DNA of 64,000 bases from Thioalkalivibrio sp. K90mix (GTDB taxonomy: Bacteria > Pseudomonadota > Gammaproteobacteria > Ectothiorhodospirales > Ectothiorhodospiraceae), in contig NC_013889.1 in assembly GCF_000025545.1 (NCBI RefSeq), forward strand, positions 1,915,501-1,979,500, written 5' to 3'. The number at the start of each line of letters is the position of its first letter. The first letter of the stretch is position 1. The notes below the pieces were generated by a model. The model saw nothing but the letters and a program-made list of their open reading frames with translations. It did not search any database and was not told the DNA's origin. The translations under genes were made by a program, and so were the position numbers. Positions 1 to 64,000 of the stretch are shown here, piece by piece.

Positions 1-977
1 TGGTCGGATCGGTCGAGTCGGTGGGCGACACCATGGTCGCGCAACGCAACTCCCACCGGATCCCGCGCAAGGTTGATTACGACCGCGTGCGCGGCGGCCT
101 CTATGCGGACGGGGTCGGCAACATGATCGCCGGCGGCCTGGGTACGCTGCCAAACACCACCTACGGGATCGGCGTGTCCTCGATCGAGCTGACCGGCATG
201 GCTGCGCGGCGCGTCGGCTACTACTTCGCCGGCTTCCTCGCCCTGGTCGCACTCATCCCCAAACTCAAAATGGTGATGATCTCGCTCCCCGGCCCGGTCT
301 TTGGAGCCTTCCTGCTGATCCTTCTGGCGCTGCTGTTCGTGGCCGGCATTCGCCTGTGCGCACAGGACGGCCTGAGCTACCAGAGCGGGCTGATCATCGG
401 CGTGGCGTTCTCCACCGGCTTCCTGTTCCAGAACCAGTTGTTCTTCCATCACTTGATCCCGGACGCGCTGGGGCCGTTCATGAACAACAGCGTGACCACC
501 GGCGGCACCGTCGCGGTCGCCATCAGCCTGATCTTCAACCTGCGCCCGCGCCCACGACGCCACAGCACCTTCGCGCCCGAGGCCGAATCCCTGCCGCAGA
601 TCCAGGCCATGGCGCGGGAGTTCGGCGAGAGCCTGAGTCTGCCGGAGAAGCAGTCCGTCAAGCTGCAGGTGGCCCTGGAAGAGGTGTTCATGCACCTGTC
701 CGAACAAGCCGCCAGCGAGCCGGGGCGCAGCCGCCCGGTGGATGTCCGTCTGGAACGCGAGGGCGAACACCTCGCGGTGGAGATGATCGACCGCAGTGCG
801 GCGGCCGAAGTCGACGAGGCCTCGCTGCGCAAGGCCCGGCAATGGGGTCACAACGACGAGCAGTCCCTGCGCGAACTGGGGCTGTACCTGCTGAATAGCC
901 TCGCACAGGATGTGCGACACCTGCGCATGGCCGGGGTCAACTACATCTCGTTCGGTATCCCGCTGCGCCCGATGTAA
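1..977 (+). CDS. NCS2-family nucleobase permease C-terminal part fused to a HATPase-like domain (5' partial)
   Basis: The gene enters from outside the window; the first complete codon is at 3 and the visible part is 324 residues. The opening residues VESVGDT match the SVE-[ST]-[VI]-GD signature of the xanthine/uracil permease (NCS2) family, inner-membrane importers of nucleobases. Three hydrophobic stretches follow, including AFLLILLALLFVAGIRL and TTGGTVAVAISLIFNL. After about residue 190 of the visible part the protein becomes soluble. It carries LQVALEEVFMHLSEQA and, later, LGLYLLNSLAQDV, which look like the N-box and the late helix of the HATPase_c_2 (anti-sigma/RsbW-like) fold. Ordinary NCS2 proteins end at the membrane part, so this is an unusual fusion. 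That the extra domain binds ATP or regulates transport is inference. Confidence 0.8.
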   Translation, partial: VGSVESVGDTMVAQRNSHRIPRKVDYDRVRGGLYADGVGNMIAGGLGTLPNTTYGIGVSSIELTGMAARRVGYYFAGFLALVALIPKLKMVMISLPGPVFGAFLLILLALLFVAGIRLCAQDGLSYQSGLIIGVAFSTGFLFQNQLFFHHLIPDALGPFMNNSVTTGGTVAVAISLIFNLRPRPRRHSTFAPEAESLPQIQAMAREFGESLSLPEKQSVKLQVALEEVFMHLSEQAASEPGRSRPVDVRLEREGEHLAVEMIDRSAAAEVDEASLRKARQWGHNDEQSLRELGLYLLNSLAQDVRHLRMAGVNYISFGIPLRPM

Positions 978-1031
978 TCACTCGACGACGGTTCGCCGGT
1001 TCAGGGCCCTGCACAGGCCGCCGCCAGCGGT

Positions 1032-1694
1032 TCAGTCGCGAGAGCCGTGGATCAGGTTGAGGAACTCGCGACGGGTGCGCGCATCCTTGCGGAACGCACC
1101 CAGCATCACCGACGTCGCCATCGAGGAGTGCTGCTTCTCCACCCCGCGCATGGTCATGCACATGTGCTTGGCGTCCACGACCACACCCACGCCCTTGGCA
1201 TCGGTGACCTGCATCAACGCCTCGGCGATCTGCCGGGTCATGTTTTCCTGGATCTGCAGGCGCGCGGCGAACATATCGACAATGCGCGCGATCTTGGAGA
1301 GGCCGATCACCTTGCCATTCGGCAGGTAGGCGACATGCACCTTGCCGATGATCGGCAACAGGTGATGCTCGCACAGCGAGTACAGCTCGATATCGCGCAG
1401 CAGCACCATCTCGTCGTTATCGGAGCTGAACAACGCCCCGTTGACGATCGTGTCGAGATCCTGGTGATAGCCACGGGTCAGGTACTGCATCGCCTTGGCC
1501 GCCCGCATCGGCGTATCCAGCAGGCCCTCGCGGTTCGGGTCTTCATTCAGGCCGGCGAGGATCTCGCGGTAATGACGGGCCAGCGCCTCGGGGGCCGGCA
1601 GCGGCCGCCCATCGGCGGCGCTGGTCACGGGTTCGTCCGCGGTACGGGCATCTGCTTGCATCGATAGGTCCTTGTTCTGTGCCATCTTCGACAT
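1032..1694 (-). CDS. folE: GTP cyclohydrolase I
   Basis: The 220-residue protein catalyses GTP to 7,8-dihydroneopterin triphosphate, the first step of tetrahydrofolate and pterin synthesis, in the cytoplasm. The zinc-site motif CEHHLLP is present, followed by [17 protein letters not shown] and the second zinc cysteine in HMCMTMRG, all typical of the FolE family. The first ~40 residues are low-complexity. An internal ATG at 1661 has a better ribosome binding site (AAGGA, 7 nt upstream), so the true start may be there. It is the last gene of a leftward run with the DUF3429 and glutathione peroxidase genes. folE paralogues are known members of LitR light-regulated regulons, which fits the putative operator at 3166-3202. 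Confidence 0.95.
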
Positions 1695-1715
1695 TCCCTG
1701 GGGCGTGCGGGCGCG

Positions 1716-2531
1716 TCAGCGCCCCATGATAACGGCCAGCCCAGAGGCCAGCGATACGATGGCCCCCGCGGTCAGCACCAGGCGCATCCCCAGGTACCCA
1801 CGCGGCAACGGCCGCCCACGCAGGCTCAGGCGGTCCACCCACAGCGCCCCCAGAAACAGCACGGCCAGGGTCATCAGTGCCTCGGGCAACGGTTGCAGCA
1901 ACGTAAGCCAGGCGAGGATCGCCGGGACCACCGCCCACACGGGCGCCGACAGCGGGCCCACCCGGTGTTCGCGATCCGCCAGGTAAAGCCCCCAGTGGAT
2001 CGCCCCGAGAAACGACAGGATAACGGCACCATAAAACGCCAGGGCCTCGAGCGCGAAAACCTGCCATTCCGGCTGGGCCATCCACGTCCCGATGCCCAGG
2101 GCCACAAAGGGGATTAGCCCTCCGTATCCCAGCACCTGAAGCATCGGTGCCAAGGCTTCCTGGGACCGTTGCGTTTGCCCGGCCCGTTCCGCGGCGTCAC
2201 GCGGGCCTCGGTTGGCCCCGGCCGCGACAGCCCGCGCGCCGAGGTATTCGCGCAACTCGGGGAGCCCCCCGATTGCACCGTCCCGCGCAACGAAATAGGG
2301 CAACACATCGGCTCCAGTCGCCTGCTGCAGGGCATGAAACTGCTCGCGGCTGTGAGCAGAGCCCATGCCCCACTCCAGGCGCACCCAGCGTCCCGGGAGC
2401 ATCGCCTCCAGCAGCGCCTCGGCATCGCGCACATCGGACAACCCCGACGTAATCGCCACGACCTCGTACCGCGCCAGTGCCTCGCGCACCTCGCGGGGCC
2501 AGTCGCTCATGGCCTGGACAACGTCGTTCAT
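1716..2531 (-). CDS. Cysteine-less glutaredoxin-like domain fused to DUF3429 membrane protein
   Basis: This is a 271-residue two-part protein. Residues ~20-100 follow the glutaredoxin pattern: a beta strand (VVAITS), a helix (AEALLEAMLP), the VLPYFVARDG segment corresponding to the cis-proline/strand region, and IGGLPELREYL. The position of the usual CPYC reads SGLSD, with no cysteine. Residues ~128-271 are hydrophobic with GGLIPFVALGIG and ILSFLGAIHWG, recognised as DUF3429, a small inner-membrane family of unknown function. Its ATG overlaps the gpx stop codon by 4 nt (ATGA), so the two are translationally coupled. What the redox-dead thioredoxin-fold domain binds is unknown. Confidence 0.75.
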   Translation of the reverse strand: MNDVVQAMSDWPREVREALARYEVVAITSGLSDVRDAEALLEAMLPGRWVRLEWGMGSAHSREQFHALQQATGADVLPYFVARDGAIGGLPELREYLGARAVAAGANRGPRDAAERAGQTQRSQEALAPMLQVLGYGGLIPFVALGIGTWMAQPEWQVFALEALAFYGAVILSFLGAIHWGLYLADREHRVGPLSAPVWAVVPAILAWLTLLQPLPEALMTLAVLFLGALWVDRLSLRGRPLPRGYLGMRLVLTAGAIVSLASGLAVIMGR

Positions 2532-3100
2532 AGGGCAGCCTCGATCGCGGCGCGCAGACGTCGGTCTTCGGGTGTCACCCGTGTGCCGAACGAGGCCAGC
2601 ACCTCGCCGTCGCGCCCGATCAGGTACTTGTGGAAATTCCAGGACGGAAACTCGCCCGCCGCGGTCCCCAGATAGTGATAAAGCGTACCGGGCGCCGCGT
2701 GACGCCGCGAGGCATGCACCTTCTCGTACATCGGGAACTGGATGCCGTAGTTGGAGCGGCAGAATTCGGCGATATCGGCCTCGTCCTCGTATTCCTGCCC
2801 GGCGAAGTCACCCGAGGGGAACCCCAGCACACTGAACCCTTGCTCGTGAAGTTCCGCGTTCAACGCCTCCAGGCCCTCGTATTGCGGGGTGAAACCGCAC
2901 TGGCTTGCCGTATTGACCACCAGCAGCACTTGACCGGCATGGCGCTCGCAAAGACGCACGGGTTCGGATGCGGTCAGCGGACGCATCTCGAAGTCGAGGC
3001 TCGCGGGGCACAGCGCCCCCGCCTCGCCCGCCGCCGCGCTAGACGCCAGGCCTGTCCACAACAGCCCTATCACCACAAGGAACCGACTCGCCCTGCGCAT
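2528..3100 (-). CDS. Glutathione peroxidase-family protein with signal peptide
   Basis: The product is 190 residues. The start at 3100 is chosen because GGAGG lies 7 nt upstream and because it gives a clean signal peptide (MRRASRFLVVIGLLW then ASSAAAGEA). An in-frame ATG at 3166 would add 22 residues without a good ribosome site. The peroxidatic cysteine is in NTASQCGFT, the family glutamine in FAGQEYE, and the Trp-Asn pair in FPSWNFHKYL. It should reduce peroxides with thiol or thioredoxin partners in the periplasm. Many bacterial members use thioredoxin rather than glutathione. First gene of the leftward operon with DUF3429 and folE. Confidence 0.9.
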   Translation of the reverse strand: MRRASRFLVVIGLLWTGLASSAAAGEAGALCPASLDFEMRPLTASEPVRLCERHAGQVLLVVNTASQCGFTPQYEGLEALNAELHEQGFSVLGFPSGDFAGQEYEDEADIAEFCRSNYGIQFPMYEKVHASRRHAAPGTLYHYLGTAAGEFPSWNFHKYLIGRDGEVLASFGTRVTPEDRRLRAAIEAAL

Positions 3101-3165
3101 CACTGCACCCTCCACACCCCGGGCCATGCCAGGCCCTCTTTGCACCGCATTCGGGACGGCGCCCA

Positions 3166-3202
3166 TTTACAGGCATTGTACAGGTCCTGTATAAGATGTA
3201 CA
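3166..3202. promoter_or_regulatory. Candidate CarH/LitR (MerR-type, B12 photoreceptor) operator
   Basis: TTTACA (3166), TGTACA (3177) and TGTATA (3188) lie exactly 11 bp apart, and a further TGTACA sits at 3197. CarH-type regulators bind 11-bp direct repeats of the form nnTnTACAnnn. The site lies between the divergent gpx and amine-oxidase operons. A possible -35 TTTACA (3166) and -10 TATAAG (3190) with 18-bp spacing overlaps it, so a bound repressor would block the rightward promoter. The regulator gene itself is not in the window. Confidence 0.6.
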
Positions 3203-3232
3203 TCACCCCTTGATGGAATCGGAACCGTCGTC

Positions 3233-4606
3233 ATGAGCACCTCTCGCATCGCTGTCATCGGCGGTGGCATCGCCGGCCTGGCCAGCAGCTGGATCCTGCA
3301 GTCGCGCCACCAGGTGCGTCTGTTCGAGGCGGCGCCCGAACTGGGCGGTCACGCCCACACCATCGAGGTACCCGACCCGGAGGGCCCCACTCACCTCGAC
3401 ACCGGATTCGTGGTGTACAACGAGCGCAACTACCCGCTGCTGACGCGCCTGTTCCGCGACCTGGACGTGCCGACCCAGCAGACCGACATGTCATTCTCGT
3501 GTTCCCGGCAACCCCACGGCGTGGAGTACGCCGGCAGTGACCTGAACACCCTGTTCGCGCAGCGGCGCAACCTGCTCAACCCGCGCTTTCTGCGCATGGG
3601 CGCCGACATCCTGCGCTTCAATCACCTGGGGCATCGACTGTTCGAGCGCGGCGAGACCCCGCAGGGCACACTGGATCACTTTCTCTCGCGACACCGTTTC
3701 GGTCGTGGCTTCCGCGAGGACTACCTGTTGCCGATGGCCGCCGCGATCTGGTCCGCGCCGCCGGAGTCCATCCGCGAGTTCCCGTCCGCGAGTTTCCTGC
3801 GGTTCTTTCGCAACCACGGGCTGCTGGACCTGCGCGACCGCCCGCAGTGGCGCACCGTGCGCGGTGGCAGCCGCGAATATGTGCAGCGCCTCGCCGCGCG
3901 GCTCGAGCCGCGTAGCGTCATCCACGAGGCCGTCCGCGCCGTGATCCCCGAAGGCGGCCAGTGGCGTGTGCTGACCGCGGAGCGCTCCGAGGGATTCGAT
4001 CGAGTCGTGTTCGCCTGTCATGCGAACGACGCCCGCCGCCTCCTGGGGCGAACCATGCCCGCGCTCGACGGCCTGCTGGCGGACTGCCGCTTCCAGGAAA
4101 ACCGCGCCATCGTGCATACCGACGCCACCCTGATGCCCCGCTCACGCCGCGTCTGGTCCTCGTGGAACTACCTGAGCGGACGCACCACGCAGCCTGGTGA
4201 ACGGGTTTCGGTCTCCTACTGGATGAACCGCCTGCACAACCTGGAACGTCGCCGCGACTACGTGATCAGCCTGAACCCCTGGCGCGAGCCCCACCCCACC
4301 GCAGTGCTTGGCGAGCACCTTTGGGAACATCCCGTAATGGATGCCCCCGCCGAGATCGCACGCCAGCGCCTGATGGACCGCCAGGGCCAGGACGGACTCC
4401 ATTTCGCCGGGGCCTGGATGGGCGACGGCTTCCACGAGGACGGGCTGCGCTCCGCCGTCGCGATCGGCGAGGCGATGGGCATCGCGCCCCCTTGGGACTC
4501 CACGCCGAGTGCTACACCCGCGCCGGTGGCGGTGGATTCGGAGCCGGTCAACGGCGGTGGCGCGACGCCGACCGCGGCACCGGCTGCGCGCCCCGAGGAT
4601 GCCTGA
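3233..4606 (+). CDS. FAD-dependent amine-oxidase-like oxidoreductase
   Basis: This 457-residue flavoprotein has the dinucleotide-binding start IAVIGGGIAGLAS at residues 5-17, then LGGHAHTIEV and DTGFVVYNERNYP. The C-terminal FAD contact is LHFAGAWMGDGFHEDGLRSA. The last ~40 residues are a Pro/Ala-rich tail. Its start is placed at the ATG just before the Rossmann motif; the long in-frame extension upstream is antisense to gpx. The same trio (this oxidoreductase, DUF1365, a Cfa-type methyltransferase) recurs in light- or singlet-oxygen-responsive operons and is linked there to modification of unsaturated fatty acids. That role here is inference. Confidence 0.85.
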   Translation: MSTSRIAVIGGGIAGLASSWILQSRHQVRLFEAAPELGGHAHTIEVPDPEGPTHLDTGFVVYNERNYPLLTRLFRDLDVPTQQTDMSFSCSRQPHGVEYAGSDLNTLFAQRRNLLNPRFLRMGADILRFNHLGHRLFERGETPQGTLDHFLSRHRFGRGFREDYLLPMAAAIWSAPPESIREFPSASFLRFFRNHGLLDLRDRPQWRTVRGGSREYVQRLAARLEPRSVIHEAVRAVIPEGGQWRVLTAERSEGFDRVVFACHANDARRLLGRTMPALDGLLADCRFQENRAIVHTDATLMPRSRRVWSSWNYLSGRTTQPGERVSVSYWMNRLHNLERRRDYVISLNPWREPHPTAVLGEHLWEHPVMDAPAEIARQRLMDRQGQDGLHFAGAWMGDGFHEDGLRSAVAIGEAMGIAPPWDSTPSATPAPVAVDSEPVNGGGATPTAAPAARPEDA

Positions 4607-4615
4607 GGCGCTGGC

Positions 4616-5386
4616 ATGGACGCGGCCCTCGTCTACACATCGGTTGTGCACCAGCGCATTGCGGCGCCGGCGTACCGCTTTCGCTATACGGTGATCGCCG
4701 CGCTGTTCGACATTGATCGCCTGGAGGCCACCGCGGCCCGCTGCCGCGCTTTCTCCCTGAATCGTTTCAACCTGTTCAGCCTGCATACCCGCGACCACGG
4801 CCCCCGCGACGGTCGCCCCTGGCGGCCCTGGATCGAGTCCCGTCTCGCGGAGCACGGCATTGAGCTCGCGGGCGGCACGATCCACCTGCTCGCGATGCCG
4901 CGCGTATTCGGGCACGCGTTCAACCCGCTCAGCGCCTGGTTCGCCTATCACGCGGATGGCGGGTTGCGTGGCGTGTTGCTGGAAGTCCGCAACACCTTCG
5001 GCGAGCACCACCACTACCTGCTGCACGAAGGCGGGTGCACCATGACCACGCCGGTACGCCAGGAGAAGGACAAGGCCTTTCATGTATCCCCGTTCATCGA
5101 CATGGATGCGCGCTACGCCTTCGCGATCTCGCCCGCACGCATGGAACGCGGAGCCACCGTGCGCCTCGCAATTCGCGAGACCCAGGCGGGTTCGCCGTTC
5201 CTGATCGCGACCCAGCACGGTCGTCTGCGCGACTTCAGCGACCAGACCCTGCGGGCCGCACTGCTTCACCAGCCGTGGATGACCCTCAAGGTCCTGCCAC
5301 TGATTCACTGGCAGGCGCTCAAGATCTGGCTGCGCGGCGGACGCTACCACCCGCGCCCCGCGCCGCCGCAAAAGGAGATGCACTGA
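4616..5386 (+). CDS. DUF1365 family protein
   Basis: A 256-residue protein matching DUF1365: YTSVVHQRIAAPAYRFRY at the start, FGHAFNPLSAWFAYH in the middle, VRNTFGEHHHYLL, and KAFHVSPFIDMDARYAF. Its biochemical role is not established. Genes of this family are almost always placed between an FAD amine-oxidase-like gene and a cyclopropane-fatty-acid synthase gene, as here, implying a shared lipid pathway. The start lies 9 nt after the preceding stop, and its stop overlaps the next start (TGATG), indicating one transcript. Confidence 0.9.
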   Translation: MDAALVYTSVVHQRIAAPAYRFRYTVIAALFDIDRLEATAARCRAFSLNRFNLFSLHTRDHGPRDGRPWRPWIESRLAEHGIELAGGTIHLLAMPRVFGHAFNPLSAWFAYHADGGLRGVLLEVRNTFGEHHHYLLHEGGCTMTTPVRQEKDKAFHVSPFIDMDARYAFAISPARMERGATVRLAIRETQAGSPFLIATQHGRLRDFSDQTLRAALLHQPWMTLKVLPLIHWQALKIWLRGGRYHPRPAPPQKEMH

Positions 5387-6654
5387 TGTCCGTCGAACAG
5401 GGAAGCGCGACCACCGACTTCGCGACCCGCCGGCACAGGGCCCTGCAACTGATCGCCCGGACCCTGCGCGGTCTCGAACAGGGACAGTTGACACTGGTCG
5501 GCCCACGCGGGGAACGGGAGCTCGTACAGGGCGCGCAGCCAGGCCGCGAGGCCATCTGGCACCTCAAGCGGCCCTGGCGAACGCTGCTGCGCATCCTGCG
5601 CCACGGGGACCTCGGCTTTGCCGAGGGCTACATCGCCGGCGACTGGAACACGCCGGACCTGAAGGGCCTGCTGCACCTGGCCACCGACAATGAGGCGGCA
5701 CTGGCCGATCTCGCGGCCCGCCCCTTGGTCCAGCGCCAGCTCGACGCCCTGCGCCACTGGTGGCACCGCAACAGCCGCCGCGGCAGTCGCGCCAACATTC
5801 GCTTCCACTACGACCTCGGCAACGACTTTTATCGCCTGTGGCTGGACCCGAGCATGAGCTACTCCGCGGCCCTGTTCAGTCGCGGCGACGAGGCGCTGGA
5901 GAGCGCCCAGCAGCGCAAGTACGAGCGCCTGCTGGAGCAACTCGACGCCGCCCCCGGGTCCCACATCCTCGAGATCGGTTGCCGCTGGGGCGGCTTTGCC
6001 GAACTCGCCGCGCGACGCGGCCATCAGGTCACGGCCATTACCCTGTCGCAGGAGCAGCTCGACTACGCCCGCGAGCGGATCGAACGGGCCGGGCTATCCG
6101 CCCGTGTCAAACTGCGCCTGCAGGATTACCGCGACACCACTGGACAGTTTGACCACGTCGTGTCGATCGAGATGTTCGAGGCGGTTGGGCAGCGATGGTG
6201 GTCGAGATTCTTCGAGACCGTTCGCCGCTGCCTGCGCCCCGGCGGGCGTGCCGCATTGCAGGTCATCACCATCGACGAGAGCGCGTTCGAGTACTACCGC
6301 AACAATGCTGATTTCATCCAGCTCTATGTCTTCCCGGGCGGGATGCTGCCCTCGGTCCCCCGCTTCAACGAGGCGGCGCGCAAAGCGGGCCTCGAAGTCG
6401 GCGATCAGCGGTTCTTCGGACTGGACTATGCCGAAACCCTGCGCCGCTGGGATCGCGAGGTGCGCCAGGCCGAACCGGTCATCGAGGCACTGGGATACGC
6501 CCCCGAGTTCCTGCGCATGTGGCGCTACTACCTCGCCTACTGCGAGGTGGGGTTCGAACACCAGCGTGTGGACCTGATGCAGGTCGTCCTGGAGCCCGGA
6601 TGCCCCGACACACCTGTGCCCCACCCGACCCACCAATCATCCAAGACTCTCTAG
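5386..6654 (+). CDS. cfa: Cyclopropane-fatty-acyl-phospholipid synthase family methyltransferase
   Basis: The 422-residue enzyme has an N-terminal lipid-binding portion (LGFAEGYIAGDW), the IRFHYDLGNDFYRLWLD motif, and the SAM-binding motif I HILEIGCRWGGFAELA. These are followed by ITLSQEQLDYA and SIEMFEAVGQRWW. The family transfers a methylene or methyl group from S-adenosylmethionine to double bonds of membrane phospholipid acyl chains. The ATG overlaps the DUF1365 stop. A second, more divergent member lies at 39135-40172. It could instead be a UfaM-like methylase of furan fatty acid synthesis; sequence alone does not decide. Confidence 0.9.
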   Translation: MSVEQGSATTDFATRRHRALQLIARTLRGLEQGQLTLVGPRGERELVQGAQPGREAIWHLKRPWRTLLRILRHGDLGFAEGYIAGDWNTPDLKGLLHLATDNEAALADLAARPLVQRQLDALRHWWHRNSRRGSRANIRFHYDLGNDFYRLWLDPSMSYSAALFSRGDEALESAQQRKYERLLEQLDAAPGSHILEIGCRWGGFAELAARRGHQVTAITLSQEQLDYARERIERAGLSARVKLRLQDYRDTTGQFDHVVSIEMFEAVGQRWWSRFFETVRRCLRPGGRAALQVITIDESAFEYYRNNADFIQLYVFPGGMLPSVPRFNEAARKAGLEVGDQRFFGLDYAETLRRWDREVRQAEPVIEALGYAPEFLRMWRYYLAYCEVGFEHQRVDLMQVVLEPGCPDTPVPHPTHQSSKTL

Positions 6655-6816
6655 ACTCTTCCCCACGTATGGGCCAATTCTGGTACCGAATCACCAGTTT
6701 ATTGGGATTCTGGTCACAGGACGGTTCTGGATTCGTCGACTAGAATGCAAACTTCCGGGTTCATGGAAACCGGGATTCGGTCACAGACCATCCCGATTGG
6801 TCGAGGAGCTTCAGCC

Positions 6817-7287
6817 ATGCAACATCGCATTCAATTCCGCGAGGCCAGCTGGCCCGCCGACGCCGAAGCCATCTCCGCCGTTCGTCGCGAGGTCTTCATC
6901 GAGGAACAAGGCGTCCCCGAGCCGCTGGAATTCGACGGTCTGGATGCGACCGCCCTGCACTGGCTCGCCATTGGCCCCGGCGAAGAACCCATCGGCACCC
7001 TGCGCATGCTGCCCTCCGGCCAGATCGGACGCATGGCCGTGCGCGAACCCTGGCGCGGCCACGGCATCGGCTCGCGCCTGCTCGATTACGCGGTCGAGGC
7101 CGCGATGCGCCACGGCTGGCGCGAGGTCTGGCTGAACGCCCAGAACACCCGGCTGGGCTTCTACGCCCAGCACGACTTCTTCATCATCTCCGACACCTTC
7201 GAGGACGCCGGCATCCCCCACCGGCGCATGCTGCGCCGCATCCGCCAGCCCCTGGCCCAGGCCCGGGCCCGGGCCCAGGCCGGTTAA
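6817..7287 (+). CDS. GNAT-family N-acetyltransferase
   Basis: The 156-residue protein starts with RIQFREASW and VRREVFIEEQGVPEPLEFDG, the signature of small YjcF-type GNAT proteins. The acetyl-CoA loop follows as MAVREPWRGHGIGSRLLDYA, then WLNAQNTRLGFYAQHDF. The start at 6817 has AGGAG 8 nt upstream; an in-frame ATG at 6745 is not supported by a ribosome site. The substrate is unknown. The TAA stop at 7285-7287 is also the first three bases of a lone R1 repeat end. Confidence 0.85.
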   Translation: MQHRIQFREASWPADAEAISAVRREVFIEEQGVPEPLEFDGLDATALHWLAIGPGEEPIGTLRMLPSGQIGRMAVREPWRGHGIGSRLLDYAVEAAMRHGWREVWLNAQNTRLGFYAQHDFFIISDTFEDAGIPHRRMLRRIRQPLAQARARAQAG

Positions 7288-7311
7288 GGAAACGCTGATT
7301 CAATCGCGCGC
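7285..7311 (+). repeat. Lone terminal end of an R1 palindromic element
   Basis: TAAGGAAACGCTGATTCAAT followed by CGCGCGC matches the outer end of the R1 elements (closest to copies at 58175 and 59299). The rest of the element is missing. Its first bases form the stop codon of the GNAT gene. Confidence 0.7.
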
Positions 7312-7380
7312 ACACTCCGCCGCAAGCACAGCCATGAATTAGCACCGCCGGCGGCCTACAATGGTGCTGGAGGTGCCCTC

Positions 7381-7683
7381 ATGCGACTTAGCGAACATCA
7401 GCGCCAAACGATCGAAACCATCGCCCACGAGCTTTTTGGCGACTGTACCGTTTATCTGTTTGGTTCACGGGTCGATGATTCAGCTCGCGGTGGTGACATC
7501 GACCTGCTCGTGGAGACGCCGCATCGCGTGCCAAACCGCGCTGCGATGGCCGCTCGCTTCTCGGGTCGCTTGCAGATGGCTCTGGGCGATCAGCGCATCG
7601 ACGTCCTGGTTCTCGATCCCGATACCCGGCACCAGCCCATTCATGACAAGGCGCGCGAACAGGGAGTCGCACTGTGGCATTGA
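7381..7683 (+). CDS. MntA-type nucleotidyltransferase (antitoxin of a HEPN/MNT pair)
   Basis: The 100-residue minimal nucleotidyltransferase carries GSRVDDSARGGDIDLLVE, the GS-X9-DxD active-site pattern, and a third acidic position in RIDVLVLD. In studied type VII systems MntA adds AMP to a tyrosine of its HepT partner and so silences it. The gene overlaps the downstream HEPN gene by 10 nt, as usual for these pairs. A clear paralogue (same MRL start, same GSRVD..RGGDIDLLV core) lies at 17401-17706. Confidence 0.9.
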   Translation: MRLSEHQRQTIETIAHELFGDCTVYLFGSRVDDSARGGDIDLLVETPHRVPNRAAMAARFSGRLQMALGDQRIDVLVLDPDTRHQPIHDKAREQGVALWH

Positions 7684-8150
7684 ACCCCGACAAGGACCGC
7701 CTCCAGTTCCTGCTTGAAACCACGCGAAAAGAAGCTCGCCATCTGAGACAGACCGTTGATCGGCTTACCGAGGAACCGATAACGGCCCAGTGGGTTAGCC
7801 AACTCGAACACGAACCCGAGCTGTCCGAAAGGCTGGATGCATTCGTCGCTCGATTCGGGCGCCTTCAGGACACGCTCGGGGACAAACTGATCCCGGAATT
7901 ACTCGGACACCTCCTGGAAGACGTCGGCGCCACCCTCGACAACCTCGCCCGGATGGAACGGCTCGGCTACCTTCCTTCGGTCGCCGACTGGGTCGAAGCA
8001 CGGAATCTGCGTAATCGCCTGATCCATGAATACATGCGGGACCCCGAAGAGTTTGCGCAGGCGCTTCGTAGAGCGATGGACCTCACTCCGTTGCTGGAGC
8101 AGACCCGAGAGAAACTAGCCGAAGCCGCGAAGCGTTTCACCAACGGTTGA
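7674..8150 (+). CDS. HepT-like HEPN-domain toxin
   Basis: A 158-residue helical protein starting with GTG. Near residue 115 it has RNRLIHEY, the RX4HXY motif of HepT RNase toxins; the tyrosine is the residue AMPylated by MntA in characterised systems. The middle segment RFGRLQDTLGDKLIPELL has an equivalent in the second copy at 16925-17404 (RFGKLQDAAGARLLPGVL). It forms a toxin-antitoxin pair with the overlapping MNT gene. Toxicity has not been shown for this protein. Confidence 0.85.
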   Translation: MALNPDKDRLQFLLETTRKEARHLRQTVDRLTEEPITAQWVSQLEHEPELSERLDAFVARFGRLQDTLGDKLIPELLGHLLEDVGATLDNLARMERLGYLPSVADWVEARNLRNRLIHEYMRDPEEFAQALRRAMDLTPLLEQTREKLAEAAKRFTNG

Positions 8151-8246
8151 TCCATGCGTGGATTCGATCGCCGCCCCCCTTAAAGCAGATGCGCGAGGCG
8201 CGCTAGTTGCCTATGCTGAGTAGAGACCCAGCCCGGAGGCGACCGC

Positions 8247-8729
8247 ATGGCCGAACCGACCACCGACCCCGTAATGGAGGACGCAGCCGCCCTTCTCGGG
8301 GAGCTGGTGGGCCAGACCCGGCGGCGCTTCTGGCTGCATGCCCGCGTGGAACTGCTGGCGGAGTTCCGGGGGCTGGAGCTGGGCTCATACCTGGCGAATA
8401 TCGCCCGCCGCCACCGCCATACCGATATCCGTATTCTGGTCGATGACGATCTGGCGCTGCGCGAGCGCATCCCGGATCTGGTGGAAAGCATCAAGCGCCT
8501 GCCCACCGCCGTGACCGTGCGACGGCTGGATGCCGCCGAGGAAAGCCCCCTCACACTGACCGCGATCGCCGATCACAGTGGGTGGATGCAGCTCACCCAG
8601 GCCGGCGGACAACGCGTTCTTCGCGGAGATGTCGAAGACCGTGCGGGTACCCAACGGTCCGCCCTGGATTTCGAGGCGAACTGGAGTCTCAGCGATGAAG
8701 CGATCGAACTGCGTCGGCTCATGGTCTAG
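8247..8729 (+). CDS. Uncharacterised protein resembling DUF7931
   Basis: A 160-residue cytoplasmic protein with no signal peptide. GGAGG precedes the ATG. The central part (LHARVELLAEF, YLANIARRHRHTDIRILVDDD, IPDLVESIKRLPTAVTVRRL) follows a gammaproteobacterial family in which a phospholipase-D-like half-fold is suspected, but no HKD motif is visible. The 3' end overlaps the next gene by 35 nt, so the two are probably co-expressed. Confidence 0.6.
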   Translation: MAEPTTDPVMEDAAALLGELVGQTRRRFWLHARVELLAEFRGLELGSYLANIARRHRHTDIRILVDDDLALRERIPDLVESIKRLPTAVTVRRLDAAEESPLTLTAIADHSGWMQLTQAGGQRVLRGDVEDRAGTQRSALDFEANWSLSDEAIELRRLMV

Positions 8730-9531
8730 GCGCCGCACCCTGCGCATCCTGGCGGGGTGCCTGCTGTTGGCCGGACCCTCGGCACCCGCCCTGGGGCGCG
8801 ACCCGCAGGCCGAGGTCGCCGTCCTCCCTCTGCAGAATCGCCCGGCCGCCGAGATCCTTCCCGAGCTGCAGGGCTTGTTCGGCGATGCGGCCACACTGCG
8901 GGCCGACGGCTTCCGCCTCCTGGTACGCACCGACGCCCGGACCCTGGAGCAGATCCGCGAGGTCGTGGCCGAACTCGACCACAGCGCCCGGGACTTCATA
9001 CTCTCCGTACGTCGAAGCAGCGAACGCCCGCGCCAGGAAACGGGCACCGGAATCGACATCGAAACCGGCCCGGACGGTACCCAAGCACGTGGCACGGCCC
9101 GCCGTTGGACCACCGCACGCCAAGACGACCAAACGCAGCAGATACGACTGCGCGATGGCACCGACGCGGTCATCCTCGTTGGCGAGACCGAGGCCCACGG
9201 CTTCCGTGTATTCGCCGGTCGTTCCGGCTTCGGCATGGAGCCGGTATTCCGCGACACCGCCCGCGGCTTCCGCGTGCAGCCCCACGCCCAGCCCGACGGT
9301 CGCATCCGCGTGGATATCGTTCAGCTCCACGAACAGCCGCCCGCCACCACCATGGGCCGCGTGGAACGCCAGGCCGTCGAATCGTCCATCACCATTGAGC
9401 CCGGCGCATGGCATGACCTCGCGGGCGTCGGCCGCACCATCGAACTCGACGAACGCGGCATTGCCTCGGCCCGCACCACCCTCGACCGCGACGCACTGTC
9501 CCTGCAGATCCGCGTCGACCCCATCGACTGA
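8695..9531 (+). CDS. Exported protein with a NolW/secretin N-domain-like segment
   Basis: A 278-residue protein with a signal peptide (basic start, then LRILAGCLLLAGPSAPALG). Residues ~40-100 (VAVLPLQNRPAAEILPEL, LRADGFRLLVRTDARTLE, IREVVAELD) match the NolW-like short domain of type II/III secretins. No secretin pore domain follows; the rest is charged and ends in a beta-rich part. Start at 8695 is supported by GGAG upstream and by the signal peptide. It is probably periplasmic. There are no other secretion-system genes nearby, so its partner is unknown. Confidence 0.65.
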   Translation: MKRSNCVGSWSRRRTLRILAGCLLLAGPSAPALGRDPQAEVAVLPLQNRPAAEILPELQGLFGDAATLRADGFRLLVRTDARTLEQIREVVAELDHSARDFILSVRRSSERPRQETGTGIDIETGPDGTQARGTARRWTTARQDDQTQQIRLRDGTDAVILVGETEAHGFRVFAGRSGFGMEPVFRDTARGFRVQPHAQPDGRIRVDIVQLHEQPPATTMGRVERQAVESSITIEPGAWHDLAGVGRTIELDERGIASARTTLDRDALSLQIRVDPID

Positions 9532-9606
9532 CCACCCTCCGATGGCCTCAGGGCCCAGGTGCCGCATGGATTCCGCGTGTTATCCCACGTTCCTAATGAT
9601 AGTCAT

Positions 9607-9634
9607 CCCGGAAACCGCGGAGCGGTTATCCGGG
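9607..9634. repeat. REP-like palindrome
   Basis: CCCGGAAACCGC and GCGGTTATCCGGG form an imperfect hairpin in the 417-nt non-coding stretch between the exported protein and the RAYT/IS region. It may act as the transcription end of the upstream gene or as a REP substrate of the nearby RAYT. Confidence 0.55.
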
Positions 9635-9662
9635 TCTCCCCCTTGGCGCATAACACACCACT

Positions 9663-9750
9663 CTGCCAGCCCCCATGTCGTGGCTCCCGGCGCTGCGAAA
9701 CCCGTACCAACCCGAGAACGCCAGACACAAAAAGGCCCCTAACGGGGCCG
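9663..9750. repeat. Left copy of an 88-bp direct repeat flanking the RAYT array
   Basis: This 88-nt block recurs at 13895-13982 with only a handful of mismatches. Both contain the stretch AACCCGTACCAACCCGAGAA and end in a hairpin (GGCCCCTAACGGGGCC here, at 9734-9749) with an adjoining A-run that would be a U-run on the minus strand, i.e. an intrinsic terminator. The two copies enclose everything RAYT-related. Confidence 0.8.
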
Positions 9751-9769
9751 GGCGGGGGCTTGGGGGTCC

Positions 9770-9880
9770 GGGGCTTGGGGGTCAGACCTTGCCTTTTGCT
9801 CTCTGGCGCGAACCACGGCAACACGGGTGGCATCGCACACCACTTTAAGGTGTACTCCCTCGTCAGGCATACATGACTGC
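9770..9880 (+). repeat. RAYT upstream unit U1
   Basis: First of six ~109-nt units that begin GGGGCTTGGGGGTCAGACC, contain CGCGAACCACGGCAACACGG and the small hairpin ACACC-ACTTTAA-GGTGT, and end CATACATGAC. Units occur in pairs joined by TGC. Confidence 0.85.
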
Positions 9881-9910
9881 GGGGGCTTGGGGGTCAGACC
9901 TTGCCTTTTG

Positions 9911-11324
9911 GAGTTATGGTCAAGTCTGGTGTATGAGCGATGGCGGGTTCAGGCGGCGCTCCGGTCGGTGATGGAGGATGCCTCGTCGTTGGTCGGTTCG
10001 GTCTGCTCGATGCCGTCGATGAACTTGACCCCGCGCTCGAGCTTGTCGAGCCATTCGTAACCCCGGAGCCGACGCCAGCGCTTCTGCGTGCTCTGACCGA
10101 GCTTGAACGTCAGGCTCAAGACGGTGTTGCGGGTCACGCAGCCCCGGGTCTTGTCGGTGCGCAGCCGCACGGTGGCGAAGGTCGATTCGATCGGATTGGT
10201 GGTCCGGATCGACTGCCAGTGCGCGGCTGGGAAGTCGTAGAACGCGAGCAGGTCTTCCCGGTCCTTGGCCAGCGTCTCGGCGGCTTTCGGGTACTTGTCG
10301 CCGTAGGCGGTCAGGAAGGCGTCGAAGGCCTGTTCGGCGTCGGCGCGGGTCTCGGCCATCCAGATCGCCTGCAAGGCGGACTTGGCCTTGGGCTGACTGC
10401 GCTTGGGCAGCCGGTTCAGCACATTGGCGGTCTTGTGGACCCAGCAGCGCTGGCGGCGGGTGTCCGGGTAGACCCGGGCCAGGGCCTTCCAGAAGCCCAG
10501 CGCGCCATCGCCGATGGCGAGCTTCGGGCCGTTCGCGAGGCCCTGATGATCCCGCAGGCGCACCAGCAGTTCGTACCAGCTCTGCTCGGACTCGCGCATC
10601 CCGTCGTCGAGGGCAACAAACTCCTTGGTCCCGTCGGGCAGGACCCCGATGATGACCAGCACACAGGCGCGTTCGTCGTCCTCCCCGCGCAGGTTGAAGT
10701 GGATACCGTCCGCCCACCAGTAGCTGTAGCGGTAGGCGCGGAGATCACGCTCGCGCCATTCGGCGTGCTCGGTCAGCCACTGCTGCTTGAGGCGGCCCAG
10801 TGTCGAGGCCGACAGCCCCTGGGCCTGCTCGCCCAGCAGCGCGCTCAGCGCCTCCTGGAAGTCGCCCGAGGACACCCCCTTGAGATAGAGCCAGGGCAGC
10901 AGCTCCTCGACCGAGCGCGCCCGGCGCAGATACGGGGGCAGCAGGCTCGACGTGAAGTGCCGGCCACCGCCGGACCGATCCCGGGTCTTCGGCACCTGCA
11001 CCGGTACATCGCCGATGCCGGTCTGAACCCGGCGCTGGGGCTGATAGCCATTGCGTACGACCGCCCGGCGACCGTCCGGCATGCGATCCTCCGCGTAGGT
11101 CTCCATGAACGTCCGCAACTCTGCCTCCACCGCTTGCTGGATCAGATCCCGCGCCCCGCGGCGCAGCAGATCGGTCAACGGGTCCTCTGGTCCGTTCGGG
11201 TTCTCTGTCGTATCGTGAGCCATGTTGGCGTATCTCCTCTGGCTGGCTGGTTGGTCGCACTTCCATTCCAGCCGGATACGCCGCCTTCCTCAATCCCCCC
11301 GTACACCACTTTTGACAGTAACTC
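9911..11324 (-). mobile_element. IS256-family insertion sequence (1414 bp)
   Basis: The ends are imperfect inverted repeats of ~26 bp: the left starts GAGTTATGGTCAAGTCTGG and the right, read inward, starts GAGTTACTGTCAAAAGTGG. Direct 9-bp flanks TGCCTTTTG are intact, which argues for recent insertion. The single transposase gene fills most of it. Confidence 0.9.
9949..11223 (-). CDS. IS256-family (Mutator-type) transposase
   Basis: A 424-residue DDE transposase. The first catalytic Asp is in WWADGIHFN, the second in LAIGDGALGFW, and the Glu in TNPIESTFATV; the family C-W-x-H motif is in RCWVHKTANVL. The length is typical and no frameshift is seen, so the element looks active. Confidence 0.95.
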   Translation of the reverse strand: MAHDTTENPNGPEDPLTDLLRRGARDLIQQAVEAELRTFMETYAEDRMPDGRRAVVRNGYQPQRRVQTGIGDVPVQVPKTRDRSGGGRHFTSSLLPPYLRRARSVEELLPWLYLKGVSSGDFQEALSALLGEQAQGLSASTLGRLKQQWLTEHAEWRERDLRAYRYSYWWADGIHFNLRGEDDERACVLVIIGVLPDGTKEFVALDDGMRESEQSWYELLVRLRDHQGLANGPKLAIGDGALGFWKALARVYPDTRRQRCWVHKTANVLNRLPKRSQPKAKSALQAIWMAETRADAEQAFDAFLTAYGDKYPKAAETLAKDREDLLAFYDFPAAHWQSIRTTNPIESTFATVRLRTDKTRGCVTRNTVLSLTFKLGQSTQKRWRRLRGYEWLDKLERGVKFIDGIEQTEPTNDEASSITDRSAA

Positions 11325-11424
11325 TGCCTTTTGCTCTCTGGCGCGAACCACGGCAACACGGGTGGCATCGCACACCACTTTAAGGTGTACTCCCTCGTCA
11401 GGCATACATGACGGAGGGACAAGG

Positions 11425-11752
11425 ATGGTCCGACCCCTACGCCTGGAGTACCCGTGGGCGCTCTATCACGTCACCGCACGCGGCGACCGACGCGGATGGA
11501 TCTACCAAGATTCGGTCGATCATCAGCGATTTCTCGACACCCTGGCTCAAGCCGTACAACGGTATAACTGGGTACTGTCAGCGTACTGCCTGATGGGAAA
11601 TCATTATCACCTGCTCGTTGAAACGCCGGACGCGAACCTCTCCCGCGGTATGCAGTGGCTCAATGGCGTCTACACACAGCGGTTCAACCGCAGGCATCGA
11701 CGAGTGGGGCACGTTCTCCAGGGCCGATACAAGGCGATTCTGGTGGAACGCG
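11425..11752 (+). pseudogene. 5' fragment 1 of the RAYT gene
   Basis: This stretch appears identical to the first 328 nt of the complete gene at 12484, including GGAGG before the ATG. It breaks off after GGTGGAACGCG and runs via TCATTGGG into the next upstream unit. The reading frame continues through the repeat to a stop at 11841 (138 codons). The fragment keeps the HUH motif (NHYHLL) but lacks the catalytic tyrosine region. Confidence 0.85.
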
Positions 11753-11761
11753 TCATTGGGC

Positions 11762-11985
11762 GGGGGCTTGGGGGTCAGACCTTGCCTTTTGCTCTCTGGC
11801 GCGAACCACGGCAACACGGGTGGCATCGCACACCACTTTAAGGTGTACTCCCTCGTCAGGCATACATGACTGCGGGGGCTTGGGGGTCAGACCTTGCCTT
11901 TTGCTCTCTGGCGCGAACCACGGCAACACGGGTGGCATCGCACACCACTTTAAGGTGTACTCCCTCGTCAGGCATACATGACGGA
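11762..11985 (+). repeat. RAYT upstream units U3 and U4
   Basis: Two ~109-nt units in tandem (11762 and 11874, spacing 112) directly upstream of RAYT fragment 2, repeating the arrangement seen before fragment 1. Confidence 0.85.
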
Positions 11986-11994
11986 GGGACAAGG

Positions 11995-12252
11995 ATGGTC
12001 CGACCCCTACGCCTGGAGTACCCGTGGGCGCTCTATCACGTCACCGCACGCGGCGACCGACGCGGATGGATCTACCAAGATTCGGTCGATCATCAGCGAT
12101 TTCTCGACACCCTGGCTCAAGCCGTACAACGGTATAACTGGGTACTGTCAGCGTACTGCCTGATGGGAAATCATTATCACCTGCTCGTTGAAACGCCGGA
12201 CGCGAACCTCTCCCGCGGTATGCAGTGGCTCAATGGCGTCTACACACAGCGG
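11995..12252 (+). pseudogene. 5' fragment 2 of the RAYT gene
   Basis: This matches the first 258 nt of the complete gene, then jumps at ACACACAGCGG into the next upstream unit. The frame continues to 12330 (112 codons) with a repeat-encoded tail. It is shorter than fragment 1, so the two truncations were separate events. The HUH motif is retained and the tyrosine is lost. Confidence 0.85.
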
Positions 12253-12474
12253 GGGCTTGGGGGTCAGACCTTGCCTTTTGCTCTCTGGCGCGAACCACGG
12301 CAACACGGGTGGCATCGCACACCACTTTAAGGTGTACTCCCTCGTCAGGCATACATGACTGCGGGGGCTTGGGGGTCAGACCTTGCCTTTTGCTCTCTGG
12401 CGCGAACCACGGCAACACGGGTGGCATCGCACACCACTTTAAGGTGTACTCCCTCGTCAGGCATACATGACGGA
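12251..12474 (+). repeat. RAYT upstream units U5 and U6
   Basis: The third pair of units (12251 and 12363, spacing 112), directly upstream of the complete RAYT gene. Confidence 0.85.
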
Positions 12475-12483
12475 GGGACAAGG

Positions 12484-13317
12484 ATGGTCCGACCCCTACG
12501 CCTGGAGTACCCGTGGGCGCTCTATCACGTCACCGCACGCGGCGACCGACGCGGATGGATCTACCAAGATTCGGTCGATCATCAGCGATTTCTCGACACC
12601 CTGGCTCAAGCCGTACAACGGTATAACTGGGTACTGTCAGCGTACTGCCTGATGGGAAATCATTATCACCTGCTCGTTGAAACGCCGGACGCGAACCTCT
12701 CCCGCGGTATGCAGTGGCTCAATGGCGTCTACACACAGCGGTTCAACCGCAGGCATCGACGAGTGGGGCACGTTCTCCAGGGCCGATACAAGGCGATTCT
12801 GGTGGAACGCGAGTCCTACCTGCTCGAACTCGCGCGTTATATCGTACTTAACCCGGTCCGTGCCCATCTGGTCGCACGTCCTTCGGACTGGAAATGGAGC
12901 AGTTACACTGCCACCGCCGGGCAGGCCAGCGCACCCACGTGGTTGACGACGGATCGCGTACTCGACGAATTCGGACCAGAACCTTCAGCCGCCTATCAGC
13001 AATTTGTCGCCGAGGGCATCGGGAAAGAATCCCCATGGGGCCAACTGCACGCACAGTTATATCTCGGCTCCGAGGATTTTATCGAACGTCAGCTATCCCA
13101 TCGCCAAGGCGAACCAGAAATTGAACATCCAAAAGCACAGCAACGCCCCACACCACCGCCACTCGACCAACTAACAGCACGCTATCCACGCAACGAAGCC
13201 ATCCAGCACGCCTACGCCAGCGGTGGCTACACCCTCAAAACCATCGGTGACTACTTCGGGCTCCACCCGTCCCGCATCAGCCGCATCGCCGCAGGAAAGG
13301 CAAAAGGCAAGGTCTGA
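12484..13317 (+). CDS. REP-associated tyrosine transposase (RAYT, TnpA_REP)
   Basis: A 277-residue HUH endonuclease-like protein. The HUH motif is in GNHYHLLVETP and the catalytic tyrosine is expected in LARYIVLNPVRAH; LYHVTARG and the KWSSY region also fit the family. The C-terminal ~40 residues (TLKTIGDYFGLHPSRISRI) form a helix-turn-helix. RAYTs cut single-stranded REP DNA and are thought to spread REP/BIME sequences. GGAGG lies 7 nt upstream of the ATG. The stop codon and last codons lie inside AAGGCAAGGTCTGACCCC, the inverted complement of the left end of the upstream units. Confidence 0.92.
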   Translation: MVRPLRLEYPWALYHVTARGDRRGWIYQDSVDHQRFLDTLAQAVQRYNWVLSAYCLMGNHYHLLVETPDANLSRGMQWLNGVYTQRFNRRHRRVGHVLQGRYKAILVERESYLLELARYIVLNPVRAHLVARPSDWKWSSYTATAGQASAPTWLTTDRVLDEFGPEPSAAYQQFVAEGIGKESPWGQLHAQLYLGSEDFIERQLSHRQGEPEIEHPKAQQRPTPPPLDQLTARYPRNEAIQHAYASGGYTLKTIGDYFGLHPSRISRIAAGKAKGKV

Positions 13318-13894
13318 CCCCGGCGACCGTATACGCCAGCGGTGGCTACACCCTCAAAACCATCGGTGACTACTTCGGGCTCCACCCGTCCCGCATCAGC
13401 CGCATCGCCGCAGGAAAGGCAAAAGGCAAGGTCTGACCCCGGCGACCGAAAGGCAAGGTCTGACCCCGGCGACCGCGCGATCGGTGACTACTTCGGGCTC
13501 CACCCGTCCCGCATCAGCCGCATCGCCGCAGGAAAGGCAAAAGGCAAGGTCTGACCCCGGCGACCGATCGGTGACTACTTCGGGCTCCACCCGTCCCGCA
13601 TCAGCCGCATCGCCGCAGGAAAGGCAAAAGGCAAGGTCTGACCCCGGCGACCGCGCGATCGGTGACTACTTCGGGCTCCACCCGTCCCGCATCAGCCGCA
13701 TCGCCGCAGGAAAGGCAAAAGGCAAGGTCTGACCCCGGCGACCGCGCGTCCCGCATCCGCCGCATCGCCGCAGGAAAGGCAAAAGGCAAGGTCTGACCCC
13801 GGCGACCGCGAGGTCTGACCCCGGCGACCGCGCGTCCCGCATCCGCCGCATCGCCGCAGGAAAGGCAAAAGGCAAGGTCTGACCCCGGCGACCG
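13213..13894 (+). repeat. Minisatellite made of copies of the RAYT 3' end
   Basis: The last ~119 nt of the RAYT gene is repeated at 13332-13448, then in shortened forms at 13449, 13476, 13567, 13654, 13745, 13809 and 13831, each ending GGTCTGACCCCGGCGACCG. Several units re-encode the HTH peptide YFGLHPSRISRIAAGKAKGK and its stop. The shorter units are truncated at the left, never at the right. It fills most of the 753-nt gap between RAYT and porin. Confidence 0.9.
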
Positions 13895-13982
13895 CTGTCA
13901 GCCCCCACGTCGTGGCTCCCCGCGCTGCGAAACCCGTACCAACCCGAGAACGCCAGACACAAAAAAGCCCCGAACGGGGCCG
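13895..13982. repeat. Right copy of the 88-bp direct repeat
   Basis: Matches 9663-9750. It contains the hairpin GCCCCGAACGGGGC (13967-13980) with a six-base A-run at 13961-13966, a minus-strand intrinsic terminator. Confidence 0.8.
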
Positions 13983-13994
13983 AAGGTCGTGCAT

Positions 13995-14021
13995 AAAAAA
14001 CGGGGCCCCTGGGGGCCCCGT
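13995..14021 (-). terminator. Intrinsic terminator of the porin gene
   Basis: The perfect palindrome ACGGGGCCCCTGGGGGCCCC plus GT (14000-14021) is followed on the minus strand by TTTTTTA. It is placed 50 nt downstream of the porin stop. Confidence 0.85.
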
Positions 14022-14070
14022 AAAACAAGCTAGTGCTTGTTGTTATACCGCTTGTAAGCAGTGCTCGGGC

Positions 14071-15135
14071 TTAGAAGGACACCCGCAGACCGCCGCCAAC
14101 ACCCGTGAAGGAGTTGCCGTCCGCGATCGTGGCCGCACGGCTGACATAGGTCGGAGCGTCATCGTCGTAATCGGCGTAGGACACACCGGCAAACGCCATC
14201 ACGCGGTTGCTGAAGTTGTGCTTCACGGCAATCGCGGCGTAGTCGACGTTACCGGCGTCGTCATTGCGAGTGTGACCGAGGTTCAGCACGAAGTCGTTAC
14301 GACCCATCGTGTAGGTACCCGACAGGAAGTAGGTGTTACCATCACCGGTAGTCTCACCCGCTTCATCCTTCCACTTGAAGTCGGTCGCTTCACCAACCAG
14401 GCGGAACGGACCGGCACGCCAGTCGGCGCCGATCTTGTAAGCGCGGAAGTCACCGCCGTCGAGGGCGCCACTCTGCCCGCTGTAGTCATCCGCCCAGTTA
14501 CCGGCGACATAAAGTTCGACGGGATTGAGATCGAAGTTCAGGCGACCGGCATAGGCGGTGTTGCTGTCGTCCGCGTTATCAACAAACGCGGCAACGTTCA
14601 TGCTCATGATGCCGAAGCTGTTGCTGTACTGGATACCACGGTCCAGGTAGTTACCTTCACCCAGACCACCGAGCTGCTGCGGGTCCATGCGCCCACCGTT
14701 GGTACGGGCCTGCATGAAGGTACCGTTCAGCGGGTCCTTGCCAGCGGTGACGAACGGGGAAGCCATGCGACCGGCGATCACGCGGCCGAAGTTGCCGTCC
14801 AGACCGACGTAGATGTCACGGGCACCGGAGTTGAACCCGGCATCTCCGCCGCTGGTATTAAAATCCTGCTCGAACTTGGCAATGGCGGACAGGCCGTTAC
14901 CCAGGTCATGATCGACCATGACGCCGAGGCGGTTGGCGCTAGCGCCGTCGACCGGGTTACCAGCACCACCGGCGTCATGCACGCGGAAGCCGCTGTCGAA
15001 GTCGGACGGGCCACCGCTGTGGTGGACGATCTGCGTCTGCAGCTGACCGAACAGGGTGACGGAGGAGTCCGCGGCGGCGAAGGCCGGGACCGCGAAGGCG
15101 CCGGCAACGGCGACTGCGAGAATCTGTTTTTTCAT
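14071..15135 (-). CDS. General (Gram-negative) porin
   Basis: A 354-residue outer-membrane beta-barrel with signal peptide MKKQILAVAVAGAFAVPAFA. SSVTLFGQLQTQIV starts the barrel, FEQDFNTSGG and RDIYVGLDGNFGRVIAGRM are typical of the GBP porin family, and the last residue is Phe (GGGLRVSF), the outer-membrane insertion signal. It is acidic, as expected for a halophile or alkaliphile. Its own promoter (15213-15241) and terminator make it a single-gene unit. Confidence 0.92.
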   Translation of the reverse strand: MKKQILAVAVAGAFAVPAFAAADSSVTLFGQLQTQIVHHSGGPSDFDSGFRVHDAGGAGNPVDGASANRLGVMVDHDLGNGLSAIAKFEQDFNTSGGDAGFNSGARDIYVGLDGNFGRVIAGRMASPFVTAGKDPLNGTFMQARTNGGRMDPQQLGGLGEGNYLDRGIQYSNSFGIMSMNVAAFVDNADDSNTAYAGRLNFDLNPVELYVAGNWADDYSGQSGALDGGDFRAYKIGADWRAGPFRLVGEATDFKWKDEAGETTGDGNTYFLSGTYTMGRNDFVLNLGHTRNDDAGNVDYAAIAVKHNFSNRVMAFAGVSYADYDDDAPTYVSRAATIADGNSFTGVGGGLRVSF

Positions 15136-15212
15136 GTTGCGTATCTCCCAGGAGAGGTGTTTGGTTCATTTCTACGCCTGCATCCACGGTCGATGCCGCG
15201 AATGACAGGTGT

Positions 15213-15241
15213 TTTATATACACCACGGTGTCGCATTTCAA
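15213..15241 (-). promoter_or_regulatory. Sigma-70-type promoter of the porin
   Basis: On the minus strand TTGAAA (15236-15241) and TATAAA (15213-15218) are separated by 17 nt, giving an ~80-nt leader to the porin ATG. Beyond it, 15242-15633 has no gene; it holds only the small palindrome GTTGCA-TATG-TGCAAC at 15485-15500. Confidence 0.75.
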
Positions 15242-15633
15242 CCCCTTGTGGCGAAAAAATGTCGATCGCGTTGGAAGTTTGCCCGGTGGTAACCGGGGCA
15301 AACACATGGATACGGGTGGAAGGAAGGACAAAACGGCCTCCCAAGGCACTGAATAAGCAGAAGAATAAGAAGCGATGAGAACGTTGGCGCATTGTGACGG
15401 GAGCCCCGTATCAGCATGGCCTTATGTTGCAAAAAAGTGGACCTTCAGGCGGATATGAGGATGGGATACGGCCTCCAGGAAGCTGTTGCATATGTGCAAC
15501 GAAGGGCTGCGGGGCAGGCGCTCGAGATTCTTTGTTGCGGGAAAGCGACAACTGAGGCGAGAGGGCGAAGGCTGGGGTGATGCGTTTCGGTTGCCTCAAC
15601 GCATGCTACGGCATCCAGGGCGGAAGATGGAGC

Positions 15634-15705
15634 TGTAGGAGGCCAGCCCTCTGGCCGATTGGGAGTAGCCCAATGCCCGATCGGCCAGAGGGCTGGCCTC
15701 CTACA
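15634..15705. repeat. REP hairpin downstream of vapC
   Basis: TGTAGGAGGCCAGCCCTCTG at the left is answered by CAGAGGGCTGGCCTCCTACA at the right, forming a long perfect stem with a 32-nt centre. Related, imperfect members lie at 16660-16806 and 35648-35706. Confidence 0.85.
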
Positions 15706-15767
15706 GGGGGTGTGGCAGCGATTGCGCTAGTCGAGGCCGAAGGCGCGGTGGGCGCTGGCGCCGCTGG

Positions 15768-16203
15768 TCAGGTGCTGCTTGCAAACAAAGCGACTCCGGC
15801 ACGGCGGGCAGCCGCGACCAGGGACTGGTCCAGCGTGGCAAGGGTCGCACTATGCTGCAGCGCCAGAGCAAGATAAGACGCATCGTACGCGGAAAGTCCG
15901 AAACGCCTGGCCAATTGCAGCGTCAGGCCGAAGACTGGATCGACGCCCCCTGGGTCAACAGCCACCATGAGGGCTTGCAGCAGGCCAAGGAAACGCGTCG
16001 TTTCGGCTTCGGTCACCAGGCCCTGGCTTTCCGCACGAGCGACCACGTTGGCGACTTCCAGCAGCCAGACAGACGGCGCGAACAAACGGGTCTCTCCCGA
16101 CTCGATGGAACTCAGGACACTGGCCGCAACCTCCTGGTCGGCGGGAACTACCATCGGACAGCAGCCAGCGCATCACAATGGAGTTGTCGAGCACGAGGTC
16201 CAT
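15768..16203 (-). pseudogene. PIN-domain VapC-type toxin, frameshifted
   Basis: Read with one frame change, this encodes a PIN-domain RNase: LVLDNSIVMRWLLSDGS supplies the first Asp (from the ATG at 16203). The other frame supplies the rest (VWLLEVANVV with the Glu, SAYDASYLALAL and ATLDQSL with Asp residues). The shift falls near 16150, where AGTTCCCGCC has one T more than the expected AGTCCCGCC. Its ATG overlaps the antitoxin stop (TGATG). Either the toxin is dead, or translation restarts at the ATG at 16154. Confidence 0.8.
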
Positions 16204-16454
16204 CAGTCACGACCCGACTCGACCAGGGCCTTGATATCCGCTTCACCTCGCACCGGGGCGTCGGCCATAAACTGCCGGAGATTGCGCGCGGCCTGCACCC
16301 GTCTGGGAATGTCGTCCTCCTCCAGTGGCACAAGCGCGGCGACGGGGCGCCCGCGCTGGGTGATGGTGAAACGCTCACCCGCCTGCACTTTTCGAAGGAA
16401 ACCGGAAAGGCGTGTCTTGGCATCGTGGGCCCCGATGGTTTCGTGATGAGACAT
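16203..16454 (-). CDS. Phd/YefM-type antitoxin of the VapC pair
   Basis: An 83-residue protein with the Phd/YefM core AHDAKTRLSGFLRKV and FTITQRGRPVAALVPLE. Such antitoxins bind their own promoter through the N-terminus and wrap the toxin with the C-terminus. GGAGG lies 7 nt before the ATG at 16454; longer in-frame starts upstream run through repeat DNA. It is followed with a 1-nt overlap by the frameshifted vapC, so it may be an orphan antitoxin. Confidence 0.88.
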   Translation of the reverse strand: MSHHETIGAHDAKTRLSGFLRKVQAGERFTITQRGRPVAALVPLEEDDIPRRVQAARNLRQFMADAPVRGEADIKALVESGRD

Positions 16455-16654
16455 GCTCGAACCTCCATGAACCGGTTGATCGACTGGTTGGTGCCAAATA
16501 CTACACGCAGAATGAGGGAGGCGCGGTGGGATTTCTGGGTCGCTTCGAGCTCGGGCGCGGCGAATCAACGGGGGGCATCGATGAGGGAATCGCTGGCACG
16601 GCGTGGACAAGGCGGCCTCCCCGGGTCGATGACGGCATACCCCGAGGCGATATA

Positions 16655-16890
16655 TTTTAGGAGCCGAGCCTCTAGGCGATTGGGGTGGATGCGCTTCGTT
16701 GCGCTCAACGCATCCTGCGGGCTGCGTGGCCCCGGAATTGTAGGAGCCGAGCCCCTCGGCGATGGGGCGTTGGTTGAGCCCGATCGCCCAGGGGGCTGGG
16801 CTCCTGCACCCGCAGCGGCCCCGGAATCGCGCAGGGGGACTGGCCGGGATCAATGCGCTTCGCGGCGCTCAACGCATCCTGCGGTCCTGT
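16655..16890. repeat. Cluster of REP/BIME palindromes in a 470-nt gene-free gap
   Basis: The gap 16455-16924 holds a TAGGAGCCGAGCC-type repeat (16660-16690), GTTGCGCTCAACGCATCCTG (16700-16719), a long hairpin from TGTAGGAGCCGAGCCCCTCG to GGGCTGGGCTCCTGCA (16740-16807), and a second CTCAACGCATCCTGCGG at 16868. No reading frame there looks real. Confidence 0.75.
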
Positions 16891-16924
16891 AACCCGCCCG
16901 AGAGGGCGTGGCGGCGGGAGGCGA

Positions 16925-17404
16925 TCATTGCTCCAGGGGCGGGAGGTCGAGACGGTTGCCAAGCCTTTGCAGAAGGGTCAGAAGATCGCCACTGGCGTCG
17001 ATGGCGAGGTTCAGTAGAGCCGCGTTCTTGTCCGGATCATCTGGGTAGTCGTGTGCAAAGCGGTTACGGATGGCCCGCAACTCCTGCCATTGCATAGCGC
17101 TATCGATATAACCGAGCTTTTCGAGCCGATTGAGCTTGTCGATCATCGGTCGGTCCTCGAAGGGTTCCTGCAGGGCCTCAAGCACGCCGGGCAGCAGGCG
17201 GGCTCCTGCGGCGTCCTGCAGCTTGCCGAAGCGAAGGACGAATTGGTCCAGCGCCTGGATGTTGTCGTCGTCCAGTTCACGCAATCGGTCACCCAACAAC
17301 GGTATCAAGCCGTCCAGCGTCTGCAGTGCGTGACGCATGTGGTGCGCGTGACGACTGCACTCGCGCCAGGCATCCGCCAGCCGTTGTCGGGCCAGGTTGT
17401 TCAC
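16925..17404 (-). CDS. HepT-like HEPN-domain toxin (second copy)
   Basis: A 159-residue helical protein starting with GTG at 17404, overlapping the MNT gene stop (GTGA). It has AIRNRFAHDYPDD, an RX4HXY HEPN motif. It is recognisably related along its length to the protein at 7674-8150 but has diverged widely, so the two pairs probably do not cross-react (inference). Its 3' end adjoins the REP cluster. Confidence 0.85.
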   Translation of the reverse strand: MNNLARQRLADAWRECSRHAHHMRHALQTLDGLIPLLGDRLRELDDDNIQALDQFVLRFGKLQDAAGARLLPGVLEALQEPFEDRPMIDKLNRLEKLGYIDSAMQWQELRAIRNRFAHDYPDDPDKNAALLNLAIDASGDLLTLLQRLGNRLDLPPLEQ

Positions 17405-17706
17405 AACGGTATACCCGTACGCTCCGCGACATTGAAGATTGGCGGACGTTCGCGTCTACCGGGATAGTCCACGAGGACATCAATCTTCTGCTCGCCCAGG
17501 CGTTGCTGTAGCAGCGCCTGAAAACGCATTTCGGCGCGCACGACCTCGGCGGGATTCTGCATGGGCGCCGTCACCAGGAGGTCGATGTCGCCACCGCGCG
17601 CCCGCTCGTCCACACGCGAGCCGAACAGGCGAACACTGGCACCCGGCCCAAAGGCTTCCAGTGCCGTGTCATGAATGATTTGTCGCTGCTCGTTTGTGAG
17701 TCGCAT
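17401..17706 (-). CDS. MntA-type nucleotidyltransferase antitoxin (second copy)
   Basis: A 101-residue protein with GSRVDERARGGDIDLLV (GS-X9-DxD) and KIDVLVDYP. It lies upstream of and overlaps the HEPN gene, the same order as the pair at 7381-8150 but on the other strand. It should silence the partner toxin by AMPylation, by analogy with studied MntA/HepT pairs. Confidence 0.88.
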   Translation of the reverse strand: MRLTNEQRQIIHDTALEAFGPGASVRLFGSRVDERARGGDIDLLVTAPMQNPAEVVRAEMRFQALLQQRLGEQKIDVLVDYPGRRERPPIFNVAERTGIPL

Positions 17707-18043
17707 GGCGATGATGTCGTGATGGACCCTTTTTCGAGTCTAGGAAATGTGTGGATGCCGAGCATTGATCATCGCATACCCAATTCAAAAGGCCAGCCTT
17801 GGGGCCGCGAACCGCAGGGCAGATTCTCTAGCCGGGATCGATGCGTTTCGCGAAGCTCAACGCATCCTGCGGTCCTTATGTCAGCGCCGTACCCGGTCGC
17901 TGCAAGGCCCCGAAGGGGCCGTGGCAACCTCCGGATGCCGGCACGGTGGCCGGCGGGAGGCGATCGCCACGCGGCGCGCCTCGCAATAACGGTGGCCGGG
18001 GGCATGGCCTTTCGCAAGAGGCCGATGAGCTCCACGAATCGCA
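17707..18043. repeat. Gene-free stretch with BIME half-palindromes
   Basis: It holds GATGCGTTTCGCGAAGCTCA followed by ACGCATCCTGCGG (17839-17871), a BIME half also seen near 16700 and 20630, and the small stem GGCCCCGAAGGGGCC. It contains no supported gene. Confidence 0.6.
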
Positions 18044-19240
18044 TCATCCGCCGAGGCCGAAGGCGCGGCGGGCGAGGCGGCGTTTGATGGGATCGGCCTG
18101 GTCGACGAGGCGCAGGCCGAGGCCGCGCAGTTCGGGGAGACCGGCGGTCTGGTGGCCGAACAGGAGCCTGAAGCCGTCCATCGCGCGCTGCATGAAGGCG
18201 TTTTCCGGGCGGCGGTCGCGGGTGTAGGCGCGCAGGACGGTCTCCGCACCCGGATCGTGGCGGGCGGGGCCACGCAGGCGCTCGGTCAGGGCGCGGGCAT
18301 CGGCCAGCCCCAGGTTCAGGCCCTGTCCGGCCAGCGGATGGATGGTGTGGGCAGCGTCGCCGGCCAGTACCACGCGGCCCGAGTGGTAGGTCTTTGCGTG
18401 CCGTGCGGTGAGCGGGAAGCTGGCGCGCGGGGACGTTGCGGTGATCGCGCCCAGGCAGCCATCGGTCTCCTGCTCCAATGCCGCGCAAAAGGCGGCGTCG
18501 TCCAGTGCCAGGGTGTCCTCGGCGGCTGGCCATTCGGGCTGCGACCAGACGATGGAGCAGCGCCCGTCCGCCAACGGCAGCAGCGCGATGATCCGATCGT
18601 CCACGAAGCGCTGCCAGGCGGTGTCCTGGTGCGGATGCTCGGTGGTAATGGTCGCGACGATACCGCACGCGTCGTAGTCGCGCCCCGTGAACGGGATACC
18701 GACGGATTCGCGCACGCGGGAACGCGCACCGTCCGCCGCCACCAGCAGGCGTGCGGACGCGATGGGCTGGCGGCGGTCCCCGTACACATCCACGCGCTTC
18801 GGGCGACGGTCGAGGGTCTTCCATTCGGTTTGCGGGTACAGGGCCACGCCTGCGGTCTCGAGCTCGCGCCAGAGCACAGACTCGAGCGCGGCGAGCTCGA
18901 CCGTCCAGCCGAGCGCGGGTACGCCCAGCGCATCGGCATCGAAACGGATATGCCCGGGGCCGTTCGCATCCCAGACGTACATGCCGGAGAAGGCATGGGC
19001 GCGGCGCTGCTCCAGCGCCGCGCGTACACCCAGCGCCTCCAGAAACGCCATCGACGCGTCGTTCAGGGTCGCCACACGCGTGACCGGGGTCGTATCCGGA
19101 TCGAATGCGGGCGCGGGATTGCGCTCCAGTACCCCGACGCGCAACCCCTGCCGTACGGCGCCCAGGGCGATGGCGCCGCCCACGGCCCCGGCGCCGATCA
19201 CGAGTACATCCAGGGTTTCGTTGGGCGTGGTGTTCGTCAT
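18044..19240 (-). CDS. ubiI: UbiH/UbiI-family FAD monooxygenase (probable ubiquinone ring hydroxylase)
   Basis: A 398-residue flavoprotein hydroxylase: VLVIGAGAVGGAIALGA binds FAD at the N-terminus, LLVAADGARSRVRE is the DG motif, and GDAAHTIHPLAGQGLNLGL is the second FAD contact. The family adds a hydroxyl to the octaprenyl-phenol ring in aerobic ubiquinone synthesis. As the last gene after ubiH, its position equals E. coli ubiI (visC), the C5 hydroxylase; UbiF-type C6 specificity cannot be excluded. ATGA overlap with ubiH. Confidence 0.85.
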   Translation of the reverse strand: MTNTTPNETLDVLVIGAGAVGGAIALGAVRQGLRVGVLERNPAPAFDPDTTPVTRVATLNDASMAFLEALGVRAALEQRRAHAFSGMYVWDANGPGHIRFDADALGVPALGWTVELAALESVLWRELETAGVALYPQTEWKTLDRRPKRVDVYGDRRQPIASARLLVAADGARSRVRESVGIPFTGRDYDACGIVATITTEHPHQDTAWQRFVDDRIIALLPLADGRCSIVWSQPEWPAAEDTLALDDAAFCAALEQETDGCLGAITATSPRASFPLTARHAKTYHSGRVVLAGDAAHTIHPLAGQGLNLGLADARALTERLRGPARHDPGAETVLRAYTRDRRPENAFMQRAMDGFRLLFGHQTAGLPELRGLGLRLVDQADPIKRRLARRAFGLGG

Positions 19241-20496
19241 GCCGCACCCTCCCCGGCTGCGGGCAGATGGGCGAGCATGTGACGCGGCAGCGGCCCCAGG
19301 CCCATCGCCGAGCGGGCCAGCGCATCGCGCGCCGGGCGCAGGCGATCGACCGCCATCATGCCGGCCCCCAGCCCGTGACCGCGCAGCCCGGCGGCATGCA
19401 TCAGGCCCCGAGCGAGGAAATCGGTGGCGGCCACCACACTGCCTACGTCCTGTCGCCGAGCGTTCGCATAGGTCTCCAGCACGGCCGCCGCACCCGGGTC
19501 GGCGGCAAAGGTCGGCGTGCCATCGGCTTGTCGACCCGTGCGCAGTGCACCGAGCAGGCCCGCCACATCGCGCAGCGACAGGTTGAGCCCCTGCCCCGCG
19601 ACCGGATGGACCGAATGCGCCGCATTACCGAGCAATAGAGCGCGCTCCGCAACCGGCTGGGGCGCATGGACCCGCTCCAGCGGGAAGCGCACGACCGGCC
19701 CCGCCGGGCGCAGGCGCCCGAGGGCCCAGCCAAAGCGGGCCTGCAACTCGCGCAGGCGTTCGGCCTCCGTCTGCTCCAGGCGCTGCTCGCAGGTCGGCGG
19801 CGGCGCGACCCAGACGACATTCATGCGGCCATCGGCCTGCGGCAGCAGGGCCAGCGGCCCCTCGTCGGTAAAGCGCTCGAAGGCCTGGCCGTTGTGCGGA
19901 CGGTCCGGGCGCACGTCGAAGACCAGGGCGTCGGCATCGTAACGCAGGCGCTGCACCGGCAGGCCCAGGGCCTTGCGCGTCGGGGAGCCCACGCCGTCCG
20001 CCGCCAGGATCAGGCGCGCGCACCAGGCCGCCTCGCCCTTTGCTCCCCGGATGTGCAGCGTCCGCCGGTCGCCTTCGGCCGGGTCGAGGCCGGCCAGGGT
20101 CGCGTCGTAATGCCGATCGACGCCGGCCGCGCGGCAGGCCTCGTGCAGCATCGGGTCGAGCGCGGCGGCCGGAACGACCTGCCCGAGCGCGGCGCGGCCG
20201 TGGTCACGGGCGTTCAGGTGGACGCGCCCCAGCCCGCCGCGGCGGCTGACGACGATGGAGCGGATCGGGCTCGCCTGTTCGGCCACGGACGACCAGTAGC
20301 CGAGATCGTCGAGCATCTGGACCGAACCGGCGGCCAGCGCGTAGCCGCGGGTGTCGGGACGCGTGGTGCCGGCGTTCGGCGCAGCGCCACGCTCGAACAG
20401 GGCCACGGAGTAGCCAGCCCGCGAGAGGGTCGCAGCCGCCAGACTGCCGACCGGGCCGCCGCCGATGATGGCGATGTCGGGGGTTTGGGTGCTCAT
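19237..20496 (-). CDS. ubiH: 2-octaprenyl-6-methoxyphenol hydroxylase type FAD monooxygenase
   Basis: A 419-residue protein starting MSTQTPDIAIIGGGPVGSLA, with LILAADGVGSPTRKALG and LLLGNAAHSVHPVAGQGLNL. The usual GDAAH reads GNAAH here, a common UbiH variant. It belongs to the conserved ygfB-pepP-ubiH-ubiI group. The start at 20496 is the only one just before the Rossmann motif; the longer in-frame ORF runs into REP DNA. It acts at the inner face of the membrane in the ubiquinone complex. Confidence 0.88.
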   Translation of the reverse strand: MSTQTPDIAIIGGGPVGSLAAATLSRAGYSVALFERGAAPNAGTTRPDTRGYALAAGSVQMLDDLGYWSSVAEQASPIRSIVVSRRGGLGRVHLNARDHGRAALGQVVPAAALDPMLHEACRAAGVDRHYDATLAGLDPAEGDRRTLHIRGAKGEAAWCARLILAADGVGSPTRKALGLPVQRLRYDADALVFDVRPDRPHNGQAFERFTDEGPLALLPQADGRMNVVWVAPPPTCEQRLEQTEAERLRELQARFGWALGRLRPAGPVVRFPLERVHAPQPVAERALLLGNAAHSVHPVAGQGLNLSLRDVAGLLGALRTGRQADGTPTFAADPGAAAVLETYANARRQDVGSVVAATDFLARGLMHAAGLRGHGLGAGMMAVDRLRPARDALARSAMGLGPLPRHMLAHLPAAGEGAA

Positions 20497-20700
20497 GTCA
20501 GACCGGCAAGCCTTCGTAGGCGGCGGTTCGCGGGCAAGCCCGCTCCCACAAGGGCCGGTCCCGCAGTGCCTTCGTAGGATGCGGATGAGCGCAGCGAATC
20601 GCATCAGGGGTGTGACTACACCCCGGCGATCGGTGCGTTTCGCGGGGCTCAACGCACCCTACGGTTTGGGGGTTGGCCGGGTTTGGGCGGGAGTGCATGG
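20497..20700. repeat. REP/BIME pair between pepP and ubiH
   Basis: It contains CGCGGGCAAGCCCGCTCCCA (20530-20549) and then the pair GTAGGATGCGGATGAGCGCA... / ...GCTCAACGCACCCTACGG (20574-20664). The same pair occurs at 23740-23826 and 48586-48666. It splits an otherwise tight operon and may cause partial termination or stabilise the mRNA. Confidence 0.8.
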
Positions 20701-22065
20701 TCAGGTCCAGCCCGGGAGGTCGCCGGCCATGCAGGCTTCGATGTCGGCGGGGGTCTTGGGGCAGGCGCCGGTGAGGACTTCGTGTCCGTCGCGGGAGACG
20801 GCGACGTCGTCCTCGATGCGGATGCCGATGCCGCGCAGCGCCTTGGGGGCCTCGGAGTACGGGCCGAAGTACAGCCCCGGCTCCACGGTGGTCACCATGC
20901 CCGGCTCCAGCAGGCGCCAGGCGTCGCCGACGCGGTAGTCGCCGACATCGTGCACGTCCAGGCCCAGCCAGTGGCCGGTCCGGTGCATGTAGAAGGGCCG
21001 GTAGGCGTGGTCCTTGAGCAGCTTGTCGAGCCGACCCTTGAGTACGCCGAGATCCTTGAGCCCGCGGGTCAACTCGCGCACCGCGGCGTCGTGCGGGTCG
21101 TTCCAGTGGTTGCCCGGACGGGTCTGCTCGATGGCCGCGTGCTGCGCGGCCAGTACACACTCGTAGACCTCGCGCTGGGTGTCGCTGAAGCGCCCGGAGA
21201 CCGGGAAGGTCCGGGTGATGTCGGAGGCGTACCCATGCACCTCGCAGCCGGCGTCGATCAGCAGCAGGTCGCCTTCGTTCAGGACATCGCGGTTCTCGAT
21301 GTAGTGCAGGATGCAGCCGTTCTCGCCACCGCCGACGATGGACGAGTACGCCGGCTCGGTGCCGTGGCGGTGGAATTCATGCAGCAGCTCGGCCTCGACC
21401 ATAAACTCGGTCATGCCGGGGCGGGTCGCCTGCATGGCCCGGATATGGGCCTGGCAGGAGATCGCGGCCGCATGGCGCATCATGCGCAGCTCCGGGGCCT
21501 TCTTGAACAGGCGCTGCTCGTGCACGTAGTGCTCGACCGCCACGTACTCGTGCGGCGCGCGCACGCCATTGCGGGCCTTCGCGCGGACCTGGTTGACCCA
21601 GCCGAACAGGCGCTGGTCCAGCGCCTCGTCGCGCCCGAACGGGGCGCACAGCACGCGCCGGTTCTCCATCAGGCCCGGCAGGATCTCGTCGATGTCCTCG
21701 ATCGGGAACGCGCATTCCGCGCCGTATTGTTCCATCGCCCCGTCCGGGCCGGCGCGGCGGCCCTGCCAGGTCTCCTGCGTGGGGTCGCGGTCGCGGCAGA
21801 ACAGGATGTACTCCCCCGCCGCGCGACCCGGTACGAGCACGGCAACGGCATCCGGCTCGGGGAAGCCCGTCAGGTAGAGAAAGTCGCTGTTCTGGCGAAA
21901 CGGATACTCGACATCGCGGTTGCGCACCTGCTCGTGTGCGGCCGGCACGACGATGATCGAGTCGCCCCCCACGCCGCGCATCAGGCGCTGACGCCGCCGG
22001 GCGAACTCGGCCAGGGTGATGGTCGGGGTCTTGCCGGGCAGCGGGGGGCGCGTGGGGGCGTTCAT
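20701..22065 (-). CDS. pepP: Xaa-Pro aminopeptidase
   Basis: A 454-residue M24B metallopeptidase that removes N-terminal residues before proline. Manganese ligands are visible in LLLIDAGCEVHGYASDITRT (two Asp), HRTGHWLGLDVHD (His), VTTVEPGLYF (Glu) and IRIEDDVAV (Glu). The length fits E. coli PepP (~440). Start at 22065 overlaps the ygfB stop by 4 nt (ATGA). Confidence 0.95.
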   Translation of the reverse strand: MNAPTRPPLPGKTPTITLAEFARRRQRLMRGVGGDSIIVVPAAHEQVRNRDVEYPFRQNSDFLYLTGFPEPDAVAVLVPGRAAGEYILFCRDRDPTQETWQGRRAGPDGAMEQYGAECAFPIEDIDEILPGLMENRRVLCAPFGRDEALDQRLFGWVNQVRAKARNGVRAPHEYVAVEHYVHEQRLFKKAPELRMMRHAAAISCQAHIRAMQATRPGMTEFMVEAELLHEFHRHGTEPAYSSIVGGGENGCILHYIENRDVLNEGDLLLIDAGCEVHGYASDITRTFPVSGRFSDTQREVYECVLAAQHAAIEQTRPGNHWNDPHDAAVRELTRGLKDLGVLKGRLDKLLKDHAYRPFYMHRTGHWLGLDVHDVGDYRVGDAWRLLEPGMVTTVEPGLYFGPYSEAPKALRGIGIRIEDDVAVSRDGHEVLTGACPKTPADIEACMAGDLPGWT

Positions 22066-22664
22066 TGCATCGGGATCCGTTTCGGGTCGTCCGGGGCGAG
22101 CTCGTCGGCGATCAGCAGTACACCGACGCGTACATACTCGTTGAGTTCCTCGAAGGCGGCGGCGTTCTCTTCGTCGTCCTCCGGCTCCAGTTCGATGCGC
22201 GCGATCTCGGCGAAGTCGCGCAGGATCTCGCTGGCCTCGGCCGAGGGTTTCATCTGCTGCAGCCGGGGCATCTGCCCGAAGCCGGAGATAAAGCCGTCGA
22301 CCCACTCCGACAGCGCCTGGGCGCGCGCCTCGATCGGCTCGTCCTCGGGCAGCAGCGGCCCGAAGCCGAGCTCGACATCGTACAGCTGGGCCAGCAGGGT
22401 CCGGCGGATGGCCTCCACCGTCGCGCGGAAGTCGTCCGGCGCGGCATCGGTCAGCGGCAGCGCCTCGCCCAGGCTATGCTCCAGCGCGTCGACATCCGCG
22501 CCGGGGTCCGCAACCACGCAGCCGGTAAACAGCCCGTGGGCCGAGGCCGGCGTCTGCGCGAAACCCATGCGACGCAGGCCATGCGCGAGCTGCTCGGCCA
22601 GCGCGGCCGGGTCGGATTCAAGGCCGCCGCGCGCCTTGGTCGATTCGCCGGTGGGGGCGGCCAT
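22062..22664 (-). CDS. ygfB: UPF0149 family protein (YgfB-like)
   Basis: A 200-residue acidic helical protein. GLFTGCVVADPG, WVDGFISGFG and AFEELNEYVRVGVLLI are typical of UPF0149. In E. coli and Pseudomonas ygfB sits directly upstream of pepP, as here. Its exact role is unclear; in Pseudomonas it affects beta-lactamase expression. Its ATG overlaps the stop of the preceding small gene. Confidence 0.9.
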   Translation of the reverse strand: MAAPTGESTKARGGLESDPAALAEQLAHGLRRMGFAQTPASAHGLFTGCVVADPGADVDALEHSLGEALPLTDAAPDDFRATVEAIRRTLLAQLYDVELGFGPLLPEDEPIEARAQALSEWVDGFISGFGQMPRLQQMKPSAEASEILRDFAEIARIELEPEDDEENAAAFEELNEYVRVGVLLIADELAPDDPKRIPMQ

Positions 22665-22951
22665 CAGAAGGACTCCAGACGGGCTTCGTACGGGAACAGC
22701 AGGAAGCGGTAGAGGTCGTCGCCCACCTGCAGGTGGGTGAACTGCGGCTCGCCCAGCTTGATCGCACTGGACCCGGTGGCCGACAGCGCATTCAGACCAA
22801 AGCGCTTCTCCGCGATCAGGTCCTCCAGCAGCTGCTCCAGCTCCGCGTGCGGGATCGCCCCCGTGTTGTCCACGATGCGGCAGGGCTTGCCGTTGTGTGC
22901 GGTACCCTCGATCACGGTGGCCTGCGGGTCGGGTTCGGGGGGCTGGGTCAT
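22664..22951 (-). CDS. Small conserved hypothetical protein at the head of the ygfB operon
   Basis: A 95-residue protein I do not recognise. It has no signal or membrane segment. Noticeable parts are GTAHNGKPCRIVDNTGAI, ELEQLLEDLIAEKRFGLNAL and a C-terminal DLYRFLLFPYEARLESF. It overlaps ygfB by 1 nt (TGATG) and shares codon usage with it, so it is very probably a real operon member. Confidence 0.75.
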   Translation of the reverse strand: MTQPPEPDPQATVIEGTAHNGKPCRIVDNTGAIPHAELEQLLEDLIAEKRFGLNALSATGSSAIKLGEPQFTHLQVGDDLYRFLLFPYEARLESF

Positions 22952-23108
22952 GGGCGCGACGGTTCCTGAGAAACGATATGCCGCCTATTGTGACCAGCCC
23001 GGTGCGCGAGCCGCAACAAAGCGCCGTGTCCGCGTGCGTTTGGCCCTGTCGCCGCCGGCCGCCGCAGATGACATAAGTGAAGGCGCTCTCGCAAAAAGAT
23101 CACACAAG

Positions 23109-23138
23109 TTGACGATTTGCGGGGGCGACTCCTAGACT
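23109..23138 (+). promoter_or_regulatory. Candidate promoter for the zapB-like/zapA operon
   Basis: TTGACG (23109-23114) and TAGACT (23133-23138) are spaced by 18 nt, about 60 nt before the first ATG. The region 22952-23198 is the divergent gap to the ygfB operon. Confidence 0.55.
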
Positions 23139-23198
23139 CCATGAATTGCCAGCCGCGCGCCGTGTGCGGCCGCCTTCACCGAACCGGGGCCTGTCGCC

Positions 23199-23423
23199 AT
23201 GTCGTCCGAGGATTCCAGCCACGATCCCGTCGAGCGCCTTGAAACCGCGATTACGCGGCTGCTCGATGAACATGCCGCCCTGCGCGAGGAAAACAATCTG
23301 CTGCATGAGCAGATTCGTCAGCTAAAGGGCGAGCGCGCGGCCTTCAAGGAACGCAACGAACAGGCCCGCCACCGGGTCGAGACGATGATCGCCCGCCTGC
23401 GGTCGATGGAGCACAGCGAATGA
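23199..23423 (+). CDS. Short coiled-coil protein upstream of zapA (TIGR02449/ZapB-like)
   Basis: A 74-residue, nearly fully helical protein: heptad-like LLDEHAALREENNLLHEQIR and then a basic stretch. It matches small coiled-coil proteins encoded immediately before zapA in gammaproteobacteria and probably acts at the division ring together with ZapA. Four-nt overlap (ATGA) with zapA. Confidence 0.8.
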   Translation: MSSEDSSHDPVERLETAITRLLDEHAALREENNLLHEQIRQLKGERAAFKERNEQARHRVETMIARLRSMEHSE

Positions 23424-23722
23424 GTCAGTCCGAACCCGTACGCGTCTCGATCCTGGGCAAGGAATACCAGATCGCCTGCCCGCCCGAGGAACGCGCCGAC
23501 CTGTTCGCCTCCGCCTCCCTGGTCGACGAACGCATGCGCGAGCTGCGCGACACCGGCCGAGTGGTCGGCGCCGAGCGCATTGCGGTGATGGTGGCGCTGA
23601 ACCTCGCCCACGAGATGCTCGAATGCCAGGAGCAGCTCAAGCGCGCCGAGCAAACCGGCCCGGCCCGCATCACCGCCATCGCCGACCGCATCGAGCAGTC
23701 GCTGGGCACGCCCCGCTCCTGA
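23420..23722 (+). CDS. zapA: Cell division protein ZapA
   Basis: A 100-residue protein: VRVSILGKEYQIACPPEE at the N-terminus followed by VDERMRELRDTG and ERIAVMVALNLAHEML, the ZapA FtsZ-bundling domain, then a coiled-coil tail. In enterics ssrS (6S RNA) follows zapA; here only a BIME follows. Confidence 0.93.
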   Translation: MSQSEPVRVSILGKEYQIACPPEERADLFASASLVDERMRELRDTGRVVGAERIAVMVALNLAHEMLECQEQLKRAEQTGPARITAIADRIEQSLGTPRS

Positions 23723-23734
23723 ATCCCCCGCGCC

Positions 23735-23828
23735 GCAGGCCGCAGGATGGGATGAGCCAGGCGAATCCCATCAAGGCTTCCCACGGCGCGGGGAATGGTG
23801 CGTTTCGCGATGCTCAACCGCACCCTAC
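23735..23828. repeat. BIME between zapA and lolA
   Basis: It contains GGATGGGATGAGCCAGGCGA...ATCCCATC and GGTGCGTTTCGCGATGCTCA...CCGCACCCTACG. It separates two convergent genes and could serve as their shared transcription end. Confidence 0.7.
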
Positions 23829-23865
23829 GTCAGGTAGCGTTAACGCCCCAGACGGAGGCACATCT

Positions 23866-24525
23866 CTACGGCCGATAGATATCCACCCCGGACGGCGGAT
23901 CAAACGTAAACACGGACTCGTCGACCGGCGCATTGCGCTCGCTTCGCTCGAAGTGAATTTCGGTCTCCTGACCAAAGATGTCGCGAAAGGCCATGCGGGT
24001 CAGATCGCCATCCGGCGTCAGGTCCAGCTCGAGGTGGGTGAAGTCCGCCTGCTCGTTGCGCGGGATCAGCAGCAGGCGCAGCGCCGAGGCGTCCCGTACC
24101 GGCAGCACATCCATGCGGAAGTGCTCGTCCAGCCGCTCCGGCTGGGTGATCGCCGCGATCGGTGTCGCATCGAAGGCATCTCCCAGCGGGCGCACGGTCG
24201 CCTGCGCCAGGTCCGGGTCATAGGTCCACAGGTCCTCGCCATCGGAGACAATCGTCTGCGGGAAGGGCTCGGTCACCTCCCAGCGCAGACGGTTGGGCAT
24301 GCCCAGCTGCATCGAACCATCCGACTCCTGCAGCACATAGCCCGTCTCGTCGCGCACCGTCTGCGTGAATTCGGCGGTAAAGGTCTCCAGTCCCTCGACA
24401 AAACGGTCCAGCGCCGCGCGCGCATCCGGTGCCGGGCCGCGCTCGGCCGCCAGCGGTCCGGCGAACAGGAACATCGTCGTCGCGGCCAGGGCGAGCAACA
24501 GACGGGGAACAAGTCGGACAGTCAT
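23866..24525 (-). CDS. lolA: Outer-membrane lipoprotein carrier LolA
   Basis: A 219-residue periplasmic protein with signal peptide (VRLVPRLLLALAATTMFLFA then GPLAAE). LETFTAEFTQTV, GMPNRLRWEVTEPFPQTIV, DLWTYDPDLAQATV and the C-terminal TFDPPSGVDIYRP fit the LolA family, which ferries lipoproteins from LolCDE to LolB. GGAG precedes the ATG at 24525. It follows ftsK as in many gammaproteobacteria, but an R1 element lies between. Confidence 0.92.
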   Translation of the reverse strand: MTVRLVPRLLLALAATTMFLFAGPLAAERGPAPDARAALDRFVEGLETFTAEFTQTVRDETGYVLQESDGSMQLGMPNRLRWEVTEPFPQTIVSDGEDLWTYDPDLAQATVRPLGDAFDATPIAAITQPERLDEHFRMDVLPVRDASALRLLLIPRNEQADFTHLELDLTPDGDLTRMAFRDIFGQETEIHFERSERNAPVDESVFTFDPPSGVDIYRP

Positions 24526-24644
24526 GCGGGCTCCAGTTGCATGTTTACGATGATCCTGCGCCCGGTCGCTTAACCGGGCGTGAATGCCACAAGTGAAAGG
24601 GCGAGCAGGATCACAGGATCCGGTACATGGACCCGGCCAAGCGT

Positions 24645-24916
24645 TAGGGAAACACTGATTAATGTACACACTCGCGTTGGCACCCCAGGTTTTCCGAGAC
24701 AAGGCGCGTCGCGCAGCGGGTAGTGGTTCTACCTGCAAGCGGCGCAACGCAGGATCGGGGAACCTGGGGTGCCAACCCCGAAGGGGCTCGGCCGCTTTTG
24801 CGCGCGCACGGCGTTGCGGCTCCCTTGTGCAGAATGACTGCACGGCAGTCACCGCGCCTTGTTCGCACGCAAAAGCGACTCGAGCGCGAGCGTGTACATT
24901 GATCAGTGTTTCCCTA
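24645..24916 (+). repeat. R1 palindromic element, copy A (272 nt)
   Basis: Ends are TAGGGAAACACTGATTAATG and its near complement CATTGATCAGTGTTTCCCTA. Inside are two arms. Arm 1 is a long hairpin, GTTGGCACCCCAGGTT at the left and AACCTGGGGTGCCAAC at the right. Arm 2 has CTTTTGCG and CGCAAAAG as its stem. The right end supplies the TAG stop of ftsK. It fills the ftsK-lolA gap. Confidence 0.9.
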
Positions 24917-27247
24917 GTCGTTCGGCCCCGGGACCAGGACCTCGCGGTTGCCATTGGACTGCACCGGACTGACCAGTCCGGCGGCCTCCATGTCCTCGAC
25001 CATGCGCGCGGCACGGTTGTAGCCGATCTTCAACCGGCGCTGGATGAACGAAATCGAGGCCTTGCGGGTCTCGATCACGATCTGCACGGCCTGGTCGTAG
25101 AGCGGATCGGTCTCCGCCTCGCCTTCGCCCGGCGCTTCCAGCCCCGGGATGGCCGCCGCGCCCGCCTCCGGCTCGTCGAGGATGGCCTCGTTGTAGTCCG
25201 GCTCGCCAGTGGACTTCAGGTACTCGACCACCTGATGCACTTCGTTGTCGCCGACGAAGGCGCCGTGCACACGCTCCGGCATCGCCTTGCCCGGCGGCAG
25301 GTAGAGCATGTCGCCGTGGCCCAGCAGGTGTTCCGCGCCCATCTGGTCGAGGATGGTGCGCGAGTCCACCCGCGAGGAGACCTGGAACGCAATACGCGTA
25401 GGGATATTGGCCTTGATCAGGCCGGTAATCACATCCACCGACGGGCGCTGGGTGGCCAGAATCAGATGGATACCAGCGGCGCGGGCCTTCTGTGCCAGGC
25501 GCGCGATCAGCTCCTCCACCTTCTTGCCCACCACCATGATCATGTCGGCGAACTCGTCGACCACGATCACGATGAACGGCAACGGCTCCAGATCGGGCGC
25601 TTCGGTCTCGGTCAGTGCCTCCTCCGGCTTGAACAGCGGGTCCTTCAGCGGCTCGCCGGCGGCCTCGGCATCGCGCACCTTCTTGTTGAACCCGCCGATA
25701 TTGCGCACGCCCATCGCCGACATCAGCTTGTAGCGCCGTTCCATCTCCGCCACCGCCCAGCGCAGGGCGTTGGAGGCATCCTTCATGTCGGTCACGACCT
25801 CGCACAGCAGGTGCGGGATGCCTTCGTAGACCGACAGCTCCAGCATCTTCGGGTCGATCAGGATCAGCCGGACCTCGTCCGGGGTCGCCTTGTACAGCAG
25901 CGACAGCAGCATGGCGTTCACGCCCACCGACTTGCCGGAACCGGTCGTTCCGGCCACCAGCAGGTGCGGCATCTTCGCCAGATCCGCCATCACCGGAGCG
26001 CCGCCGATATCCTTGCCGAGCGCCATGGTCAACGGCGACTTGTTCGCGTCGAACAGATCCGAGCGCAGGATCTCCGACAGGGCCACGATCTCGCGGTTTT
26101 CGTTGGGGATCTCCAGGCCCACCGTGGACTTGCCCGGGATCACCTCGACGATGCGCACGGCCATCACCGACAGCGAGCGCGCCAGGTCGGTGGACAGCCC
26201 GGAGATGCGCGAGGCCTTGACACCTGCGGCCGGCTGCAGCTCGAAGCGCGTAATCACCGGGCCGGGCTGCACGGCAACCACCTCGACCTCCACGCCGAAG
26301 TCCTTCAGCTTCAGTTCGACCAGTCGCGAGAGCGCCTGCAGCGACTCCTCGGAGAATCCGTCGGGCGGGGGCGGCGCCTCGTCCAGCAGGGACAGCGGCG
26401 GACGCGGATCGGCCCCGGACCCTTCGGTGAACAACGGGACCTGCTTTTCCTTCTGCACGCGCGGGCTGGGCGGTGGCGCCTCGATGCGCGGCTCCACCCG
26501 CGAGGGCGCGCGCTTCTCGGTGCGCTTGCGCTCCTTCTCCACCCGCGTCTCGCGTTCGGCGCGTTCGCGCGCGCCGATGCGGCGGTCCCGGGCCGAATCC
26601 AGCTGGGCGCGCAGGCGCTCGAAGCCCCGAATGGTCAGTTGCCCCAGCCGGTCCATCAGCAGGAACCAGGACAGCCCGGTAAACAGCGTCACCCCGGCCA
26701 GGAACAGCGCCAGCAGCACCAGCGTCGCCCCGACCAGGCTCAACCCGGCCACCGCCCAGCCGGCGAACAGGTCCCCGAGGATGCCGCCCGCGTGCACCGG
26801 CATCCCGCCCGGGAGCAGGTGCAGCGCGGCCAGGGCCGCGCCCGAGATCAGCGCCACGATCAGCGCCACCCCGCGCACGGTCAGCTCCATCGGGCTGGCG
26901 ATGCGCGCCTCGCGGCGATGCCGGAACAGCCACCAGCCGATGCCGCCGACCGCCAGCGGGATCAAGTACGCCAGATAGCCCAGCAGGTGAAACGCGATGT
27001 CCGCAAACCAGGCGCCGGTGGTGCCGCCGAGGTTGCGCAGGCTCTCGCCGTCGCCGGTGGTGGACCAGGCCGCATCGCCCGGGTGATAGCTCACCAGGGC
27101 GACCAGCAGATAAAGCGCCAGCATGCCGAAGATCAGCAGCGCGCCCTCGCGCAGCCCGCGCAGCAGCTGCCCGCTCAGACTCGGTGCCGCGGCCGGCTCT
27201 GCCGTCTTCCTGCCCTTGCCCCCGGATTTGGCCTTGCTTGCGGCCAT
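24914..27247 (-). CDS. ftsK: DNA translocase FtsK
   Basis: A 777-residue septal DNA pump for chromosome dimer resolution. N-terminal membrane helices (residues ~35-200) are followed by a charged/proline linker, then the alpha-beta motor with Walker A GTTGSGKS (~433-440) and Walker [13 protein letters not shown]. The C-terminal gamma winged helix ([20 protein letters not shown]) reads KOPS. The linker is short compared with E. coli FtsK (1329 aa), as in SpoIIIE-like forms. The start at 27247 has GGGGAG close by; an ATG at 27283 is possible. The last codon is followed by a TAG provided by the R1 copy A end. Confidence 0.95.
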
Positions 27248-27399
27248 GCACTCCCCATCGTGTTCGGCCCGCGACGCGGGCATTGCGAATCATCGCGCAG
27301 TTTACCGGTTAAAACAGCGTTCGTGGTGCCAGGCCAACCAAGCCTGAGAACCGAGTCCCGTCCGGTTGCCTTTTTTCCCACACACAGTGAGCCCTGCCA

Positions 27400-27430
27400 T
27401 CGTGGGAGCGGGCTGCCCGCGAAGGTCCCT
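27400..27430. repeat. Short REP palindrome upstream of ftsK
   Basis: GTGGGAGCGGGCTGCCCGCG is the reverse-complement relative of the CGCGGGCAAGCCCGCTCCCA repeat at 20530. It lies between the ftsK start region and the end of the methyltransferase gene. Confidence 0.6.
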
Positions 27431-28668
27431 CAGTCCCGTCGACAACCCCAGACCGCGAATACCGGATCGGCATGTTCCAACCGCCCGGCGTACGGGTCGT
27501 CCGGCGGGCGCGGCAGGCCACGCAGCGAGAGCGTGGAACGGTCGTCGAATCCTGCACGCAGAAACAAATCGAGTACCAGCCCCATACGCTCGAAGTCGTA
27601 CAACGGCTCCCAGACCGCGATCGTCTTGGTCGGAAAGCAGCGATCGGAGAAGGTCACCACGAAAACCCCACCCGGGCGCAGCAGCTCGCGCACCGAGGCG
27701 AATACCGCCTGTGGACGCGTCAGGTATTCCACCGAGGCGGTACACACCACTGCATCGAAGCTCGCGGGCGGCAGCGGAATCGCCGGCTGTCGGTTCAGGT
27801 CGTGCACCAGGGCCTGATCCAGGGCCTCGTTGGCGGCCAGTTCCTCGTGGTTCATGCCCAGCCCGACAACCGCCTCGGGCCCTCGCAGCTGATCGAGGTG
27901 CGATTCCCAGCTGCTCATCAGGTCCAGCACCCGTGCACCCGGCGGGGTCAGCGTGGCGTACAGCTCCGCGATCCGGGCACGGGCCTCGGCATCCAGGTGA
28001 TGCACCAGTCGCGGACTGGCGTAGAAGTCGCGATCGGGCGCGGGATCCTCGCGCTCGCAGGCATCTGCGGACCAGAAGTCCGTCGGTCGCCCGCGCCAGC
28101 GGGCCTGCATCCCCGGGCCGCGCGCCGTCAGCAGCCGTGCCACGTCCACCATGCCATCGCCGTCGCGCCCGTCCTCATGGGTCGCAAGCACTCGGGCGCG
28201 CAATTGCAGGTCCGTGCCCGAGAGCGGGTGGTTCAGGTCCGCGACGAGCCGCGCATCCTCCAGCGCGCCGATACGGAACAGCTCGCGGTCGCCGGCCTCG
28301 ATGCCGGCATGGCCGGCGATGAACGCACGCGGATAGAAACGCCCGGCACGGGGTTCCACCACTCGGTGACGGCGCAGGCAACGATTGAACGCGTCCACCG
28401 GCAACTCCACCACGCTCGCCGGGTCCGACACCGGGACCTGTCCGGCGGCGGCGCTTTCGACCACCGTCCCGGCACCCTGCCCGGCCAGCTGCGACCCAAC
28501 GGTATCTGGCCAGACATCCCGCGCAGGCATCAGCCACGGCAGAAACAGACAATCGCGATGCCGGGCCTCGGCACTGGCCCAATCCAGCGTAAAACCGACA
28601 TCCAGCGCCTTGTGCGGCATGCTCAATGTCGGTGGCGTGCGGCCCGGGCGGGCAAAGGGGTCGTACAT
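27430..28668 (-). CDS. Class I SAM methyltransferase with an N-terminal SlyD/FKBP-like segment
   Basis: A 412-residue protein. Around residues 120-175, IAGHAGIEAGDRE, LVADLNHPLSGTDLQLRARV resembles the insert-and-strand region of SlyD-type FKBP peptidyl-prolyl isomerases (DFNHPLAGK-L-F). The C-terminal half is a methyltransferase: ARVLDLMSSWESHLDQL (motif I variant), VVGLGMNHEELAANEAL, FDAVVCTASVEYLTRP, LLRPGGVFVVTFSDRCFP. The substrate is unknown. Starts at 28692 and 28668 are both possible; GGGA precedes the latter. Confidence 0.75.
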   Translation of the reverse strand: MYDPFARPGRTPPTLSMPHKALDVGFTLDWASAEARHRDCLFLPWLMPARDVWPDTVGSQLAGQGAGTVVESAAAGQVPVSDPASVVELPVDAFNRCLRRHRVVEPRAGRFYPRAFIAGHAGIEAGDRELFRIGALEDARLVADLNHPLSGTDLQLRARVLATHEDGRDGDGMVDVARLLTARGPGMQARWRGRPTDFWSADACEREDPAPDRDFYASPRLVHHLDAEARARIAELYATLTPPGARVLDLMSSWESHLDQLRGPEAVVGLGMNHEELAANEALDQALVHDLNRQPAIPLPPASFDAVVCTASVEYLTRPQAVFASVRELLRPGGVFVVTFSDRCFPTKTIAVWEPLYDFERMGLVLDLFLRAGFDDRSTLSLRGLPRPPDDPYAGRLEHADPVFAVWGCRRD

Positions 28669-28833
28669 GGATCCGTGTTTCCCTTGCGGCATTCCGGGTA
28701 TGGTACGGCGAACAAGGCTTCGTTTCGTCTGCAGCCGCTGCCAGATCGGCAGCATAGGTCTGGGCACCTGGCAGGTATTGCTGAGATACTCAACACAATC
28801 AAGCAAGTGAGCCAAACAACCAGGGGTCACCTA

Positions 28834-29160
28834 ATGGCCGAAACATTTCTGGTAGCCATCATCGATCAGGATCGCGAAGACCTGGCCTTGGAGATCGCCG
28901 CCGAGGAAGGTGGCATGGACGGCACAGTGATGCACGGCTCGGGGCTCGGCTTCCCCGACCACATGACCTTTCTCGGGGTGACCTACCAGGGCAGGGAATC
29001 GATCTGCATCTGGGAGATGGACGAGCAACGCGCCGAGCGCATTGCCCGCCGCCTGAACCTGGAACTAGACCTCCTGCAGCCCTACAACGGTCTGGCCTTC
29101 ACACTGGATGCCCAGGCCTTGGCGGGCATGCAGTTCGTCGGTGGCCCTGCCCAACCCTAA
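28834..29160 (+). CDS. P-II-like small signalling protein 1
   Basis: A 108-residue protein related to nitrogen-regulatory P-II trimers: short strands (FLVAIIDQDREDLALEIA), a glycine-rich middle (GTVMHGSGLGFPDHMTFLG) where the T-loop would be, and ERIARRLNLELDL. The canonical uridylylation tyrosine loop is not visible, so it is a P-II-like rather than a GlnB protein. It is followed 20 nt later by a second member. The ligand is unknown. Confidence 0.65.
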   Translation: MAETFLVAIIDQDREDLALEIAAEEGGMDGTVMHGSGLGFPDHMTFLGVTYQGRESICIWEMDEQRAERIARRLNLELDLLQPYNGLAFTLDAQALAGMQFVGGPAQP

Positions 29161-29180
29161 TCTTCTGTGCGAGGAACGCC

Positions 29181-29531
29181 ATGCAATTCGTACTGCTCGC
29201 CGCCGTGGTTCCGCGCAACCGGGCCGACCGCGCCATCGAGACCGTCCGCCGCGAGGGCGCGGCCGGCCTGACACTGCTGGAGGGCCAGGGCATTGCCCAG
29301 CTGCGCCGCTCGCCGATCATGGACCTGAAGGACTCCGCGGCGCGCACGGTACTGCTGATGGTCCTGGAAGCCAGCATCGCCGAACGGCTGCTGAAATGCC
29401 TGGACGAAGAGCTCGCGCTAAGCGAGGTGGGCAACGGCTTTGCGTTCACCCTGCCGATCAAGGACATTGCCGGCATCAAGCCCGAGCAGATCGAACACCT
29501 GCGCAAATCCCTGGAACAGGGGTCTCCGTAG
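29181..29531 (+). CDS. P-II-like small signalling protein 2
   Basis: A 116-residue protein with FVLLAAVVPRNRADRAIETV, GLTLLEGQGIAQLRRSP and GNGFAFTLPIKDIAGIKPEQ, parallel in layout to the preceding protein. The two may form a hetero- or paired sensor. An R1 element starts 10 nt after its stop. Confidence 0.65.
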   Translation: MQFVLLAAVVPRNRADRAIETVRREGAAGLTLLEGQGIAQLRRSPIMDLKDSAARTVLLMVLEASIAERLLKCLDEELALSEVGNGFAFTLPIKDIAGIKPEQIEHLRKSLEQGSP

Positions 29532-29540
29532 CACAGGGGC

Positions 29541-29749
29541 TAAGGAAACACTGATCAATGTACACACTCGCGTTGGCACCCCACAAACCATTGAACGCAG
29601 GGGCTCGGCCGCCCGTTGTTATCAAGAACGGGGCGCGCGCACGGCGTTGCGGCTCCCTTGTGCAGAGTGACTGCACGGTAGTCACCGCGCCTTGTTCGCA
29701 CGCAAAAGCGACTCGAGCGCGAGTGCGTACATTAATCAGTGTTTCCCTA
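29541..29749 (+). repeat. R1 palindromic element, copy B (209 nt, arm 1 deleted)
   Basis: The left end is TAAGGAAACACTGATCAATG and the right end mirrors it. Only the first ~15 nt of arm 1 remain (GTTGGCACCCCA), followed by a short hairpin CCCGTTGTTATCAAGAACGG and then a normal arm 2. The right end forms the TAG stop of nhaP2. Confidence 0.88.
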
Positions 29750-31543
29750 ACGGTTCCGATCCCGGGCGCGCCGCCCGCGCAAGGCCCGCCACCAGCCATA
29801 CCACGGCAACGTGAGCCCGTCGCCGCCGGCGCCGTGGCGCATGAAGGCCAGACCGGCCTGCGTCACCCGCCCGAGGTCGTCCACTTCGCGCACGATCAGG
29901 TCCGCCGCGCCAAAGCTCACCCGATCACCCACAATCGGATCTCCCGGCAGCTCCTGTTCCAGGTATGCACCGATGGTCAACTGCTGATCCACCGCGTCAC
30001 AGGACACGCCGTATATCTCGCACAGTTCGGCCAGCCGCTTCTCCGGGTGCAGCGGCAGCTCGCCAAAGAATTCCGGATCCTCGTGGCCCGGTATGCGGGG
30101 GCTCGCAAACAACCGGTCCAGCAGCGGTACGTGCTCCGGTACCACAAAAATGTAGACATAGTCCCCCGGCGTCAGATGCCCGGCCTGCTGGTAGCGCACC
30201 GAGCGCCCCTCGCGCACCACCAGTGACGGGCGCGCCCAGCGTGGCAGGCGTGCCCCGCGCAGCACCGGGCTGTCCTCGATCACACGGTAGACGGCCAGCT
30301 CGTGCCGGGGACTGCCCGGCAGCTCCAGCTGCACCCGTTCCACCGGGCCGATTTCCGGGGGCACGACCAGCCCGAGCCGCTCGGCCACCGGACGAATGGT
30401 CCAGCCCTGCACCAGCAGCGAGACCAGCACCATCATGAACACGATGTTGAAGAAGAGCTCGCCGCCCTCGATCCCGGCCACCATCGGCAGGATCGCCAGC
30501 AGGATCGACACCGCCCCGCGCAGCCCGACCCAGGAGACAAACGCCGTGCTGCGCCAGTCCTGGCGAAACGGCAGCAGACACAGCCAGACCGCCAGCGGGC
30601 GCGCGACCAGAATCAGCACCAGCCCCAGCGCCAGCGCCGGCAACGCCAGCGACGGAAACTCCGAGGGAGTCGCCAGCAGGCCGAGGATCAGGAACATGCT
30701 GATCTGCGCCAGCCACGTCAGCCCCTGCTGCTGGCGGTGCAGCTTCGCCGCCCCACGCAGCTTGCGGTTACCGGCCACGATGCCGGCCACATAGGCCGCC
30801 AGGAACCCGCTCCCGCCCAGCCAGCCGGCCAGCGCGAACAGGGTGACGGCCCCGGCCATCACCGCGATGGGATAAAGCCCCTCTTCCAGCGGCAGGCGGT
30901 TGACCAGTTCCACCAGCAGATAGCCGCCCACCACGCCCAACAGCAGGCCCAGCCCCATCTGCCACAGGAACTCCGTGGCAAACAGCGTGGCCAGACCACC
31001 CACGGTGGTGCCGGACAGGATCCACTCGATAAAGACCACGGTGAGGAAGATCGCCATCGGGTCGTTGGACCCCGACTCCACCTCGAGGATGGAACGCACA
31101 CGGCGGTTAATCTTCACCCCGCCCACACGCAGCAGAAAGAACACCGCCGCGGCATCCGTGGAGCTGATCAGCGCACCCAGCAGCAGGGCATAGGCCCAGG
31201 GCAGATCCAGCAGGTAGTGCGCGGCCACCCCCAGCAGCAACGTGGTCAGCGCGACCCCGACCGTCGCCAGCACGATGGCCGGGCCGGCCGCCCGGCGCAG
31301 GGTGCGCAGCCGGGTGCCAAAGCCCGAGTCGAACAGGATCACGGCGAGCGCGAGGCTACCGATCAGGAAGGCCGTATTGGGATCATCGAACTCGAGCCCG
31401 AGTCCGTCCTCGCCGGCGAGCAGGCCAATCCCCAGGAACACCAGCAGCAGCGGCGCACCCAGCCGGAACGACAGCACCGACGTCAACACCGAGACCACAA
31501 TGAGCCCCGCACCGATGAAGATCAGCGGAAAAATCCAGTCCAT
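29747..31543 (-). CDS. nhaP2: NhaP2-type K+(Na+)/H+ antiporter (CPA1) with C-terminal RCK and CorC-like domains
   Basis: A 598-residue inner-membrane antiporter. Residues 1-~395 contain about 12 helices with ALISSTDAAAVFFLL and ILEVESGSNDPMAIFLT, the CPA1 ion-binding region. The soluble tail has a TrkA-C part (VRYQQAGHLTPGDYVYIFV) and a CorC/HlyC-type part near the C-terminus. It exports cations in exchange for protons, useful in saline or alkaline habitats. Its stop codon lies in the R1 copy B end. Confidence 0.9.
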   Translation of the reverse strand: MDWIFPLIFIGAGLIVVSVLTSVLSFRLGAPLLLVFLGIGLLAGEDGLGLEFDDPNTAFLIGSLALAVILFDSGFGTRLRTLRRAAGPAIVLATVGVALTTLLLGVAAHYLLDLPWAYALLLGALISSTDAAAVFFLLRVGGVKINRRVRSILEVESGSNDPMAIFLTVVFIEWILSGTTVGGLATLFATEFLWQMGLGLLLGVVGGYLLVELVNRLPLEEGLYPIAVMAGAVTLFALAGWLGGSGFLAAYVAGIVAGNRKLRGAAKLHRQQQGLTWLAQISMFLILGLLATPSEFPSLALPALALGLVLILVARPLAVWLCLLPFRQDWRSTAFVSWVGLRGAVSILLAILPMVAGIEGGELFFNIVFMMVLVSLLVQGWTIRPVAERLGLVVPPEIGPVERVQLELPGSPRHELAVYRVIEDSPVLRGARLPRWARPSLVVREGRSVRYQQAGHLTPGDYVYIFVVPEHVPLLDRLFASPRIPGHEDPEFFGELPLHPEKRLAELCEIYGVSCDAVDQQLTIGAYLEQELPGDPIVGDRVSFGAADLIVREVDDLGRVTQAGLAFMRHGAGGDGLTLPWYGWWRALRGRRARDRNR

Positions 31544-31698
31544 CGAATCCCTCTATTTCCTTTGGCCTCGCGTGCGCGGCCATGATCGCATGATTGCCCG
31601 GAAAGCGACGCTCAAGGGAGACCCATCCCGGATAACCGTCGGCCATTCTCGATACCACCGACAAGACCCCGACACTTGCCTCGGACCCTGCCACGGAA

Positions 31699-31718
31699 TA
31701 CTGTATTTATAACCAGTC
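31699..31718. promoter_or_regulatory. LexA (SOS) box
   Basis: TACTGTATTTATAACCAGTC contains CTG-N10-CAG with the usual AT-rich centre, 20 nt before the lexA start; it should autoregulate the lexA-imuA-imuB operon. Confidence 0.85.
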
Positions 31719-31737
31719 ATTCCACGGAGCAGTCGTT

Positions 31738-32361
31738 GTGTCCCTGACCGCGCGCCAGCAGGCCATCCTCGACTACATCAGCGAGACCGTCGCCACCCAG
31801 GGCACGGCTCCGACACGCAGCGAGATCGCCCGCGCCTTTGGCTTTCGCTCGCCCTACGCGGCCGAATGCCACCTGAAAGCCCTGGAGAAAAAAGGCGCGA
31901 TCGAACTGGTGGGCGGGGCCGCGCGCGGCATCCGCCTGGCCGGTGCACGGGCCGCGCGGCCCGCCGAGCTACCCCTGGTCGGGCGCGTGGCGGCCGGCTC
32001 GCCGATCCTCGCCACCGAGCACATCGAACGCCACTACCGGATCGACGACGGCCTGTTCCGGGCCCGCCCGGACTACCTGCTGCGCGTGCATGGCGAGAGC
32101 ATGCGCGACGCCGGCATCCTCGATGGCGACCTGCTGGCCGTGCGCCAGACCCCGGAGGCCCACCCCGGCCAGATCGTCGTGGCCCGCATCGAGGACGAGG
32201 TGACGGTCAAGCGCTACGAGCAGGACGGTGCCCGCGTGCGCCTGCTGCCGGAGAACCCCGACTTCGCCCCGATCGAGATCGACCTGGAGCGCCAGGCGCT
32301 GGCAATCGAGGGCATCGGGGTCGGCGTACTGCGCGATCTTGAATCCCGTGCCCGGCATTGA
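31738..32361 (+). CDS. lexA: LexA repressor (imuAB-associated type)
   Basis: A 207-residue protein starting with GTG. The N-terminal winged helix is [30 protein letters not shown]; the self-cleavage site is VGRVAAGSP; the catalytic Ser is in [10 protein letters not shown] and the Lys in VTVKRYEQD. It represses SOS genes until RecA triggers autocleavage. It overlaps imuA by 14 nt. Whether it is the main LexA of the genome or an extra one tied to the mutagenesis cassette cannot be told here. Confidence 0.93.
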
Positions 32362-32971
32362 CACCCTGCTCGATCATCCGACGCTGTGGCGCGGGCGCAG
32401 CGCCGTCCCCGCCGCGGATGCCCCGGTCTGGCCCAGCGGCCACCCGGCGCTGGACCGGGCCCTGGGGGGCGGCTGGCCACGCGGCCAGCTGATCGAACTC
32501 CTGGGCGCCCCCTTCGGCTGTGGCGAGACCCGTCTGCTGGTCCCCCTGCTCGCGGCCTGCGGCCGTGAGGGTTACTGGGTTGCGCTGCTGGCGCCGCCCG
32601 CCACGCCCTGGCTGCCCGGCTGGCGGCCGCTTGGCATCCCGCCGGAACGGGTGCTACTGATCCGCACCGAGCACGACCGCGACACCCTCTGGGCCGGCGA
32701 ACAATGCCTGCGCGACCCGGCCTTCGGCGCCCTGCTGGCCTGGCTGGACGGCCCGGTGGAAACCGCGCTGCTGCGCCGGCTGCGTCTGGCCGCGGCCGAA
32801 AGCCAGGCCTGCGCCATCCTGTATCGCCCACCGCGCGCCGCGGACCAGCCTTCGCCGGCTCACCAGCGGCTGCGCTGGCAACCCGCCACCAATGGCCTGG
32901 AGCTGCATTGCCTGAAGGGCATTGGAGACTGGGCCCGCTCCGACCAGGCCCTGCACGTCCCGGTGTCCTGA
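32348..32971 (+). CDS. imuA: Translesion-synthesis accessory protein ImuA
   Basis: A 207-residue RecA/SulA-like protein: [40 protein letters not shown] (a P-loop-like region that lacks the GKT), [15 protein letters not shown] and [20 protein letters not shown]. It starts with GTG inside the end of lexA. ImuA partners with ImuB and, in other bacteria, DnaE2 in SOS mutagenesis. Confidence 0.85.
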
Positions 32972-32972
32972 G

Positions 32973-34577
32973 ATGGGCCACCCCGAGCAACCGCCAGCCG
33001 CCCCGCATCGGCGGCGGGCAACACGACCGAGAACAGGCCACCAACCAGGCCTGATCTCGCCTGTGAGCGCTCCCCCGACAGCCTCGGCGGAACCCGGCCC
33101 TGCTCCTCGCACCGCCCCACGGTCAGGACACGAGCAATGGATGGCGGTCGAGCTGCCGCATCTGGCGCTGGAGACCCTGGCACGCGCCGAGGGGGACAGC
33201 GCACGCCTGACCGAGCGCCCGTTACTGGTGATCGAAGACGGCACCGCGCCGTGCGTACATGCCGCCAATCGCGCCGCGCGACGTGCAGGGGCCCGGCCGG
33301 GCATGGCGCTGGCCGATGCCCTCGCCATCCTCGATACCCCGGAACTCGTCGAGCACGACCCGCAGGCCCAGACCGCGCAGATCGCCATGCTGGCCGGCGT
33401 GCTGCTGCAGTTTTCCGATCACGTGCACCCGGAACCGGACGCCCGGCGCATCCTGCTGGAAGTGGGTCGCAGCCGACGCCTGTTCGGCGGACTCGCGGTC
33501 CTGCGCGAGCAGGCGCGGGAGACCCTGGAGGGGCTGGGCTTCCACCCGCGCATCGGCGTGGCGCGCAGCCCGGCCGCCGCGCGCCTGCTGGCCACCCTGC
33601 GCAACCCCGCGATCCCCGAGGACGCCGAAGCCCTGCGCCGCACCCTGTCACCCGTCCCGCTGGAGGCACTGCCCTTGCCGGCCGCGACCCGGGAGGGCCT
33701 GCGGGCCACCGGCCTGCGCCAGCTCGGCGACCTGCTGCGCCTGTCACGCCCGGAACTCGCGCGCCGCCACGGCCCGGAGTTGCTGGCTCTACTGGATCGG
33801 CTGCTGGGACGGCGCACGGAGACCCTGCCACGCTTCAACCCGCCTCCGGAGCTGGACCTGCCCCTGCGCCTGGAACACGAAATTCACACGACCGGGGCCC
33901 TGGCCTTCCCGCTCAAGCGCCTGCTGCGCCAGGCCGAGGCTCAGCTGCGCGGTCTGAACCGCAGCCTGCAGGGCATGACGCTGGAGCTGAAACACCGCGA
34001 GGTACACACCCGCATCACGCTGGAGCGAGGTCACCCCGGCATCCGTGCCGAGGACTGGCTGCCGCTGTGGCAGACCCGTCTGGAGCGCGAGGCCCTGCCC
34101 GCCCCCGTCATCGGCCTGCGCCTGCGGGCCACGCAGCTGCTCGACCCGCCCGCTGAAGGTGCCAGTCTCCTGGCCGAGGCCCCGGGCCACCCACCACCGG
34201 AATCGCAGTTGCCAGCCGTGCTGGCCCGCCTGAGCGCCCGCCTGGGCGAACAGGCAATCGTCCGGCTGACGGCAAGCGGCATTCCGCGCCCGGAGGCCGC
34301 CCAGGGCGCCCGAAACGATCTGGAAACGTCCCCGCCCTCACCTGCGCCAACACCCGCTCAGGGGGTCTGCGGAACGGCGCTTTGGCTGCAGGAACCGGAG
34401 CCAGTCCCGCCACCGCTTCATCCACACGCACTGGGTCGGCTGGAAGACGGCTGGTGGGACCAGGGACGGGATGTACGACGCGATTACGCCACTGCGCGCG
34501 ACCGGCAGGGTCGCGTGCTGTGGCTGTACCGCTGCCTGCGCAGCGGCCGGTGGTTCCGGCAGGGCTACTGGGGGTAG
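32973..34577 (+). CDS. imuB: Y-family polymerase-like protein ImuB
   Basis: A 534-residue non-catalytic Y-family polymerase. QWMAVELPHLALETLAR corresponds to the palm start, but the DxD-type catalytic acids are replaced (MAVELP). HAANRAARRAGARPGMALAD, ILLEVGRSRRLFGG and the C-terminal LYRCLRSGRWFRQGYWG fit ImuB. The first ~55 residues are disordered, and an ATG at 33138 would remove them. ImuB normally links DnaE2 to the beta clamp; no dnaE2 follows. Confidence 0.88.
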   Translation: MGHPEQPPAAPHRRRATRPRTGHQPGLISPVSAPPTASAEPGPAPRTAPRSGHEQWMAVELPHLALETLARAEGDSARLTERPLLVIEDGTAPCVHAANRAARRAGARPGMALADALAILDTPELVEHDPQAQTAQIAMLAGVLLQFSDHVHPEPDARRILLEVGRSRRLFGGLAVLREQARETLEGLGFHPRIGVARSPAAARLLATLRNPAIPEDAEALRRTLSPVPLEALPLPAATREGLRATGLRQLGDLLRLSRPELARRHGPELLALLDRLLGRRTETLPRFNPPPELDLPLRLEHEIHTTGALAFPLKRLLRQAEAQLRGLNRSLQGMTLELKHREVHTRITLERGHPGIRAEDWLPLWQTRLEREALPAPVIGLRLRATQLLDPPAEGASLLAEAPGHPPPESQLPAVLARLSARLGEQAIVRLTASGIPRPEAAQGARNDLETSPPSPAPTPAQGVCGTALWLQEPEPVPPPLHPHALGRLEDGWWDQGRDVRRDYATARDRQGRVLWLYRCLRSGRWFRQGYWG

Positions 34578-34614
34578 CGTGGCGCAGTGGCACGGCGCGC
34601 CCACGCAGCACCCA

Positions 34615-35622
34615 TCAGACGCGGTAGTACTCGCGATACCACTCGACGAAGCGGGCGACGCCCTCCTCGACCGATGTGGTCGGTTCGTAGCCGGTGTCGG
34701 TGCGCAGCGCCTCGACGTCGGCGTAGGTGTCCGGCACATCCCCCGGCTGCAGCGGCAGCAGGTTCTTCTCCGCCTTGCAGCCCAGGCAGTCTTCCAGCAC
34801 CTCGATGTAGTGCATCAGCTCCACCGGGCGGTGCGCGCCGATGTTGTACAGCCGGTAGGGCGCTGCACTCGTCGCCGAGTCGGGCTCGGCCCCGGTCCAC
34901 GCCGGGTTGGACCGGGCCGGACGGTCCAGCGCGCGAATCACGCCCTCGACGATGTCGTCGATGTAGGTGAAGTCGCGCCGATGATGACCGTAGTTGAAGA
35001 CGTCGATCGGCTCGCCCGCCAGGATCTTCTTCGTGAACAGAAACAGCGCCATGTCCGGGCGGCCCCAGGGGCCGTAGACGGTAAAGAAGCGCAGCCCGGT
35101 CACTGGCAGGTCGTAGAGATGGCTGTAGGTGTGGGCCATCAGCTCGTTGGCCTTCTTGCTCGCGGCGTAGAGGGAGAGCGGATGGTCGACGTTGTCGTGC
35201 ACCGAGAACGGCATCGTGGTGTTGGCGCCGTAGACGGAGCTGGAGCTGGCGTAGACCAGGTGCTCCACACCAAAGTGCCGGCAGCCCTCCAGGATGTTGC
35301 CGAAACCGACCAGGTTGGTGTCGACATAGGCCGCCGGGTTCTCCAGGGAGTAGCGCACCCCGGCCTGGGCCGCCAGGTTCACCACCCGCTCCGGGCGATG
35401 CTCGCGAAACACCCGCTCCATCGCGGCGCGGTCGGCGATGTCCTCGCGGACCTCGGTATAGCCCGGGTGGTCCTGGGTGCGCGCCAGGCGCGCCTCTTTC
35501 AGCGAGACATCGTAGTAGTCGTTGAGGTTGTCAACGCCAATGACCTCGTCGCCCCGCTCCAGCAGGCGCAGGGCGAGGGCACTGCCAATAAATCCGGCGC
35601 TGCCGGTCACCAGGATTCTCAT
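34615..35622 (-). CDS. UDP-glucuronate 4-epimerase type NAD-dependent epimerase
   Basis: A 335-residue short-chain dehydrogenase-type epimerase: [19 protein letters not shown] binds [21 protein letters not shown] is typical of CapI/LspL-type UDP-GlcA 4-epimerases, and the catalytic S/Y/K set is in [11 protein letters not shown] and [11 protein letters not shown]. It makes UDP-galacturonate for surface polysaccharide. It is convergent with imuB and has no glycan genes around it. Confidence 0.9.
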
Positions 35623-35647
35623 GGACGGATCATGTGCCTTATGCCGA

Positions 35648-35706
35648 TGTTAAGCCGATGGGGGCCGGGCCTGGCTCCCCATCGCTCAGGGGGCTGAGCT
35701 CCTGCA
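35648..35706. repeat. REP-like palindrome
   Basis: GGGCCGGGCCTGGCTCCCCA...TCGCTCAGGGGGCTGAGCTC is an imperfect member of the TAGGAGCC family at 16660-16806, between the epimerase start and the end of minE. Confidence 0.55.
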
Positions 35707-35729
35707 GAGAGAGACGGGCTGAACATATG

Positions 35730-35987
35730 CTAGCCCCGATCGTCGGGCAGGGTGATGTTCAACTCCAGCACCTCGCAGTCGCCCTCGCGGTCGACGTTCA
35801 TCTGCACGGCGTCGTCGTTGACCTTCACGTACTTGCGGATGACCTGCAGCAGTTCCTGCTGCATCGCGGGCAGATAATCCGGCCCGCCCCGGGCCGCACG
35901 TTCGCGCGCCACGATGATCTGCAGGCGTTCCTTGGCAACACTGGCGCTTCTCTGCCGCGGCTGGCGGAAGTAATCAAAAATACCCAT
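35730..35987 (-). CDS. minE: Cell division topological specificity factor MinE
   Basis: An 85-residue protein with [18 protein letters not shown] (MinD-binding helix/strand) and [15 protein letters not shown]. It displaces MinD from the membrane to drive Min oscillation. It lies 2 nt after minD. Confidence 0.95.
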
Positions 35988-35989
35988 GA

Positions 35990-36799
35990 TCAGCTCCCGA
36001 ACAGACGTCCGAAGAAGCCCTTCTTCGGTACATCGACAAAGCGAAGCGGGCGCTCCTCGCCCAGGAAGCGATCCACTGCATCCTGGTAGGCCTGTCCGGC
36101 ATCGGATTCCTCGTCCAGCACCACCGGCAGACCGGCGTTCGAGGCGTTCAGCACGGCCTGCGACTCGGGGATCACGCCCAGCAGGTCGATCGCCAGGATC
36201 TCGCCCACGTCCTCGATGCTGAGCATCTCGCCGCGCGCGGCGCGCTCCGCGGCATAGCGGGTCAGCAGCAGACGCCCCTGGATCGGCTCGCCGCCCTGTT
36301 CCACCTGCCGGGTCTTGCTGGCGAGGATGCCGAGGATGCGATCGGAGTCGCGCACCGAGGAGACCTCGGGGTTGGTGACCACAATGGCCTCGTCGGCGAA
36401 ATAGGCCGCCATCAGCGCGCCCCGCTCGATCCCTGCCGGACTGTCGCAGATGATGTACTCGAAGTCCTCGGACAGTTCGTTCAGCACACGCTCCACACCG
36501 TCCTGGGTCAGGGCGTCCTTGTCGCGGGTCTGCGAGGCCGGGAGGATGTACAGGTTGTCCGCGCGCTTGTCGCGGATCAGCGCCTGTTTCAGGTTGGCGT
36601 CGCCATTGATCACGTTGACGAAGTCGTACACCACACGGCGCTCACAGCCCATGATGAGGTCCAGGTTGCGCAGACCGACGTCGAAATCGATCACGGCCGT
36701 CTTGTGGCCGCGCAGGGCCAGACCGGTGGCGATCGCGGCAGAGGTGGTGGTCTTGCCGACCCCGCCCTTGCCCGAGGTAATCACTACGATGCGTGCCAT
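35990..36799 (-). CDS. minD: Septum-site-determining ATPase MinD
   Basis: A 269-residue ATPase with the deviant Walker [34 protein letters not shown], and the C-terminal amphipathic membrane-targeting helix [11 protein letters not shown]. It recruits MinC to the membrane. The ATG follows an AGGAG directly next to an R1 element that separates it from minC. Confidence 0.97.
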
Positions 36800-36815
36800 G
36801 GTGGCTGCTTCTCCT

Positions 36816-37102
36816 TAGGGAAACGCTGATGAATGTACGCACTCGCGCTCGAGTCGCTTTTGCGTGCGAACAAGGCGCGGTGAGCGCAGTGTAGCCGAGC
36901 TACATGAGCGAACCGCAACGCCGTGCCCACGCAAAAGCGGCCGAGCCCCGGCATTGAATGGCTTGTGGGGTTGGTACCCCAGGTTCCCCGATCCTGTGTT
37001 GCGCCGCTTGCGGGTAGAACCACTACCCGCTGCACGACGCGCCTTGTCTCGGAAAACCTGGGGTACCAACGCGAGTGTGTACATTCATCAGCGTTTCCCT
37101 TA
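36816..37102 (-). repeat. R1 palindromic element, copy C (287 nt)
   Basis: It is in reverse orientation: ends TAGGGAAACGCTGATGAATG and CATTCATCAGCGTTTCCCTT, with arm 2 first. Arm 1 is GTTGGTACCCCAGGTT / AACCTGGGGTACCAAC. It lies between minC and minD inside the min operon, its edge 17 nt from the minD start codon. Confidence 0.9.
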
Positions 37103-37150
37103 GTCGTCGCGCGAGGACGTGTACAGGACCGAGCGGCGCACGCCGCTCGC

Positions 37151-37930
37151 TCAGATTTCCGCGATCTTGAGGCTTTCGCCCGCGAGTGTCACCAGCCGGT
37201 TCTCGCCGCGCTCGGACTCGGCGATATCCTCGGCTACCCGGTAATGCCCGGCGATGGACAACAGCTCCGCATCCAGTCGCCGGCAGAAGATCCGAGCCGT
37301 CTCCAGGCCCCGCACGCCGGCGAGTGCCCGCCCGCGCAGCGGACCCAGCACATGGATGTGCCCATCCGCCAGCAGCTCGGCCCCGGCGGACACCGCCCCG
37401 GTCACCAGCAGGTCGCCCCCTCGGGCATAGATCTGCTGCCCGGAGCGCACCGGCCGATCCACGACGCGGGTCGCGCTGTGCACGGCTGGGGTCGCCTCGG
37501 GCGTGTTGTCCGCGGATTTCTTGCCCTTCCTGCTCGGCGGCGGCTCCGGGGCCTCGTCCTCTTCCAGGGACACCTCGCCACTGGGCGCGCCGCCACGCCC
37601 GCCCAGTTGCAGCACGGGCAGCACGTCGAACAACTCGGAATAGCTCTGCAGGCGCTCGGCGACCTCGCCCGCCTGCAGGCCGATCAGCTTGAAGCCCTCG
37701 GCGCGCACCTGTTCGATGGTTGCCTGAAGGTCCGTCTCGGGGGACTCGGCCACCGGCTCGAGATCCAGCACGATCGGCATGTCGCGCATCAGGTCCGGGG
37801 CCTGTTCGCGGTGCGCGGCGAGTTGTTCGCCCAGCATCCGGGGATCGGTCTGAAACACGCGCAGTACCGACACCAGCATCATGCGCCCTTTCAGTTCAAT
37901 GGTCTGGACGGGACTCGGCGTGGCGCTCAT
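37151..37930 (-). CDS. minC: Septum-site-determining protein MinC
   Basis: A 259-residue FtsZ inhibitor. The N-terminal domain ([30 protein letters not shown]) is joined by a charged linker (residues ~125-155) to the C-terminal beta-helix ([36 protein letters not shown]), which binds MinD. It is flanked on both sides by R1 elements in the same orientation, which is unusual for a min operon. Confidence 0.93.
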
Positions 37931-38075
37931 GCGTGCATTGGGCCCTGCTGTGGGATCGGCATTCGGGAAACACGGTTTCCGGTCCGGCGCGTGTCGGAAG
38001 ACCGGAAAGATGCGCGCTTTATAGCGCGGACGGGGAAAGCACAGCAAGGGAGTGCCACCGAAATCGGCGGTGGAT

Positions 38076-38358
38076 CAAGGAAACACTGATCAATGTACAC
38101 GCTCGCGCTCGAGTCGCTTTTGCATGCGAACAAGGCGCGGCGACTGCCGTGCAGTCATTCTGCACAAGGGAGCCGCAACGCCGTGCGCATGCAAAAGCGG
38201 CCGAGCCCTGGCATTCAATCACTTGTGGGGTTGGTACCCCAGGTTCCCCGATCCTGCGTTGCGCCGCTTGCGGGTAGAACTACCGGCTGCACGGCGCGCC
38301 TTGTCTCGGAAAACCTGGGGTACCAACGCGAGTGTGTACATTGGTCAGTGTTTCCTTA
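38076..38358 (-). repeat. R1 palindromic element, copy D (283 nt)
   Basis: Orientation is as copy C. Arm 1 is GTTGGTACCCCAGGTT / AACCTGGGGTACCAAC and arm 2 CTTTTGCATGCG / CGCATGCAAAAG; this last pair differs from other copies on both sides (TGCATGCG against TGCGTGCG). The right end gives the TAA stop of the DUF1295 gene. Confidence 0.9.
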
Positions 38359-39129
38359 AGCTCGCGGCGGACCCGGGATCAGCGTATTGGTGCGCCGCGC
38401 GTACTCCGCATAGCCCGGCCGCGAGGCATGCAGACGTTTTTCCAGTAACGTGACGCCCGACACACGCAGGATCAGCACGATCATCAGGATCGCAGAGGGT
38501 ACCGCCCACCAGCCCCCGGCGGCCAGGGCGAGCAAGCCGTAGCCCACCCAGACGACGATCTCGCCGAAGTAGTTCGGGTGGCGGCTGTAGCGCCACAAGC
38601 CCTGGTCCATGACCTTGCCCCGCCTTGCAGGGTCGGCCCGGAAGCGCGCCATCTGTGCGTCCGCGACCGTTTCATACAGCGTGCCCAGCGCCCAGACCGC
38701 CACGCCCAGCGCCGCCAGCGGCCACCCGATACTCGCGGCATTCGTGACCGCCAGCATCGGCAGGCCGATCACGGCGACCAGCGCGCCCTGCAGCCAGAAG
38801 ATGGTGACCAGGCTGCGCGCGGCAAAGGCCCGGTCCGACAGCCCCTCGCGCATGTCGGTATAGCGCCCGTCCTCGCCGTGACCCCAGTTACGCCAGGTGA
38901 TGAACAGCGACAGCCGCAAGCCCCACACCAGCACCGGGATCACGATCCAGAGGCCCTGTAACGGCCAACCCGCCAGCCCCCACCAGACCAGTGTCACGAC
39001 CACGAAGCCCAGGCCCCAGAAGCGATCGACCAGGCTGGCATCGTGGCGCCATACGCTGCCGGCCCAGACCAGGGTCATCAGAACCAGACTGGCCAGAAGC
39101 CCCCAGAGAAACGCCATCAGTGCCTCCAT
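38356..39129 (-). CDS. DUF1295 membrane protein (steroid 5-alpha-reductase-like)
   Basis: A 257-residue protein with about six hydrophobic helices. The C-terminal QGLWRYSRHPNYFGEIVVWV and PGYAEYARRTNTLIP are hallmarks of DUF1295/isoprenylcysteine-methyltransferase-like reductases. It follows the Cfa-type methyltransferase by 5 nt, a common pairing in gammaproteobacteria that suggests fatty-acid modification in the membrane. TAA stop comes from R1 copy D. Confidence 0.88.
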   Translation of the reverse strand: MEALMAFLWGLLASLVLMTLVWAGSVWRHDASLVDRFWGLGFVVVTLVWWGLAGWPLQGLWIVIPVLVWGLRLSLFITWRNWGHGEDGRYTDMREGLSDRAFAARSLVTIFWLQGALVAVIGLPMLAVTNAASIGWPLAALGVAVWALGTLYETVADAQMARFRADPARRGKVMDQGLWRYSRHPNYFGEIVVWVGYGLLALAAGGWWAVPSAILMIVLILRVSGVTLLEKRLHASRPGYAEYARRTNTLIPGPPRA

Positions 39130-39134
39130 CGCGA

Positions 39135-40172
39135 TCAGTCTCCCGGCCGCTCGAACAGCACATGGGAGACGAACCACTCGTCCCCGCCGCCGTAGTCGAA
39201 CAGCTCCGCGCAGGCCATGTAGAAGATCCGCCAGCGCTGGAACCAGAGTGCCGCCTGCTGTGCACCATAGGCCGTCTCGAACAGGGGCATCAGCGTGTCG
39301 CGGGCGCGATCCTGGCGGGCCAGCCAGGCGTTGATCGTGCGGGCGTAGTGCTGCCCACCGACGCGCCACTGGCGGATCACCCGCAGGTCCTCCTGGAAGT
39401 GCCGCGCGAGGTCGTCCGACGGCATCAGGCCGTCGCGGAAGAAGTACCGCCCCATCCAGTCATGCTCGCCCTCGGACTCGAACACATAGGCATGTTCGCG
39501 ATGGGCGAACACATGCATGAAGAAGCGCCCGCCGGGATTGAGCCACCCGGCAATGCGCCGCAGCAGTTCCGGCCAGTTGCGCATGTGCTCGAACATCTCG
39601 ATCGAGACCGCCCGGTCAAAGCCCGGCTCCGGCGGGGCGAACGTGTTCATGTCCGCGGTCAGGACCTCGAGATTCGCGAGCCCCAGGGCATCGCGCCGGG
39701 CCTCGATGAAGGCCCGCTGGGTACTGGAATTGGAGACGGCGGTGATCCGTGCGCCGGGGTACTGCTCGGCCATCCACAGCGACAGCGATCCCCAGCCACA
39801 GCCCAGTTCCAGCACCCGCTGGCCATCGGCAATCCCCGCACGCTCGCAGGTCAGGCGCAGCATCGCGACCTCGGCCGCCTCGAGGGTGTCGACGCCCTCC
39901 GGCCACCAGGCACTGGAGTACTTGAGCCGCGGACCCAGGCACTGCTCGAAATAAGCGGTGGGGATCTCGTAGTGCTGCTCGTTGGCGATGTCGGTGGACA
40001 GGGCGACCGGGGCCGCGCGCATGGACTCGATCAGGGCGTAGCGCCGCTCCATGGTCGCCTCGGCCGTGCCGGAGACCTCTGCCAGGCGCTCCGCCAGCAG
40101 CCGGCGGATCCCCGCGCGGACCAGCAAGTCCGGCATGCGTCCCTGCTCCGCCCACTCCATCATCCGCTGCAT
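39135..40172 (-). CDS. Cfa-family SAM methyltransferase (second copy)
   Basis: A 345-residue protein: HYEIPTAYFEQCLGPRLKYS, VLELGCGWGSLSLWMAEQYP (motif I), ITAVSNSSTQRAFIEARRDA, VSIEMFEHMRNWPELLRRIA. GGGGAG lies 7 nt before the ATG at 40172. Compared with the protein at 5386-6654 it lacks the large N-terminal lipid-binding part, so substrate may be a smaller lipid or alcohol/amine, as for coclaurine-methyltransferase-like members. Operon with DUF1295. Confidence 0.88.
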   Translation of the reverse strand: MQRMMEWAEQGRMPDLLVRAGIRRLLAERLAEVSGTAEATMERRYALIESMRAAPVALSTDIANEQHYEIPTAYFEQCLGPRLKYSSAWWPEGVDTLEAAEVAMLRLTCERAGIADGQRVLELGCGWGSLSLWMAEQYPGARITAVSNSSTQRAFIEARRDALGLANLEVLTADMNTFAPPEPGFDRAVSIEMFEHMRNWPELLRRIAGWLNPGGRFFMHVFAHREHAYVFESEGEHDWMGRYFFRDGLMPSDDLARHFQEDLRVIRQWRVGGQHYARTINAWLARQDRARDTLMPLFETAYGAQQAALWFQRWRIFYMACAELFDYGGGDEWFVSHVLFERPGD

Positions 40173-40237
40173 GCCACATCTCCCCTTGAGTGCAACATGG
40201 ACCCCGGGAAATGTGACCGGTTCCCGCGATTCAGCCC

Positions 40238-43200
40238 CTACGGATCGCTGCGACGATCCCCGTACCCACCGCCACCGGGTGTGCGTATCTCGATCGCATC
40301 GCCTGGCTCTATCTGGCGGCGATCGCAGGCGGACATCGGTTCGCGCGTGCCGTCGGCGCGCAGGATCGAATCCTCCCCCGGCGCGCCCGCCCCGCCTCCG
40401 GCGATCCCGAACGGCGGCACCCGGCGACGGTTGGCCAGCAGCACGACCTCCATCGCCTGGTCGAAACCAAGCCGACGGATCACCCCGTCGCCGCCCGCAT
40501 AACGCCCCTGCCCGCCAGAACCGCGGCGGTAGGCGAAGCATTCCACCCGCACCGGGAAACGGCTCTCCAGCACCTCGGGATCGGTCAGCCGCGAGTTGGT
40601 CATGTGCGTCTGCACCGCACTGGCCCCGGCGTAACCCGGTCCCGCGCCGGCCCCGCCTGCGATCGTCTCGTAGTACTGGTAGTCGGCATTGCCGAAGGTC
40701 AGGTTGTTCATCGTGCCCTGGGCCGCCGCCTGCACGCCCAGCGCCCCGAACAGGGCATCGGTGACTACCTGCGAGGTCTCGACATTGCCGGCCACCACCG
40801 CGGCGGGCGGTGCCGGGTTCAGCAGACTGTCTTCCGGGATGACCAGATCCACCGGGGCGAGGCAGCCGTCATTCAGCGGGATCGCATCCTCCAGCAGGGT
40901 GCGCAGTACATACAGCACCGCCGCGCGCACGATGGAGCTCGGCGCGTTGAAGTTGTCCTCGCGTACGGCGCTGGTGCCGGTGAAGTCGATACGCAGGCGC
41001 CGGGCCGCGGGATCGGGCACCACACGCACCTGCACCTCGGCGCCGTTGTCCATCGCGTATGCGAACCGGCCGTCCTCGAGCGTCGGGATCAGCCGTCCCA
41101 CGGCCTCGGCCGCGTTGTCCAGCACATGGCCCATGTAGGCCGTCACCGTGGCCGCGCCGTATTCATCCAGCAGCCGGCCCAACTCCTCCAGCCCCTTGCG
41201 GTTGGCCGCAACCTGCGCCTCGAGATCGGCGAGGTTCTGATCGGGGTTGCGCGCCGGCCACCGACCCTCGCCGAGCCGGGCGCGCAGGCGGTCGCTGTCG
41301 AACACCCCGTCGCGCACGAGCCGGGTGGGCGGGATCAGCACACCCTCCTCCTCCAGGCAGGTGGAGAACGCGGGCATGGAGCCCGGGGTCACGCCGCCGA
41401 CATCCGCGTGATGCCCGCGCGAGGCGACGAAGAACGCGGGGGGGCCGGCCGCTGCAGACGTATCCTCGGTTACCTGTTCGTCGCCATCCAGGAACACCGG
41501 CGTCACCACGGTGATGTCCGGCAGGTGGGTGCCGCCGTTGTAGGGGTCGTTCAGCACGAAGGCATCGCCCGGGCGCAGGTCGCCCGCGAACGCCTCCACC
41601 ACCGCGCGCACACTGGCCCCCATGGAGCCGAGATGGACGGGCATGTGCGGGGCATTGGCAACCAGGCGGCCCTCGGCGTCGAACAGTGCACAGGAGAAGT
41701 CCAGGCGCTCCTTGATGTTCACCGAGTGCGCGGTGTTGCGCAGAGTGAACCCCATCTGGTCGGCGATCGCCATGAAGCGGTTGTTGAACACCTCCAGCAG
41801 GATCGGATCACGCGGGACGGCCTCGGGGTTCGTTGCGGCCGCGCCCGCACGCCGCGCGCTGCCCCGCTCGCGATCCAGCCGCAGGGTCCCGTCCGCCTCG
41901 ATGCACCCGGCCCAGCCAGGTTCCAGCACCAGCGTCGCGGTCGGCTCGATCACGATGGCCGGGCCGGCCAGGGTCATGCCCGGTTGCAGCGATTCCCGTC
42001 GGTACAGCGGCACATGGCGCTGTTCGCCGTCGATGACCATCGCGACCGCATCCGCCTCCGGCGCGGCCCCCCGGGACGCCGCAGGCGCCACGTGTTCCGA
42101 TGCGGTCTCCCTCGGCGCGGCGATCGCCTCGGCGGTCGCGATCGCCACCACCAGCTCGCGATCCGGCGGGGCAAAGCCATAGCGCGCGCGGTAGGCCTCG
42201 GCAAAGGCGGCCATCAACGCCGCGGGCTCGCCCGCCGGCACCTCCAGCGCGGTGTCCGATCCGGCCAGGCGCAGGTGCAGCCGCCGTTCGATCCGCATGT
42301 CCGTTGCCGCCACACCCTGCTCCGCCAGCGCGGCGCGAGCGGCCTCGGCCTGTTCCGCCAGGGCGGACTCGATCGCCCCGGCGTGCTGATCGTCCAGCGG
42401 CCACTCCAGGCTGCGTTCGCGCAGGGCGCGCAACTCGCCCAGCCCCATCCCGTAGGCAGACAGCACGCCACCGAGCGGATGGAACAGGATATGCCGCATG
42501 CCCAGCTGTTCCGCCACGCGGCAGGCGTGCTGGCCACCAGCGCCACCGAAACACACCAGCGCATAACGCGAGACATCATGCCCGCGCTGCACCGAGATGG
42601 TCTTGATCGCCTGGGCCATATGCTCCACCGCGATCTGCAGCGCCCCCTCGGCCAGGCCCTCCGGGGTGGCGGGTTCTCCGGTCGCGGCCGCCACCTCGGC
42701 GGCCAGCTCCGCGAACTGTCGGCGCACCGGTTCCGGATCCAGCGGCCGGTCGCGATCCGGCCCGAACACCGCCGGGAAGTACTCCGGGCGCAGGCGCCCC
42801 AGCAGCAGGTTGCAGTCGGTGACGGTCAGCGGCCCGCCCTGGCCGTAACAGGCGGGTCCGGGCTGGGCGCCGGCGGATTCCGGGCCCACCCGCAGACGGA
42901 TGCCATCGAAGCGGCAGATCGACCCGCCCCCGGCCGCGACCGTATGGATATCGAGCATGGGCACACGCAGCCGCGCACCCGCCACCTCGCTCTCCTGGCG
43001 GCGTTCCAGCGCCCCCGCCAGATGCGCGACGTCGGTGGAGGTGCCACCCATGTCGAAGGTAATCAGGCGTTGGAAACCGAGCGGGCGAGCCGTCTTGAGT
43101 GCGCCAACGATCCCGCCGGCCGGCCCCGACAGGATCGCGTCACGCCCGCGAAACCGCGCCGCGTCCACCAGTCCGCCGTGCGACTGCATGAAGCGCAGAG

Positions 43201-43915
43201 GTACGCGGCCCAGCTCGCCCGCGACCTGCTCGACATAGCGGCGCAGCACCGGCGAGAGGTAGGCATCGACCACCGTGGTCTCGCCACGCGGGACGAGCTT
43301 GATCAGCGGGCTGGTCTGGTGGCTGGTCGCGACCTCGGCAAAGCCCAGTTCGCGCGCCAGCGAGGCGATCGCCTGCTCGTGCGCCGGGTAGCGATAGCCG
43401 TGCAGGCAGACAATCGCCACGCAGTGGATACCATCTGCCAGCGCCGCCTGCAGCCGCGGCCGCAGCGCGTCCAGATCGACCGGCTGCAGGACCTCGCCCG
43501 CCGCATTCACCCGCTCGCGCACCGGCTCCACACGCGTATAGACCGGTGTCGGCAGCCGGATCTCGCGGGCGAACAGATCGGGGCGCGCCTGAGGCCCGAT
43601 CGCCAGTGCGTCCTCCAGCCCCTCGGTGATCACCAGGAGCGTGGGCTCCCCCTTGCGCTCGAGCAGGGCGTTGGTGGCCACGGTTGTGCCCATGCGCACC
43701 TCGTGCACCACGCCGTCCGGAATGGGTGCATCGGCCGGGAGCTCCAGCAGATCGCGAATACCCTGCACGGCCGCGTCACGGTAGGCCTCCGGGTTTTCCG
43801 AAAGCAGTTTGCGGGTGTGCAGGCGCCCGTCCGGATCACGCGCGACCAGATCGGTGAACGTCCCGCCCCGGTCCACCCAGAAATGCCAGTCTTTCGCCGC
43901 TGTGGCTTGAGTCAT
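40238..43915 (-). CDS. Fused hydantoinase A/B protein, 5-oxoprolinase type
   Basis: A 1225-residue protein. HyuA part (~1-690): [56 protein letters not shown] (ATPase). HyuB part (~705-1225): [67 protein letters not shown]. This single-chain arrangement is that of ATP-dependent 5-oxoprolinase, which opens 5-oxoproline to glutamate; hydantoin substrates are possible. Start at 43915 is where homology begins. Gene stands alone. Confidence 0.9.
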
Positions 43916-44009
43916 GTCCACCGCTCTGGTTTGATCGCCCGAACTCGCGACCCGTGACCCGGTCGCAGGCTCGTAATTCACGGGCCGTTGAACAAAGGAA
44001 TTATCGCGA

Positions 44010-45137
44010 ATGGACCCCATTACCCACGCCAGTCTCGGCGCCGTGATCGGCGGCCTCACCCTCGGCTCCCGCCTGGGGCGCAAGGCCGTGGTACTGGGGG
44101 CCGGTGTCGCCCTGCTGCCCGACCTGGATGCGTTCATAGCTTACGGGGACGCGGTATCGGAGTTCATCCACCACCGGGGCTTTACGCACTCCTGGCTGGT
44201 GCAGTTGCTGGTGGCCACCGGCGTTGCGGGGCTGCTCGCGAAGGTCCCGGCAACGCGGGAGATCGGCTTTGGCCGCTGGTGGCTGTTCTTCGTCCTGATC
44301 TGGACCACCCACTCGCTGAACGACCTGCTGACCACCTACGGCACCCAGGTGCTCTGGCCGCTGCCGGTCGGGCCCCTGTCCGCGGGCTCGATCTTCGTGA
44401 TCGACCCGTTCTACACCCTGCCGCTGCTGGTCGCGGCGATCGGCGCGCTGTTCTACCGCTTCGCCCCGCGCCTGCTGGTCGCCGGGCTCGTGCTCTCGAC
44501 CGTCTATGCCGGGTCCGGCCTGGCATTGAAGGCGTGGATCGACTACCGCATCCAGCCCGTGCTGGCCGCAATGGAGCTGGAGGACCAACCACGTCTGGTC
44601 CAGCCGACCCCGTTCAACCTGCTGCTGTGGCGTGTCACCGTGATCAACGGCGACGAGTTCCTGGATGCCTGGGTGGGCATCTTCGACGACCCGATCCGTC
44701 CCGACTTCGAACGCTTCGAGCGCGGTGACCGGGCGCTGCGCGAGGCCGCGCTGGCCCTGGACGACGGGCAGCGCCTGCAGTGGTTCTCCGGCGACTTCCT
44801 GCGCTTTCATCGCGCCACGCCTGACGAGGGCCCCGACCGGCTCGTGGTCACCGACATCCGCCTGGGGGCCCCCGGCTTCTTCCCGTTCGGCTTCGAGATC
44901 GCACAGGAGCGCAACGGCGACTGGGAGCCGATCCCCTCGCGTGCAATCGGCGAGCTGCCCCGGCGCGACAGCCTCGATGCCCTCAGCGGCATGCTGCAGC
45001 GGATCATCGATCCCGAGGGCGCACCCTGCATCATGGACCTGGGCAATCCGGCCTACGCGATCACCGAGCCGCCCCCGCGCTGTCGCATGGATGGACGCAC
45101 GTCGCCTCCCGCCGGGGGCGCGCACGACATGCCGTGA
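44010..45137 (+). CDS. YdjM-like inner-membrane metal-dependent hydrolase
   Basis: A 375-residue protein: [16 protein letters not shown] with [15 protein letters not shown] and [14 protein letters not shown] are the histidine/aspartate signature of the LexA-binding membrane hydrolase-like family (YdjM/DUF457). Four to five hydrophobic helices occupy residues ~1-175. The rest is soluble, ending in a tail that overlaps the next gene by 4 nt (GTGA). The substrate is unknown. Confidence 0.85.
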
Positions 45138-45460
45138 GCCAGGACGAACCCAGCGTGTCCGGCCCGCCATCGGCCTGTGAACTGTGCGGCCGAACGATGG
45201 ACGACCTGACGCGGCATCACCTGATCCCGCGCAAGCAGCACCGGCGCAAGCGCATCCGGCGCCTGTTCAGTCGCAGCGATCGCGAACAGCGAATCCTCCG
45301 GGTCTGCCGCCCCTGCCACGACCACATCCACAAGCACTTTGACGAGCAGACCCTGGCCGAGCGCCTGAACACCGCGGAGGCCTTGCTCGCCGAGCCGGTC
45401 GTGCAGGACTTCGTCGCCTGGATCGCGCGCCACCCGCCGGGCTTCAAACCGCGCAGCTGA
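45134..45460 (+). CDS. Small HNH-type nuclease-like protein
   Basis: A 108-residue protein starting with GTG. CELCGRTMDDLTRHHLIPRK and VCRPCHDHIHKHF give two Cys pairs around an HH...H core, the HNH/treble-clef arrangement. Small solitary proteins of this kind are common in Proteobacteria and of unknown role. It is translationally coupled to the YdjM-like gene. Confidence 0.8.
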   Translation: MSQDEPSVSGPPSACELCGRTMDDLTRHHLIPRKQHRRKRIRRLFSRSDREQRILRVCRPCHDHIHKHFDEQTLAERLNTAEALLAEPVVQDFVAWIARHPPGFKPRS

Positions 45461-45462
45461 GC

Positions 45463-46299
<837 letters not shown>

Positions 46300-47187
46300 C
46301 TACGGAAGATCCCGGGCATACGCGAGGAAGACCCCGTGGCCGCCGGATTCGAACTCCAGCCAGATCAGCGGCAGGTCGGGGAAGGCCTCCTCGACCGCGG
46401 GCTGGCTGTTGCCGACCTCGACGATCAGCGCGCCGTCCTCGGTCAGATGGCGGCGCGCATCGGCCAGGATGCGGCGCACGATGTCGAGGCCGTCCTCGCC
46501 GGCGGCCAGGCCCAGCTCGGGCTCGTGGCGGTACTCTTGTGGCAGCTCGGCCATGTCGCGGGCATCGACATAGGGCGGATTGCTCACGATCAGGTCGTAG
46601 CGATCCTCCGGCCCCAGCGCATCCAGGACATCGGAGTGTCGAACCTGCACGCGGTCACCAACATCATGGCGCTCGATGTTGCGCGCCGCGACGGCCAGCG
46701 CCGGTTCGGAGACATCGCTCAGATCGACCTGTGCCTGCGGCAGGGCCAGCGCCGTGGCGATGCCGATGCAGCCGCCGCCCGTGCACAGGTCCAGCACCCG
46801 CTCGACCGAAGCGGCCTCGATCCAGGGCTCGAACCCGACCGCGATCAGCTCCGCCAGGGGCGAGCGCGGCACCAGCACGTGCTCGTCGACAAAGAACGGC
46901 AGCCCCGCAAACCAGGCCTCGCCGGTCAGATAGGCCGCCGGCTTGCGCGTCTCGATGCGCGTGCGCAGCACCGCAATCACCCGCGTGCGTTCGGCCTCGC
47001 TCAGGTTCGACGACCACCAGCTCTCGGGCAGATCCAGCGGCAGATGCAGCGTATGCAGCACCAGCCAGGCGGCCTCGTCGAAGGCGTTGTCCGTCCCGTG
47101 GCCGAAGCTCAGCCCGGCCGCGCGAAACTGGCTCGCGCCAAAGCGGATGAAGTCGCGCAGCGTGCGCAGTCCTGTGGTGGATTCCAT
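46300..47187 (-). CDS. prmB: Ribosomal protein L3 glutamine N5-methyltransferase
   Basis: A 295-residue protein matching PrmB throughout: LSFGHGTDNAFDEAAWLVLH, VDEHVLVPRSPLAELI, VLDLCTGGGCIGIATALALP (SAM), LIVSNPPYVDARDM (NPPY glutamine site) and EYRHEPELGLAAGEDGL. The start at 47187 is chosen by analogy and an AAAGG upstream; ATG 47223 is in frame. It methylates L3. Confidence 0.95.
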   Translation of the reverse strand: MESTTGLRTLRDFIRFGASQFRAAGLSFGHGTDNAFDEAAWLVLHTLHLPLDLPESWWSSNLSEAERTRVIAVLRTRIETRKPAAYLTGEAWFAGLPFFVDEHVLVPRSPLAELIAVGFEPWIEAASVERVLDLCTGGGCIGIATALALPQAQVDLSDVSEPALAVAARNIERHDVGDRVQVRHSDVLDALGPEDRYDLIVSNPPYVDARDMAELPQEYRHEPELGLAAGEDGLDIVRRILADARRHLTEDGALIVEVGNSQPAVEEAFPDLPLIWLEFESGGHGVFLAYARDLP

Positions 47188-47265
47188 TTGGGCCTTTCCC
47201 ATTGGCGTGGGGGCCGTCATCATACCGGCTCGCTTTCGTCCCGTGCGTCCGAACCGAGTATTCCG

Positions 47266-48120
47266 ATGAGTGCCCTAGACCCCTGGCTGGCCCGAGCTTC
47301 CTACCTGCTGCCGCAACACGCGCTGTCGCGGGTCGTGCACCGCCTGGCACGCATCGAGAGCCCGCGTGTGCAGCCGCTGCTGCGCTGGTTCGTGCGTCAG
47401 TACGAGCTGAACATGGACGAGGCGGCGGAGCCCGACATCGCGGCCTATCCCAGTTTCAATGCCCTGTTCACGCGCGCACTGCGCGAAGATGCCCGCCCTC
47501 TGGCGGGTGACGACAACACGGTCGTCAGCCCCGCGGACTCCCGAGTCAGCGCGGCCGGCCGCATCGAGGCCGGCCAGATCTTTCAGGCCAAGGGCCACCA
47601 CTACACGGTGCGGGAACTTCTGGGCGGGGAGGAGGACCTGGCCGAACCGTTTCGGCACGGCTACTTCGTGACGCTCTACCTGTCGCCGCGTCACTACCAC
47701 CGCCTGCACATGCCACTGACCGGTACGCTGACCCACATGCTGCATGTACCCGGCCGGCTCTTCTCCGTCGCGCCGCGCATCGTGCGCCATGTACCGCGCC
47801 TGTATGCCCGCAACGAACGCGTGGTGGCCTGTTTCGACACCCACTTCGGGCCGATGGCCGTCGCCTTGATCGGGGCGCAGAATGTCGGCTCCATCGAGAC
47901 GGTCTGGGCGGGCGAGGTGACGCCACCGGCTGGGCAGCCCTACAGCTGCAGCGAATATCCGGATCGCGAGATTACGCTCGAGCGCGGGGCCGAGATGGGG
48001 CGCTTCAACCTCGGCTCGTCGGTGGTCCTGCTGCTGCCGGATCATCCGCTAGAGTTGGGCGCGCACCTGACGCCGGAGACCGAGGTGCAGGTCCGCGGCG
48101 CCCTCGGCCGCTTCTACTAG
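47266..48120 (+). CDS. psd: Phosphatidylserine decarboxylase proenzyme
   Basis: A 284-residue membrane-associated enzyme making phosphatidylethanolamine. SFNALFTRALREDARPL, SPADSRVSAAGRIEAGQ, YLSPRHYHRLHMP and the self-cleavage site FNLGSSVVLL (Gly-Ser bond gives the pyruvoyl group; LGSS replaces LGST) are visible. Divergent from prmB. Confidence 0.96.
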   Translation: MSALDPWLARASYLLPQHALSRVVHRLARIESPRVQPLLRWFVRQYELNMDEAAEPDIAAYPSFNALFTRALREDARPLAGDDNTVVSPADSRVSAAGRIEAGQIFQAKGHHYTVRELLGGEEDLAEPFRHGYFVTLYLSPRHYHRLHMPLTGTLTHMLHVPGRLFSVAPRIVRHVPRLYARNERVVACFDTHFGPMAVALIGAQNVGSIETVWAGEVTPPAGQPYSCSEYPDREITLERGAEMGRFNLGSSVVLLLPDHPLELGAHLTPETEVQVRGALGRFY

Positions 48121-48938
48121 CTTCCCCCTGCCGGCCGGTTTCCGCACCCGTCCTGACACAGCCCCGCCTGTGCTCGGTTGCCAGCGGCGTTCAGGCTGGT
48201 CCCGGTTCATCATCCGGTTTTTACGTGCTTTCGGTCCGCCGCCTGCCAAGCGCTCTCTCGCGAGCGCACCGCGAGGTACTTTCTTGCTTGCCCAAGAAAG
48301 TACCCAAAGAAGGGCACCCGGATTCCGCCCGGGAACCTTGCTCCAGGGCCCTCGGGCCGGCGGCGCTGAAACTCGCTGCGCTGTCGCTCCGCTCAGACAG
48401 TCAGCGCCTTCTCCCGGCCCGAGGACCCCTCCGCAAGGGGCTTCATACGGGGGGATAAGGTCAAGACAACGGCGGTCCTGACGTTTGTGCCAATGGATGG
48501 AGGCAAGGTATTCCGACATCCTGGGCACGCGCGGCCTTCGGCCTTGGCATGCCGCGCCCGCCAGCGGGCGCCGGGGAGGCAGGTAGGATGCGGATGAGCG
48601 CAGCGAATCGCATCAGAGTTTCCCCGGCGTGGGAATGGTGCGTTTCGCTGCGCTCAACGCACCCTACAGCTCGGGGCTTAGGACAGGTACGGGGACACCG
48701 TCGGTTTTGGCCTACCCTCCCGATATGAGCCCCTTGTGGAGGGCGTGACAGGCCGGCCGATTCAAAATAGAAACGGGGCGCTGACTGTCTGAGCGAAGCC
48801 AAAGGCGCAGCGAGTTTCAGCGCCGCCGGCCTGGCGCGCCCGGAGCAAGGTCCCCGGGCGAATCCCGGGCGTGTTTCTTGGTTCCTTCTTTGCACGAGCA
48901 AAGAAGCCCGTTTTTGATTAAGAACTGGCGCGGCGCGG
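48121..48938. repeat. 818-nt gene-free gap: long inverted repeat around a BIME
   Basis: The left arm (~48320-48455) and right arm (~48705-48870) are imperfect inverted repeats of each other: GAAACTCGCTGCGC against GCGCAGCGAGTTTC, TCAGACAGTCAGCGCC against GGCGCTGACTGTCTGA, CCGGGAACCTTGCTCC against GGAGCAAGGTCCCCGG. A hairpin GGTACTTTCTTG/CAAGAAAGTACC is at 48275-48304. The middle holds the GTAGGATGCGG...GCACCCTAC BIME (48586-48666). No gene is supported. Confidence 0.8.
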
Positions 48939-49505
48939 TCAGTCGTGGGCGGCGGCGGGGGGGAGCTGGATGAAGTGTTCGCGGTAGACGCGGAGTTCGT
49001 CGATGGAGTCGCGGATGTCCTGCAGCGCCTGGTGCGAGGCGTTTTTCTGAAGCTTCGCAATCACATCGGGCGCCCAGCGTCGGGCCAGCTCCTTGAGCGT
49101 GGAGACGTCCAGGTTACGGTAATGGAAATAGGCCTCCAGCTCCGGCATCAGGCGCGCCATGAAACGCCGATCCTGGCAGATGGAGTTCCCGCACATCGGC
49201 GACGCCCCCTTGGGCACATAATCGGATAGAAAGGCGATGGTCTCACGCTCGGCGGCGGCCGCGTCGGTACTGCTATGGCGGATGCGCTCGATCAGACCCG
49301 ACTCACCGTGCGTACGCCGGTTCCACTCGTCCATCGCCTCCAGTACTTCGGTCGGCTGATAGATCGCCAGCACCGGGCCCTCCGCCAGGATGTTCAGCTC
49401 CTTGTCGGTGACGATGGTCGCCACCTCGATGATACGGTCGTTCTGGGGATCCAGGCCGGTCATCTCGAGATCGATCCAGATCAGGTTTTCGGCGCTCGCT
49501 GCCAT
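48939..49505 (-). CDS. orn: Oligoribonuclease
   Basis: A 188-residue DEDDh 3'-5' exonuclease that clears short RNA and pGp[21 protein letters not shown] gives the first [22 protein letters not shown] and HRALQDI-type [12 protein letters not shown] the others. AGGAG 5 nt upstream fixes the start at 49505 rather than 49520 or 49556. Confidence 0.96.
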
Positions 49506-49596
49506 GCCCGCTCCTTTCATATGCGCAGGAAGTCTATCATCATGGCCAGGGGCCACGCGGTTCCAACGGACTCATTCCCCTTGTAAGGAGGGAATC

Positions 49597-49908
49597 ATGC
49601 GACTGATCACCTCAAGCCTTGCCGCCCTGACCCTGGGCCTCGGGTTTTCCCTGGGTACGGCCCAGGCCGATGACATTCAGAAGGGCAAGAACCTGCATCA
49701 GGACAACTGCATCAGCTGCCACGCCGACATGGTCGGTGGCGACGGTACCGACCTGTACACGCGTGACAACCGGATCGTCGGCGACTATGACCACCTGGTC
49801 CGGCAGGTGAACAACTGCAACGCACAACTGGGTACCAACTGGTTCGACGACGAGATCGAGGCCGTGGTGGCTTACCTCAACGCGGAGTACTACCAGTTCG
49901 ATGAGTGA
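49597..49908 (+). CDS. Small monoheme cytochrome c
   Basis: A 103-residue periplasmic protein: signal peptide RLITSSLAALTLGLGFSLG-TAQA, heme-binding CISCH, ADMVGGDG with a possible axial Met, and NNCNAQLGTNWFDDEIEAVV before a tyrosine-rich end. Fits small class I electron carriers common in sulfur oxidisers. AAGGAGGGAATC precedes the ATG. Its 3' end overlaps phhB by 8 nt; the functional link is unclear. Confidence 0.9.
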   Translation: MRLITSSLAALTLGLGFSLGTAQADDIQKGKNLHQDNCISCHADMVGGDGTDLYTRDNRIVGDYDHLVRQVNNCNAQLGTNWFDDEIEAVVAYLNAEYYQFDE

Positions 49909-50236
49909 TCTTAAGACCAAGCACTGCCAGGCCTGCGAAGGGTTCACCGAGCCGATGTCACGCGAGGACGCCGAGCGCGGCCTCGGCCAGCTGGACAGCC
50001 ACTGGGGCATCGACGAGGCCGGTCGCAGCATCCAGCGAAGCTTCAAGTTCAAGAACTTTCACGAGACGATGGCATTCGTGAACGCGGTCGCCTGGATCGC
50101 CCATGTGGAAGACCATCACCCGGACATGGCGGTGGGCTACAACCGTTGCTCGGTGCAATTCTCGACCCACGCGGTGGGCGGTCTGACGGAAAATGACTTG
50201 ATCTGCGCCGCCCGTATCGATGCGTTGTTCGACTAG
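49901..50236 (+). CDS. phhB: 4a-hydroxytetrahydrobiopterin dehydratase (PCD/DCoH)
   Basis: A 111-residue protein with the PCD signature: FKNFHETMAFVNAVAWIAHV followed by EDHHPDMAVGYNRCSVQF and FSTHAVGGLTENDL. It recycles 4a-hydroxy-pterin; without a visible phhA it may act in other pterin (moco) metabolism. Confidence 0.93.
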   Translation: MSDLKTKHCQACEGFTEPMSREDAERGLGQLDSHWGIDEAGRSIQRSFKFKNFHETMAFVNAVAWIAHVEDHHPDMAVGYNRCSVQFSTHAVGGLTENDLICAARIDALFD

Positions 50237-50263
50237 CCCGCTGACCAGCACGACCCCGGCACC

Positions 50264-50294
50264 GGCCGGTTCAGGCTCTTGAGCCGGACCGGCC
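50264..50294 (+). promoter_or_regulatory. Stable hairpin over the rsgA start codon
   Basis: GGCCGGTTCAGGCTC and GAGCCGGACCGGCC form a strong stem whose two-base loop lies next to the TTG start (50279-50281). No U-run follows, so it is not a simple terminator of phhB; it may limit initiation. Confidence 0.5.
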
Positions 50295-51163
50295 GGGTTC
50301 ACGCCCGCCACAATCAGATGGCCGACATCGCGGCGCCGGAGGACGCGGAGCCGCGCCGAATCCGACTGCACCGACGCCAGAAGGATCTCGCCTGTGGCGA
50401 TCGCGTGGAGATGGACGCGGCCGGCGAGCAGATTCAGCGGCGCCTGCCCCGGGACAACACCCTGGTGCGCCAGGACGGCTTTGGCCGGCGCAAGGTCATC
50501 GCGGCCAACATCGACACCGTCTGGATCGTGATCGCGCCCTCCCCGATGCCGGCGCGCTACCTGATCGACCGTTTCCTGGTCGCGGTGTACAACCTTCCCG
50601 CACGGCCACGGATCCTGGTGAACAAGCAGGACGCGGGACCTGCTGCGCCCTCGGACTGGCTGGCGCCGTACGCCCACCTGGACCTCGACCCTCTGCATGT
50701 CAGCGCGCGCAGCGGCTACGGGCTGGACGCCCTGGCCGAGGCGGCCCGGGGGCATACCAACATCCTGATCGGACAGTCCGGGGTGGGCAAATCGTCGCTG
50801 ATCGCCGCCCTGCTGGAGCGTCATGGCAGCGGTGATATCAAGCTTCCGGAGACGGGGGATCTCGCGGCGTCCGGCGAGGGCCGCCACACAACGGTCACGG
50901 CACAGTGGTACTCATTGACAGGGGGTGGCGCCTGGATCGACTCGCCGGGTGTGCGCGACTTTACGCCGGAACTGGAATCCATCGATGCGCTGGTACGCGG
51001 GTTTCCGGATATCGAAGCGCTTGGCGAGGGTTGCCGATTCCGCAACTGTCGGCACCAGACCGAACCCGGCTGCGCGGTAAGGGAGGGCGTTGATCAAGGC
51101 ACCCTGCCCGCGGCACGGCTCGAGGCCTGGACTGCACTGCTGGGGACGCTGGAGAAACGCTAG
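50279..51163 (+). CDS. rsgA: Ribosome small-subunit biogenesis GTPase RsgA
   Basis: A 294-residue circularly permuted GTPase. An OB-like start (TGRVHARHNQMADIA, CGDRVEMDA) is followed by NKQDAG (G4), GQSGVGKSSLIAAL (G1), HTTVTAQWY (G2), DSPGVRDFTPE (G3) and the zinc set CRFRNCRHQTEPGC. It matures 30S subunits. An in-frame stop at 50243 leaves only the TTG at 50279 (or ATG 50318), so the basic N-terminal extension of E. coli RsgA is absent. Confidence 0.92.
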   Translation: MSRTGRVHARHNQMADIAAPEDAEPRRIRLHRRQKDLACGDRVEMDAAGEQIQRRLPRDNTLVRQDGFGRRKVIAANIDTVWIVIAPSPMPARYLIDRFLVAVYNLPARPRILVNKQDAGPAAPSDWLAPYAHLDLDPLHVSARSGYGLDALAEAARGHTNILIGQSGVGKSSLIAALLERHGSGDIKLPETGDLAASGEGRHTTVTAQWYSLTGGGAWIDSPGVRDFTPELESIDALVRGFPDIEALGEGCRFRNCRHQTEPGCAVREGVDQGTLPAARLEAWTALLGTLEKR

Positions 51164-51182
51164 ATTCGAGAACAGCGCATCG

Positions 51183-52076
51183 CTAGAACGTCAGCCCCAT
51201 CTCCACGCCGACCACCGAGGAAGACGCGTCGCCGCGGGTGCTCTCGAAGTCGAGGCGGTCGGACATCCAGTCGCTCGAGGTGTTCAGCGAGTAGTCGTCG
51301 TAGTACAGGCTCAGCGACAACTCGGACTGGTTCTGCAGGCGCAGGCGGCTGTCGAGGCTGAGGTAACCCGCACTGCGGCCCAGCTCGCGATGACGGCCCC
51401 CGTAGCCGAAGCCGAGGGCATCGTCTCCACTCGTCAGTGACTGGCGCACGCCGACACGGAACTGACTGTCAAAGCGGCCGGACGCAAAGGTGGGACCAAA
51501 GCTGAGGTCGGTGAAATAGGCGGTCGATTCCGTCTCCGGGCCCAGGTCCGACCAACCCGGACGACTCTCCATACCGACTCCCAGGTTCAGGCCGTAGCCA
51601 AAACCGGCGCCCAGCTGCTGGTGGTAGGCCCCTTCCACCTCGAACAGACGGCTGGAGAGGACGCCCATGCCGGCCTCTTCACCCGGCAGGCCGCCGGTGG
51701 TCTCGGTGCGCAGCGTCAGCTGATAGCGCCAGTCGCGACTTGCCGAGGCGGGTTCCGGATCGGTCATCGGCAGGACGTTCGGCCCGGAGCGGGCCGCACC
51801 ACCGATCGGTTCCATGCCGACCGGATCCACCACGGTCCCGCTCTCGGACTCGTACGCGGCTTCTTCATCGGCGCGATCCGACCCGCCAAGCGTCGACTCG
51901 GTGCTGGTGGGGGTATACGTCAGGGAGTAGCGATCATCGGCATGCGCCACACTGGTGGTGGCCACTCCGAACAAGACGGCCAGTGCCAGCGCGATTGGCA
52001 CGCGAGCAGGCGCCAGCCGCGGGCTGTTGTCCCGCGCTGCTTGCCTGGCTTCACCGTGATGATTCCGTCGCGTCAC
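51183..52076 (-). CDS. Outer-membrane beta-barrel protein of unknown function
   Basis: A 297-residue exported protein. The GTG start at 52076 precedes a signal peptide (RVPIALALAVLFGVATTSVA-HADD). An acidic, probably flexible region (DRADEEAAYESESG) is followed by alternating beta strands (WRYQLTLRTETTGG, FGYGLNLGVGM, LRLQNQSELSLSLYYDDY) and a terminal Phe (VEMGLTF). I do not recognise the family; the C-terminal signature supports barrel insertion. Confidence 0.7.
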   Translation of the reverse strand: MTRRNHHGEARQAARDNSPRLAPARVPIALALAVLFGVATTSVAHADDRYSLTYTPTSTESTLGGSDRADEEAAYESESGTVVDPVGMEPIGGAARSGPNVLPMTDPEPASASRDWRYQLTLRTETTGGLPGEEAGMGVLSSRLFEVEGAYHQQLGAGFGYGLNLGVGMESRPGWSDLGPETESTAYFTDLSFGPTFASGRFDSQFRVGVRQSLTSGDDALGFGYGGRHRELGRSAGYLSLDSRLRLQNQSELSLSLYYDDYSLNTSSDWMSDRLDFESTRGDASSSVVGVEMGLTF

Positions 52077-52105
52077 GCCGTATCGTCCGTGTTGTGTTGT
52101 CTCGA

Positions 52106-52450
52106 TCAGCCCGGGGGCCAGCTCAGCGCGCGACCGCCCAGTACGTGCATGTGTACATGGTAGACCGTTTGTCCGCCGTCTTGGTTGCAGTTCATCACGG
52201 TTCGATAACCGTTTTCCGCAAATCCGCGATCGCGTGCAATCTGTGCCGCCACATGCGCCATGTGCCCGATGACCGGGGCGGTCTCGGCGGTGAGTTCGTT
52301 CAGGGTGGCGATGTGCTGTTTCGGGATCACCAGCACATGCGTCGGGGCCTGGGGATTCAGGTCTTCGAAGGCCAGGACCTGGTCGTCCTCGAACACGACC
52401 TTCGCCGGGATCTCCCCCGCGACGATCTTGCAAAAGATGCAGTCAGCCAT
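52106..52450 (-). CDS. hinT: HIT-family purine nucleoside phosphoramidase
   Basis: A 114-residue protein: CIFCKIVAGEIPAKVVFEDD, LAFEDLNPQAPTHVLVIPK and the histidine triad VYHVHMHVLGG. It hydrolyses AMP-lysine-type phosphoramidates. GGGAG precedes the ATG. Confidence 0.95.
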   Translation of the reverse strand: MADCIFCKIVAGEIPAKVVFEDDQVLAFEDLNPQAPTHVLVIPKQHIATLNELTAETAPVIGHMAHVAAQIARDRGFAENGYRTVMNCNQDGGQTVYHVHMHVLGGRALSWPPG

Positions 52451-52526
52451 CGTCGTCTCCCATGAACGGAGCGGATTTATATCAGGGAACGGTAATGGAT
52501 TCAACGCGCCACAGGCACGGGCGCGC

Positions 52527-53117
52527 TCAGTACTCGCGGCGTCCGGACAGGGCGTGCGCGAGGGTGCCCGCGTCAATGTACTCGAGCTCGCCGCCGGTGG
52601 GGATCCCCTGCGCGATCCGCGTGGCACGAATACCGTGACGCGCGGCCATCTCGGCCAGGTAGTGTGCAGTGACCTCGCCCTCGACCGAGGTGTTGGTCGC
52701 CAGGATCAGCTCGCGCACGCTGTCCTCCTGCAGACGCGCCTCCAGCCGATCCAGCCCCAGCTCTTCGGGGCCGATACCGTCCAGTGGCGACAGCCGCCCC
52801 AGCAGGACATGGAAGCGGCCGGTAAAGTCGGTCGCCGATTCGATGGCCATCACATCGCCCGGGCTCTCGACCACGCAGATCACGCCCGGGTCGCGCTCTG
52901 GATCCGCGCAGCGGGAACAGACCTCGGCCGTGGTCAGCGTGCGGCACACCTGGCAGTGGCCGACGCGCTCGACCGCCTGGTCGACCGCGCGCGCCAGCCG
53001 GCGCGCACCATCGCGGTCGCGCTCCAGCAGGTGCAGCGCCATGCGCCGCGCGGATTTGGCACCGACGCCCGGCAGGCAGCGTAGCGCCTGCACCAGCTCG
53101 TCGAGTTCAGCGTCCAT
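52527..53117 (-). CDS. recR: Recombination mediator RecR
   Basis: A 196-residue protein: helix-hairpin-helix [20 protein letters not shown], zinc finger [19 protein letters not shown], Toprim [15 protein letters not shown]. It acts with RecF/RecO at gaps. Part of the dnaX-ybaB-recR group. Confidence 0.97.
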
Positions 53118-53132
53118 TCGGTGCGGTCGGGA

Positions 53133-53459
53133 TCAGAACGGCAGCTTCATCCCGGCCGGCAGGCCCATGCCCTGGGTCAGACTGCCCATACGCTCCTGGG
53201 TGGTGGACTCGACCTTCTGCACGGCGTCATTGATCGCCGCGGCCACCAGGTCCTCGATCATGTCGCGGTCGTCCTCCAGCAGGCTGGGGTCGATCTTGAC
53301 CCGACGCACCGCGTATTTGCCGGTCATGAGCACACTCACAAGACCGCCACCCGCCTGGCCCTCGATCTCCATCTCGGCCAGCTCGGCCTGCATCTTCTGC
53401 ATGTCTTCCTGCATCTTCTGGGCCTGCTTCATCAGGCCACCCATGCCACCTTTCATCAT
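53133..53459 (-). CDS. ybaB: YbaB/EbfC nucleoid-associated protein
   Basis: A 108-residue DNA-binding dimer: [59 protein letters not shown] precedes the start at 53459; the ATG at 53480 is less likely. It sits between dnaX and recR as in E. coli. Confidence 0.95.
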
Positions 53460-53494
53460 GATTTCGCTCTCCTGCCCCACGCCGTGCGCGAGGG

Positions 53495-55258
53495 TTATCG
53501 TTCAATCGATTGCGACGCGGACGGCTCGTCACCCGCGCGGTCCTCGCGAATGCGTACCGTGCCCAGTTCGGCCCCGAAGGCCTCGCCCAGGGCCTGCACC
53601 ACCGGGTCCTCACGCATCGCCGTTTCGGCGCTAGCCTGACGTTCCGCTGCGTCTGCCGCAAGCCGCGCAGCGGGCGTGGCCTGCGAGGGTTGTGTCTGGT
53701 CGACAATCTCCAGCCGCACCGAGTGCCCGAGGCGTGTTTCGAGGGCCTCTTTCAGGCGCGTGCGGGTTCGATCGGTATAGAGCGTACCCGGGGCTACGGC
53801 GATCACGACGCTTTCGTCATCCAGTTGCTGCAATTCGCCATGTAGTGCGAGTTCTCGCACCGTGCCGGTCGGCAGACCTTCAGCGAAGCGATGCCAGTCA
53901 AAGGGCCCGGAGTCCGGCTCCGGGGACCTGACAGGCTCGGCATCCCGGGGGCGCGGCGCAGACTCGTTCAGTCCGATATCCGAACCGGGGTCCGGCTCGC
54001 GCACCCGCTCCTGAGCCCGCTCGCGCGGCGGCTCCGGGATGGGGGGCGGAGCCGACCGCATCGTGGCGTCGGGCCGGGCCGTGGCCGGATCCGCACTCGG
54101 GCCAGTTCGCGGTGCGGTGGCCGGGGTCCCGCCCTGGCGCTCAACGGACACGGCACCCTCGCCGGGACCTTCCGGCCGAAACGCCAGCAAACGCAGCAGG
54201 GTCATTTCCACCCCCATCTGCGCATCCGGCGCCCAGGGCAGATCGCGGGCCCCGTGAATCAGGATCTGGTAGGTCAGTTGCAGGGTCTCCGCGTCTATCC
54301 GGGCTGCGGTCTCGCGCGCCCAGCGCTCGGCGGCATCGTCGTCCTCGGCACCGCCCTCACCACGCACCAACTGCTCCACGGCCACGCGATGCACGAGGGC
54401 CGCCAGCTCGTCCAGCAGGCGCGACCAGTCGGGCCCCAGGCCCTTGAGCTCCTGCAGACCCTGCATCAGACCCGGGCCATCACCGGCAAAGGCCGCATCC
54501 AGCAGCCCGGTCAAGCGGGTACGCGGCAGCAGGCCCAGCATGTCGCAGGCATCGGACTCGGTCAGGCGGTCGCCGCCATAGGCGATGGCCTGATCAGTCA
54601 GGCTCAGCGCGTCGCGCATGGACCCCTCGGCCGCCTCGCCCAGACGCAGCAGCGCGCCCGGCTCGGCCTGCAGGCCTTCGGCCTCGAGGATGCGTGTCAG
54701 GTGCTCGGCGATCAGCGCCGGCGGCATCGGCTTGAGGTTGAACTGCAGGCAGCGTGACAGCACGGTGACCGGCAGTTTCTGCGGATCGGTCGTGGCGAGC
54801 AGGAACTTGACGTGATCCGGCGGCTCTTCCAGCGTCTTCAACAGGGCGTTGAAGCTCTTCTCGGAGAGCATGTGCACCTCGTCGATCAGGTACACCTTGA
54901 AGCGGCCCGCCGTCGGGGCGTAGGAGACGTTGTCCAGCAGCTCCCGGGTATCGTCCACGCGAGTGCGCGACGCGGCATCGACCTCAATCAGGTCCAGATG
55001 CCGACCCTCCGCGATCTCCACGCAACTGCGGCATTCGCCGCAAGGGGTCGCAGTGATACCGGTTTCACAGTTCAGGCAGCGTGCGAGAATTCGGGCGATC
55101 GTGGTCTTGCCTACCCCACGGGTTCCGGCGAACAGGTAGGCATGATGCAGACGATCCCCGCTCAGGGCATTGGCCAGGGCCCGCACCACATGCGGTTGCC
55201 CGACCAGGTCCTCGAAACGACCGGGACGCCACTTGCGGGCCAGAACCTGGTGACTCAT
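53495..55258 (-). CDS. dnaX: DNA polymerase III subunit tau/gamma
   Basis: A 587-residue clamp-loader ATPase. Walker A is [14 protein letters not shown], the zinc set [19 protein letters not shown], Walker [16 protein letters not shown], and the sensor region [16 protein letters not shown] proline/charged linker (~375-480) leads to the tau C-terminal domain. I see no A-rich slippery sequence like that giving gamma in E. coli, so a gamma form by frameshift is doubtful. Confidence 0.96.
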
Positions 55259-55334
55259 GCCTCCCCCGTCAGTGCAGTCTTCCGCGGGCCCGCGTGCGGG
55301 GCCATCACCGCAGGAATCGGGGCCGCAGGGAAAA

Positions 55335-55450
<116 letters not shown>

Positions 55451-55532
55451 ATAACGCGGTCCTCGAATCGAGGCGAACTCGAATCGGGGTGGCAAGCTTC
55501 CGGGTTTGGCCGGGTGACGTCAAGCATACGCA

Positions 55533-55569
55533 ATAGCTAGAAGCTAATAACACAATAGGAATATAAAAC
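55533..55569 (+). promoter_or_regulatory. OxyR-like binding site
   Basis: ATAG-N7-CTAA-N7-ATAG-N7-AAAC reproduces the spacing of the OxyR consensus (four ATAG/CTAT half-elements), with three of four elements good and the inner T/A of the first half matching (ATAGCTAGAAG). It is ~110 nt before the Prx-Grx gene. In Haemophilus the homologous fusion is OxyR-controlled. Confidence 0.5.
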
Positions 55570-55681
55570 TGGATCAATCGCCGGCCTGCCCTTACCTTGG
55601 GTCCCGTAGTCGGGAACTACCCCGGCCGAATAGAAATCTTCATCCCTGACAAGCAAACGCCAATTAACAGGAGAACACTAA

Positions 55682-56431
55682 ATGGAACTCGAAAATCGCG
55701 AAGGCCAACGCGTACCGGAAGTGACCTTCCGCTGCCGCAAGGACAACGACTGGAACGATGTGCGTTCGGAAGACCTGTTCAAGGGCCGCAACGTAATCGT
55801 CTTTGCCCTGCCGGGCGCGTTCACCCCGACCTGCTCCTCGGCCCACGTGCCGCGCTACAACGAGCTGGCGCCGGTGTTCAAGAAGCATGGCATCGACGAG
55901 ATCGTCTGCATCTCGGTCAATGACGGCTTCGTGATGGAGGCCTGGCAGGCCGACCAGCAGGCCGACCGCGTGACCTTTATCGCCGACGGCAATGGCGAGT
56001 TCACCGAACAGATGGGCATGCTGGTCGACAAGAGCGACCTCGGCTTCGGCTGGCGCTCCTGGCGCTACTCCATGCTGGTGCGCGACGGCGTGATCGAGAA
56101 GCAGTTCATCGAGCCGGACGAGCCAGGCGACCCCTTCGTGGTCTCCGACGCCGACACCATGCTTGCGCATATCGCGCCGGAGGCCGCCTGCCCTGAAGAC
56201 GTCGTCGTCTTCACCAAGCCGGGCTGCCCGTACTGCGCCAGCGCCAAGGAGATGCTGGAGAACGCCGGTCTCGAGTACGAGGAGATCGTGCTGGGCCGCG
56301 ATGCCAGCCTGCGCAGCCTGCGTGCCGCCACCGGCGCGATGACGGTCCCGCAGGTATTTGTCGGCGGCCACCGCATCGGCGGCTCGGAGGACCTGCAGGA
56401 GTGGATCTCCCGCGAGAAGAAGGCGGCGTAA
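55682..56431 (+). CDS. Peroxiredoxin-glutaredoxin fusion (PGdx)
   Basis: A 249-residue hybrid: Prx5-type peroxiredoxin (residues 1-~165, peroxidatic Cys in [16 protein letters not shown]) joined to glutaredoxin (~172-249, [30 protein letters not shown]). It reduces hydroperoxides using glutathione through its own Grx domain. It lies just upstream of glutathione reductase, which would regenerate the electron donor. AGGAG precedes the ATG. Confidence 0.96.
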
Positions 56432-56501
56432 GCCGTCGAAGGCGTACCCGGGGCGGGGGCGGGGTCGTGCCCGTCCCGGGCGGCCACCCGAACTATGGGT
56501 G

Positions 56502-56551
56502 GCCATCCGCATCCGGACACCACCCAGCCCGGATGTCCGGATGCGGATGGC
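56502..56551. terminator. Hairpin between Prx-Grx and glutathione reductase genes
   Basis: GCCATCCGCATCCGGACA and TGTCCGGATGCGGATGGC are perfect 18-bp complements around a 14-nt centre. No U-run follows; it may attenuate read-through into gor or be a REP-type repeat. Confidence 0.7.
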
Positions 56552-56618
56552 AGACCCTGACGACCGTAAACAGTACGGTCGTATGCGAAACTTTCACCGA
56601 ACCCCTCAAGGAATCGAA

Positions 56619-58019
56619 ATGGAACACTACGACATCATCGTGATCGGCGGCGGCAGTGGCGGCCTGGCAGTGGCCGAGCGTGCCGCGCCGCACGGCGCCC
56701 GCGTCGCCGTGTTCGACCCGAAACCGCTCGGCGGTACCTGCGTGAACGAAGGCTGTGTACCGAAAAAGCTCACCTGGTATGCCGCCGAGCATGCCGCGCA
56801 GGCACGCCTGGCGCACGAGTTCGGCGTCGATGTCGAGATCAAGGGCATCCGCTACGCCGATCTGGCCAACCAGCGCCAGGCGATGCTGAAAGACCTGAAC
56901 CAGTTCTGGGCCGGGCACCTGGAGAAGCTGGGCGTAACCCACATCCCTGAACGCGCTCGCCTGGCCGGCAAAAACCAGGTGATCAGCGACAGCGGCACCG
57001 AATACACCGCCGAACGCATCGTGCTGGCGATGGGCGGCGCCCCGATCGTCCCGCCGCAGGAGGGTGCCGAACTGGGCACAACCTCCGACGACTTCTTCGA
57101 ATGGACGGAGCTGCCGCAGTCCATCGCCGTAATCGGCGCCGGCTACATCGGCCTGGAGATGGCCGGCATGCTGCGCTCCCTGGGCGTAAAAACCGACGTG
57201 GTCGCGATGGAGGACCGCGTGCTGGAGATGTTCGACCCGATGGTCTCGCAGGCGCTGGACCAGCACATGGAGCACCAGGGTATTGGCCGCCATCTGGGCG
57301 TGAAGGTCGCCGGTCTGGGCGGCAAGCCAGGCGCCGTGACCGTCCAACTCGAGGGCGGCCAGGAACTGGGCCCGTACGAGAAAGTGCTATGGGCCGTTGG
57401 CCGCAAACCCGCCACCGCTGACATGGGGCTGGAAGACGCCGGCGTCGAGATCGCCCGTGACGGCACCGTCCCGGTGGACGCGTGGCAAGCGACCAACGTC
57501 GACGGCATCTATGCCCTGGGCGACATCATTGGCAAGGGTCCGCTGACGCCGGTTGCGATCGCGGCCGGTCGCCGAATGGCAGATCACTGGTATGCCCCGG
57601 AGACGAACCCCGTCCCCGTGGACTATGACCAGATCCCGACGGTCACCTTTACCCACCCGACCGCCGGCATGGTCGGGCTGACCGAGCCGCAGGCCGTGGA
57701 GCGCTTCGGCGAATCGGTGCGCGTCTACGAGACCCAGTTCGGCGGTCTGGACCGCGCCTTCGCCACGGGCGAAGTGCCGCCCGTGGCGATGAAGCTGGTC
57801 TGCGCCGAAGAGGATGAAAAGGTCGTCGGCATCCACATGATCGGAGCCCATGTGGACGAGATGTTGCAGGGCTTTGCCGTGGCCGTGCGCATGGGCGCCA
57901 CCAAGCGCGACCTGGACCTGACCATTCCGCTGCATCCGACCAGCGCCGAGGAGCTGGTAACCCTCAAGGAGGCCCGCCCGGGCCGCCAGAAGGGCCTGGC
58001 CAAGGCCAAGGCCGCTTAA
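56619..58019 (+). CDS. gor: Glutathione-disulfide reductase-like pyridine nucleotide-disulfide oxidoreductase
   Basis: A 466-residue class I flavoprotein: IIVIGGGSGGLAVAERAA, redox pair GGTCVNEGCVPKKL, second nucleotide site IAVIGAGYIGLEMAGML, and C-terminal active-site HPTSAEELVTL. The NADPH-type site has no clear arginine pair (MLRSLGVKTDVVAMED), so NADH use is possible. AAGGA 6 nt before the ATG. It supplies GSH to the upstream Prx-Grx. Confidence 0.92.
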   Translation: MEHYDIIVIGGGSGGLAVAERAAPHGARVAVFDPKPLGGTCVNEGCVPKKLTWYAAEHAAQARLAHEFGVDVEIKGIRYADLANQRQAMLKDLNQFWAGHLEKLGVTHIPERARLAGKNQVISDSGTEYTAERIVLAMGGAPIVPPQEGAELGTTSDDFFEWTELPQSIAVIGAGYIGLEMAGMLRSLGVKTDVVAMEDRVLEMFDPMVSQALDQHMEHQGIGRHLGVKVAGLGGKPGAVTVQLEGGQELGPYEKVLWAVGRKPATADMGLEDAGVEIARDGTVPVDAWQATNVDGIYALGDIIGKGPLTPVAIAAGRRMADHWYAPETNPVPVDYDQIPTVTFTHPTAGMVGLTEPQAVERFGESVRVYETQFGGLDRAFATGEVPPVAMKLVCAEEDEKVVGIHMIGAHVDEMLQGFAVAVRMGATKRDLDLTIPLHPTSAEELVTLKEARPGRQKGLAKAKAA

Positions 58020-58044
58020 CAGGCGGCTGGTCGCAAACGGCAAA

Positions 58045-58077
58045 ACGCCGCCCCTGTGCAAAGCGCCGGGGCGGCGT
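58045..58077. terminator. Hairpin downstream of gor
   Basis: ACGCCGCCCC and GGGGCGGCGT form a 10-bp stem 26 nt after the gor stop. The T-run is on the minus-strand side, so termination could work from either direction. Confidence 0.65.
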
Positions 58078-58174
58078 GCCTGTGTTGCCCAAGGTGATGG
58101 CGAAACGAATGCGGCAGAGCGAACCTGCTCGATCGCCGATACCCGTCAGGCATTTGTGGCGGCCTGCACTTGTC

Positions 58175-58490
58175 GAGGGAGACGCTGATCTAATTGCACG
58201 TCCGTGTTGGTGCCCCCTGTTTTCCGAGACAAGGCGCCTCTGGCAGCGGCTAGTGGTTCTACCCGCCCGTTCTTGATGGATTCGGGGCGCAACGCAGGAT
58301 CGGGGAACAGGGGGCACCAACCCCACAAGCGATTGAAAGCAGGGGCTCGGCCGCCCGTTGTTATCAAGAACGGGCGCGCGCACGGCGTTGCGCCTCCTTT
58401 GTGCAGAATGACTGCACGGCCGTCACCGCGCATTAAACGCACGCAAAAGCGACTCGAGTGCGGACGCGCGATTCAATCAGCGTCTCCCTA
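58175..58490 (+). repeat. R1 palindromic element, copy E (316 nt)
   Basis: The ends are of the GAGACGCTGAT subtype. Arm 1 is GTTGGTGCCCCCTGTT / AACAGGGGGCACCAAC and contains an extra CCCGTTCTTGATGGATTCGG insert. The right end supplies the TAG stop of the ompX-like gene. Copy F at 59299 is its inverted partner on the other side of that gene. Confidence 0.9.
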
Positions 58491-59120
58491 GAAGCGCCAG
58501 CCCAGCGACGCGGTGAAGGCGTCCATCTTGTAGTCGCTGTCGAAGTCATAGCGCTCGTATTCCGCGCGGATCATGAACGCGTTCAGATTGACCTGCATCC
58601 CGACACCATAGACCGGATCGAAACCGTCCTGACTGCGCAGCGTACGGCCCTCGTCTCCCAGGTTACCGCGTACGTCCGCATCCCACTTGGCCGCACCGAC
58701 CTTCGCGAAGGCCTCCACATAGGGGCCGATCGGCAACTTGCCGAGCACACTGGCACCGTAGGCCGTCGAGCGGACGCTCGAGTGCGCGCCATCCTCGTCC
58801 CCGCGCAAAGTCACCTCGCCCAGATCGGTATAGAAGCCCTCGACCGCGAGATAGCGATTGAAGTTGTAACCGACAAAGCCGCGCCAGACGTTGTCATCGT
58901 CGTCGATGCTGTAGTCCGACGTCCCGGATCCGATGAAATCCGCGACCTCGTCGCTGTCGTTCTTCAGCGAGCTGAAGCCCGTCCCCAGACCCATATACAC
59001 ACCCGTGGTGCGGTCACGCTCCTGGGTCGTGCGATCGCGATCCTGCTGTGCCAGCGCACTCTGGGAACCCAACAGGACGAGCGCCGATACTGCAACCCCG
59101 GCAGCCAGATAACGTTTCAT
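58488..59120 (-). CDS. OmpX/OmpA-like small outer-membrane beta-barrel protein
   Basis: A 210-residue protein with signal peptide KRYLAAGVAVSALVLLGSQS-ALA, a charged repeat (RDRTTQERDRTT), then strands such as VYMGLGTGFSSL, VWRGFVGYNFNRYLAVEGFY, AYGASVLGKLPIGPYVEAFA, MIRAEYERYDF, ending FTASLGWRF with terminal Phe. It resembles eight-stranded OmpA-domain proteins. AAGGAGAGG precedes the ATG. R1 elements in inverted orientation bracket the gene. Confidence 0.85.
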   Translation of the reverse strand: MKRYLAAGVAVSALVLLGSQSALAQQDRDRTTQERDRTTGVYMGLGTGFSSLKNDSDEVADFIGSGTSDYSIDDDDNVWRGFVGYNFNRYLAVEGFYTDLGEVTLRGDEDGAHSSVRSTAYGASVLGKLPIGPYVEAFAKVGAAKWDADVRGNLGDEGRTLRSQDGFDPVYGVGMQVNLNAFMIRAEYERYDFDSDYKMDAFTASLGWRF

Positions 59121-59298
59121 TTTCCTCTCCTTATCATTTGCTAATGGTGCTTGAGGACGGCAAAACAACGGAGAGGATTCTTGATTCAATCCAGGCCACA
59201 TGGAAGACGCAATGATTGAACCGATTCATACTTACAAGGATGCCTGCATGACCCGGCCATCAATCATTGACCGAGCGCACACCCACTTTGACTCAGGT

Positions 59299-59584
59299 TA
59301 AGGAGACGCTGATTGAATCGCGCGTCCGCGCTCGAGTCGCTTTTGCGTGCGTTTAATGCGCGGTGACTGCCGTGCAGTCATTCTGCACAAGGGAACCGCA
59401 ACGCCGTGCGCGCGCAAAAGCGGCCGAGCCCCTGCTTTCAATGGCTTGTGGGGTTGGTGCCCCCTGTTCCCCGATCCTGCGTTGCGCCGCTTGCAGGTAG
59501 AACCACTACCTGCTGCGCGACGCGCCTGGTCTCGGAAAACAGGGGGCACCAACGCGGACGTGCGATTCAATCAGCGTCTCCTTA
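59299..59584 (-). repeat. R1 palindromic element, copy F (286 nt)
   Basis: Reverse orientation. Ends are TAAGGAGACGCTGATTGAAT and its complement ATTCAATCAGCGTCTCCTTA; arm 1 GTTGGTGCCCCCTGTT / AACAGGGGGCACCAAC. It lies upstream of the ompX-like gene, whose promoter must be between 59121 and 59298. Confidence 0.9.
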
Positions 59585-59620
59585 AGGAGGAAGCCAGGGA
59601 TCAATCTCAAACGATCCATA

Positions 59621-59678
59621 AAAACAAAAAGGCTGGGGCGCGGATGACCACCCGCTCGTAGCCACCCGCGCCCCAGCC
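59621..59678 (-). terminator. Intrinsic terminator of the lipoprotein operon
   Basis: GGCTGGGGCGCGG (59631-59643) and CCGCGCCCCAGCC (59666-59678) form a 13-bp stem, followed on the minus strand by TTTTTGTTTT. Confidence 0.85.
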
Positions 59679-59700
59679 TTCTGGTTCAAACGGCTACTGA

Positions 59701-60006
59701 TTAATCGAAACGAATAGGGTTTCCGTCCCGATGCTCGTCATAGGAGTCTTGTTCGTATTGCTCCTCGTTTTCTTCTTCCTCGCGCTGGACTTCGTCTTCG
59801 TCTTCGCGCTGATCTTCGATCCAGCCGCGCGCCTCATCACCCGATTCTTCAACGGCATCCACAGCGTCTTCTACCGTTTCTTCGAACGCGTCACCGGCAT
59901 CATCCGCCGTATCCGAATCGGAACAGGCCGACAAAAACAACAGGCCGGCCGCGGCCAGGGCCATCGCCACCCAACGAACGCCAGGCGTCTCAGGAATCTT
60001 CTTCAT
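59701..60006 (-). CDS. Small acidic lipoprotein
   Basis: A 101-residue protein with a lipoprotein signal (VAMALAAAGLLFLSAC-SDSD; lipobox LSAC) and an extremely acidic mature part (DEVQREEEENEEQYEQ). No family is recognised. It overlaps the CsbD-like gene by 17 nt, so the two are co-translated; an envelope-stress or buffering role is a guess. Confidence 0.8.
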   Translation of the reverse strand: MKKIPETPGVRWVAMALAAAGLLFLSACSDSDTADDAGDAFEETVEDAVDAVEESGDEARGWIEDQREDEDEVQREEEENEEQYEQDSYDEHRDGNPIRFD

Positions 60007-60205
60007 TACGCACCTCGTCCATCAATTGGTTGATCTTCGCGGCAATCTTTTCCTGGCTATCACCGTATTTTTCGCGAATCCGGGCGGCCAGCTCGTCCAT
60101 ATTGCCCTCGGCTTCAACCACCTCGTCATCAGTCAGGCGGCCCCACTCCTGTTTCAGCCGCGCCTTGAAGCGTTCACTGCGTCCCAGCATTTGATCTTTG
60201 TTCAT
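59990..60205 (-). CDS. CsbD-family stress protein
   Basis: A 71-residue protein: FKARLKQEWGRLTDDEVVEA, then LAARIREKYGDSQEKIAAKI, matching CsbD/YjbJ proteins that accumulate under stress. AAGGA precedes the ATG at 60205. The biochemical role of the family is unknown. Confidence 0.9.
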   Translation of the reverse strand: MNKDQMLGRSERFKARLKQEWGRLTDDEVVEAEGNMDELAARIREKYGDSQEKIAAKINQLMDEVRNEEDS

Positions 60206-60410
60206 ACGTTGTTCCTTTATTGAATGCGTCTCCATAACGCGGGCGCCAAAGCCTGAACACGCCGGATAACGATGGCATTAACCTGGAGCAAAAAGCTCCC
60301 CGGAAACGGGAAAAATGAGAACCGAGACACCCTGCGGACGCTGGACCGCGCAAAAACGCGGACCATGCCCTACACTTCAGGCGCGACTACAACCAATAAA
60401 GGAGTGGACG

Positions 60411-60575
60411 ATGCTGGGATGGGCACTGATGTTCTTGATCGTCGGAATCGTAGCCGGCGTGCTGGGCCTGAGCGGGATCGCGGGCGCAGCGACCAACATT
60501 GCATGGATTCTTTTCGTGGTGGGCCTGATCCTGGCGGTCATCTTCTTCATCACGGGACGACGCCCCCCGCTATAA
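60411..60575 (+). CDS. DUF1328 (UPF0391) small membrane protein
   Basis: A 54-residue protein that is two membrane helices: [19 protein letters not shown] and [17 protein letters not shown], with the small [11 protein letters not shown] link. GGAG precedes the ATG. UPF0391 proteins are often stress-induced neighbours of CsbD-type genes. Confidence 0.9.
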
Positions 60576-60591
60576 GCGTCTGTGTGGCACT

Positions 60592-60622
60592 GCAATCGCC
60601 CGGCCTTGCGCCGGGCGATTGC
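60592..60622. terminator. Bidirectional terminator between DUF1328 and Crp/Fnr genes
   Basis: GCAATCGCCCGG and CCGGGCGATTGC form a 12-bp stem with a 7-nt loop between two convergent genes. Confidence 0.75.
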
Positions 60623-60623
60623 G

Positions 60624-61376
60624 TTACGAGGCTTCCTCCGCGCAAACGAGGTCCGCGCTTTTGACCCAGTTGGCTTCACAGTCCAGATAGGCCTGGTTGA
60701 ATCCGGAGAAACGTACCAGTCCGTCCAGATCCTTGATTCGGATGGCTCCGTCTTCTGTGCTAATGAGGTCCCGCTTGCGCAACTGGCTGAACGACCGGCT
60801 CACATGCACCGCGGACATGCCCAGCGCATCCCCGAGCACGCTCTGATTCATCGGGAGCCGGACCTCCTCGGACGGACGCTGCAGGCGCACTTTCATCTCG
60901 AGCAGAAAATGCGCAAGGCGCTCGGCCGCGGGCCGGCGGCCGATGTTGATGATGCGCTCCACCAGCATCGACTGTTCGCGCGCCAGGATCAGAAAGAACA
61001 GCGAAGCCAGACGCGGCGCCTGCTCGAACACCTCGGTCAGCTGGCCGCGGGGAAACGGGCAGGCCTCGATGTCGGTCAGCGCGACGAAGTCCGAGCGAGC
61101 CTCGTTGAACCCCATCTCGCGCAAGCCCAGGATTTGCCCCGGCAAAAAGATATCCAGCACCTGACGCCGCCCATCGGCCAGGTCACGTACCGCACAGGCC
61201 CAGCCCGAGCGTAGCGTGTAGAAACGCTCGGCCTCCTCGCCAGCTGCACACAGGCAGGTCTCGGCGGCGTAACGCTTCGGGTCCTTCTCCAGCTGCAACA
61301 ACAGCGCCTTCTCCTCGGGCACGAGGTCTGCAAACTGGTCAATCTGCTCGAGGATGCAACCTTGCGATATGGGCAT
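60624..61376 (-). CDS. Crp/Fnr-family transcription regulator
   Basis: A 250-residue regulator. The cNMP-like beta barrel spans ~20-130 (FYTLRSGWACAVRDLADGRR, ILGLREMGF); the helix-turn-helix is SVLGDALGMSAVHVSRSFSQ. The few cysteines (CLCAAGEE, IEACPF) are not arranged as an FNR iron-sulfur set, and cAMP-contact residues are not obvious. The VHVSRSFSQLRK recognition helix is of the type common in Fnr/FixK-like rhizobial-style regulators. Divergent from the CBS/DUF294 gene. Confidence 0.88.
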   Translation of the reverse strand: MPISQGCILEQIDQFADLVPEEKALLLQLEKDPKRYAAETCLCAAGEEAERFYTLRSGWACAVRDLADGRRQVLDIFLPGQILGLREMGFNEARSDFVALTDIEACPFPRGQLTEVFEQAPRLASLFFLILAREQSMLVERIINIGRRPAAERLAHFLLEMKVRLQRPSEEVRLPMNQSVLGDALGMSAVHVSRSFSQLRKRDLISTEDGAIRIKDLDGLVRFSGFNQAYLDCEANWVKSADLVCAEEAS

Positions 61377-61411
61377 CGCGGGCTCCTTTGTCTTCGCACA
61401 AAGCGATCATG

Positions 61412-61446
61412 TCACGCAACGAAACACCCGTGTTACCTCACGTAAC
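61412..61446. promoter_or_regulatory. Candidate operator in the Crp/DUF294 divergent gap
   Basis: Direct copies TCACGCAAC (61412) and TCACGTAAC (61438) occur 26 bp apart; the second is part of the palindrome GTTAC-CTCAC-GTAAC (61432-61446). The gap 61377-61567 has no gene. The site could be bound by the adjacent Crp/Fnr protein. Confidence 0.4.
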
Positions 61447-61567
61447 AATCACAAGAAAGTCGTACGTCCAAACGACTGATTCCCAATACCGTCCTTTCAT
61501 GGCGTACTTTTTGCAACCCCAAAGGCCATTCTGTGAACCCGTTCACCCAGGGGAATGCGCCACCGCC

Positions 61568-63445
61568 ATGACCGATGCGCTCGACAGCACCCGCGAGTTC
61601 CTCAGCGCCCACGCCCCGTTCGATCAGCTCGAACCCGACGCGCTGGAATTCCTGCTGCCGCGTCTGGAGAACCGCTTCTACGCGCGCGGGGCCCGTATCA
61701 CCGATCCCGATGCCGGCCCGGCACGCCGCTTTCACATCATCCGCCAAGGCCGCATTCGTGGCGAGACCCCCAGCGAAGACGAGCAACTCTCGGGAAAGGC
61801 CTGGGAACTGATTCCCGGCGAGTGTTTCCCGATTGGCGCCCTGCTCGGTCGCCGCGCCGTCCATACGGTACACCGAGCCGCCGAAGATACGGTATGCCTG
61901 GAGCTGGACCTGGAGGATTTCGACCGGCTGCGTAGCCGCTCCCGCGTCTTCAATGACTTCTGCACGCGACGGCTGGCCAATCTGCTGGACCGCCTGCAAC
62001 AGGGCCTGGACACCCTGTCCAGCCGTGACGGCGGCGCAGCCGGGCAGCTCAACACCCCGCTCGCACTGCGCATCGCCCGCAGCCCGGTGACCTGCCGCCC
62101 GGACACACACCTGCGCGAGGTGCTGACCACCATGCGCGACGAGCGCGTGGGCTCCGTGGTCGCGGTGGACGCCGAACAGCGTCCGGTGGGCATCTTCACC
62201 CTGCGGGACCTGCTGGCACGGGTCGCCCTGAAGGATGTCGGCCTCGACACCCCGCTGGACGCCGTGATGACGCCCGGCCCGGTCGCACTGGAGGAGAGTG
62301 CGCCGGGCTTCGAGGGCATCGAGGCGATGACCGAACACGGGATGACACACCTGTGCGTGGTGCGCGAGGGCCGCCTGGTCGGCGTACTCGGCGAACGCGA
62401 CCTGCTGACCAGCCAGCCCCTGACCCTGGACGGCCTGGTGCGCGAGATCCGCCGCGCCGACAGCGTGGCGGCCATTGCCGAACGGCTGCGCCAGGTCCCG
62501 CGCCTGATCGAGGCTGTGGTCGGCCAGGGGGCCGAGGCGGATCAGGTGTTGCGTCTGATCACGCGCCTGAACGAACACGCAACCCGCCGCGTGCTGGCCC
62601 TGCTACGCCCGCAGTACGAAGCAATCGAAGGGATCGACTTCACCTGGCTGGCCTTCGGCTCCCAGGCGCGCGAGGAACAGGCCCTGGTCACCGACCAGGA
62701 CAACGGCATCCTGTTCGACGCCGAGGCCGGCGATGCGGATGCGATCCGCGAGCGTCTGCTGCCCTACGCAAAAGCCGTGAACGAGGCGCTGGCCGAATGC
62801 GGCTTCATGCTGTGCCCCGGCAACATCATGGCGGGCAACCCGGAATGCTGCCTGAGCGGCCCGGAGTGGGATCGGCGCTTTACCCGCTGGATCGAGCAGG
62901 GCACCCCCGAGCATCTACTCAAAAGCACCATTTTCTTCGACCTGCGTGCGGTGGATGGCGACCACGGCCCGGTGGAGGCGCTGCGCACCCAACTGCTGCA
63001 AAAGACCGCCTACAACAGCCGCTTCCGCCGCCAGATGGCGGCCAACCAGCAGGCCTTCCGCCCGCCGCTGGGGCTGTTCGGCGAGATCAGGAGTGGCGCG
63101 CACGGCATCGACATCAAGAAACAGGGGCTGACCCCGTTCGTGGATGCGGCGCGCGTGATCGCCCTGGCCGCCGAGCTGCCGGCCACCCGCACCCACGAGC
63201 GTCTCGACCAGGCCGTTACCGCGGAGGTGATGCGCGAATCCGACGCGCGCGACTATCACGCCGCCCTGCGCTATCTGCAGATGCTGCGGCTGCGCGCGCA
63301 ACAAAAGGCGCTGCGTGAAGGGCGCGACGACGACAACCGAATCCGGCCGGAGGAACTGGGCACCCTTGAGGGACGCATCCTCAAGGAGTCCTTCCGGCAG
63401 GCTCGCAAGCTGCAAGGCCAGCTTGAGGTGCAGTACCAGCTGTGA
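61568..63445 (+). CDS. cNMP-binding/CBS/DUF294 nucleotidyltransferase-like signalling protein
   Basis: A 625-residue protein with four parts: a cyclic-nucleotide-like barrel (~15-130), a CBS pair (~160-285, LREVLTTMRDERVGSVVAVD and GIEAMTEHGMTHLCVVREGR), the DUF294 GlnE-like nucleotidyltransferase core (TWLAFGSQAREEQALVTDQD, GS...DxD), and the DUF294 C-terminal helical domain. Such proteins are usually encoded beside sodium-solute symporters, as here, and are thought to regulate uptake of acetate-like substrates. Confidence 0.92.
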   Translation: MTDALDSTREFLSAHAPFDQLEPDALEFLLPRLENRFYARGARITDPDAGPARRFHIIRQGRIRGETPSEDEQLSGKAWELIPGECFPIGALLGRRAVHTVHRAAEDTVCLELDLEDFDRLRSRSRVFNDFCTRRLANLLDRLQQGLDTLSSRDGGAAGQLNTPLALRIARSPVTCRPDTHLREVLTTMRDERVGSVVAVDAEQRPVGIFTLRDLLARVALKDVGLDTPLDAVMTPGPVALEESAPGFEGIEAMTEHGMTHLCVVREGRLVGVLGERDLLTSQPLTLDGLVREIRRADSVAAIAERLRQVPRLIEAVVGQGAEADQVLRLITRLNEHATRRVLALLRPQYEAIEGIDFTWLAFGSQAREEQALVTDQDNGILFDAEAGDADAIRERLLPYAKAVNEALAECGFMLCPGNIMAGNPECCLSGPEWDRRFTRWIEQGTPEHLLKSTIFFDLRAVDGDHGPVEALRTQLLQKTAYNSRFRRQMAANQQAFRPPLGLFGEIRSGAHGIDIKKQGLTPFVDAARVIALAAELPATRTHERLDQAVTAEVMRESDARDYHAALRYLQMLRLRAQQKALREGRDDDNRIRPEELGTLEGRILKESFRQARKLQGQLEVQYQL

Positions 63446-63500
63446 CGAATCGCGTCGACGAGTCACGGCAAACAATAAAACTCATGAGAGGAGCTACGTC

Positions 63501-63764
63501 ATGTCACAAGAAGACCTGAGCCGGCAGGCCTACTGGCGCGCGCATCTGCGCCTGTTGGCGATCTGCCTTGCCATCTGGTTTCTCGTGTCCTTCGGGCTGG
63601 GGATCATTCTGGCCGCACCGCTGAACGCGTTCTCGATCGGCGGGTATCCGCTGGGCTTCTGGTTCGCCCAGCAGGGCGCGATCTACACCTTCATCATCCT
63701 GATCTTCGTTTATGCCTGGCGCATGAACGTCCTGGATCGCAAGTACAACGTCCACGAGGAGTAA
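63501..63764 (+). CDS. DUF4212 small subunit of a sodium-solute symporter
   Basis: An 87-residue protein with two membrane helices ([20 protein letters not shown] and [20 protein letters not shown]) and the [11 protein letters not shown] motif of DUF4212. GAGAGGAG precedes the ATG. It is always paired with the large symporter subunit that follows. Confidence 0.93.
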
Positions 63765-63771
63765 GCCTGTC

Positions 63772-64000
63772 ATGGATCAACAGACCCTAAGTCTTCTCGT
63801 GGTCGGGGCGACCTTCGCCCTGTACATCGGCATCGCCATCTGGGCGCGGGCCGGTTCGACCAGCGAGTTCTACGTCGCCGGGCGCGGCGTCAACCCGATC
63901 GCCAACGGGATGGCCACCGCGGCGGACTGGATGTCCGCCGCGTCGTTCATCTCCATGGCCGGCCTGATCGCGTTCCTCGGCTTCACCGGGGGCGCCTACC
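63772..64000 (+). CDS. Sodium-solute symporter large subunit (3' partial)
   Basis: The first 76 residues are visible: [20 protein letters not shown] is the first helix, then [20 protein letters not shown] and [20 protein letters not shown], typical of SSSF/ActP-like VC_2705-type permeases. It starts 7 nt after the DUF4212 stop and runs off the window. The substrate is probably a small monocarboxylate. Confidence 0.9.

Follow-up and report, generated by a model that had tools for sequence, protein, structure and literature searches.

MITEs are commonly regarded as passive remnants of insertion sequences. MITEPsy1 of Pseudomonas syringae is an IS5-type MITE, like the element described here; it is 100 nt long with 18-nt ends, and the sections of its description consulted do not mention paired structured arms, while the Thioalkalivibrio sp. 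K90mix element is larger and has 28-bp ends and two arms (PMC3189936). Type II MITEs, including QMITE and Chunjie, have nothing but terminal repeats in common with an IS, vary in length between copies and fold stably; an arm conserved across genera, as found here, is not mentioned in the sections of that source consulted (PMC10969869). REP/GTAG repeats, reported in K90mix as GTAG-1, are described as palindromic, frequently dimeric, tolerant of G-T pairs in their stems and often supplying TAG stops from their ends (PMC3733652). The K90mix element resembles them in all four respects, but REP stems are 5–13 bp with a terminal GTAG, whereas the arms here are ∼104 nt, have a different core and lie within DDE-type terminal repeats (PMC3733652). 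The arm consensus lacks a conserved GTAG foot, and its outer stem is 19–22 bp, which sets it apart from REP and REPIN sequences.

The window is the whole 64,000-nt stretch of K90mix DNA that was analysed. All six copies listed in the earlier note were recovered at their places, with lengths of 203–310 nt. Each has a flank of the YTAR type on one side or both, and the gene caller placed no gene in any of them. Copy A (24648..24913, + strand, 266 nt, flanks TTAG/CTAG) was identified by its terminal repeats and flanks. Its arms, at 24673-24776 (+) and 24786-24888 (-), scored 88.5 and 70.8 bits with the covariance model R1, and the gene 24914-27283 on the minus strand has its stop codon in the right flank, CTAG. 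The arms of the other copies were also placed by covariance model. Copy B (29544..29746, +, 203 nt) has CTAA on both sides, and the gene 29747-31543 on the minus strand has its stop codon in the right one. It has lost one arm and kept both ends, as had been claimed, and its other arm is also only partial (29633-29703, -). Copy C (36819..37098, -, 280 nt) has CTTAG at either side and arms at 36844-36946 (+) and 36970-37073 (-). Copy D (38079..38355, -, 277 nt, flanks TCAA/TTAA) has arms at 38104-38206 (+) and 38230-38330 (-), and in its right flank lies the stop of gene 38356-39129, on the minus strand. Copies E and F have type b ends. Copy E (58178..58487, +, 310 nt, flanks CGAG/CTAG) has arms at 58203-58321 (+) and, weakly, 58374-58444 (-); copy F (59302..59581, -, 280 nt), with TTAA at either side, has arms at 59327-59429 (+) and 59453-59556 (-). 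The shared ends reported earlier are real, with 13 matches in the window at two or fewer mismatches against 0.15 expected in shuffles, and 10/13 are ends of copies A–E. A lone terminal-repeat remnant (7288..7309, +) abuts the stop codon of gene 6817-7287.

Genome-wide collection yielded at least 53 two-ended copies in K90mix, a lower bound, with one more match (C1:2300504) left out. Across the genus 132 elements were extracted, 131 of them distinct, with lengths of 202–341 nt, under the ∼400 bp MITE limit; 12/24 other Thioalkalivibrio genomes had no match to the element. The design is one of 28-bp terminal repeats enclosing two arms. YTAR was present on both sides in 21/53 K90mix copies and on at least one side in 42/53, and only 18/53 had identical flanks. 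Copies B (CTAA) and F (TTAA) have exact target duplications. We class this small mobile DNA element as an IS5-type MITE. Its mobiliser, acting in trans, is probably the transposase of a resident 1.2-kb IS5-family element, three copies of which (L072, L084 and L090, 99.8–99.9% identity) occur in K90mix. The 321-aa transposase matches the IS5 family NF033581 with 319 bits (cut-off 140); PF01609 had three matches in the K90mix genome and PF13586 had none. Partner and MITE have the outer end GGAAACRCTGAT in common, and two partner copies are flanked by CTAG repeats, the third by GTAG repeats. They differ in that the partner encodes a transposase, its ends are partly unmatched (positions 7, 13, 14, 17 and 18) and the copies tested have no arm. 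An origin of the MITE by internal deletion of an IS5-family element found no support; the arm was found in 0/14 IS loci, a set to which L072, the partner copy beside a MITE, does not belong, and therefore the arm was not left over from the transposon.

Relatives contain both empty and filled sites. The copy C site is empty in G001 (CTTAG) and in G041, with one base different, and filled in G005 and G021. At the copy D site only the right-hand end remains, as a scar, in G001, G021 and G041, and nothing in G005. The copy E site is empty in G001, where CTAG plus the stop codon are already present in the target. The copy F site is filled in G001 and empty, with TTAA, in G041. Such presence and absence shows past movement only. 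With a transposon partner, target duplications (B and F) and empty sites (C, E and F), the proposal of a non-autonomous mobile unit is supported.

Covariation is strongest in the terminal repeats. Per helix, 80 compensatory events were counted against a null mean of 1.4 (maximum 5 in 400 simulations), and a pairwise phylogeny-aware test with an R-scape-like null found only 1/110 pairs significant at E ≤ 0.05. Events were counted per helix because the division of the ends into types a and b broadens the pairwise null. In copies at the same site the ends had 25 one-sided changes and one matched change (23 pairs, not all independent, as two sites give three pairs each), compared with 71 matched and 78 one-sided changes in 46 paralogous pairs. 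The contrast between changes in place and between insertions had a Fisher p of 8e-5 using 16 aligned same-site pairs, which exclude the inverted pair L029/L172 included among the 23. Matched end changes arise between insertions and hardly in place. In-place changes are nearly all one-sided, and therefore the fold is not visibly maintained per locus; the assertion that covariation means a maintained fold does not stand for resident copies.

Each arm is a hairpin of ∼104 nt (103–105) with a conserved core. The arm 1 outer stem had 10 compensatory events (null 0.7) and the apical hairpin 6 (null 0.4), with a maximum of 4 in 400 simulations for each; the opposite arm covaried little, with 7 events against a null mean of 1.9 (maximum 6 of 400). 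Three versions of the arm 1 stem with matching opposite strands had been described, and this is true of the five window copies that retain arm 1. It weakens over the 131 aligned genus copies, in which the variable pair is T-A in 46, C-G in 43, T-G in 23 and C-A in 11, so that 34/123 in those four states are not Watson-Crick. Same-site pairs had 43 one-sided and 4 matched changes in arm 1, the matched ones in two pairs whose hairpin modules differ as well, and 47 and 0 in arm 2. Paralogous pairs had 107 one-sided and 8 matched changes in arm 1, and 103 and 0 in arm 2. The arms hardly covary among close copies. Recent Thioalkalivibrio changes have a weak wobble bias in arm 1 (68 G-U vs 47.5 A-C, p 0.08), with 61 G-U vs 66 A-C in arm 2.

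Outside Thioalkalivibrio, 29 places were listed and the DNA of 23, picked by the core sequence alone, was used for comparison. The kept elements are the core, CAAGGCGC ... CAAG ... GCAACGC, and two wobble-rich pairs. In 19 of the 23 loci at least 15 of the 19 flanking positions are paired in a single register; in the remaining four, 7–8 are. An alignment, A1, combined 15 loci of other genera with two Thioalkalivibrio arms, omitting four armless loci (L331, L332, L334, L337) and four duplicates or same-genome copies (L328, L347, L354, L355); L338 and L324 are one and the same place. Because the core served to choose A1, it is invariant there by construction. In these 17 arms 80.2% of cells were paired, compared with 35–43% when slid, and the covariation score was 0.688 against 0.186 shuffled. 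In A2, 65 arms fitted to the model, 84.2% of cells were paired (36–42% slid) and the score was 0.813 (0.204 shuffled). The arm model, with E-values that are only rough, matched 112/369 sampled genomes of the class and 81/398 genomes of the phylum. The arms run + then - in 26/35 loci examined and - then + in none. The terminal repeats around them are of at least five kinds, including GTGTCCTGTC, GTACTCCTTC, GGGCCTGTTA and TTAACCCGG, and Halopseudomonas oceani has a two-armed element with ends GGAAGCACTGAT adjoining CTAG. Judged from these alignments, the arms appear to be a structural family across Pseudomonadota in which stem sequences are replaced and the pairing register is kept. At this wider scale the idea of a maintained fold is well supported for the internal arms.

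The sense strand of A2 has two fixed pairs with 24 and 23 G-U and 0 A-C, which suggests RNA or single-stranded DNA. When all 35 modelled pairs are included the ratio is 163 G-U to 92 A-C, because the outermost two, for the most part unpaired, contribute 1 to 48 and the apical helix contributes 46 to 25. Membership of any Rfam 15 family found no support, as nothing matched at the gathering score: the window contained SRP RNA only, eight arm loci gave at best 27.9 bits (41.2 needed) and copy A gave 26.2 (90 needed). Plasmid comparison of two elements from other genera produced one match, 51 bases of an Azotobacter chroococcum plasmid with no annotated feature beneath it, and phage comparison of one element from another genus produced none. 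No description of the arm was found in the literature searched, including the sections consulted of PMC3733652, PMC10969869, PMC3189936, PMC5345834 and PMC3368412.

Matched changes could be purely mutational, with template switching at the quasi-palindrome or end-to-end recombination copying changes across a functionless fold. Between insertions the ends show matched and one-sided changes at similar frequencies, copy F contains one matched change that arose in place, and the same-site pair L029/L172, with its interior inverted between kept ends, suggests that end-to-end exchange may happen. We nevertheless find this explanation rather unlikely: same-site ends change almost always on one side, 37/81 copies of type a are unmatched at end position 23 and 14/30 of type b at position 21, and homogenisation would erase the arms' conserved wobble pairs and unpaired core, yet both persist across genera. 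It is improbable, too, that the ends covary only through transposase fit or joint copying at transposition, with the arms as inert cargo from an old common ancestor. The tie of matched changes to insertion rather than residence, and the scarce covariation of the opposite arm among close copies, are as expected from it. The partner IS ends are themselves unmatched at five positions, and therefore matching there seems unneeded; inert cargo would not hold 15–19 of 19 positions paired in one register in unrelated sequences.

The arm might instead be a single-stranded DNA handle for a second, unseen enzyme, by analogy with REP doublets and RAYT or attC sites and integrases. Core boxes of integron attC sites are GTTRRRY/RYYYAAC; inspected by eye, the arm consensus had no apparent boxes of this kind. 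The inverted doublet, the single sense arm per strand and the wobble restricted to one strand suit such a handle, while the unconserved GTAG foot at the arm base, and ends and YTAR flanks that already fit a DDE transposase, make it quite unlikely. Copies might also be mainly gene-end parts, the duplication giving a stop codon and the hairpins protecting or ending mRNA, as suggested for REPs, whose ends frequently give TAG stops (PMC3733652). A gene's stop codon lies in the duplicated flank of 21/53 K90mix copies, and in the flank or first 16 nt of the element in 29/53. Compared with free YTAR sites this is an uncertain excess for the flank (21/53 vs 11/45, Fisher p 0.13), and the copy E stop codon pre-exists in a relative's empty site. 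An intrinsic terminator inside copies A–D found no support, as a scan of these copies found no terminator-like site, and the region had 5 such sites compared with 6.3 in shuffles, no excess. A mainly gene-end role is therefore doubtful.

We think it reasonably probable that these are MITEs of the IS5 type in which a conserved single-strand module is present once on each strand and is under selection in mobile lineages. This reading builds on the observed signs of mobility, partner, register, distribution and wobble asymmetry. The transposase of the resident IS5-family element probably inserts the MITE at YTAR sites. The two ∼104-nt arms converge, sense then antisense, so that each strand displays one sense arm. 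Stems that are freely replaced yet paired in a fixed register are the behaviour of a folded RNA or single-stranded DNA under selection, and RNA would be the active form. Selection would operate in lineages still transposing, with resident copies decaying one side at a time. The likeliest job of the arm, on read-through transcripts, would be to make insertions at the 3′ ends of genes tolerable or to recruit a host or transposition factor. Tentatively, a wider generalisation is possible: a widespread, unnamed structured RNA (or single-stranded DNA) module may ride in MITEs whose terminal repeats are of several unrelated kinds, convergent pairs giving one functional copy per strand and so an orientation-independent handle for the mobility or tolerance of gene-less elements.

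In mobile repeats covariation can arise between insertions without visible upkeep in place, which calls for caution when covariation tests are applied to repeats. No match in Rfam was found for the structured family that the arms represent. As a folded module with strong compensatory change, kept across many genera despite differing stems and terminal repeats, the arms are a case in which selection on the interior of a MITE can be tested directly.

The element works like an IS5-type MITE and shows the features of that class that were tested. All six copies reported in the window by the earlier note (A–F, coordinates from 24648 to 59581) were borne out. At least 53 two-ended copies were found in the genome, a lower bound based on the window plus 50 stretches around listed matches, with at least one further match outside this set. 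The MITE end occurs in two types, GGAAACACTGATNNATGTACAC and GGAGACGCTGATTNAATCGC. The genome also carries three copies (99.8–99.9% identity) of a 1.2 kb IS5-family element with outer ends GGAAACGCTGAT / GGAAACACTGAT, whose 321 aa transposase is of the IS5 family. CTAG repeats surround two of these copies and GTAG repeats the third. At one locus, L019, a MITE copy (1315-1629 and on) directly adjoins a full IS5-family element, with one CTAG common to both. At another, L030 (2415-2440), two end fragments are fused into a near-perfect palindrome, perhaps an excision or deletion footprint.

Empty sites in relatives, which the earlier note had proposed looking for, were found for copies C, E and F. 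Copy C is present in relatives G005 and G021 and missing from two others: G001 has an intact CTTAG target, and in G041 the target is one base off CTTAG. G001 also lacks copy E, with CTAG at the empty site, and carries copy F; G041 lacks copy F and has TTAA there. Copy D is wholly missing from G005; three relatives retain its right end alone, attached to the left flank, a pattern that fits a deletion. Copy A served as query against 40 genomes, and 14 of them gave a match at E <= 0.001: its own genome, 12/24 others of the genus, and one genome of another genus with a weak match. A later match in that last genome was the arm of a different element.

None of the 53 copies lay inside a called gene, with the caveat that an interrupted gene would show up in the calls as a pair of shorter genes. 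A gene stop codon was located within the duplicated flank of 21/53 copies; counting the element's first 16 nt as well as the flank, the number is 29/53. Free sites of the duplicated target, YTAR, outside coding sequence in the window also overlap stops (11/45; Fisher p 0.13 versus the copies), so target choice and survival may be enough to explain the association. At copy E the stop is already in the target of a relative without the element.

The earlier note had claimed covariation of stems between copies. An alignment of 131 distinct copies, drawn from the genome and its relatives, was compared with a tree-based null in which substitutions were redealt on each branch (400 simulations). The 28-bp terminal repeats had 80 compensatory double changes, far above the null (mean 1.4, maximum 5 of 400). 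In a pair-by-pair test, 1/110 single pairs passed. Counts within arm 1 were 10 in the outer stem (mean 0.7, maximum 4), 2 in the middle part (mean 0.6, maximum 4) and 6 in the apical hairpin (mean 0.4, maximum 4); the other arm had 7 (mean 1.9, maximum 6). Matched variation in the ends centres on positions 13 and 14. Positions 11-14 held 15 different matched words and were matched in 89/131 copies versus 17.2 expected. Position 23 was unmatched in 37/81 copies of one end type (type a).

Copies at the same site, recognised by their flanks, formed 34 pairs, 23 once redundant loci were removed. Their ends had 25 one-sided and 2 two-sided differences, 1 of the latter matched. The ends of 46 nearest paralogous pairs, every copy used once, differed on one side 78 times and on both sides 78 times; 71 of the two-sided differences were matched. 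Interior divergence was similar (8.4 mismatches in same-site versus 9.9 in paralogous pairs). The 16 aligned same-site pairs gave 16 one-sided and 0 two-sided differences (Fisher p 8e-5 versus paralogous pairs). Since matched end changes arise between places and scarcely in place, end matching characterises the MITE lineage that moves. Candidate causes are that transposition copies one end onto its partner and that elements move only when their ends match. The arms had hardly any covariation in close pairs of either kind. Arm 1 had 43 one-sided and 4 matched differences in same-site pairs and 107 and 8 in paralogous pairs; arm 2 had 47 and 0, and 103 and 0. In two relatives sharing one insertion site (L029/L172) the interior is inverted between kept ends. 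Several same-site pairs, L048/L176, L063/L168 and copy C among them, differ within the arms by hairpin modules of 15 or 30 nt, suggesting conversion between copies.

Outside Thioalkalivibrio, a whole-element search of 369 class genomes gave weak, partial matches in 5 genomes of other genera. At three of these loci the sequence reads as a two-armed palindrome; of the other two, one has two matches to the arm model and one has none. The core pattern ACAAGGCGCG N14-44 SCGCAACGC was found in 17/369 class genomes, and its reversed control gave 2 matches in total. Among 23 loci outside the genus, 19 pair at 15–19 of 19 flanking positions in one fixed register and the remaining 4 at 7–8; shifted controls gave 3–12. 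In 17 arms aligned without regard to structure, 80.2% of cells were paired versus 35–43% when slid. Changes on both sides were seen at each of the 22 outer pairs.

A covariance model of the arm, R1, was built. In the window it identified 11 arms, every one of them within copies A–F. R1 matched 112/369 class genomes (88/271 genera) and 81/398 phylum genomes, 49 of these in another class and 37 of the 49 in one family; the two samples overlap, E-values are rough, scoring in both searches was limited to each genome's ten top candidates, and single matches were inspected in part. In the class search, two other-genus genomes of Thioalkalivibrio's family had no match. R1 matched 8 of the 17 genomes from which named loci came. 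Among these 8, matches numbered 21 in Denitromonas iodatirespirans, 12 in Halopseudomonas oceani, 4 in Cupriavidus necator, 3 in Pseudomonas arsenicoxydans, and 1 each in Chromohalobacter beijerinckii and Frateuria (weak). Arm length was 103–105 nt in 57/65 matches. Two arms in + then - order, 3–24 nt apart, were found at 26/35 loci (2 of the 35 from Thioalkalivibrio), the reverse order at none of the 35. Such convergent arms place one sense arm on each strand.

Reading 65 arms in sense orientation, we counted wobble pairs and took group sums from a per-pair table. Two neighbouring outer pairs had 24 and 23 G-T versus 0 A-C. The ratio was 84 G-T to 18 A-C in outer pairs 6-24 and 32 to 1 in the middle helix. 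Counting against strand bias are the apical helix, with 46 to 25, and the mostly unpaired two outermost pairs of the model, with 1 to 48; they bring the ratio over all modelled pairs to 163 to 92. Because the opposite strand would carry A-C mismatches at the wobbles, we read the sense strand as the probable folding strand, as RNA or single-stranded DNA. Recent changes in Thioalkalivibrio arms had a weak wobble bias (arm 1, 68 to 47.5, p 0.08; arm 2, 61 to 66), as one would expect of resident copies largely free from selection.

The earlier note had allowed for a described family; in Rfam, nothing reached the cut-off in the window copies, eight arm loci or copy A. No description of the arm turned up in the literature searched. 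REP repeats have several habits in common with the element, stop donation and G-T pairs among them, but differ in anatomy. Two adjacent short palindromes at window 48583-48667, starting and ending GTAG/CTAC, resemble by eye the GTAG-1 REPs reported for K90mix. Flanking this region is a 75-nt inverted repeat (48307-48381 and 48805-48879; 81% complementary, 423 nt apart). A bacterial small SRP RNA at 55345-55441 on the minus strand scored above the Rfam gathering score.

The other arm-bearing elements, beyond the Thioalkalivibrio MITE, mostly span 262–294 nt where ends were recognised; at a few loci (L336, L362, L375) no ends were found. End sequences include GTGTCCTGTC, GTACTCCTTC, GTGGGCCATG, GGGCCTGTTA, TTAACCCGG and others, and many adjoin CTAG or TA. 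A two-armed element of Halopseudomonas oceani has GGAAGCACTGATCAATTCC ends adjoining CTAG, close to the Thioalkalivibrio MITE kind. With such varied end sequences around it, the arm persists although the ends differ.
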